Positions 1-24,644 of a DNA stretch of 24,644 nt are shown here, in pieces. Position 1 is the stretch's first letter, and each line of letters opens with the position of its first letter. Source of the DNA: a virus; IMG/VR virus record IMGVR_UViG_3300037537_000260, positions 1 through 24,644 of that record. One strand, 5' to 3'. The notes under the pieces were generated by a model. That model searched no databases. It worked only from the letters and a program-made list of their open reading frames with translations, and was not told the origin of the DNA. The translations under genes and the position numbers were made by a program.

Positions 1-77
1 CCATCCTTATACCCTAGTGCGGAACTAATTTCCTGCTCTAAGTGAGCAGATAGCTCCCTCTTTGTCATTTTAGCCAT
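1..77 (-). CDS. Partial small phage gene, 5' end only
   Basis: Reading leftward from an ATG at 77, the frame stays open to the window edge and gives 25 residues beginning MAKMTKRELS and continuing through HLEQEISSALGYKDG. An AAAGGT-type ribosome site precedes the ATG. It follows the 45-residue gene at 81-218 after three bases, in the same direction as terL, so it is probably the next gene of the late leftward transcript. The visible part is hydrophilic and probably helical. I do not recognise the family; in T7-like phages, genes after terL are variable. The rest lies outside the window. Confidence 0.6.
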   Translation of the reverse strand, partial: MAKMTKRELSAHLEQEISSALGYKD

Positions 78-80
78 AAA

Positions 81-218
81 TTATTTACCTTTATTAATAG
101 GGTACTTCGTTTCTTTAGGTGGCGGTGTTGCTAAACTAACTACCTTCATTATTTCTTTAAGGTCTTTAATGTCCTGTGCCATTTCTAATATTTTATTTTC
201 AAACCATTTCGGATTCAT
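81..218 (-). CDS. Small hypothetical protein downstream of terL (45 aa)
   Basis: An ATG at 218 opens a 45-residue frame starting MNPKWFENKILEMAQDIKDL, with a Pro-rich stretch (ATPPPKE) and a basic C-terminus. The ribosome site AGGAGA lies six bases before the ATG and overlaps the TAG stop of terL, so translation is probably coupled. The first 25 residues look like a short amphipathic helix. Product and role are unknown. Spacing, codon continuity with its neighbours and the strong ribosome site make it a credible gene despite its size. Confidence 0.65.
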   Translation of the reverse strand: MNPKWFENKILEMAQDIKDLKEIMKVVSLATPPPKETKYPINKGK

Positions 219-226
219 ATCTTCTC

Positions 227-1516
227 CTATACAATCCAACTCAAATCAGTCTTAGGGAGTTCCTTTCCCCAGACACTATCATTGCCAGTAAATACTACAT
301 CTGTTATAGCTAAGTACCTAAAAGCATCGCTGGCGTGAGAAGTCCAGTCGTGGACTGGCTTCTGCGACCAGATTTTCTTTTTGTCATCATAACTACTGCG
401 GTACTGTAGTAATGCCTCTAACCCTTTCTTAGTGTTATCTGCATCAAACCAACACTTATTAAGGTAGGTCCTAGTGGTATCAATACCATCCATTACCTTT
501 AACTTTGGTGCTACTTGGAAGTCAATACCTAAGTCAAATGCTAGGTCTCGTCTTGATTTTCCAGTAGAAAATTCTCTAACTACTATATCATGTGGTGCTA
601 TGTGTGCACCATACTGGTATCCTTTCTTATTAAGTACATCAATATAAAAGGGTAATCCTTCATTTGAACTTTCAAAATAATCTATAAGGTGTACCGCTTT
701 TCCTACAAACTGTGCAAACCAAATTGAGGTTGCGTCAGCTACGCCTAAATCCCAGCTTGTTACTACTTGTTTAGACGGGTCATAAGGGACTTTCCCCACT
801 CGGTCTTCTTCATAGCAAGTTTCAACCTCTTTAGCATAATACGCACCTCTAAGTGCAGCAGACCAAGAACACTCGTATTCTTGTTCAAATTCAGTCTCTG
901 CCATATCTTGTTTCGCAAGTACCAATTCCTCATCATCTAATATCCCCGTTTCACTCGCCTTATATAAAAATCTAGCCCAGCCCTTTCTTTCCTTTGCTGC
1001 GTGGTATAAATCGTAAAAATCATTCTTTCCCTTTGGTGTACCAATAAATATGGCATAACCTTTTCTGTCACTAAGTGCTGGTCTTATTACCTCAGAGAAC
1101 ATCTTAGGGTTCATCTGGGCAAATTCATCGAGCACGACGCCATCTAAATAAATTCCTCTGAGAGTATCATAATTATCTGCCCCGTAGAGTTGTATCCTCG
1201 CTCCCATAAAGTCGGCTCTCAGTTCCGCTTCATTAAACTTTACTTCTGGAAATACTCCACAAAGTCTTTTAAGCTCATCCCAAGCAACTGTCTTAGCTTG
1301 CTTGAATAGTGGTGCTAAGTAAGCATAGCGTGGTGCAGGCTTACCATTTATTGTATCTTCGACAGCACTTTTAATCAGTTGATTAATAGCAAACACTGTC
1401 TTACCAAACCTTCTATGACAGACAACTACGTTGAATCTGTCTAAATTAGTATGTATTTCGTTCTGTAATTCTCTAGGTGTGTAAGGAATTACTATTTCTT
1501 TACGTTTCTCTTCCAT
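227..1516 (-). CDS. terL: Terminase large subunit (DNA packaging ATPase-nuclease)
   Basis: This is the packaging motor that pumps phage DNA into the procapsid and cuts it. The N-terminal ATPase domain shows a Walker A motif CHRRFGKT (residues 33-40), Walker B VVLDEFA (127-133, Asp130-Glu131) and a coupling motif IGTPKG (158-163). The C-terminal RNase H-like nuclease domain shows acidic residues in SWDLGVAD (Asp256, Asp261), APHD (Asp310) and HASDAFR (Asp397). At 429 residues it is full length but compact for the family. The ATG at 1516 lies inside the end of the preceding 98-residue gene (25-base overlap), so it is probably translationally coupled. The partner is the small subunit at 1788-2375. 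No large insertion or intein is seen. The family call is firm; the packaging type (cos or pac) cannot be told from this. Confidence 0.95.
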   Translation of the reverse strand: MEEKRKEIVIPYTPRELQNEIHTNLDRFNVVVCHRRFGKTVFAINQLIKSAVEDTINGKPAPRYAYLAPLFKQAKTVAWDELKRLCGVFPEVKFNEAELRADFMGARIQLYGADNYDTLRGIYLDGVVLDEFAQMNPKMFSEVIRPALSDRKGYAIFIGTPKGKNDFYDLYHAAKERKGWARFLYKASETGILDDEELVLAKQDMAETEFEQEYECSWSAALRGAYYAKEVETCYEEDRVGKVPYDPSKQVVTSWDLGVADATSIWFAQFVGKAVHLIDYFESSNEGLPFYIDVLNKKGYQYGAHIAPHDIVVREFSTGKSRRDLAFDLGIDFQVAPKLKVMDGIDTTRTYLNKCWFDADNTKKGLEALLQYRSSYDDKKKIWSQKPVHDWTSHASDAFRYLAITDVVFTGNDSVWGKELPKTDLSWIV

Positions 1517-1788
1517 CCCTTTCCTATTATTTTATGAGCACGATTAGTTTCTTCGTCATACTTATAATATTGAGGAAGACCACCACTTCGTTTTACAGCC
1601 CTATCAATAGCCCTTTCTCCGGGAGTCATATTACCTCTAATAGAACCTTCTATAGTAGGCGTTCCATCCCTATTCAAATGCCCTCTCTTGATTAAAATAA
1701 ATTTGGAAAGGTTTTCAGCAACTTTATCAGACATATCATCTCTTTCTATAAGTTGTTGTTTCAAGCGAGCGTGAATCTTAGAGAGCAT
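1492..1788 (-). CDS. Conserved-type phage protein between terS and terL (98 aa)
   Basis: A 98-residue basic protein lies between the two terminase genes. Its ATG at 1788 shares one base with the terS stop (TAATG), and its end overlaps terL by 25 bases, so the three genes form one coupled unit. The middle carries KRGHLNRDGTP and MTPGERAIDRAVKRSGG, followed by a YYKYDEETNRA segment. From memory this layout recurs in unnamed small proteins near terminase genes of marine phages; I know no assigned function. It has no Cys pairs, membrane segment or obvious enzyme motif. Its position suggests a role in packaging or terminase assembly, but that is inference only. Confidence 0.75.
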   Translation of the reverse strand: MLSKIHARLKQQLIERDDMSDKVAENLSKFILIKRGHLNRDGTPTIEGSIRGNMTPGERAIDRAVKRSGGLPQYYKYDEETNRAHKIIGKGWKRNVKK

Positions 1789-2375
1789 TAGTGAACTTTA
1801 TCGTCTTTATCCCTTAAATATTGGTTAGCGTCTGCAATATCTGCAGCATCCGCTGCCCACTTAATGTCAAAAGCTCTATCCTCAATAATAACGTGGTGTT
1901 TCGGAGACCAGCCTGCCTGAGTCTTTAACCAAAAGGTTGTCATACTCGGAGATTCTCCAGAAATAGCCATTTCATATGCTACACCTGCAACTCTAGCAGT
2001 CCTCTTCTCTCTTCCTATTAATAAATTATGAGAATAGTATTTAATAAGGGTAGCATTAGAAATACCCATTATTTTAGAAATAGTATGTTGGTCTAATCCT
2101 ATACATACCATCTCTTCTACCTTAGAATAGTCATCATTAGTTGGTTTATACGTCTGTCCACGCTTGATTCTAGACTTTTTACCACCAGCTGCCTTACTTT
2201 CTGCTGACAATCCGCCTGTAGGCCTGCCTAGTTTGCGTTCAATCTTAATTACTGCATCAGCAGGTACAATTCCCTTAGCGGAAGCTACAGCATAACGTAG
2301 TTCTTCTTCTAAATCTTTCTCTATTTGTCTTATTTCATCTTCTGAGTCAACAGAAACTTTGCCTTTTTGAGCCAT
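1788..2375 (-). CDS. terS: Probable terminase small subunit (DNA-binding)
   Basis: A 195-residue protein is encoded directly upstream of the terL unit. After an acidic coiled-coil-like start (residues 10-30) and a basic linker (65-75), residues 85-125 form a helix-turn-helix-like region (CIGLDQHTISKIMGISNATL, then IKYYSHNLL). It is followed by ARVAGVAYEMAISGESP and FWLKTQAGW (148-156). The helix-turn-helix, then YY..L, then FWLKT.AGW pattern is typical of phage small-terminase and HTH packaging proteins. Such subunits recognise the packaging start site and load TerL. Call rests on pattern plus location. The ATG at 2375 has a weak ribosome site, and transcription probably starts leftward from the control region. 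Confidence 0.8.
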   Translation of the reverse strand: MAQKGKVSVDSEDEIRQIEKDLEEELRYAVASAKGIVPADAVIKIERKLGRPTGGLSAESKAAGGKKSRIKRGQTYKPTNDDYSKVEEMVCIGLDQHTISKIMGISNATLIKYYSHNLLIGREKRTARVAGVAYEMAISGESPSMTTFWLKTQAGWSPKHHVIIEDRAFDIKWAADAADIADANQYLRDKDDKVH

Positions 2376-2439
2376 ATTATATTATTTATACTAGTGTCAA
2401 AATATTGTTATGTTTATACCTAGAATATTCTAATGATTG

Positions 2440-2604
2440 TTTTGTTGGTATGTTGTAGGGGAGTTTCTTCATTAGAGATTGCTAGGAATACTGAATGTAT
2501 CCTTAAAAAGATAAACAATATTATACCATATAAGTATACTTATAGTGTAAATATATTCTTATCCCGAAATCTGAGGCAGTATTCTCCCGCAACATACAAC
2601 AAAA
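2440..2604. repeat. Long imperfect inverted repeat enclosing a 120-base core
   Basis: The left arm 2440-2463 pairs with the right arm 2584-2604: TTTTGTTG with CAACAAAA (8 bp), TATGTTG with CAACATA (7 bp) and GGGAG with CTCCC (5 bp), broken by one bulge and a small internal loop. A nested 7-bp stem AATACTG (2487-2493) with CAGTATT (2577-2583) abuts the right arm. The core holds a perfect 16-bp palindrome TATAAGTATACTTATA at 2529-2544. This could be a structured RNA, a protein-binding region, or the ends of a small inserted element. No direct target duplication was noticed. Confidence 0.6.
2520..2528 (-). promoter_or_regulatory. Candidate leftward extended -10 promoter for terS-terL
   Basis: On the minus strand the bases read TGGTATAAT, a perfect TGn-TATAAT extended -10. 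No good -35 is seen at the usual distance, which extended -10 promoters can tolerate. The 16-bp palindrome 2529-2544 lies directly upstream and could be its operator. A start near 2513 would leave a leader of about 140 bases before terS. Promoter call is by motif only. Confidence 0.45.
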
Positions 2605-2620
2605 GTGAAAAATAATAATT

Positions 2621-2880
2621 TTACATGCAGGTGGGTTTCCCCCGATTTAATTCGTGGCGTTTTGGGTGGGGTGGCCTTCGCTTTTCTCGGAAACATATAT
2701 ATGAATTAATCTATATGTATTGATGTATATCCCCTTCCTGCGCCAATTCAAACATATATATGACTTCATACACATCATTACATACATATGAATACATATG
2801 GATAAGGGATATGCGTGGAATTGATATATATGAATTTATACACATGAATTGATACAGGTATTTTTTACCTGCATATGTAA
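2621..2880. repeat. AT-rich direct repeats bounded by inverted repeats (possible origin)
   Basis: ATATATATGA-N-TT-N-ATACACAT occurs at 2753-2774 and 2824-2845. A related partial copy with ACATATATATGAATT lies at 2693-2707, and a weaker relative (ATACATATGAATACATATG) at 2782-2800. The block is flanked by a 12-bp inverted repeat, TTACAT-GCAGGT (2621-2632) against ACCTGC-ATGTAA (2867-2880, with a two-base bulge). G-runs (GGGTGGGGTGG) lie at about 2663-2675 and a CAGGTA/TACCTG hairpin at 2855-2871. AT-rich iterated repeats beside the early promoter suggest a replication origin or melting region; this is inference. Confidence 0.5.
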
Positions 2881-2944
2881 TTTTTAACTGCATTCGTTTT
2901 TCACAGATTGATAGTAATAATCACAGTCAATCAAGTTTTAATCC

Positions 2945-2963
2945 CACGCAATTTAATTGTGTG
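2945..2963. promoter_or_regulatory. 19-bp palindrome, copy 1
   Basis: CACGCAATT-T-AATTGTGTG has nine-base arms around one central base, with one G-T mismatch between arms. It lies 13 bases before the weak -35 at 2977. It is the exact reverse complement of copy 5 (15747-15765). Confidence 0.75.
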
Positions 2964-2976
2964 AAATAGCCCTGAC

Positions 2977-3004
2977 TTGCGTTATGTCCGGATGTATGCA
3001 TAAT
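2977..3004 (+). promoter_or_regulatory. Weak candidate sigma70 promoter for the first rightward gene
   Basis: TTGCGT (2977-2982) and CATAAT (2999-3004) are separated by 16 bases, the same spacing as the two stronger rightward promoters in this window. The palindrome copy 1 lies just upstream. The start would fall near 3011, giving a leader of about 115 bases before 3127. Confidence 0.4.
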
Positions 3005-3042
3005 AGAGTTATTCCAGTTATGGAATTGATACGAGTTGAACT

Positions 3043-3080
3043 GCATTAATACACTGTCATGGTGTTATTAATGCCAGTGT
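3043..3080 (+). promoter_or_regulatory. Mutually exclusive leader hairpins
   Basis: In a rightward transcript, GCATTAATA (3043-3051) plus CAC (3052-3054) can pair with GTG (3062-3064) plus TATTAATGC (3066-3074), with one bulged base. Alternatively ACACTG (3051-3056) pairs perfectly with CAGTGT (3075-3080). The two overlap and cannot form together. T-rich runs follow at 3089-3106. This could be an attenuator-like switch, or simply a stable leader. Confidence 0.4.
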
Positions 3081-3126
3081 TTAAAGTAGTTTTTCTCATT
3101 TTTTAATTATTAAAAGGTGGTGGAAA

Positions 3127-3816
3127 ATGAAAGACTTAAATACTATTAATGCAGAACAATTAGTTAAAACTGAAATTGAGAAAGCTTATAAATTAGATAA
3201 AAATGCAGTCTCAATTGGTACACAAGTTAAAGCTTATGATACTAAGCAGGGACAATTAAGAACCAAGGTAAGAAAGTCCCTTGCTAAATTATCCGAGGAT
3301 GGTAAATCTCAAGCTGATTTATATACTTTAGAGTTATTAATGAATTACTTTAAGGTTAATAAAAAAGATAAGCTTATGAAGACTTTAAAGTCTACAATTG
3401 AATGGGCTTACAGTGACTTGGTGAAAGATTCTACAGAGAAATTTTTTACTAAAGAAAACCGTAAAAGCATGAAAAATGTTACTTTAAATGATAATACGCC
3501 TTGCGTAATGTCTAAAGTGTTACCTGCTAAAGGTGGCAATTATTCGAAGGAAGGCGTGCTAAATACAGTGCTAGAATTAGTTAATAAAAATGACATTGTA
3601 TTAAACTTGAGTATTGCAGAAAGTGAGTTATTTATAACTAAAAATGTCTCACTATTTGAGCGGTTTTGTGAAATTGATAAAAAGAATGCACTTGTTATTA
3701 CTAAAAGTGAATTTGATTATTATTTTGACAATGTAATTACTGACTTTAGAAAAGAGCTTGAAAAAGCAAGGTTAGTGGCTACAATACCGGTTAAAAAGCA
3801 AGGTAATGCTGATTAG
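3127..3816 (+). CDS. Unknown 229-aa protein, first rightward gene, own transcription unit
   Basis: This is the first gene of the rightward arm. It starts at an ATG behind an AGGTGG ribosome site (3116-3121) and ends in a strong intrinsic terminator, so it forms a single-gene unit. The protein is lysine-rich and looks mostly helical (for example LYTLELLMNYFKV near residue 66). A less polar second half is centred on VLNTVLELVNKNDIVLNLS, and the C-terminus is basic. There is no signal peptide, membrane segment, Cys cluster or recognised enzyme motif. Base use is more AT-rich than in the replication genes. Position suggests an immediate-early product, perhaps a host-takeover or regulatory protein; it is a candidate ligand of the 19-bp palindrome, but no classic helix-turn-helix is evident. 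Function unknown. Confidence 0.85.
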   Translation: MKDLNTINAEQLVKTEIEKAYKLDKNAVSIGTQVKAYDTKQGQLRTKVRKSLAKLSEDGKSQADLYTLELLMNYFKVNKKDKLMKTLKSTIEWAYSDLVKDSTEKFFTKENRKSMKNVTLNDNTPCVMSKVLPAKGGNYSKEGVLNTVLELVNKNDIVLNLSIAESELFITKNVSLFERFCEIDKKNALVITKSEFDYYFDNVITDFRKELEKARLVATIPVKKQGNAD

Positions 3817-3826
3817 TTTTGCATTG

Positions 3827-3856
3827 AAGCCCTGATTAATTTCAGGGCTTTTTTTT
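3827..3856 (+). terminator. Strong intrinsic terminator
   Basis: AAGCCCTGA (3827-3835) pairs perfectly with TCAGGGCTT (3842-3850) across a six-base loop and runs into eight T (3849-3856). A second T-run follows at 3862-3870. It ends transcription of the 3127-3816 gene. Confidence 0.92.
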
Positions 3857-3913
3857 AACTTCTTTTTTTTAAATTTGAGAAAATTAATAACTGAAATGGG
3901 ATAAGAATTTCAT

Positions 3914-3941
3914 TTGACTTATTGATTTTCATAGGTATAAT
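3914..3941 (+). promoter_or_regulatory. Strong sigma70-type promoter for the small early genes
   Basis: TTGACT (3914-3919) and a perfect TATAAT (3936-3941) are separated by 16 bases. TGAAAT/ATTTCA arms (3892-3897, 3907-3912) sit just upstream. The -35 segment TTGACTT reappears inverted as AAGTCAA at 3952-3958, just after the expected start near 3948. Palindrome copy 2 lies at about +17 to +35. Confidence 0.85.
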
Positions 3942-3963
3942 TATGGATAAGAAGTCAATAAAC

Positions 3964-3982
3964 CACGCAATTAAAATGCGTG
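3964..3982. promoter_or_regulatory. 19-bp palindrome, copy 2
   Basis: CACGCAATT-A-AAATGCGTG. The outer seven bases with one flanking base (CCACGCA, TGCGTGG) pair perfectly, while the inner arm has one change from the other copies. ATATTTTTT follows, so in RNA this copy also resembles a weak terminator hairpin. It lies 34 bases before the start codon at 4017. Confidence 0.75.
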
Positions 3983-4016
3983 GATATTTTTTAACTATAA
4001 GAAGGAAGGTGCAAAA

Positions 4017-4226
4017 ATGATGATATTAAATTATCCGAGCAAGAAAGCTCTAAAGGAAAATGTTGGTAAGCCATTAAACTATACTGAAACCAGTTTTTTT
4101 GGGGATGAGTTTTTAAACAATGGCACATTTGTTGGTTGTAATAGGCCTACAATTACTAATAATAAAGGGCGTGAATTTTTTGCTCAAGTTACTATGCGTG
4201 AGGGATTGATTTTCTCAATCGCTTAG
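4017..4226 (+). CDS. Small conserved-type phage protein (69 aa)
   Basis: A 69-residue protein starts MMILNYPSKKALKENVGKPL and contains YTETSFFGDE, GTFVGCNRPTI and REFFAQVTM. The pattern of NYPSKKALK...GKPL, ETS.FG.E, NRP and REFFA.VTM is one I recognise from unnamed roughly 70-residue proteins found in many phages of Gram-negative bacteria; no function is established to my knowledge. Two ATGs (4017, 4020) follow the ribosome site GGAAGG, and either could be used. It is the first gene after the strong promoter at 3914-3941, so it is probably made early and in quantity. It has no membrane segment and one Cys. Likely a small globular beta-containing protein. Confidence 0.85.
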   Translation: MMILNYPSKKALKENVGKPLNYTETSFFGDEFLNNGTFVGCNRPTITNNKGREFFAQVTMREGLIFSIA

Positions 4227-4237
4227 TTGTAAAAAAT

Positions 4238-4276
4238 ATGGGATATTGCTATTAACACTAGTGGGCGGTATTCCAT
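4238..4276 (+). promoter_or_regulatory. Twelve-pair RNA hairpin between genes
   Basis: ATGGGATATTGC (4238-4249) can pair over all 12 positions with GCGGTATTCCAT (4265-4276) if three G-U pairs are allowed, leaving a 15-base loop. The G-U pairs exist only in the rightward transcript; the other strand would have A-C mismatches. There is no T-run after it, so mRNA processing or stability is more likely than termination. Confidence 0.55.
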
Positions 4277-4305
4277 ACTCTTTATAACTAGAAAAGTGAG
4301 GTGTT

Positions 4306-4434
4306 ATGTTAGAAAATGTGCTGTTAGACATATTTTTATTAATATGTGTGTTAATTGGCTTATCTTGTGCATTAATTCCTTTATATATAGGTATAAATGA
4401 CAGGATAAATGATAAATTTAAAGATAAGGAGTAA
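4306..4434 (+). CDS. Small single-span membrane protein (42 aa)
   Basis: An ATG at 4306 behind GTGAGG opens a 42-residue frame. Residues 5-30 are hydrophobic (VLLDIFLLICVLIGLSCALI, then PLYIGI), and a charged C-terminus ends DKFKDKE. This is a short inner-membrane protein with one span. The last codons AAG GAG TAA double as the ribosome site of the next gene at 4437, so the two are coupled. Small membrane proteins in early phage operons often modify the host envelope or block superinfection, but nothing here identifies this one. Confidence 0.7.
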   Translation: MLENVLLDIFLLICVLIGLSCALIPLYIGINDRINDKFKDKE

Positions 4435-4436
4435 AT

Positions 4437-4685
4437 ATGAGTCAATTTTATATTTGGTTGCTGTCTGTATGCTGCGATTCTAAAATTCATAATGGTCTAG
4501 CTGATGTAGATAGGCTTAATGAATGTAGTAGTTGTGGTAATAAGGTAGTAGATATGTGTAAAGGTTCTTATGACTCAAGGAAAAGAGCAGCAGAAAATTT
4601 CTTTGAAATGCATAAGGATGAATTGTATGGTGTTGAATTACAAGATGTAATAGACCACCACATGCGAGAAAATATTAACAGATAA
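4437..4685 (+). CDS. Small Cys-containing protein (82 aa)
   Basis: The ATG at 4437 lies just after AAGGAG, which is formed by the end of the previous gene. The 82-residue product has Cys at 12 and 13, a CSSC pair at 30-33 and Cys41, a pattern that could bind one zinc ion. The C-terminal half is hydrophilic and helical (RKRAAENFFEMHKDEL). No family is recognised. It lies in the 4017-4927 early unit, 11 bases before the next gene. Confidence 0.75.
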   Translation: MSQFYIWLLSVCCDSKIHNGLADVDRLNECSSCGNKVVDMCKGSYDSRKRAAENFFEMHKDELYGVELQDVIDHHMRENINR

Positions 4686-4696
4686 GGAGTAAGGAT

Positions 4697-4927
4697 ATGA
4701 ATGTATCTTGGAATAAAGAAAGGCTATTAACAGAGCCTTGCTGGTCGGCAACTGTCCGATTAACTTTTAGTCACCATAATGTTGGTGCTAAGGATAAGAA
4801 AGGTGTGCGAGAAAGTATAAAGCAAACTTTTTATGATGAATATAATTTAATTCTTGAGGATTATGAAATTACAGAAATCCGACAAGATGAAGAGCCTATT
4901 GTCAAAGAGATAATACCACGCAATTAA
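4697..4927 (+). CDS. Small hypothetical protein (76 aa) ending inside a palindrome
   Basis: A 76-residue protein starts MNVSWNKERLLTEPCWSATV and ends acidic (EIRQDEEPIVKEIIPRN). ATG at 4697 follows a TAAGGAGTAAGG ribosome site. The TRP-rich start followed by an alternating segment (WSATVRLTF) suggests a small alpha-beta fold. Its last codons and TAA stop (4916-4927) lie inside palindrome copy 3, so that regulatory element and the gene's end share bases. It is the last gene before the promoter at 4941. Function unknown. Confidence 0.75.
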   Translation: MNVSWNKERLLTEPCWSATVRLTFSHHNVGAKDKKGVRESIKQTFYDEYNLILEDYEITEIRQDEEPIVKEIIPRN

Positions 4928-4935
4928 ATTGTGTA
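4917..4935. promoter_or_regulatory. 19-bp palindrome, copy 3
   Basis: CACGCAATT-A-AATTGTGTA; the last base departs from the consensus. It includes the stop codon of the 4697 gene and ends five bases before the -35 box at 4941, an activator-like or upstream-operator position. Confidence 0.75.
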
Positions 4936-4940
4936 ACTGC

Positions 4941-4968
4941 TTGACTTATTTATTTTTTTATGGATAAT
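4941..4968 (+). promoter_or_regulatory. Sigma70-type promoter for the 4997-7455 gene block
   Basis: TTGACT (4941-4946) and GATAAT (4963-4968) are 16 bases apart. The first ten bases, TTGACTTATT, are identical to those of the promoter at 3914. Expected start is near 4975, about 20 bases before the ATG at 4997. The spacer is almost all A and T. Confidence 0.75.
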
Positions 4969-4996
4969 TGAGTATAACAAATCAAAAGGAGGATGT

Positions 4997-5692
4997 ATGG
5001 ATATACAAAATAATTTAGAGGCTGTCTTTTATAGTAAGGAATTCTTACATGAATTTGGTACTATAAGAACACTGAAGGATGCAATGGCATTAGTGGGTGG
5101 ATGTTCTAACCCAAAGAAAATGCCGGGATTGTCTTATGGATTGCCTACTGATATGTGCAATACAGGTATGAAGTTGAAAGTTATACCGGGTACTGTATGT
5201 TATGGGTGTTATGCTGATAAAGGACACTACAAACAGTATGAAGTTGCTATCAAGAAGGCTCAATACAGGCGATTAAAGAGCATTTCTAACCCTCGATGGA
5301 TAGAGGCTATGATTTATATATTAAATCACCAGAAATCGATTGTGGATACAGGTGTTTTTAGATGGCATGATAGTGGGGATATACAAAGTGTAGAGCATTT
5401 GGATAAGATAGTAAGGATTGCTGTCGCTACACCACATGTAAAGCACTGGCTACCTACTAAGGAAAGTAATTGGATACAGAAGTATGTAAATCCTATCCCG
5501 AAAAACTTGGTGATAAGGCTTAGTGGTACTTTTGTGGATGGTAAAGCACCAACAAGCTACCCCAACACAAGCACTGTCGTTACTAATGAGGATGATGCAA
5601 CTTGCAGAGCCTTTGAAAATGGTGGTGAATGTGGTGAGTGTAGACAATGTTGGGATGCTGGGATAAGAAATATAAGTTATGTAAACCATTAA
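4997..5692 (+). CDS. Cys-rich phage protein with HDSGD, PTKE and CRQCW motifs (GP88-like)
   Basis: This 231-residue protein is encoded behind a strong AAAGGAGG site. Visible motifs are Cys36 and Cys54, CYGC (68-71), RWHDSGDIQS (122-131), WLPTKE (151-156), IRLSG (173-177), Cys203 and CGECRQCW (212-219). The invariant-looking HDSGDI, PTKE, RLSG and clustered Cys match a family I know from many phages, including mycobacteriophage-type gp88 proteins; I am unsure of the exact family name and know no proven activity. The Cys spacing suggests a zinc or iron-sulfur site, and His-Asp-Ser-Gly plus Pro-Thr-Lys-Glu look like catalytic loops, so it may be an enzyme. It is the first gene after the promoter at 4941 and heads a run of small early-type genes. 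Confidence 0.8.
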   Translation: MDIQNNLEAVFYSKEFLHEFGTIRTLKDAMALVGGCSNPKKMPGLSYGLPTDMCNTGMKLKVIPGTVCYGCYADKGHYKQYEVAIKKAQYRRLKSISNPRWIEAMIYILNHQKSIVDTGVFRWHDSGDIQSVEHLDKIVRIAVATPHVKHWLPTKESNWIQKYVNPIPKNLVIRLSGTFVDGKAPTSYPNTSTVVTNEDDATCRAFENGGECGECRQCWDAGIRNISYVNH

Positions 5693-5701
5693 GGAGTGAG
5701 T

Positions 5702-5905
5702 ATGAGTATAGATTATAATGATGTATGGGAATTAGATGCAGTGAGTGACTGCTGTAATGCTGGTGTTTACTTGAATGGGATATGTGCAGAGTGCAAAGAC
5801 CATTGCACACCAGTGTATGAAGAAGAAGAAGTAAGTATAATGGATGTATACCGTGATGTTGGTATGAGTCCGGGTGATTTTATAGATAAGGAGTATACAA
5901 AATGA
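5702..5905 (+). CDS. Small zinc-ribbon-like protein (67 aa)
   Basis: AAGGAG at 5691-5696 points to the ATG at 5702; a GTG at 5696 overlaps that site and is unlikely to be used. The protein has SDCC (Cys17, Cys18), then GICAECKDHC (Cys28, Cys31, Cys35), a compact Cys arrangement common in small phage zinc-binding proteins. An acidic stretch (YEEEEVS) follows. It overlaps the next gene by four bases (ATGA). No specific function can be assigned; such proteins may bind host transcription or DNA-handling factors. Confidence 0.78.
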   Translation: MSIDYNDVWELDAVSDCCNAGVYLNGICAECKDHCTPVYEEEEVSIMDVYRDVGMSPGDFIDKEYTK

Positions 5906-6171
5906 AAGTACAAGATGCTATTGACCAGCTGAAAGAGATGTACGCCTTGGATGATGACATAATCATTGCTTGGTGGGATTATGAGTTTGTAAAGGAAACT
6001 AATCCTAAATTAACAGAGGATATTTGGGAAGATATTACTGGATTCAGTGAGTATAAGATGGACTGGTCCCAGATAAATGAGGATATAGACTGGTATATCT
6101 GGGATAAGATTGAAGATGCTAATATTGAAAGTGATAGAAATAGATTGAGAGCTAAATATAAGGAGAAGTAA
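5902..6171 (+). CDS. Acidic, Trp-rich small protein (89 aa)
   Basis: An 89-residue acidic protein with many Trp and Asp residues (IIIAWWDYEFV, DWSQINEDIDWYIWDKI). It starts at an ATG overlapping the previous stop (ATGA), with AAGGAG twelve bases upstream. The net charge is strongly negative until a basic C-terminus (NRLRAKYKEK). Its first 30 residues look like a small helix-strand domain often seen in unnamed phage proteins. A DNA-mimic or host-factor-binding role is possible but not shown. Confidence 0.75.
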   Translation: MKVQDAIDQLKEMYALDDDIIIAWWDYEFVKETNPKLTEDIWEDITGFSEYKMDWSQINEDIDWYIWDKIEDANIESDRNRLRAKYKEK

Positions 6172-6173
6172 GC

Positions 6174-6560
6174 ATGAGTGAGCAAATAAAATATACTCTC
6201 AGCGATGGTAGTATTACTACTGCTGTTGAGGTTATGAAACGCACAGGATTGTCTAGGATTGGAGCACACAGGCGATTGAAAAACCTGAATGATGTGGATA
6301 TGGTTTTCACAAGGGTTGGTGAGATACCTCGTGATAGTTATATTAAATGCACATGGATAAGCGAGCCTGTGAGAATTGCATGGGGTATACCTATCAACCC
6401 TGAATATTTAGATGGTATTACAGATGGAAATACTGTGTATAATAGGGATGGTAAGTTGATGACCTACGCAGAGAGAGTTGGATTAGCAGTCTACAGAACT
6501 AAGCTAAGACAGAAATGGCGTGATGGTTCAACTGATATTAAAAATAAGCAAAGGAGATAA
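6174..6560 (+). CDS. Possible helix-turn-helix protein (128 aa)
   Basis: Residues 14-38 (ITTAVEVMKRTGLSRIGAHR, then RLK) fit a helix-turn-helix: a helix, a turn around Gly25-Leu-Ser, and a recognition helix rich in Arg and His. A central domain with Trp and Pro (CTWISEPVRIAWGIPINP) follows, and the C-terminus is basic (KLRQKWRDGSTDIKNKQRR). ATG at 6174 follows AAGGAGAAG by a few bases and comes two bases after the previous stop. As one of very few likely DNA-binding regulators in the rightward arm, it is a candidate binder of the 19-bp palindrome; that link is inference only. It could also be a homing-type or adaptor domain. Confidence 0.7.
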   Translation: MSEQIKYTLSDGSITTAVEVMKRTGLSRIGAHRRLKNLNDVDMVFTRVGEIPRDSYIKCTWISEPVRIAWGIPINPEYLDGITDGNTVYNRDGKLMTYAERVGLAVYRTKLRQKWRDGSTDIKNKQRR

Positions 6561-6562
6561 TC

Positions 6563-6811
6563 ATGTTTAGAGAAATGTTTGATGATGATACGACACCTAG
6601 TGTTGAGGATATTCTTGCTGAAAATGCTGTCAATGAGTACATACTGTTCTTTAAGGAATGTAATAGACAACGTGAGCAGTTGGATAAGGAGCTGAAGAGG
6701 GTACTTAGTAAAGAGTCTTTGGATAAGTTTCTTGCTAAAGTAGATTCAATGAAGCCTATGTATGAGCAACTAAAAATCCTAGAGGATAGGATATACAATA
6801 AGGGAGAATAA
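6563..6811 (+). CDS. Small coiled-coil protein (82 aa)
   Basis: After an acidic N-terminus (MFDDDTTPSVEDILAEN), most of the 82 residues form a heptad-like helix (EQLDKELKRVLSKESLDKFL, then YEQLKILEDRIYN). ATG at 6563 follows AAAGGAGA. No enzyme motif, Cys or membrane segment is seen. The end runs straight into the TTG start of the next gene. Role unknown; a dimerising accessory protein would fit. Confidence 0.75.
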   Translation: MFREMFDDDTTPSVEDILAENAVNEYILFFKECNRQREQLDKELKRVLSKESLDKFLAKVDSMKPMYEQLKILEDRIYNKGE

Positions 6812-6812
6812 T

Positions 6813-7049
6813 TTGGAAACTTTTAATGTTAGAGTAAGACTTCTTCAGGAGTCTATATTTCATAAGGAAATAGAAGCTGAAAGCTGTGAAGATGCAGAGC
6901 TAATAGCTAGTACTGCTGTTTGGGAAGACGAATATACAGATGAGATAAGACAATCATTGGAAAGTCTAGATGAACAGTATGATGCTGAAGAAATCTGTCC
7001 TGAATGTAAGAGATGGATAGACAACTGTGAATGTAAGGAGGATGAATGA
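6813..7049 (+). CDS. Small acidic protein with a C-terminal CxxC-CxC knuckle, TTG start (78 aa)
   Basis: Translation appears to begin at TTG 6813, one base after the previous stop, with AGGGAG at 6801-6806; no ATG in this frame is suitably placed. The N-terminus (FNVRVRLLQESIFHKEIEAE, then SCEDAELIA) has the look of a strand-strand-helix domain common in small phage proteins. The C-terminus CPECKRWIDNCEC (Cys62, 65, 72, 74) is a probable zinc knuckle. It is acidic overall and overlaps the next gene by four bases. Function unknown. Confidence 0.75.
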   Translation: METFNVRVRLLQESIFHKEIEAESCEDAELIASTAVWEDEYTDEIRQSLESLDEQYDAEEICPECKRWIDNCECKEDE

Positions 7050-7276
7050 GTATAGAAATAACTGTATATGCAAGTGATGTCAAAGGTCTAGATGAACATA
7101 TTGAAAGGGCCTTAGATGTCAATGATTATTATGGAACTGCTCTGTTTGATAAGCATGCCAGACTGATAGACATAAATGACTATGAGTATTTCATTGAGCC
7201 GACCTGTTATTTAGGTATAATGATGGATATGCAACAGCAAATAAATGAACTTAAAAAGGAGGTAGAAAAGTTATGA
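7046..7276 (+). CDS. Small hypothetical protein (76 aa)
   Basis: ATG at 7046 lies in an ATGA overlap with the previous stop, behind TAAGGAGG. The 76-residue product begins with alternating hydrophobic residues (IEITVYASDV), has an acidic middle and ends in a short amphipathic helix (MQQQINELKKEVEKL). That helix also supplies AAAAAGGAGG, the ribosome site of the next gene. No known family is recognised. Confidence 0.75.
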   Translation: MSIEITVYASDVKGLDEHIERALDVNDYYGTALFDKHARLIDINDYEYFIEPTCYLGIMMDMQQQINELKKEVEKL

Positions 7277-7455
7277 GTAAAATAGGTGAGTACGTAATAT
7301 GGTGTCAAGAAGAGGGATACACCGATGATGCTGGTGATGTAGTCAGTATGGAATATGCTGAGTTATACATGAAGACTATGGAATATGAGCGAGAGCATAG
7401 AGACTACAGCAAACTACTACTTGATGATTATACAAACAATAAGATATACAAGTAA
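7273..7455 (+). CDS. Small acidic protein (60 aa), last of the early-type block
   Basis: ATG at 7273 overlaps the previous stop (ATGA). The 60-residue product is acidic and Tyr-rich (EYVIWCQEEGYTDDAGDVVS, later YMKTMEYEREHRDYSKL). It resembles short helical proteins common in phage early regions but has no assigned function. It ends just before a 246-base structured gap that separates this block from the replication genes. Confidence 0.72.
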   Translation: MSKIGEYVIWCQEEGYTDDAGDVVSMEYAELYMKTMEYEREHRDYSKLLLDDYTNNKIYK

Positions 7456-7469
7456 CAGTAGTGTTTATA

Positions 7470-7478
7470 TGATATAAT
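7470..7478 (+). promoter_or_regulatory. Extended -10 promoter ahead of the replication block
   Basis: TGATATAAT is a perfect TGn-TATAAT. No convincing -35 is present. The expected start near 7485 coincides with the first base of the perfect 8+8 palindrome at 7486-7502, so the element would be the very 5' end of the transcript or an operator at the start site. Confidence 0.55.
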
Positions 7479-7485
7479 CCTGCTG

Positions 7486-7643
7486 TCTTAGACAGTCTAA
7501 GAATACCTATGATGTACTAGTTGTTAGTAGAGAGTAGTAAATAACTAGGAATACTTAGATTGTCTAAGCCGGGATTAGTATTACTAAGATGTGCAACAGT
7601 TTTTTATGTTTCCTGTTGCACGCCTTAGTGGTATTAGCCACTA
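7486..7643 (+). promoter_or_regulatory. Cluster of inverted repeats in the gap before ssb
   Basis: The gap 7456-7701 has no credible gene. It contains TCTTAGAC-A-GTCTAAGA (7486-7502), CTTAGA-TTG-TCTAAG (7554-7568), which repeats the core of the first, GTGCAACAG/CTGTTGCAC with a 13-base loop (7591-7599, 7613-7621), and TAGTGG/CCACTA with a six-base loop (7626-7631, 7638-7643). CTAGTT/AACTAG arms also flank 7519-7548. Several stems in a row suggest a structured leader, processing sites or a small RNA. Confidence 0.6.
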
Positions 7644-7651
7644 GTGAGAGC

Positions 7652-7670
7652 TACGCAATTAAATTGTGTG
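7652..7670. promoter_or_regulatory. 19-bp palindrome, copy 4
   Basis: TACGCAATT-A-AATTGTGTG; the first base departs from the consensus. It lies 31 bases before the ssb start codon, after the hairpin cluster and before the AGGAGA ribosome site. Confidence 0.75.
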
Positions 7671-7701
7671 GTATTGATGATAACTACAATAGGAGATACA
7701 T

Positions 7702-8088
7702 ATGTCAGAAGCTATGACATTAACTGGTAAGGTGGTATTCAACCACGTTACTAAGCCTGATAACTTCAAAGGTACTGAGCGTTATGCACTTACCATTGCA
7801 TTGGATAAGGCTGGAAAGAAACTTGCTGAGAAAGCAGGTCTCAAAACTAGTGAGTATGAAGGTAACACACAGATAACTAGTAGACGCAAGGTGGAGTTTG
7901 AACTACCCAAGATTTACAATTCCGATAAGGAAGAAGTAGGTGTTGGACATCTATCTTTGTTTGGAGACCAAGTATCAATGAGAGTCAAGCAAGGAAAGGG
8001 AGACTACACTGGATATACTTATCTTGAGGCTATCCGTGTGGATGAGAAAGCAGATGGTGTGGAGGACTTTGACCCATCTGATTTTTAA
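7702..8088 (+). CDS. ssb: Single-stranded-DNA-binding protein (T7 gp2.5-like)
   Basis: A 128-residue protein starts behind a clear AGGAGA site. The body shows the strand-rich pattern of a gp2.5-type OB fold (MTLTGKVVFNHVTKPDNFKG, later RYALTIALDKAGKKLAEKAG, FELPKIYNS, VSMRVKQGKGDYTGYTYL). The C-terminus is an acidic tail ending EDFDPSDF. In T7 the acidic tail with a terminal Phe of gp2.5 contacts DNA polymerase and helicase, and the same feature here supports the call. It directly precedes the primase-helicase, as gp2.5 precedes the replication genes in T7. It is shorter than T7 gp2.5 (232 residues). Expected role: coat and protect single-stranded DNA at the fork and aid recombination. Confidence 0.85.
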   Translation: MSEAMTLTGKVVFNHVTKPDNFKGTERYALTIALDKAGKKLAEKAGLKTSEYEGNTQITSRRKVEFELPKIYNSDKEEVGVGHLSLFGDQVSMRVKQGKGDYTGYTYLEAIRVDEKADGVEDFDPSDF

Positions 8089-8115
8089 GGGTAACTGACA
8101 GGAGTTTAAGTTACA

Positions 8116-8135
8116 GGGGCATCTTCGGATGCCCT
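8116..8135 (+). promoter_or_regulatory. Very stable UUCG hairpin between ssb and primase-helicase
   Basis: GGGCATC (8117-8123) and GATGCCC (8128-8134) pair perfectly around a C(UUCG)G tetraloop, with an extra G-U pair outside. GTAACT/AGTTAC arms lie just upstream (8091-8096, 8109-8114). The following bases TACTTAATTT are not a strong T-run, so partial termination or protection of the ssb mRNA end fits better than full termination. Confidence 0.7.
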
Positions 8136-8160
8136 ACTTAATTTAAGCAAGGGAGAAAAT

Positions 8161-9813
8161 ATGGAAAATAAATTACTCCGGAAGGAGCAGTGTCCTGACT
8201 GTGCAGAGACAGGTGGTGATACAAGCAAGGATAATATGGCTATCTATTCAGATGGACAGACACATTGCTTTGCATGTAACAAGCATGGATTTGTTGAGCA
8301 TACTAATAAGGTTGCTGTTGTTGAAGAAACATCCAGCACAGCTGATTGGTTGACAGAGTATAGAGGTGAATTCTATTCTCTACCTGACCGAAAGCTAAGA
8401 GCTGAAACCTTAGAGAAGTATAAGGTCAAGGCAGAGAAGGATGCTAAGGGTAAGATAATCAAGCACCACTATCCATACCACAATGAGAAAGGTGAGATGG
8501 TAGGTATAAAGACTAGGCTTGTTGCTAACAAGAAGTTCTTTGCTCATGGTAACACCAACAAAAACAACAAACTGTTTGGTCAGAATTTATTCAGAGCAGG
8601 CGGTAAGTTTGTTACGATATGTGAGGGTGAGATAGATGCTATGTCATGTTATGAAATGTTTGGCTCTAAGTACACTCATGTTTCCGTCAACAACGGTGTT
8701 AACTGTGTGGATAATATCAAAGCTAATATTGAATGGCTCGATTCTTTTGAGACAGTCATCATCTGTTTTGATAATGATGAGGCAGGTAGACGTGCTGCTA
8801 AGAAGATAGCACCAATACTTGGTCCAAACAAATGCAAGATACTAACCTTAGCAAAGCATAAGGATGCAAGCGACTACTTAATAACTGGTGATGGAAAATC
8901 ATTTGTCGAGGAGTGGTGGCAGGATTCTAAACCATTTACTGTATCAGGTGTGGCAACGCTGGAGGATATGCGTAATGCTATGTTACATTACAAGGATACT
9001 GAACTGATTCCTTTGCCGGATTCGTTTGGTAACTTGAATGAGATGATGCGTGGTGGTGTTGCTAGGGGTGAACTAGTATCTATCATTGCACATACCAGTA
9101 TAGGCAAGACTACCCTGCTCAATGAGTTAATCTACCACTTCGCTGTTAATACTAAAGAGAAGATAGGTTGCTTTATGGTTGAGGATAATATAGATGAGAC
9201 CATTAGAAAGGTGGTGAGTGTACACACTGGTGAGAACCTACAACTGACCAAGCCTAATGACTTGGATGTTGATACCATTATGGATGAAGCAATAGACATT
9301 GGATTTGCGTCTAAGATACAGCTACATAATGATGGTGGTGGTAGTGTGGACCTTGAGGAAATGTTCTCTAAGATTAGGTATTTCATTAAGGGAGTAGGAT
9401 GTACAGTCATACTTGTTGACCCACTACATACTGCTATTAAGAACCTAAGCAATGAGAACATCGAAGAGGTAATGGATAGGTTCATCAAGCTGTGCAAGGA
9501 GACCAAGGCTACTGTGATACTAAGTACACACACCAGAAAACCTGATGATGGCTCTCATCCTCATAAGATATGTGAGTATGATGTCAAGGGTAGTGGTGCT
9601 ATACCACAAGCCTGTCATACCAACATACTATTCTCAAGGGATAAACTAGCAGAGGATGACTATACTAGGAACTCTACTAGGATTCGTGTGCCGAAATTGA
9701 GACGCACAGGACAGACAGGTGAGGCTGGATGGACTCACTTCGATGGTATCACTGGTCGGCTAGAGAAAGGACACAACCCAAGTATAGGCGATGATGATGA
9801 TGCGGACTTTTAG
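8161..9813 (+). CDS. Bifunctional DNA primase-helicase (T7 gp4-like)
   Basis: The 550-residue protein has the full T7 gp4 layout. The N-terminal zinc motif has Cys11, Cys14, Cys36 and Cys39. The TOPRIM primase core has CEGEID (154-159) and CFDNDEAG (202-209). The RecA-like helicase core has Walker A AHTSIGKT (310-317), MVEDN (339-343, catalytic-type Glu341), Walker B VILVDP (416-421), STH (455-457), GSGAIPQ (477-483) and RVPKLRRTG (509-517, arginine-finger region). Walker A starts with Ala rather than Gly. The C-terminus GDDDDADF ends in Phe after acidic residues, like T7 gp4, whose tail contacts the polymerase. It unwinds the fork as a hexamer and primes lagging strands. The end overlaps the polymerase start. 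ATG at 8161 follows AAGGGAG. Confidence 0.95.
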   Translation: MENKLLRKEQCPDCAETGGDTSKDNMAIYSDGQTHCFACNKHGFVEHTNKVAVVEETSSTADWLTEYRGEFYSLPDRKLRAETLEKYKVKAEKDAKGKIIKHHYPYHNEKGEMVGIKTRLVANKKFFAHGNTNKNNKLFGQNLFRAGGKFVTICEGEIDAMSCYEMFGSKYTHVSVNNGVNCVDNIKANIEWLDSFETVIICFDNDEAGRRAAKKIAPILGPNKCKILTLAKHKDASDYLITGDGKSFVEEWWQDSKPFTVSGVATLEDMRNAMLHYKDTELIPLPDSFGNLNEMMRGGVARGELVSIIAHTSIGKTTLLNELIYHFAVNTKEKIGCFMVEDNIDETIRKVVSVHTGENLQLTKPNDLDVDTIMDEAIDIGFASKIQLHNDGGGSVDLEEMFSKIRYFIKGVGCTVILVDPLHTAIKNLSNENIEEVMDRFIKLCKETKATVILSTHTRKPDDGSHPHKICEYDVKGSGAIPQACHTNILFSRDKLAEDDYTRNSTRIRVPKLRRTGQTGEAGWTHFDGITGRLEKGHNPSIGDDDDADF

Positions 9814-11524
9814 TTGTGACATAGAGACAGACGGACTCAACCCTAGTGTTGTATGGTGTATAGCTGTACAAGATATTCACTCAGGCCAAGTCATTACTTT
9901 TTCAGAGACTACCCTCGGTTTGTTTAAGCCTTGGTTAGCCTCTGAAGTTGACTGTCTTGTGTTCCACAATGGTATTGGATTTGATGTGCCTGTACTGGAG
10001 AAGTTATTAGGTATTGTCTTTGATTCTATAGAGATAGAGGATACACTGGTGCTTAGTCAATTAGATGAGCCAAGGAGAGATGGAGGACATTCACTAGCAT
10101 CATGGGGTGAGCGTCTTGGATTTAAAAAGGGAGACTATGATGACTGGTCAGCGTTTAGTAAAGAGATGCTAGACTATTGCATCATAGATGTGAAGATAAC
10201 AACTAAACTATACAGACACATGCTGCTGAAGGATTTGAGTCAAGATGCCAAGCAGTTGGAGTATGCTACAAAGAAACATTGCAGTGTACAAGAGAAGACT
10301 GGATGGTTGTTTGATTTACATGGTGCTATAGAATTACTTCAGGATATTAATGAGAACTTGAGAGAGACTGAGGAGCAGGTACATGGAACATTCATACCAC
10401 TTCCTTTATGGAAAAGTAAAAAACCTGTGGTTAACAGGTGGAAGAAGACTGGTGGTCGTACTGTGGCATACCAATCAGAGGTAGACCTTGAATGTCATAC
10501 CAATGATGATGGTGACTATGGATACTACACGTATCCTGAATTGAATTTGGGCAGTAGACAGCAGGTGGGTAGACACCTCATGCACTATGGCTGGAAACCA
10601 ACTGTATTTACAGAAACCGGTAAGCCTAAAGTGGATGAGAGTACACTCAAGGATGTTGACATACCTGAAGCTAAGATGATAGCACACTACCTCATGCTAC
10701 AAAAAAGACAGGGGCAAGTAAGCTCTTGGATTGATGAGTACAATTACAAAACTAAAAGGATACATTGCAGGGTGCACACTATAGGTACTGTCACTCACCG
10801 TATGTCTAGTAGTAACCCGAACTTACAGCAAGTTACTGCAAGTAATAAGGAATATGGTAGAGAGATGAGAGAATTATTCATTGTACCAAGCGACAAGGTA
10901 TTAGTAGGTGCAGACTTATCCGGATTAGAATTGAGATGTCTTGCTCACTACATGAAAGACCCTAATTATACAGAAGAAATATTGAGTGGTGATATACACA
11001 CAGCTAATCAAAAAGCTGCTGGTTTAAAGACAAGGGATGAAAGTAAGCGTTTCATTTATGCCTACCTTTATGGGTGTGGAGACCTGTTAATGGGTAAGAT
11101 ATGTGGTGGTGATAGAGAATTAGGTAAGAAAATAAAGGGTGATTTCTTATCCAACACACCTGCCCTTGCTACATTGAGGAAGAAGATAGAGCATGCATCA
11201 AAGCGTGGATGGATTAAAGCACTCGATGGTCGCAAGGTTTATGTTCGTAGCCCACACTCGGCACTCAACTTTCTACTTCAAAGTGCAGGTGCAATAATTG
11301 CTAAGAGAGCTTGGGAAATATTCCACATTCTTGCAGATGACTATGAGTACAAACAGCTTGGTGTTATACACGATGAGATACAGATAGAGTGTGACCCTAT
11401 GGACTCAGATACACTAGGTCAGTTGCTTGTTGATGCTATGGAATGTACAACAGAATATTATAAACTAAACTGTCCGATAACCGGGGAGTATAAAATAGGA
11501 AGGAGTTGGAATGACACACACTAA
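9791..11524 (+). CDS. Family A DNA polymerase with 3'-5' exonuclease (T7 gp5-like)
   Basis: The exonuclease domain shows CDIETDG (Asp10, Glu12), HNGIGFD (59-65) and YCIID (129-133). The polymerase domain shows motif A GADLSGLELR (373-382), motif B RDESKRFIYAYLYG (415-428) and motif C IHDEI (526-530). The O-helix residue matching T7 Tyr526 is Tyr423, which tends to mark virulent phages and permits dideoxynucleotide use in T7. At 577 residues it is about 127 shorter than T7 gp5, so the thioredoxin-binding insertion is probably absent and another processivity mechanism would be needed. Four ATGs in a row (9791-9802) overlap the helicase end; given the weak ribosome site AGG at 9786-9788, the third or fourth may be used. 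Replicates the phage genome with the upstream helicase and SSB. Confidence 0.95.
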   Translation: MMMMRTFSCDIETDGLNPSVVWCIAVQDIHSGQVITFSETTLGLFKPWLASEVDCLVFHNGIGFDVPVLEKLLGIVFDSIEIEDTLVLSQLDEPRRDGGHSLASWGERLGFKKGDYDDWSAFSKEMLDYCIIDVKITTKLYRHMLLKDLSQDAKQLEYATKKHCSVQEKTGWLFDLHGAIELLQDINENLRETEEQVHGTFIPLPLWKSKKPVVNRWKKTGGRTVAYQSEVDLECHTNDDGDYGYYTYPELNLGSRQQVGRHLMHYGWKPTVFTETGKPKVDESTLKDVDIPEAKMIAHYLMLQKRQGQVSSWIDEYNYKTKRIHCRVHTIGTVTHRMSSSNPNLQQVTASNKEYGREMRELFIVPSDKVLVGADLSGLELRCLAHYMKDPNYTEEILSGDIHTANQKAAGLKTRDESKRFIYAYLYGCGDLLMGKICGGDRELGKKIKGDFLSNTPALATLRKKIEHASKRGWIKALDGRKVYVRSPHSALNFLLQSAGAIIAKRAWEIFHILADDYEYKQLGVIHDEIQIECDPMDSDTLGQLLVDAMECTTEYYKLNCPITGEYKIGRSWNDTH

Positions 11525-11657
11525 GGAAAAGGAAATGAGAATAAAGTTAAATAATTTCTTAAAACATCAGAAAGAAATACTGATTCAGGCAGACAAAGAG
11601 ACTGAAAAAGAATTGGAAGAATTACTGAAAAAAGTTGGAGTGAAACACACTAATTAG
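11511..11657 (+). CDS. Small charged helical protein (48 aa)
   Basis: An ATG at 11511 behind AGGAAGGAG opens a 48-residue frame that overlaps the polymerase end by 14 bases. The product is lysine- and glutamate-rich and looks like one long helix (KEKEMRIKLNNFLKHQKEIL, later ETEKELEELLKKVG). The strong ribosome site lies within the polymerase gene, and the frame fills the gap before 11700, so it is probably real. With its position next to polymerase, a polymerase-associated factor is conceivable, but there is no evidence of function. Confidence 0.65.
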   Translation: MTHTKEKEMRIKLNNFLKHQKEILIQADKETEKELEELLKKVGVKHTN

Positions 11658-11699
11658 GGTAAAATACTACATACGAATTTTAATAAGAGAGGAGAGACT

Positions 11700-12509
11700 A
11701 TGAAGTCTATAAATACAGTAGTGCCTGACATCTATGATGTTATGGAGTCGAAGGATTATTCTGGAGACTTGAATGCAATAGCGATGCAGGCAGGTAGAGA
11801 GGTTGAAGATGCACTGAAGGATGCCTTCACGCCTAGAGAAGACAATCGTAATTTGAGAATGTCTGGTATAGGTAGGTGTGAGAGAGCACAATGGTACAAC
11901 TACAAAGGATACACCCCTGAATCAATCAAGGGTGAGGTGTACTTGACTTTCTTACAAGGCCATATACTGGAGGCTGTGCTTGTTGCTTTGATTAAACTAA
12001 GTGGACACAAGGTAGAGGACCAGCAAAAGAAACATACGATTGAAGGAATCAATGGCTCACAAGACTGCACCATAGATGGTGAGTTGGTGGACATTAAGAC
12101 AGCGAGTGCATGGTCTTGGGAAAATAAATTCAAAGAGAATGGTATTGATGGTGATGCCTTTGGCTACATCAAGCAGCTGTCTGCGTATGGCAAGTCAGAT
12201 GATAGAAAGAAAGGATACTTCCTTGCTTTCAATAAGAACAAATCAACACTTAAGTTATGTGAACAGGAACTAGAGCAAGACATAGATACTTTTATTGTTG
12301 ACTTGAAATCTAAGATGGAGTCAGACACACCGCCTATGAGACTAGCTAATAATACAACTTGGAACAAATCTAAGACAGAAGAGAAGCTATGTATGACGTG
12401 TGCATTCTGTGGATTCAAAGAAGATTGTTATGGTAAGGGAAACTTGAATGCCAGACCTATACCCTCTGGAAAAATAACTAACTACTATGTTACTGGAGCA
12501 AACTTTTGA
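11700..12509 (+). CDS. Cas4/RecB-like exonuclease with probable iron-sulfur site
   Basis: This 269-residue protein is of the PD-(D/E)XK nuclease superfamily. Visible elements are GRCERAQWY (Cys60), QGHILEA (His88, Glu91), TIDG (Asp126), the core VDIKTAS (Asp131, Lys133), KQLSAY (Gln159 and Tyr163, the RecB-type QxxxY), and a C-terminal cluster CMTCAFC..KEDC (Cys231, 234, 237, 243). One N-terminal Cys plus three near the C-terminus is the usual 4Fe-4S ligand set of Cas4 and AddB-type nucleases. It sits after the polymerase, where T7 has its gp6 5'-3' exonuclease, and may serve the same ends: degrading host DNA, removing primers, preparing ends for recombination. ATG 11700 follows GAGAGGAGAG. 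There is no CRISPR array or Cas1 here, so a CRISPR role is unlikely. Confidence 0.88.
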   Translation: MKSINTVVPDIYDVMESKDYSGDLNAIAMQAGREVEDALKDAFTPREDNRNLRMSGIGRCERAQWYNYKGYTPESIKGEVYLTFLQGHILEAVLVALIKLSGHKVEDQQKKHTIEGINGSQDCTIDGELVDIKTASAWSWENKFKENGIDGDAFGYIKQLSAYGKSDDRKKGYFLAFNKNKSTLKLCEQELEQDIDTFIVDLKSKMESDTPPMRLANNTTWNKSKTEEKLCMTCAFCGFKEDCYGKGNLNARPIPSGKITNYYVTGANF

Positions 12510-12667
12510 AACAACTACCTGAACTAAAGGCATACATCGCTGCGACATATGATGTGTGTCTTATCTGTGATGAACTAGAAATTGAACCTGAAGAATTACT
12601 CAATGCTTTTGAAAAGAAACTAATTGAAAAGAGGGATAGATTCTTAGAAGACTTTGAGGAGAGTTGA
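12506..12667 (+). CDS. Small acidic helical protein, TTG start (53 aa)
   Basis: A TTG at 12506 overlaps the stop of the nuclease gene, with GGAG at 12494-12497, and opens 53 residues beginning MKQLPELKAYIAATYDVCLI and ending EDFEES. It ends with TGA directly followed by the ATG of the next gene. The sequence ICDELEIEPEELLNAFEKKL looks like a small helix-turn-helix or four-helix fragment (a turn at EIEPEE). The tight packing on both sides supports coding. Function unknown. Confidence 0.65.
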   Translation: MKQLPELKAYIAATYDVCLICDELEIEPEELLNAFEKKLIEKRDRFLEDFEES

Positions 12668-12871
12668 ATGGATTATCTAAATATATTTGAATGGTGTTTT
12701 ATTTTACTGACAGGTGCTGGATTTGTTTGGTGGTCAAACAAGAGAGCATATGAGAAGGGCATAACAACTGCTGTTCTATTACACAGAGAGGGTAGATTAA
12801 AGTACAAGGACTATGACGATGAGGATGGTGTCGGTATGGTAGACATACAGATAGCACCTGATGAAGACTAA
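12668..12871 (+). CDS. Small N-terminally anchored membrane protein (67 aa)
   Basis: The 67-residue product begins with a hydrophobic span (residues 5-22, NIFEWCFILLTGAGFVWW) followed by a charged, acidic soluble tail (KYKDYDDEDGVGMVDIQIAP). It probably sits in the inner membrane with the tail in the cytoplasm. The start abuts the previous stop. It lies between the nuclease and the ribonucleotide reductase. No family is recognised; the aromatic-rich span followed by YEKGITTAVLLHREGRL is seen in short unnamed phage membrane proteins. Confidence 0.75.
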   Translation: MDYLNIFEWCFILLTGAGFVWWSNKRAYEKGITTAVLLHREGRLKYKDYDDEDGVGMVDIQIAPDED

Positions 12872-13001
12872 ACCACACCCTATAGTTAATAAACTTATGC
12901 ACTCTGTTAGAAATCACAGGATGTGGTCACCTAAAGTATTTTTAAACAAAAAGAAAGAACAAAAGAAGAGAGGAGAACATATTGAACAAACTACCGAATG
13001 A
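12861..13001 (+). CDS. Small basic protein overlapping the reductase start (46 aa)
   Basis: An ATG at 12861 overlaps the end of the 67-residue gene by 11 bases and opens 46 residues: MKTKPHPIVNKLMHSVRNHR, then MWSPKVFLNKKKEQKKRG and an acidic end. The frame runs 20 bases into the reductase gene, passing through its AGGAGA site. It is strongly basic, so nucleic-acid binding is possible. The ribosome site is weak. Coding is favoured by gap filling and tight overlap, but is not certain. Confidence 0.5.
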   Translation: MKTKPHPIVNKLMHSVRNHRMWSPKVFLNKKKEQKKRGEHIEQTTE

Positions 13002-14958
13002 TTATCAAAACTTCATTGCTCTGAGTAGGTATGCAAGATGGCTACCAGCTGAGAAGAGAAGAGAGAATTGGGAAGAAACTGTAGGTCGTTACTTTGATTT
13101 TATGGATGAACACCTACAAGATAACACTAGCTACACACTCACATCCAAAACCAGAAAAGAATTAGAGAAAGCAGTCATTAACTTAGAAGTAATGCCTAGT
13201 ATGAGGGCGTTAATGACAGCAGGCAAGGCATTAAAGGACAACAACATAGCAGGGTACAACTGTGCCTACCTTAGTGTTGACCATCCTAAAGCATTTGATG
13301 AGTGTCTGTATGTTCTAATGCACGGTACAGGTGTAGGCTTTAGTGTTGAGAGACAGCACGTTAACAAACTACCAGAAGTACCAGATGAATTTGAAGATGT
13401 ATCAGTAGCATTTACTATTACTGTAACTGATTCAAAAGAAGGCTGGCAGACAGCGTTCCGTAAATTAATAACTTACTTATATATAGGACAAATTCCAGAT
13501 TGGGATGTTTCTCATATAAGACCTAAAGGTTCTCGACTCAATACATTTGGTGGCAGAGCTAGTGGACCAGAGCCTTTAGTTGATTTGTTTATGTTTACAG
13601 TGCAGTTATTTAAAGAAGCAGCAGGTCGTAAACTTACAAGTTATGAATGTCATAGACTGATGTGTAAGATTGCAGAGATTGTAGTAGTTGGTGGAGTCAG
13701 GCGTAGTGCTTTGATTTCTCTAAGTAATTTGACAGATGAACGTATGCGTAATGCCAAGACCGGGCAGTGGTGGATAGACACACCTGAGATGGCACTAGCA
13801 AACAACAGCGTATGCTATACAGAGAAACCTGATATGGGTATCTTTATGAAAGAGTGGCTGTCACTGTATGAGTCCAAGTCTGGTGAGCGTGGTATATTCA
13901 ATAGAGAGGCAGCAATTAAACAGGTAGCCAAGTCGGGCAGACGTGATACAGACCATGAGTTTGGATGCAACCCTTGTTCAGAGATTATACTAAGAGACGG
14001 ACAGTTCTGTAATCTGACAGAGGTGGTGATTAGAGCAGAGGATACACACAAGGATATATTAAGAAAGGTAAGGTTGGCTACTATACTTGGTACATTCCAA
14101 GCATCGCTAACAAATCTCAGAAGACTTAGGAAGAAGTGGACAATCAATACAGAAGAGGAAGCACTGTTAGGTGTGAGCCTTACTGGTATTATGGACAACC
14201 ATTTTATGAATGGTAGTTCTAAGGAACGTGTGTCGGAGTGGCATGGTGGTATAAACCTTCCTGATTTCCTTTTGAAATTAAAGAATGAAGCAATCAAAGT
14301 TAATAAGGAATGGTCCTCACTATTAGGAATCAATCCATCTGCATCCATTACAGCTATCAAACCTAGTGGTACTGTTAGTCAGTTGGTGGACTCGGCATCT
14401 GGTATTCATCCGAGACACAACGACTACTACCTACGCAGGGTAAGAGCAGATGTTAAAGACCCAATCGCACAGCTTATGAAAGATGAGGGTGTGCCTTGTG
14501 AGCCTGATGTTATGAAGCCAGAGAGTGTTGAAGTATTCACATTCCCTATGAAAGCACCAGAGGATGCAGTGTTGAGAGATGATAGGACAGCAATAGAACA
14601 ACTAGAACTGTGGCTGATATACCAAAGGTATTACTGTGAGCACAAGCCGAGCATTACTGTAACTGTAAGAGAACACGAGTGGCTGGAAGTAGGTGCGTGG
14701 GTATACAAACATTTTGATGAGGTGAGTGGTGTTAGTTTCTTACCACACTCAGACCACAATTATCAGCAAGCACCCTATGAGGACTGTACAGAGGAAGTTT
14801 ATCTCGAAGCACTGGGGGGTATGCCTGAATCAGTAAACTGGTCTAGAATAGAAGAATACGAGCTTACAGACACTACTAAGGGTATGAAGACCCTAGCTTG
14901 TACTGGAAGTGTATGTGAAATGGTAGATTTAATTGATGAAGAGGAGGAGAGAGAATGA
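12982..14958 (+). CDS. nrdJ: Class II (B12-dependent) ribonucleotide reductase
   Basis: This enzyme converts ribonucleotides (probably triphosphates) to deoxynucleotides using adenosylcobalamin and needs no oxygen or small subunit. The residues known from the monomeric Lactobacillus leichmannii enzyme are all visible: GYNCAY (Cys94) and QFCNL (Cys343) as the active-site disulfide pair, CNPCSEI with Asn330, thiyl Cys332 and Glu334, GGVRRSAL (237-244), and a C-terminal shuttle pair CTGSVC (Cys640, Cys645). Cys332 and Cys343 are 11 apart, as in that enzyme. At 658 residues it is somewhat shorter than the 739 of L. leichmannii. The start is TTG 12982, set by AGGAGA at 12971-12976. It overlaps the next gene by four bases. 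It supplies nucleotides for phage replication and implies that the infected cell has cobalamin. Confidence 0.95.
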   Translation: MNKLPNDYQNFIALSRYARWLPAEKRRENWEETVGRYFDFMDEHLQDNTSYTLTSKTRKELEKAVINLEVMPSMRALMTAGKALKDNNIAGYNCAYLSVDHPKAFDECLYVLMHGTGVGFSVERQHVNKLPEVPDEFEDVSVAFTITVTDSKEGWQTAFRKLITYLYIGQIPDWDVSHIRPKGSRLNTFGGRASGPEPLVDLFMFTVQLFKEAAGRKLTSYECHRLMCKIAEIVVVGGVRRSALISLSNLTDERMRNAKTGQWWIDTPEMALANNSVCYTEKPDMGIFMKEWLSLYESKSGERGIFNREAAIKQVAKSGRRDTDHEFGCNPCSEIILRDGQFCNLTEVVIRAEDTHKDILRKVRLATILGTFQASLTNLRRLRKKWTINTEEEALLGVSLTGIMDNHFMNGSSKERVSEWHGGINLPDFLLKLKNEAIKVNKEWSSLLGINPSASITAIKPSGTVSQLVDSASGIHPRHNDYYLRRVRADVKDPIAQLMKDEGVPCEPDVMKPESVEVFTFPMKAPEDAVLRDDRTAIEQLELWLIYQRYYCEHKPSITVTVREHEWLEVGAWVYKHFDEVSGVSFLPHSDHNYQQAPYEDCTEEVYLEALGGMPESVNWSRIEEYELTDTTKGMKTLACTGSVCEMVDLIDEEEERE

Positions 14959-15140
14959 GCTTTATAAAACAGTATGTATTTATATTTGCAGTATGTATAT
15001 TATTGGTTATGTTATTAACAGGGTGTAGTGTTATGCAGGATAAGATGGATGCAATGAAGGCGGAGCAAGTGGATAATACACTATGTTGTGTTCCAGACCC
15101 AGACTTCCCACACTCTTGTGATGGATGGAACTTATGTTAG
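14955..15140 (+). CDS. Small Cys-rich lipoprotein (61 aa)
   Basis: A 61-residue protein has a textbook lipoprotein signal: a basic start (MSFIKQ), a hydrophobic stretch (YVFIFAVCILLVMLL) and the lipobox LTGC with Cys24 as the lipidated residue. The mature part is only about 38 residues and holds four more Cys (TLCCVPDPDFPHSCDGWNLC, 42-61), which may form disulfides in the periplasm. It overlaps the reductase stop by ATGA. An outer-membrane spanin subunit (Rz1 type) is one possibility because it is small and lipidated, but it lacks the proline-rich body of Rz1. A superinfection-exclusion lipoprotein is another possibility. Confidence 0.8.
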   Translation: MSFIKQYVFIFAVCILLVMLLTGCSVMQDKMDAMKAEQVDNTLCCVPDPDFPHSCDGWNLC

Positions 15141-15247
15141 AAAGAATTTTAAATTTCATAATCTACAGTGCTGTAATAGTTACTGCGGGTTGTATGGTTT
15201 ATGTTGTTATGTGGCTTGAGGCTTTAAGAAAAGGATGGTTAGTATGA
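15134..15247 (+). CDS. Small single-span membrane protein (37 aa)
   Basis: An ATG at 15134 overlaps the lipoprotein end and opens 37 residues: MLERILNFIIYSAVIVTAGC, then MVYVVMWLEALRKGWLV. Nearly the whole protein is hydrophobic, with a short basic tail, so it would span the inner membrane once. The ribosome site is weak (GATGGA), and translation may depend on coupling to the lipoprotein gene. It belongs to a run of tiny membrane genes that may form a lysis or envelope-control cassette. Confidence 0.5.
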   Translation: MLERILNFIIYSAVIVTAGCMVYVVMWLEALRKGWLV

Positions 15248-15327
15248 TAGACTTTACAAAGGACTCGGAGTACATAAGGATGTATGGTAAGAAGGGAGGG
15301 GAGATGTTTAACTTTAAAGGAGTAAAA

Positions 15328-15570
15328 ATGTTAGATAAAATAATGAGCATCGCTGATGCCAGTATAAATGTAGGTATTAAACTGATTAGTTTGGCAATTG
15401 TTTTACAGATTGTCTTTGGTCACAGCGTACCATTCCTAGGTGGCAATGTCATCGGTACAATCATAGGAATAATCAATGAGTTAGGTGCTGCTGGTTTAGT
15501 GGGTCTACTTGCAGCAGTAGTTATCTACCGCTTGTTGGATGATGACATCCGCAAGGAGTTGTCTGAATGA
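15328..15570 (+). CDS. Holin-like small membrane protein (80 aa from internal start)
   Basis: AAGGAG at 15318-15323 sits five bases before the ATG at 15328 and defines an 80-residue protein with two clear hydrophobic spans (INVGIKLISLAIVLQIVFG and AAGLVGLLAAVVIYRLL), a glycine-rich middle (FLGGNVIGTIIGII) and a charged tail (DDDIRKELSE). The same frame is open further upstream to ATG 15244 or 15235, preceded by AAGGAT, adding 28-31 hydrophilic residues. Two alternative starts would resemble the lambda holin arrangement. Size, spans and charged tail fit a holin, but no endolysin is visible nearby, so the function is inferred. It overlaps the next gene by four bases. Confidence 0.7.
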   Translation: MLDKIMSIADASINVGIKLISLAIVLQIVFGHSVPFLGGNVIGTIIGIINELGAAGLVGLLAAVVIYRLLDDDIRKELSE

Positions 15571-15665
15571 AAGACACACTAAACAAACTACTGGAAAATA
15601 AATCATTAACCGTCTTCTTGGGCATTGTCGTATTGGCATTGTTATTTGGATGGCTAGGTGGTTAA
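15567..15665 (+). CDS. Tiny single-span membrane protein (32 aa)
   Basis: The ATG at 15567 lies in an ATGA overlap and is preceded by AAGGAG at 15553-15558. The 32-residue product has a charged N-terminus (MKDTLNKLLENK) and a hydrophobic C-terminal span (LTVFLGIVVLALLFGWLGG). The good ribosome site and overlap make it credible despite its size. It would insert in the inner membrane together with the 80-residue protein; a holin partner or antiholin is conceivable. Confidence 0.65.
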   Translation: MKDTLNKLLENKSLTVFLGIVVLALLFGWLGG

Positions 15666-15804
15666 AAAGAAAGTAGACAAAAACACTTGGGGTCTTGTCC
15701 GCATGGATAGGACTTCCAAGTTACAATGGGAATTAAAAACAAATCTCACACAATTAAATTGCGTGGATAATCCTAGACTTTGGAGGAGGGACTGGAACAA
15801 ATGA
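15658..15804 (+). CDS. Possible small protein spanning a palindrome, GTG start (48 aa)
   Basis: From GTG 15658 the frame is open for 48 residues (MVKKKVDKNTWGLVRMDRTS, then KLQWELKTNLTQLNCVDNP and RLWRRDWNK) and ends with a TGA that overlaps the DUF3310 ATG (ATGA), the usual coupling in this genome. It starts inside the preceding membrane gene. The product is basic and Trp-rich. Palindrome copy 5 lies inside the frame, where it would encode Thr-Gln-Leu-Asn-Cys-Val. The ribosome site (GGATGG) is modest. An alternative is that the region is a non-coding leader. Confidence 0.45.
   Translation: MVKKKVDKNTWGLVRMDRTSKLQWELKTNLTQLNCVDNPRLWRRDWNK
15747..15765. promoter_or_regulatory. 19-bp palindrome, copy 5 (inverted orientation)
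   Basis: CACACAATT-A-AATTGCGTG is the exact reverse complement of copy 1. It lies 35 bases before the DUF3310 start codon, the same distance class as copies 2 and 4. A weak imperfect hairpin, ACTTGG/CCAAGT with inner GTCC/GGAC, lies just upstream (15685-15721). Confidence 0.75.
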
Positions 15805-16028
15805 ATATAGATAGCATTAACCCACAACATTATAAACAAGGCAACATAGAAGTAATAGATTTTATACTGGACCAGAAGATGAGTTACCTTATCGCCAGTG
15901 CTTGCAAGTACCTCTGCAGATTTCCGCATAAGCACGTAGGTGAGGGTGGACTAGATGACTTAAGGAAGGCACGATGGTTCATTGAAAAACAAATAGAAGA
16001 AATACTTAAGGAAGAGGACATCAAATGA
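15801..16028 (+). CDS. DUF3310 family protein (75 aa)
   Basis: The ATG at 15801 gives MNIDSINPQHYKQGNIEVID, followed by ACKYLCRF and DDLRKARWFIEKQI. This is the DUF3310 signature: a His-Tyr motif near the start, an I-E-V-I-D segment, then KYL.R and a D-L-x-K-A helix. A TTG at 15780 in the same frame overlaps the GGAGGAGGG ribosome site and is not the likely start. DUF3310 proteins are widespread in phages and resemble nucleotide-kinase or MazG-like helical proteins in general shape, but their activity is not established. It overlaps the resolvase gene by four bases. Confidence 0.85.
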   Translation: MNIDSINPQHYKQGNIEVIDFILDQKMSYLIASACKYLCRFPHKHVGEGGLDDLRKARWFIEKQIEEILKEEDIK

Positions 16029-16429
16029 AGAGCAAAGGAATCCTACCACTACCTACCTACACAAAAGGCAGGGGTGACAAGAAGAAAACTAATCTTCTAA
16101 GTCTCAATGTATTTAGAAACCTACATCATTTCTCTAAGAACAAAGTAAAGCAGGACTACAGTGAAGTGATTAAAGAATTTGTAGACACACTACCTAAATA
16201 CAAAACAATACAACCTAGCTATACCATATACTTTAATAACCATAGGAAAAAAGACTTAGACAATTATACATTTCCTATGCACAAGTTTCTTATGGACACA
16301 CTGGTTGAGTGTGGTGTTATTGTTGATGACCATTATGATTATGTTAATAAGATTACCACGAAGTTTGGTGGTATAGATACGGACAACTACGTTGTTGTCG
16401 AAATAAAGGGAGAGGAACTTGTCACTTAA
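16025..16429 (+). CDS. RusA-like Holliday junction resolvase
   Basis: A 134-residue endonuclease of the RusA type. The core KKDLDN (75-80, Asp77 and Asp79), followed by MDTLVECGVIVDD (90-102, Asp91, Asp101 and Asp102), matches the RusA pattern of acidic residues that bind metal ions and cut four-way junctions. A basic N-terminus (TKGRGDKKK) would bind DNA. It is near the family's usual length (about 120 residues). T7 uses endonuclease I (gene 3) for this job, and no such gene occurs between ssb and helicase here, so RusA may replace it: resolving branched replicating DNA before packaging. ATGA overlap with DUF3310; the next gene starts within its end. Confidence 0.85.
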   Translation: MKSKGILPLPTYTKGRGDKKKTNLLSLNVFRNLHHFSKNKVKQDYSEVIKEFVDTLPKYKTIQPSYTIYFNNHRKKDLDNYTFPMHKFLMDTLVECGVIVDDHYDYVNKITTKFGGIDTDNYVVVEIKGEELVT

Positions 16430-16823
16430 TAAGAGTAGTAAAATCAAAGAGTTACGTAAGTTTGATATAGATTTAGAATTCGGTAAGAGCTGGGAAAAGC
16501 ACATAGATGATGTATTTTCTGGTGTTACCAAGTGTGAGGTTAAAACAGAGAGGGATAAGTGGGCGAGTACAGGTAACATCTGTATCGAGATTGAAAGCTA
16601 TGGTAAGCCATCAGGGTTGACCAGCACAGAGGCTGAGGTCTGGGTACACAATCTAGTTAAAGATGGTGAGTTGTGTGCTAGTCTCATGTTCAACACAAAC
16701 AAACTACGTAAGGTGTTGAAGAAGATGAAACCTTATACAGTTATGGGTGGTGACAACGATGCATCCAAGTTATACTTAGTTAATATAGCTAAGTTACTTA
16801 CTGCTGTTAGTCAATCTCAATAG
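16419..16823 (+). CDS. Probable PD-(D/E)XK-type phage nuclease, TTG start (134 aa)
   Basis: A TTG at 16419 within the resolvase end, behind AGAGG, gives 134 residues. The pattern EFGKSWEKHIDDVF (20-33), CEVKTERDKWASTGNICIEI (39-58) and GKPSGLTSTEAEVWVH (62-77) contains the E-x-K core (Glu40, Lys42), a following TGN..IE (Glu57) and the PSG-T motif typical of small phage nucleases of the restriction-endonuclease-like fold. Substrate is unknown. Adjacent to a RusA gene, it may act on branched or host DNA. It is the last rightward gene, overlapping the end of the leftward gene at 16807 by 17 bases, with no obvious terminator in between. Confidence 0.72.
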   Translation: MSLNKSSKIKELRKFDIDLEFGKSWEKHIDDVFSGVTKCEVKTERDKWASTGNICIEIESYGKPSGLTSTEAEVWVHNLVKDGELCASLMFNTNKLRKVLKKMKPYTVMGGDNDASKLYLVNIAKLLTAVSQSQ

Positions 16824-17097
16824 AACCCTGTTCAAACAACTCTCTATCTTCAGAGGACAATTCTTCATATTGATTCAATGGCTTGCCAGTTCTTATGGCA
16901 TTTCTCACTGCTTCTAAATTATTGTCCTCATCATCGCTACCGAAACCAAAGAACTTAGGCTCTACACCAAATACTTCTTTGTGTTTTTTACTGAGCTTTC
17001 CTTCAATGGTGTTGTCAAGTTCGTTTTGAATACGCCTTTCTTCTAATCTTTCCTTTCTTAATGTACTGCTCATTCCCTTCCAAATATATTTGCTCAT
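16807..17097 (-). CDS. Hypothetical protein, last gene of the leftward virion block (96 aa)
   Basis: A 96-residue hydrophilic protein begins with a basic, helical stretch (MSSTLRKERLEERRIQNELD) and ends acidic (LSSEDRELFEQGSIEID). A second candidate start is Met9. It overlaps the metalloprotease-type gene by four bases (ATGA), so it shares its transcript and probably its timing, which suggests a virion or assembly role. A central FGFGSDDEDN segment looks flexible. No family is recognised. Confidence 0.75.
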   Translation of the reverse strand: MSKYIWKGMSSTLRKERLEERRIQNELDNTIEGKLSKKHKEVFGVEPKFFGFGSDDEDNNLEAVRNAIRTGKPLNQYEELSSEDRELFEQGSIEID

Positions 17098-18701
17098 AAC
17101 ATACTACTCCTTACCTTCATACCTAATTCTCTAATTGCCTGAGATGAATCCGTAAACCTAGGCTCTACGGTTGTATCTTTGTACTCTTCCATTATACCCT
17201 CAAATTCACGTGTTAGGTTAGGAAGTCTCTCTTTCATCCTATTCCAATCAGCACGGTCTACGTTTGCCCAAGCTGCTCCTAGTTGAGCAAAAGTTTCACT
17301 AAGCCTTCTTCTTATAAGTTCCTCTGGACCGTAATCTTTTAAAGCAAATCTACTATTGAAATAGTCTTTACCATGTCCAGTAAGCCCACCACCATTACGA
17401 GCCTTACCACCAGTCATGGCGTCTAGTATGTCCATATATCCACTAAGCTCTGAACGCCTGTCCCCAAGTGCTTTCATTTCTTTCTTAACTTGGTAAAACA
17501 ATACACTTCTAGCAGCGAGTACCTTGTTCATTTCAATAGCATCAGTCATCCTTTTGTTTGCTGACTCAATGTAGTCCATCATTTTATTTCTACTAGGTAG
17601 ATTGTTAGCAATCCTATTTGTTACTGAACTATCAAATATAAATTGATTCATAGTGCTATGAACAGAACCGTCATCTGTCATCCACTCAGTGCCATATAGA
17701 TGTTTAAGTGTTTCACTCCTCTTGTTCGGTATATAAATCTCCTTAAGTATCCTTGACATCTCATCTTGTGGATTAAAGGCGTATGATGCACCAGCTTCGG
17801 CAAGCATCTCCTGATGTTCCTTAATCTCTCTAACTATTCTTTCATATGTTCTAGGATGGTCAAGCATGTACTCATAGAAAATTATTTGTGCTAAAGCATT
17901 GTCGTGAGCAGCACGAGTAGTATTTTTATTATGTTCTTCAAATTGGTTTTCATTCAGTGGACCACCATACTTATCTGCTGTTATACCAAAAGCCCTTGCA
18001 TCTTCAAAAAATGCTTCCTCGAATGTTGGATGCCCTGCACTTAGTGCAACCGGAGCACCATCCCTTCTTGTCCTGTTGTATCTTTGTCTTCCCAGAGTGT
18101 AATCTACCCAATGGAATGTCTCATGCAGATGTGTATGAAGAATACTTCCAAGAAGAGGTCTGCGGTTGCCTAATAGCTTAGGGTGATTCCTTAATTTAAT
18201 TACATCCGTAATAGGAGCATATGATGCTGTAAGATTTGACATGTCATCAAACCATACAACTGCAGTAGGTCTGCCCCACTTCAGTAGCGTATCAAGCACA
18301 CCTTCCCTTGTACCACCATACAAGAACCAATAGTACCTTCCATCACTCATAGGTTCAGGCTTTCCACTTTTTCCTACAAAAGCCTCTTGCATTAGAGGTC
18401 TTATGTCGTTACCAAGTGCATTCAAGGATGCGTGGTCGATGTCTCCTTGCATCAACTCCACGTCAATGTTCATCATCCTTTGGTACTCGTCTTGTATTCT
18501 CTCTGACTCTGATTTCTTTTTTTTATGCTCCTTTAGTGCCTTGCCTTTTAATGGCTGTGCCTTTTTAATTGGAGGAGCATAGTCTTTCTTATTAGATTCA
18601 CTAGCATTAAACTCAGCCATTATTTTCATTTCGAGCGGATAGTCTTTTACTTGCTTATTGACTGCATCAAATCCCGGTACTATGTTAGTTCCACATCCCA
18701 T
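17094..18701 (-). CDS. Probable virion protein with HExxH zinc-protease motif (535 aa)
   Basis: After a disordered, lysine-rich N-terminus (residues 35-70), the central part carries LHTHLHETFHWVDYTLG, whose HETFH (193-197) is the zincin motif HExxH. FEEAFFEDARAFG (227-239) lies about 30 residues later and would give the third, glutamate ligand (Glu228, 229 or 233) of a gluzincin-type site. The rest is helical and charged with no other known domain. The gene lies directly after the 1099-residue virion-type gene (one-base TGATG overlap) and before the last leftward gene, so it is probably an internal or ejected virion protein. Possible tasks are processing of virion proteins, or cutting envelope or host proteins at infection. 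The motif is clear; activity is not proven. Confidence 0.75.
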   Translation of the reverse strand: MGCGTNIVPGFDAVNKQVKDYPLEMKIMAEFNASESNKKDYAPPIKKAQPLKGKALKEHKKKKSESERIQDEYQRMMNIDVELMQGDIDHASLNALGNDIRPLMQEAFVGKSGKPEPMSDGRYYWFLYGGTREGVLDTLLKWGRPTAVVWFDDMSNLTASYAPITDVIKLRNHPKLLGNRRPLLGSILHTHLHETFHWVDYTLGRQRYNRTRRDGAPVALSAGHPTFEEAFFEDARAFGITADKYGGPLNENQFEEHNKNTTRAAHDNALAQIIFYEYMLDHPRTYERIVREIKEHQEMLAEAGASYAFNPQDEMSRILKEIYIPNKRSETLKHLYGTEWMTDDGSVHSTMNQFIFDSSVTNRIANNLPSRNKMMDYIESANKRMTDAIEMNKVLAARSVLFYQVKKEMKALGDRRSELSGYMDILDAMTGGKARNGGGLTGHGKDYFNSRFALKDYGPEELIRRRLSETFAQLGAAWANVDRADWNRMKERLPNLTREFEGIMEEYKDTTVEPRFTDSSQAIRELGMKVRSSML

Positions 18702-21700
18702 CAGTCATCCTCTACATTAAATAAACTTTGCGTTGGTTTGAATCCAATACCTGCTGCACCTAACGCAGCATCAACACTTTCAGCAAACCAGTCAGTCATA
18801 TTGCCAAATGCGGATATGTCTTGCTCAGTGTACAGTGGTGATATAAATTCTTCCCATGCTCTGTCAACAAATCCTGCACCCACACCTATCATAGATGTAG
18901 TTGCACCCTCTTGGAATCTTCCAGCACCACCAAGTAAACCAACAGCACCAGTTAAACCTGCTCTGTCTAGTGTCTCTCTCATGCCCGGTGCTTCAAAATC
19001 AGTCTGTCTTATAGCAGCTTTCATAGTCTCACCTATGTGAACTAAAGCATATGCCATTGCTAGTCCCTGTACTACACCAATAGCAGCACCAAAGTCTGGA
19101 CTACATTGCTTAGGGTTTAGTTTTCTCAACAGTCTCTTGACTACTGTATTACCAAACACAACAGGGAATGTCTTAAGCTGTGCTATGATTGCAAACCTAG
19201 GGTCTGACATCCACAGTGGTTTGTTGATGGCTTTAGGATGTACAACTACATCATCAACCACCTTATGCAACCAAGGAACAAGGACATCTCTTACTGTTTT
19301 TCCATTAGGCATCTTAGTATTTAATATACCCTCATTCGTAATGTCAACTCTCACCTTGCCTTGTTCATTTGTAAAGGCTTTGGATATGAATTGAAACTCA
19401 TCATTGCTAACACCATTCTCTTTTAGTTCATTAACTAATCTTCTTCTTTCAATGTCAGACAGGTCACCTCTTATAATACTGTTAGCTCTTCTGTTGATGT
19501 TAGTCATCATTGCTTGAGCTGCCCAGTTTCTATTAAAGTTTGTCCATTGTGTAAGAAAACCACCAGCGAATGTTCTGAAGTACATGTTCACTACCATGTT
19601 ATGGTCAGTAGAAAATATCTGGTCTAGTCTTTCATTAACTCTAGGGTCTAGGTTGAATCCTAGGGTAGCCATAGCTTGTGCACCCTCACTCGGCTCTCTA
19701 TACTTACCTGATACACCACGATGGATGCCTTTCAAGGTATAGGCAAGAGCTTTAGGTAATGTCCTTAACATATTACCAAAGCCAGCACGCTCACCAATCC
19801 AAGCAAGCTCGGTGAAGGATGAAATGGTAGCAAGACCGAGGTGTGTTACAGCACCGACAGTAGTTGCCATCTTAGAAACTGCGGACCAGTTTTTGTTTGT
19901 GTTTCTTTTGTATGTATTATGTGCTGCATCATACACATCATACACTTTATCACGCTGTTCTTTTGAAAGGACAGGAGTACCATCCTCTTTCTTAGCCTCT
20001 CTAAGAACTTTTAAATCTTCTCTTAACTTTGAAGCATTCTCACCAAATGCACTAACAGATGCAACACGAGTGGCTGCTTTCTGCATATAGCCTGTGAGTA
20101 TCCTCTCAATATTCTGTTCCCTAAAGTTGAGTCCTTCTTTTGCTGACTCTTCATCTAAGTATTTCCAAGCAGCAGCTCTGCTCTTTTCCCATCCTCTTCT
20201 GCCTTGGCCTTTGAACTCCGATTTATTCAATGCCTCTTCTTCTCTGGCAGTTAAGATGTCTGGGTCAATATTATTTATAATGTCATCAGCAATCTGTTCA
20301 GCACCTTTACGTGCTTTCAGACCATCCTTTGCTGCGACACCTTCTCTTGTAATTACATGAACCTTTGGATTCTCTTTGTTAGCTCTAACACTAGAAGCTA
20401 TCAATGCTTTAATGAATCCTTCTCTGTTATTCTTTACAGCCTCAGCACTGATTGGGTTAGTTAAATAGTTTTCAATGTAACCAATGTCTAATCCAGCAGC
20501 AGTTAAGTCTTTGAACACAACATCACGCTGTGCTTTTATTTGTGCAAGGTCACTAAGTCCTTCAGGATTAGACTTGCTCTTTGGCTGTTTGACATTAAAC
20601 TCAGCTATGAATTCTTTAGGTGGTTTGGCTGTTATTTTCTCACCCTTAAGTGATTGTATAATATACTTACTAATTTCAGGGTTGATGTCTTGGCCTATGA
20701 ATCCAATAAACCTTTTCTTGTTTGCATATTTATTTAGTACATTTATTATAGGCTTTAAGTATTGACCAGTCTTAGTTTCTTTTATACTAAAGAAGTTTTC
20801 TTGTACTTGTGTCTCACCACTAGCTGTACCAGTAGGAGCAAATCTTTGATAAGCATTATTTGCAGCATGGAATTCCGCACCAGTCTTAGCCTCGTTTCTA
20901 ATCTTAATTAAATCACTGAGAGGTTTGAATGCTATTCCTTTTACTGCTGACTTAGCTGCTTCTTTGAAGTCAACACCTGTTACTTTCTTAGCCAGTTGAT
21001 TTCCTTGCTCGGCTAACTTTCTAATAGGTGTGGTAAGCTCTGGTATATCAATAAGGTCGGCTTCTGTTGAGCTTGTTGGACTCTCACCCTCCATCACTTG
21101 ACGATTGAATCCTTTAGCTAGTCTGCGAGCTGTACTTATATCTCTGTTCTGTTCTCTTGCTACACCAACAGCACCCGGAGCACCTATACCACCAACAACA
21201 GGACCAGCAATAACAGCCTCTTCAAGTATGTCTTGCATTCCTTCTGATGTACCAAGCCTACCGGGAGTAGCACTTGTAGCTATTTGAATAGCTTTCTGTG
21301 AAGCCTCAGTACCCATCTCAATACCGATTAGCTTGCCTAAATGAACAGAGCCTTTACTAAGTTGTTGTCTTAGTCCTTGTCTGTTTGTTTTTACTAGTTT
21401 TTGTAGTGATTTTCTGGTGGCATCAAGACCACCCTTTCCGAAAGTCTTTGTTATCATTCGGGATGTGGCAGTTGCGCCTTTGATTGGAGCAATCATGTCT
21501 AAGTATGTAACACCTGATGCTACCAATGCAGCCTTTGCTTTTTCACTAGCAGTAAGCTCCCTGCCAACAGCATCCTCATGCTCCTGTAGTGTGTCTGCAA
21601 AGTTGGCATTATATGTTAAAGCATATGTTGCCCAGTTGATTGTTTTACCTGCAATTTTAGCTGCCCAATGTGGCATTGCCTGCATTGTATTACCAATAGC

Positions 21701-22000
21701 AAACCCCAACATAGGGGCTATAGTATTCATAGAGTTAAGTGCAGCTTTCTCTTTCCACCACTCAAAAGGCTTTTCACTTTGAAGTAATCTTTCTGGATAT
21801 TTAGGTTGAAATTGTGACAGTATTCCTTCTTGTCTTCTTCCAAACTCATCAATAACACCAGTGTCTATACCAAAGATGTCACCTAGAGCACCAGCACCCT
21901 GAGCCTGCATAGAACCATACATAGGCAATGATGCCTGACCAGCACTAATAACGCCTCTGTTCTCTTCCTCTTCTTCAGGATTAAATAAACTTAATGCCAT
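18701..22000 (-). CDS. Very large internal-virion-type protein (1099 aa)
   Basis: This is the largest gene in the window. The N-terminus is acidic (NPEEEEENRG). Hydrophobic segments occur near residues 90-110 (APMLGFAIGNTMQAM), 155-175, in the middle (VGAVTHLGLATISSFTELAW) and at 968-990 (FGAAIGVVQGLAMAYALVHI). Charged helical stretches fill the spaces. Size, scattered membrane-active segments and late position match the ejected internal proteins of T7-like phages (gp15/gp16 class), which form a channel across the cell envelope. I see no lytic transglycosylase motif. The segment around AAGLDIGYIENYLTNPIS recalls domains of large multi-domain (polyvalent) phage proteins. The ATG at 22000 has almost no ribosome site and follows the previous stop by three bases, so translation is probably coupled. 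Confidence 0.8.
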   Translation of the reverse strand: MALSLFNPEEEEENRGVISAGQASLPMYGSMQAQGAGALGDIFGIDTGVIDEFGRRQEGILSQFQPKYPERLLQSEKPFEWWKEKAALNSMNTIAPMLGFAIGNTMQAMPHWAAKIAGKTINWATYALTYNANFADTLQEHEDAVGRELTASEKAKAALVASGVTYLDMIAPIKGATATSRMITKTFGKGGLDATRKSLQKLVKTNRQGLRQQLSKGSVHLGKLIGIEMGTEASQKAIQIATSATPGRLGTSEGMQDILEEAVIAGPVVGGIGAPGAVGVAREQNRDISTARRLAKGFNRQVMEGESPTSSTEADLIDIPELTTPIRKLAEQGNQLAKKVTGVDFKEAAKSAVKGIAFKPLSDLIKIRNEAKTGAEFHAANNAYQRFAPTGTASGETQVQENFFSIKETKTGQYLKPIINVLNKYANKKRFIGFIGQDINPEISKYIIQSLKGEKITAKPPKEFIAEFNVKQPKSKSNPEGLSDLAQIKAQRDVVFKDLTAAGLDIGYIENYLTNPISAEAVKNNREGFIKALIASSVRANKENPKVHVITREGVAAKDGLKARKGAEQIADDIINNIDPDILTAREEEALNKSEFKGQGRRGWEKSRAAAWKYLDEESAKEGLNFREQNIERILTGYMQKAATRVASVSAFGENASKLREDLKVLREAKKEDGTPVLSKEQRDKVYDVYDAAHNTYKRNTNKNWSAVSKMATTVGAVTHLGLATISSFTELAWIGERAGFGNMLRTLPKALAYTLKGIHRGVSGKYREPSEGAQAMATLGFNLDPRVNERLDQIFSTDHNMVVNMYFRTFAGGFLTQWTNFNRNWAAQAMMTNINRRANSIIRGDLSDIERRRLVNELKENGVSNDEFQFISKAFTNEQGKVRVDITNEGILNTKMPNGKTVRDVLVPWLHKVVDDVVVHPKAINKPLWMSDPRFAIIAQLKTFPVVFGNTVVKRLLRKLNPKQCSPDFGAAIGVVQGLAMAYALVHIGETMKAAIRQTDFEAPGMRETLDRAGLTGAVGLLGGAGRFQEGATTSMIGVGAGFVDRAWEEFISPLYTEQDISAFGNMTDWFAESVDAALGAAGIGFKPTQSLFNVEDD

Positions 22001-22003
22001 AAT

Positions 22004-23206
22004 TTATAGGTATCTGTCTGGATGTTCTTTTAACAAAGCCTCAGCAATTTCTTCCAGATTTCTAGTAGGGTATCTAGCCTTCTCATCTGTAACATCTCTT
22101 ATGAATTTTTCCTTTAGTGCATCTCTATCCTTACCACCCCACCAATCTGTGCCAAACTTTTCCTCAAACCATTCTCCTAGGCTCGTTTCTACATTTTTAT
22201 AGCTCCACTTGTAGGAGTCTGGCTTGTCTGTTGCTGCTGCTATGTTCTTTCCATGTGCTATTTCATTAGCTGCCCATAGTTCAGCAGGTGCTGTAGAGTC
22301 CTTTCTTCCTTTAGGTGTCTTACCATAGTAATCCATTAGTTGTCCTAGTCTCATAAGTCTAGTGTCTGTTGGCAATCCACTCATGCTCTGATGCCACCAC
22401 TTAGGGTCTTTCATATTAGAACCTAGTCTCTGCATTGCATTTGGTTCAGGAGCAGGTCCTCTTCCAGCCCTAGCTTCTCTACCACCCTTATAAGTAGGTG
22501 ATGAAGGGTCAGTGTCTGCCTTAGAAACAGGTGCGTCACCACCAAATTGATTCATAAGTGCTTGTATACCAGTAGCACCGGGTATAGCAACACCAGCACC
22601 AATCTTCCACTTAGACCAGTCTCTTGCAGTTACTGGTATTGGATTTCCTTTCGGGTCTAGCTTAGGGTTTGTCCCTACTCTAACTCTTTGAGTTGAGTTT
22701 ACACCTTTGCCACCATTCCAAGTTTGTGGATTAATTTTCTTTCCTCTAAATTCCCACTGCTTAAGTTTAGTATTCCAATTAGGTCTAACATTTTTATATA
22801 TTGGTTCACCCGGCACATTCTTTTGAGAGCCATCCTTAGTGTATTGCTTTTTATTACTCTTGAATAGCTTGTCCATTAGCTTAGAATCTTTGAGTCTTGT
22901 ACCCATGTTTTTCATACTCTGCCACACAGCATTTTTACTTCCCGGATTTCTGCCACCACCTAATACACCAGCTGCTATTATACCTGCATCAACACCCCAT
23001 TCTGGCATCCAGTCTGGCTTATTCATTAGAGGTTGTCTATTCATCATACCTTCTATTGAAGTCTCTTGATTTATTTTAGCAATGTTTTCATCACTCATCT
23101 GGTCACGACCAAACCATCCTGTTGGTTCACGCCAAGTGCTACCCATAGGGCATTGTCCTTGTGCTCCCGGAACTGGTTGTCCATTAGTATTATTTACGCA
23201 AGGCAT
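22004..23206 (-). CDS. Probable internal virion protein (400 aa)
   Basis: A 400-residue protein starts behind AAAGGAG at an ATG at 23206. The N-terminus has two Cys and Gly-Pro turns (MPCVNNTNGQPVPG, QCPMGSTW). Then come a short hydrophobic segment (AGIIAAGVLGGG), a basic Lys-, Asn- and Gly-rich centre, a second hydrophobic segment (IGAGVAIPGATGIQALM) and a helical C-terminal part containing SGLPTDTRLMRLGQLMDYYG and KTPKGRKDS. I recall LPTD.RL.R.G.LMDYYGKTPKGR from internal virion proteins of marine podoviruses, which fits the next gene being a giant ejected protein. It has no enzyme motif. Likely packed inside the head or in the tail-tip region. Confidence 0.75.
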   Translation of the reverse strand: MPCVNNTNGQPVPGAQGQCPMGSTWREPTGWFGRDQMSDENIAKINQETSIEGMMNRQPLMNKPDWMPEWGVDAGIIAAGVLGGGRNPGSKNAVWQSMKNMGTRLKDSKLMDKLFKSNKKQYTKDGSQKNVPGEPIYKNVRPNWNTKLKQWEFRGKKINPQTWNGGKGVNSTQRVRVGTNPKLDPKGNPIPVTARDWSKWKIGAGVAIPGATGIQALMNQFGGDAPVSKADTDPSSPTYKGGREARAGRGPAPEPNAMQRLGSNMKDPKWWHQSMSGLPTDTRLMRLGQLMDYYGKTPKGRKDSTAPAELWAANEIAHGKNIAAATDKPDSYKWSYKNVETSLGEWFEEKFGTDWWGGKDRDALKEKFIRDVTDEKARYPTRNLEEIAEALLKEHPDRYL

Positions 23207-23234
23207 TATCTGTCTCCTTTATTAAATTCATTCA

Positions 23235-24644
23235 TTACCATCTCCCAGCAGCATAGTTTGGTGTCCAATTATATGCTGGTCTTGAAACTGGATTAGAGGT
23301 AGGTCTGTTAGGTGGTCCTCCCGGTGCTGCATATACTGAAGCAACAGGTGCTGGTTGTGGTTTAAATATACTAGGTACATTAACAGGCGTATTATATGCT
23401 TGTGCTGCTGCTTGCTTTGCTGCTAAGTTTTTCATTGCTGTAATTCTAGGGTGTTCTGCTACTGGTTGAACAGCTTGTTGCTGTAGAAGTGAGTTAGCAA
23501 CTATCTGGTCTATTGCACTAGAACTTCCCGGAGCAGAATTATAGTCTGTACTCAGACCACCAGCCATCTTCTCCATCAATATATTTAAAGAGTCCGCACT
23601 TCCTTGTTCAGTAAGTCTAGGTAGTTGGCTGTGCACTAGGTCTATATTATTTGGCAATACCACCTCAGCAGTAGGCTCTGGTGGATTTTCCCATATCCTA
23701 GAATCACCCCATCCCGGACTTGTGCCACTTAGGGCAGCATTTATCTGACCCAGCTGTGGTCCAGTTTCTATTCTGCTAGAATATGATGGAGCAGTATATA
23801 CTGGAGGATGTCTTCCCTGTAGAGGTGTGTCTTGAATACCCAAGTATCCAGTACCTGCCATATTCTTAAGTGCCTCTTTCTGTAGTTCACCATAGAGAAA
23901 TTGTCCCTGTTCATCTCCACTTTCCCATGCATCCATATCAGCCCTTGCTATAGGAGGTGTAGGCATACCACTAGGTACTGGCTTTGGTCTCTCTAAGTTT
24001 ACAAATATAGCATTGTTCAGAATCTCTTGGTACTCTTCATCTGAAAAGCCAGTTGTTTTTATTGGTACATCATCTAGAAACTCTATAGGGTCTTCTTTTG
24101 CTGCAAAATATTCGTCAGTGTCTTCTACAGTAGATGATTCCCATTGTTTTGTGATTGGTACATCTGGTATATATTCTTTATCAGTTGTAGTTACTAAATT
24201 CATATTTGAACCATCAGCATAACCAGCAGGCATAGTAGGTGGGTAAATTGTATTTGATTGTACATCATTTATTTCTGGCACAGTTCTTGGGTCTACATAT
24301 ATACCACTATATGGCTGTGTCTCTTCAAAAGGATTTCTATTTAATCCTTTACCCTCATCTGGAGGATTGAATATGCTGTTTGCAGTTTCAAAGTTTGCTT
24401 GGTTAGTTGGTGCTATTGTAGCTCCAATTTTATTTCCAGCAGCCTGTGTCCAATCACTACCAGCTATTGCTTCAAATCCTGTATGCGGAGCAGTAAAAGT
24501 TTCTCCTGTCTTTGTATTGACCCAAGGAATTATGGCTTTGCCACCACCACCTGAATTAATTAGTCCTTCTGGAGTACCTTCTGCTTCATTGATATATGAG
24601 TTTAACAGGTCAGGGTTTATACCTGAGTTGACATAATTAGAATC
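23235..24644 (-). CDS. Proline-rich virion-type protein, 5' end outside the window (at least 469 aa)
   Basis: The frame ending at 23235 stays open without a stop all the way to the right edge, giving 469 visible residues. A GTG at 24281 is therefore probably internal rather than the start. The edge part (DSNYVNSGINPDLLNSYINE, then GGGGKAIIPWVNTKTGETF and NPFEETQPYSG) continues smoothly into PEINDVQSN. The protein is rich in Pro, Ala, Gln, Ser and Thr, acidic in the middle and low-complexity near the end (SIFKPQPAPVASVYAAPGGP, PNRPTSNPVSRP). It has no Cys or membrane segment. It resembles extended virion proteins that thread through a tail or line an internal core. It precedes two other internal-virion-type genes, 28 bases before the next start. 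Confidence 0.78.
   Translation of the reverse strand, partial: DSNYVNSGINPDLLNSYINEAEGTPEGLINSGGGGKAIIPWVNTKTGETFTAPHTGFEAIAGSDWTQAAGNKIGATIAPTNQANFETANSIFNPPDEGKGLNRNPFEETQPYSGIYVDPRTVPEINDVQSNTIYPPTMPAGYADGSNMNLVTTTDKEYIPDVPITKQWESSTVEDTDEYFAAKEDPIEFLDDVPIKTTGFSDEEYQEILNNAIFVNLERPKPVPSGMPTPPIARADMDAWESGDEQGQFLYGELQKEALKNMAGTGYLGIQDTPLQGRHPPVYTAPSYSSRIETGPQLGQINAALSGTSPGWGDSRIWENPPEPTAEVVLPNNIDLVHSQLPRLTEQGSADSLNILMEKMAGGLSTDYNSAPGSSSAIDQIVANSLLQQQAVQPVAEHPRITAMKNLAAKQAAAQAYNTPVNVPSIFKPQPAPVASVYAAPGGPPNRPTSNPVSRPAYNWTPNYAAGRW

Follow-up and report, generated by a model that had tools for sequence, protein, structure and literature searches.

The operators of the lambda repressors CI and Cro are dyads of 17–19 bp, and their specificity differs between related phages (immunity groups). 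In lambda antitermination a very divergent first early gene (N) is paired with repeated dyads (nut/boxB) that differ between phages, and N15-like phages carry a few inverted-repeat partition sites scattered in their genomes. In the Cluster A mycobacteriophages, including L5 and Bxb1, the Rep immunity repressor binds to stoperators, and the bound repressor blocks RNA polymerase (PMC6550527). The sites of this kind differ in motif between related phages together with the repressor, and several of them per genome are located between genes and outside promoters, acting in the control of the early arm. Stoperators are oriented with transcription, and the phages that carry them are temperate, with integrase or partition genes.

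We analysed a 24.6-kb viral contig (24,644 bases, hereafter the window) from a phage described as marine, which encodes a family A DNA polymerase, a primase-helicase, a B12-type ribonucleotide reductase and a terminase. The closest isolates are 42% identical in polA (Pelagibacter phage HTVC103P), and a scan of bacterial genomes revealed no close relative. The relatives are throughout metagenome contigs, none of them grown; one of these, L065, shows many frameshifts in the polA and primase ORFs, suggesting a low-quality assembly. No phage RNA polymerase (PF00940) was detected in 7 related records, the window itself being a partial genome, while the positive control HTVC019P was found with E=4e-106. 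Likewise, no tyrosine integrase (PF00589) or serine recombinase (PF00239) was found in contigs of up to 47 kb. Since a T7-type polymerase and both types of recombinase were not found in these contigs, which may be incomplete, a lysogeny switch is not indicated.

Like the Cluster A stoperators, the sites described here are mostly not at promoters (in the window this applies to copies 4 and 5), and their motif covaries with a candidate repressor gene (3127–3816). Unlike in Cluster A, where 20–30 asymmetric sites of 13–14 bp occur, each genome has 3–6 palindromic sites of 14–22 bp, no recognised repressor family and no integrase were found, and late copies are often flipped. With the CI/Cro operators they share the dyads and a specificity that differs between related phages, but they are dispersed through operons instead of being clustered at one divergent promoter. 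A CI/Cro-like helix-turn-helix (HTH) gene was not found in 12 records, as HTH_3 gave only one sub-threshold match per record, in ORFs of 196–210 aa that fit the small terminase by size and place. The combination of a divergent first early gene and phage-specific repeated dyads recalls lambda N/nut; in contrast to nut/boxB the dyads are loopless, uncompensated, flipped in late positions and placed right before start codons. They are as few and scattered as the partition sites of N15-like phages, but are tied to early-gene start codons. We found no description of such a palindrome/regulator system in the open-access literature.

An earlier note on this DNA had described five copies of a 19-bp dyad ahead of rightward genes. 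All five were confirmed, with 0 expected from 100 dinucleotide shuffles, and the distances it gave to start codons and −35 boxes are correct (Table 1). Its claim that the dyads are confined to the rightward arm, which is the early and replication arm, also holds, as no further site is present in the 24,644 bases at ≤3 mismatches. Copy 2 follows the −10 box of the top promoter match in the scanned region (3914–3941, 11/12) by 22 nt, copy 3 overlaps the final 11 bases of ORF 4697–4927, and a 48-aa ORF (15658–15804) that may not be real encloses copy 5. No sigma70-like promoter was found within 150 nt upstream of copies 4 and 5. Copies 1 and 2 recur unchanged in another contig, which shows 99.86% identity along 4.33 kb.

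Table 1 Positions and sequences of palindromes and neighbouring features in the window and in related contigs
Feature	Genome	Position	Strand	Sequence	Remark
Palindrome copy 1	window	2945–2963	+	CACGCAATTTAATTGTGTG	163 nt before gene 3127–3816; 13 bases ahead of TTGCGT, a weak −35
Palindrome copy 2	window	3964–3982	+	CACGCAATTAAAATGCGTG	ends 34 nt before ATG 4017
Palindrome copy 3	window	4917–4935	+	CACGCAATTAAATTGTGTA	5 bp upstream of −35 (TTGACT) at 4941
Palindrome copy 4	window	7652–7670	+	TACGCAATTAAATTGTGTG	ends 31 nt before SSB-like gene (ATG 7702)
Palindrome copy 5	window	15747–15765	−	CACACAATTAAATTGCGTG (on +)	flipped; ends 35 nt before DUF3310-type gene (ATG 15801)
Proposed regulator gene	window	3127–3816	+		229 aa, pI 9.2; first rightward gene
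Intrinsic terminator-like hairpin	window	3826–3851	+		after proposed regulator gene
Sigma70-type promoter	window	3914–3941	+	TTGACT-16-TATAAT	ahead of copy 2
Sigma70-type promoter	window	4941–4968	+	TTGACT-16-GATAAT	adjoins copy 3
SSB-like gene	window	7702–8088	+		downstream of copy 4; named from position and synteny; no PHROG match
DUF3310/nucleotide-kinase-like gene	window	15801–16028	+		downstream of copy 5
Duplicated promoter module	window	3914–3958, 4941–4985			45 nt, 78% identical
AT-rich, repeat-rich region	window	7460–7650			~190 nt, ahead of SSB-like gene
Second leader element	window	4224–4290	+		structured RNA
Second leader element	L006	4738–4804
Second leader element	L108	4942–5008
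Second leader element	L013	3596–3662, 4208–4259
Second leader element	L055	5023–5078
Palindrome-capped methylase-leader hairpin	L007	4739–4799
Palindrome-capped methylase-leader hairpin	L008	4320–4381
Palindrome-capped methylase-leader hairpin	L011	5257–5318
Palindrome-capped methylase-leader hairpin	L013	5420–5482
Palindrome-capped methylase-leader hairpin	L065	4464–4524
Five clustered 7-1-7 dyads	L055	3395–3515		TGMGAATNATTCTCA	before likely early promoter
Five clustered 7-1-7 dyads	L034	1283–1403		TGMGAATNATTCTCA	before likely early promoter
Five clustered 7-1-7 dyads	L029	4268–4388		TGMGAATNATTCTCA	before likely early promoter
Palindrome	L108			ACGCATTTAAATGCGT	de novo dyad search
Palindrome	L112			CCAAGCATTTAATTGCTTGG	de novo dyad search
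Palindrome	L118			CACGCAATTAAATGCGTG	de novo dyad search
Palindrome	L107			CACACTTCTTGAAGTGTA	de novo dyad search
Palindrome	L007			CTCGGAATTATTCCGAG	de novo dyad search
Palindrome	L008, L013			TCGGAACACGTTCCGA	de novo dyad search
Palindrome	L012			CGTAACGCGTTACG	de novo dyad search
Palindrome	L011			TGTAACGCGTTACA	de novo dyad search
Palindrome	L009, L010, L119			ATTGGCGCGCGCTAAT	de novo dyad search
Palindrome	L006			ATTAACCCGGTTAAT	de novo dyad search
Palindrome	L065			CTCCGAAGTCCTCGGAG	de novo dyad search

Two further features of the window are listed in Table 1. The duplicated promoter module has the palindrome downstream in one copy and upstream in the other. The AT-rich region ahead of the SSB-like gene contains a large hairpin, is partly conserved in relatives and is a possible replication origin.

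The closeness of the copies to start codons of replication genes would also suit a phage-specific promoter, an alternative already named in the earlier note, or an activator element. The distance to the ATG is, however, too short for a downstream −10 box plus the conserved Shine-Dalgarno sequence, some copies are flipped, and copy 3 is followed by a normal −35 box. In addition, the single-subunit RNA polymerase that belongs to a T7-type promoter set was not detected by PF00940 in the 7 related records. We consider such an element very unlikely.

The exact motif of the window is absent from 63 related IMG/VR loci (polA relatives), and a scan of IMG/VR with a 17-base pattern returned the window phage only, plus matches at about the estimated chance number. 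Given these outcomes, the test by position weight matrix proposed in the earlier note would have resembled a refutation. This was resolved by searching for repeated dyads de novo, genome by genome, with a scored version. About 15 near relatives each carry a repeated palindrome of their own, with 3–6 copies of 14–22 bp (Table 1). Relatives further away, among them L174 and L117 (72% in polA), yielded no comparable set. Conservation at equivalent places, on which the earlier note had based its refutation test, holds for the position of the sites and does not extend to their sequence.

One or two copies precede the first rightward gene, with equivalents of copy 1 in 16/16 compared genomes, in most relatives upstream of the proposed promoter of this gene. 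One copy follows the first gene a short way ahead of the next start codon, usually 14–47 nt past the −10 box of a good sigma70 promoter; a promoter precedes this equivalent of copy 2 in most relatives. The remaining copies precede SSB, exonuclease, methylase, F18 or DUF3310 genes by 14–35 nt (~49 in L009 and L119), and none of these sites has a sigma70-like promoter in the preceding 150 nt. The position of copy 4 is conserved in L108, L112, L118, L107, L009, L010 and L119. Long contigs have 4–5 sites each, with no copies in the structural arm (L107, L108, L112, L011). A degenerate copy within the primase gene of L006 is probably due to chance.

L108 and L112 share 95.7% identity in the 17.3 kb that follow the first gene on its right and nevertheless differ in all 5 palindromes. 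The two distal sites show the same symmetrical changes, with 9/40 bases changed inside the palindromes vs 7/415 in the flanks (p=9e-7). The first gene is only 47% identical between the two phages, and two small early ORFs are likewise below 75%, whereas the large conserved proteins are 97–100% identical (SSB, primase and polA 99–100%). L007 and L011 present a similar picture: all four sites differ, and the first gene is 27% and polA 94% identical. Over 16 genomes the similarity of the palindromes correlated with that of the first gene (3127–3816 in the window; Mantel rho 0.63, p=0.0002, on data that are not fully independent). The correlation was retained when controlling for each of 14 other shared families (0.48–0.65), and none of these families was significant after control for the first gene.

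The placement of the copies, which is mostly intergenic, would agree with host-factor sites or repetitive extragenic palindromes lacking regulatory specificity. This explanation is very unlikely, since phages about 96% identical use different palindromes, and the small number of copies per genome and the empty structural arm also argue against it. Alternatively, the sites could be operators of another regulator, and the first gene might simply hitch-hike by recombining with the sites flanking it. The earlier note had proposed the product of 6174–6560 next to that of 3127–3816, and 6174–6560 does have an HTH-like match, below cut-off. Its similarity showed no residual correlation once 3127–3816 was accounted for, L108 and L112 share 96% identity in its counterpart, yet their distal sites differ, and the changes extend to sites at distances of ~4 and ~11 kb from the first gene. 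A regulator other than the first-gene product is thus quite unlikely, and of the two candidates covariation strongly favours 3127–3816.

In two genomes a mismatched copy was observed. L109 has a first gene and early sites of the L107 type and an SSB site of the L108 type, and in L012 one methylase-leader site is of the L007 type. These genomes may be recent recombinants with lagging distal sites, or chimeric assemblies.

The 3127–3816 product gave no Pfam match over cut-off and no PHROG or PDB match, and belongs to no recognised family or DNA-binding fold. Its family is also present in L107, L108, L109, L112 and L118, and a second first-gene family in L007, L008, L011, L012, L013 and others, with a weak match for the first gene of L065. 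Profile comparison of the first-gene families F35 and F24 gave a weak hit (E 0.0017, probability 15%), and the first gene of the L009 group showed no significant similarity to either. The AlphaFold models of both families, of modest quality (pLDDT 59 and 69), have the order helix, beta-hairpin, helix, helix, and Foldseek returned no significant match for them. Profile comparison and predicted fold order together hint at a distant link between the two families. In L006 and in the L009/L010/L119 group, position alone ties the first gene to the others.

Most copies precede a start codon by 14–35 nt and probably form part of transcripts, and the first gene is, like N genes, early and very divergent. 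The palindromes could therefore also be 5′-leader hairpins bound by the first-gene product as translational repressor, RNA-processing factor or N-like antiterminator. Against such RNA-level control, the dyad symmetry reaches the centre (e.g. TTTAAA, CGCG), whose bases would have to stay unpaired in the loop of a hairpin. Of 21 dyad positions that vary within genomes, 0/21 have two Watson-Crick pair types, in contrast to the many compensated pairs of a neighbouring true RNA element and to the compensated stem-loop of lambda nut. Although the genes concerned all run rightward, reverse-complement copies make up 12/18 of the late and 0/48 of the early sites; related genomes do not contribute independently to these counts. 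Moreover, copy 1 precedes the promoter proposed for the first gene in most relatives. Central symmetry, uncompensated pairs and flipped later copies speak for binding of a dimer to duplex DNA, and we regard control at the RNA level as unlikely. The main counter-sign to the DNA reading is the methylase leader of F24-type relatives, where the palindrome sits at the apex of a conserved hairpin in the RNA.

On the sense strand, G-U outnumbers A-C by 40 to 14. This wobble bias was weighed as a sign of an RNA site and set aside as uninformative, since it reduces to ~6 vs 2 palindrome classes.

The neighbouring RNA element is a second leader element of ~50–67 nt (TAGTTGTAAA...TTTATAACTA), located just before the Shine-Dalgarno sequence of early genes. 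In this element 99.2% of pair cells are paired, with double changes in 12/19 pairs. It has no Rfam match and occurs in one to several copies per genome in the wider family. In the methylase leader of several relatives, the phage-specific palindrome replaces the apex of this element within conserved flanks (AAGGGATA...TATCC). A separate observation concerns the clustered 7-1-7 dyads of L055, L034 and L029, one of which matches the textbook Fur box in 14/15 positions.

Taken together, we estimate a probability of about 0.57 that the palindromes are operators of one dimeric phage regulator, most likely the 3127–3816 product, which blocks or tunes transcription. The small regulon of dimer-type sites suggested by the earlier note is retained in this reading. 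Binding of the palindromes by this protein is suggested by the covariation, and repression by the position of the sites. The protein would be made early and bind next to the promoter of its own gene, a short distance past the early promoter that follows, and at internal points ahead of promoterless replication and nucleotide genes. Since it would be bound just after or beside a promoter, or within an operon right before a gene, acting as a roadblock would be the simplest mode of action, in a sparse, stoperator-like operator network. Related phages would keep the same network and alter regulator and palindromes jointly. The regulator of one phage would thereby be blind to the sites of another, as in superinfection immunity groups.

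Such a regulator could switch off early genes on time in a phage that appears to be lytic and, as a side effect, could silence a later-arriving kin phage. New passwords of regulator and site would then be favoured, and the joint change may be driven by selection for immunity or exclusion. More tentatively, and with the balance rather against it, a new family of DNA-binding regulators of unrecognised fold might run immunity-type passwords in apparently strictly lytic phages, with the regulator and all its sites switching as a set between phages that are otherwise nearly identical. An infecting phage might then be able to silence only those kin that share its password.

Temperate phages, under immunity selection, are known to diversify a regulator jointly with all its sites. 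Its occurrence in marine phages in which no integrase was detected would point to competition via repressor specificity among lytic phages as well, e.g. during co-infection or superinfection. The related palindromes and alignable regulators represent natural specificity variants for studying how a regulator and its multiple sites change jointly, and the two genomes with mismatched copies may have been caught part-way through such a change.

What the first reader, a model, noticed from the sequence alone, without database searches (positions are those of the whole stretch)
17094..18701. Zinc-protease motif in a virion-block protein
HETFH with a Glu-rich helix about 30 residues later is a plausible active site in a protein encoded directly after a giant ejected-type protein. 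A protease delivered with phage DNA or acting in head maturation would be unusual for a T7-like phage, whose internal proteins usually carry transglycosylase rather than protease activity.
Basis: partly seen in the sequence, partly recalled or inferred. Interest (0 to 1): 0.65.

Follow-up and report, generated by a model that had tools for sequence, protein, structure and literature searches.

The report
Swappable tagged protease cargo of phages
The protein looks like a real zinc-protease attached to a short conserved leader that related phages fuse, at the same genome spot, to other enzymes or to nothing, which suggests interchangeable cargo loaded into the virus particle and injected into the bacterium.

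Summary
HETFH (residues 193-197, minus strand) is real, next to the giant virion gene, and conserved in every zincin-bearing relative found, so it is more than chance (3% in shuffles). The invariant Glu is E469, about 270 residues later, in a [S/A]E[TA]FA[QE]L helix after an invariant GHG. This is a zincin with a long insert.

The larger finding is the architecture. The gene after the giant protein begins with a conserved leader (~30-40 aa, M[AG]CGT[NE]IVPG[FY]...). In relatives the leader is fused to unrelated C-terminal modules: zincin, ADP-ribosyltransferase, methyltransferase-like, ParB-like, others. It also occurs alone as a 43-47 aa lysine-rich protein. Phages whose giants are 91-93% identical carry different cargo. 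A pattern scan found 18 matches, 17 at this locus.

A small gene behind the cargo (16807-17097, minus) occurs only behind zincin cargo: a candidate cognate partner.

Best reading: the leader is a virion-loading/ejection tag, in form like T4's capsid targeting sequence or MuF toxins, and the zincin is an exchangeable injected effector. Virion location, proteolysis and the partner's role are inferred. Structure predictions failed (pLDDT 34-40). The T7-like label is not supported.

The parts
17094..18701 (-). Cargo gene, 535 aa: conserved N-terminal tag plus C-terminal zincin-like metallopeptidase with a long insert
   Evidence: Open frame; relatives L001, L006, L007, L075, L005
18606..18701 (-). 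N-terminal tag (residues 1-32, MGCGTNIVPGFDAVNKQVKDYPLEMKIMAEFN), shared with relatives whose C-terminal parts are unrelated
   Evidence: 17 of 18 pattern matches in viral contigs start the gene after the giant; codons vary synonymously
18111..18125 (-). HETFH, predicted zinc ligands H193 and H197 and general base E194
   Evidence: Conserved as HET[FW]H or HEYGH in all zincin-bearing relatives
18000..18023 (-).
   Evidence: FRWAFFKD, FKWAFFKD and FRTAFFKD in relatives
17370..17378 (-). GHG (residues 442-444), invariant in all zincin-bearing relatives including compact L005; possible accessory active-site His
17280..17300 (-). SETFAQL helix (residues 468-474); E469 (17295-17297) is the predicted third zinc ligand
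   Evidence: E invariant in window, L001, L006, L007, L075, L074 and L005; region matches C-terminus of phrog_4728
16807..17097 (-). Small gene, 96 aa, 4-base overlap with the cargo gene; candidate cognate partner (inhibitor, substrate or co-effector) of the zincin
   Evidence: Homologs only behind zincin cargo
18701..22000 (-). Giant virion protein gene, 1099 aa, immediately upstream; C-terminal half related to LUZ24/tf-like 'phage particle proteins'
   Evidence: phrog_6958 E 4e-28; tblastn to 123 phage records

Best explanation
The gene encodes a two-part virion cargo protein. Part 1 is a conserved N-terminal leader of about 30-40 residues that most likely recruits whatever is fused to it into the particle, probably by docking on the giant ejection-type protein made by the gene just before it (their coding regions overlap), and so sends it into the cell with the DNA. 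Part 2 is an exchangeable effector, here a zincin-type zinc metallopeptidase: H193 and H197 plus E469 bind zinc, E194 activates water, and about 270 residues lie between the HExxH helix and the E469 helix. After injection the protease would cut a host protein, perhaps of a defence system, or process the injected proteins themselves. The 96-aa gene behind it travels with the zincin and is most likely its partner, for example an inhibitor that keeps the protease quiet in the producing cell. Shown here: the conserved motif, the conserved leader, cargo swapping on near-identical giants, and the partner's co-occurrence. Inferred: zinc binding and proteolysis, presence in the virion, injection, targets, and the partner's role.
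For: HExxH and E469 are invariant across zincin-bearing relatives down to ~31% identity. hhalign pairs the E469 region with compact relative L005 (probability 97.7, E 1.5e-12). The C-terminal region matches phrog_4728 'head morphogenesis' in the window protein (E 2.9e-5), L005 (1.3e-6), L006, L007, L074 and L075 (L001 only in the per-genome search). Weak MPTase-PolyVal matches cover the HExxH region (best E 0.0097). A tag pattern scan of 2.9 million viral contigs gave 18 matches, 17 directly after the giant gene. The same tag carries ART-PolyVal (E 1.3e-6), methyltransferase-like and ParB-like modules or stands alone (43-47 aa, K-rich). Giants of L016, L017 and L018 are 91-93% identical with different cargo. 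The window's nearest giant apart from L001 is L020, which carries a methyltransferase-like cargo and no partner gene. The partner gene lies behind every zincin cargo whose downstream DNA is visible and behind no other. In LUZ24 the gene directly after the giant's homolog, gp49, is a virion protein by mass spectrometry and is missing from relative tf (PMC3517423), although it is not homologous. [quoted passage not shown]
Against: No experiment places any tagged protein in a virion. Both AlphaFold2 models are low-confidence and Foldseek found nothing, so the fold is unproven. No Pfam or NCBIfam family is reached above its cut-off by the window protein. The tag could instead be a small late protein with its own function, onto which domains have fused. 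The zincin-bearing phages are related to one another, so the partner's co-occurrence is not fully independent, although L020 lies within the same clade and lacks both.
Confidence: 0.6

Rival explanations
1. Assembly-stage protease: the zincin acts in the producing cell or head, processing itself or the giant protein during maturation, as proposed for P1 DdrB.
For: Gene lies in the late block next to the giant. P1 DdrB is cleaved before packaging and carries a C-terminal zincin (PMC5512222). The basic stretch after the tag could hold a processing site.
Against: Phages with 60-80% identical giants carry no protease at this locus, only other enzymes or the bare tag, so giant maturation does not need it.
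Confidence: 0.2
2. Inactive zincin: a binding domain that kept the metal site but is not a protease, used as a scaffold or as a decoy for host factors.
For: No activity data. Phage N4 virion RNA polymerase carries an HExxH region that is needed for encapsidation and is packaged unprocessed (PMC5512222).
Against: H, E, H and E469 are all kept in distant relatives (31% identity), including the catalytic E194, which a purely structural site would not need.
Confidence: 0.1
3. The tag is not a delivery signal but an independent 45-aa late protein (for example a DNA-binding or giant-stabilising peptide); fused domains are passengers that act in the producing cell late in infection.
For: Stand-alone 43-47-aa versions with lysine-rich tails exist (L017, L021, L028, L034, L035, L037).
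Against: Stand-alone forms fit delivery too: lysines of T4 internal proteins contact packaged DNA (PMC3012670). The cargo list (zincin, ART, ParB-like, methyltransferase-like) overlaps that of known injected polyvalent proteins.
Confidence: 0.2
4. The 96-aa neighbour is not a partner of the protease but an unrelated late gene inherited with the clade. (Concerns the neighbour only; compatible with any of the above.)
For: Zincin-bearing phages form a related group apart from L020.
Against: L020 branches inside that group, has another cargo and lacks the gene; the gene was not found behind any other cargo.
Confidence: 0.3

Closest known systems
Zincin-like metallopeptidases of polyvalent proteins (MPTase-PolyVal, PF18818; Iyer et al. 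2017, PMC5512222)
   Same: HExxH helix, later helix with a Glu ligand, variable insert between them, an Asp three residues after HExxH (D200), and the same companion domain types (ART, ParB, methylase) in the family of loci.
   Different: Score below Pfam's cut-off (best E 0.0097 in a relative, none in the window protein). Domains are swapped between phages behind one short tag rather than strung together in one polypeptide.
MuF polymorphic toxins of temperate phages (Jamet et al. 2017, PMC5576092)
   Same: Constant N-terminal virion part, variable C-terminal enzyme (20% metallopeptidases, also ADP-ribosyltransferases), small gene often following. The window's C-terminus matches the C-terminal end of phrog_4728, a MuF-type head-morphogenesis family (TP901-1 ORF33 matches its positions 5-360).
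   Different: No MuF domain; the constant part is a 30-40-aa tag at the end of the late block of a podovirus-like phage, not next to the portal gene; no sign of lysogeny was sought.
T4 internal proteins with capsid targeting sequence (IPI, IPII, IPIII, Alt)
   Same: Short conserved N-terminal tag on otherwise unrelated, fast-changing injected proteins (PMC3012670).
   Different: No sequence similarity assessed or expected; cleavage of the tag by a prohead protease not tested; one cargo gene per phage at a fixed site after the giant.
LUZ24 gp49 / tf_50 / KIT05_22 (genes after the giant in LUZ24-like phages)
   Same: Same position after a related giant particle protein; LUZ24 gp49 is a virion protein and this position varies between relatives.
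   Different: Sequences show no resemblance to the tag or the zincin.

Membership tests
Zincin metallopeptidase (gluzincin-like) | HExxH motif conserved in relatives | tested here: met
   HETFH, HETWH or HEYGH in all zincin-bearing relatives
Zincin metallopeptidase (gluzincin-like) | Third ligand Glu on a downstream helix, conserved | tested here: met
Zincin metallopeptidase (gluzincin-like) | Zincin fold | tested here: inconclusive
   AlphaFold2 pLDDT 34 and 40; L005 model shows strands, then the HExxH helix, then a later helix with the Glu, but Foldseek found no match
Zincin metallopeptidase (gluzincin-like) | Zinc-dependent proteolysis | not testable with these tools
   Needs biochemistry
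MPTase-PolyVal (PF18818) | Score above the curated Pfam cut-off | tested here: not met
   No match for the window protein; best relative E 0.0097
MuF polymorphic toxins | N-terminal MuF domain | tested here: not met
   No Phage_Mu_F match in Pfam scans
MuF polymorphic toxins | Constant N-terminus with variable C-terminal enzyme domains | tested here: met
   (with a different N-terminal part)
MuF polymorphic toxins | Small putative immunity gene after the toxin gene | tested here: inconclusive
   96-aa gene follows and tracks the zincin; immunity function untested
T4-type CTS internal proteins | Short N-terminal tag shared by otherwise unrelated proteins | tested here: met
T4-type CTS internal proteins | Tag needed for packaging and cleaved by the prohead protease | not testable with these tools
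   Needs virion proteomics and fusions
T7-like phage (Autographiviridae) | Single-subunit RNA polymerase | tested here: inconclusive
   PF00940 found in none of 7 records, but the control genomes did not ring either; terminase and giant point to HTVC010P-type and LUZ24-like phages

The most novel reading that the evidence does not exclude
A previously undescribed podovirus-like delivery system: a ~40-aa N-terminal tag, which also exists as a free lysine-rich 45-aa protein, loads a phage-specific exchangeable effector (protease, ADP-ribosyltransferase, methyltransferase-like or ParB-like protein) into the particle next to the giant ejection protein; protease cargo comes with its own dedicated partner gene.
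Probability: 0.5. Interest if true: 0.78.

Novelty: new variant of a known kind. Interest (0 to 1): 0.62.

Why it matters
If the tag is a loading signal, a 45-aa sequence marks which protein each of these phages injects. That makes injected effectors findable by a simple pattern search in unannotated viral DNA, gives a set of candidate early anti-host or anti-defence enzymes, and offers a short portable tag for putting proteins into virions. It also extends the T4-CTS and MuF principle to small podovirus-like phages related to HTVC010P and LUZ24.

Tried and rejected
Third ligand in the FEEAFFED helix: rejected, not conserved. Structure: AlphaFold2 on the window zincin with 4 sequences and on the compact L005 zincin with 5 sequences, both unusable; Foldseek of the latter gave noise. 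Known-structure searches gave nothing credible. Relatives in annotated phages: none for the protein, the tag or two relatives' zincins. Relatives in 84,980 prokaryote genomes: none. TipAS match (E 0.1): rejected as chance, below cut-off and not shared by relatives. A full-length MuF protein carrying the same C-terminal zincin as phrog_4728 was sought: TP901-1 ORF33 covers only the MuF half; the Latilactobacillus phage TMW 1.46 P1 protein has an HELGH zincin, but of a different kind with no detectable similarity. MAFFT could not place L005's HEYGH opposite HETFH, so that pairing rests on reading the sequences. A search for the divergent tag form gave nothing. The single-subunit RNA polymerase test was silent in the controls too.

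Full report
What is there. Window 17094-18701, minus strand, is a 535-aa gene whose ATG overlaps the stop codon of the 1099-aa gene 18701-22000. HETFH sits at residues 193-197 (window 18111-18125). Shuffling the protein's own residues gives an HExxH in 3.2% of trials, so the motif alone is weak evidence and conservation decides.

Conservation. One close relative exists in viral contigs (L001, 76% identical, HETFH kept). Searching with the giant instead of the protease opened up the family: the gene behind the giant in L006 and L007 carries HETWH and in L005 HEYGH, and a later scan with the small downstream gene added L075 (HETWH) and the C-terminal part L074. In the alignment A7 of five sequences (30-75% identical to the window) H193, E194, T195, H197, W198, D200, Y201, the GHG at 442-444 and E469 are invariant (residue numbers follow from the fragment starting at residue 105).

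Third ligand. E469 is kept as SETFAQL, AETFAQL, AEAFAEL or METAANL. hhalign pairs the GHG-ETFA region of the window family with compact L005 (probability 97.7, E 1.5e-12), where only about 130 residues separate HEYGH from METAANL. The published description of polyvalent-protein zincins (HExxH helix, second helix with a Glu ligand, variable inserts between the two, in one group an Asp three residues after HExxH; PMC5512222) fits this layout, including D200. The same C-terminal region matches the end of phrog_4728 'head morphogenesis', whose front half is the MuF-type protein of TP901-1. I did not find a single protein joining the two, so the MuF link is inferred. Fold evidence is missing: both AlphaFold2 models were poor for lack of sequences, and Foldseek was uninformative.

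The conserved leader. The genes behind the giant in the related contigs start with a common leader, typically M[AGS]C[GP]T[NES][IT]VPG[FYL] (L023, L025 and L028 more divergent) plus a short K-rich, helix-like stretch, and then diverge completely. Modules seen: zincin (window, L001; with an extra ~300-aa domain in L005, L006, L007); ADP-ribosyltransferase (L015, L024, L027; ART-PolyVal E 1.3e-6, just under Pfam's cut-off); methyltransferase-like (L020; weak Methyltransf_23, E 0.05); ParB-like (L016; weak ParB_N, E 0.1); a longer multidomain protein in L023 that looks acetyltransferase-like by eye only; several unknowns; and no cargo at all in L017, L021, L028, L034, L035 and L037, where the leader ends in a lysine-rich tail after 43-47 residues. 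A DNA pattern for the tag, run over all IMG/VR contigs, matched 18 stretches; 17 start the gene after the giant (16 with the giant's end visible, L039 with the leader at the contig edge) and one (L040) is a chance match in a short frame. The tag is conserved as protein: its codons also vary at synonymous positions.

Cargo is swapped. Giants of L016 (ParB-like), L017 (tag only) and L018 (unknown; its tag gene is frameshifted) are 91-93% identical. Giants of L005 and L006 are 86% identical and their cargo N-terminal 311 residues 90% identical, yet their zincins align at only 33% over 132 residues. On a giant tree the window's nearest neighbour apart from L001 is L020, with a methyltransferase-like cargo, and the tag-only form needs three changes.

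A partner gene. The 96-aa gene 16807-17097 (minus) overlaps the cargo gene by 4 bases. Homologs (89 aa in L007, 78 aa in L005, 85% identical in L001, also L074, L075 and the start of one at the contig end of L006) are found behind zincin cargo only. Behind other cargo or the bare tag the convergent early genes begin at once. L077 has the gene but its upstream DNA is not held. L020, inside the zincin clade, lacks both zincin and partner, which weakens simple inheritance as the cause. MuF toxin genes are followed by a small gene in 89% of cases (PMC5576092), so an inhibitor is a natural guess, but it is a guess.

Virion link. The giant's C-terminal half is related to 'phage particle proteins' of LUZ24-like phages. 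In LUZ24 the gene right after that giant, gp49, is a particle protein found by mass spectrometry and is missing from phage tf (PMC3517423); it shows no resemblance to the tagged proteins. This shows that the position can encode a virion protein, not that this one does.

How it most likely works. The leader docks the cargo on the giant or in the core during assembly, the cargo leaves with the DNA, and the effector acts at once in the new host: here by zinc-dependent cleavage of a host or co-injected protein. T4 does the same in form with its internal proteins, which share only a capsid targeting sequence (PMC3012670). My probabilities: zincin metallopeptidase about 0.85; tag-directed virion cargo about 0.6; partner functionally tied to the protease about 0.65; host-directed rather than self-processing about 0.6.

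Setting. The phage is not clearly T7-like. It has a family-A polymerase, a primase-helicase and a B12-type ribonucleotide reductase, a terminase closest to HTVC010P-type pelagiphages and Methylophilales phage Venkman, and a LUZ24-like giant. The record is a 24.6-kb fragment, and the host is unknown.

Noticed in passing
L005:9318-10300 and L006:9309-10300: An extra ~300-aa domain between tag and zincin is 90% identical in L005 and L006/L007 and recurs in L023 ('...GFFYDK..F.PV.SA..VLQVG.L.MA..V.Y...'); no family matched above cut-off.
   Followed up: partly
L017, L021, L028, L034, L035, L037: Tag-only versions end in lysine-rich tails (such as SKTKKKKK, KTKRKRRNNIK), suggesting DNA contact inside the head.
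   Followed up: partly
L018 / L043:4534: The tag gene is frameshifted within the leader although its giant is 93% identical to L016's; sequencing error or decay.
   Followed up: no
window 12982-14958 (+): B12-dependent (class II) ribonucleotide reductase-like gene, listed with a TTG start.
   Followed up: no
window 4997-5692 (+): Gene product 88 family (PF17338, E 1.7e-24), a phage protein of unknown function with many cysteines.
   Followed up: no
L064:1501-3036: Latilactobacillus phage TMW 1.46 P1 MuF-type head protein carries its own C-terminal HELGH zincin-like motif, unrelated in sequence to the window's.
   Followed up: partly
window 22004-23206 and 23235-24644 (-): Two further proteins upstream of the giant match no family; likely virion proteins of this group.
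   Followed up: no
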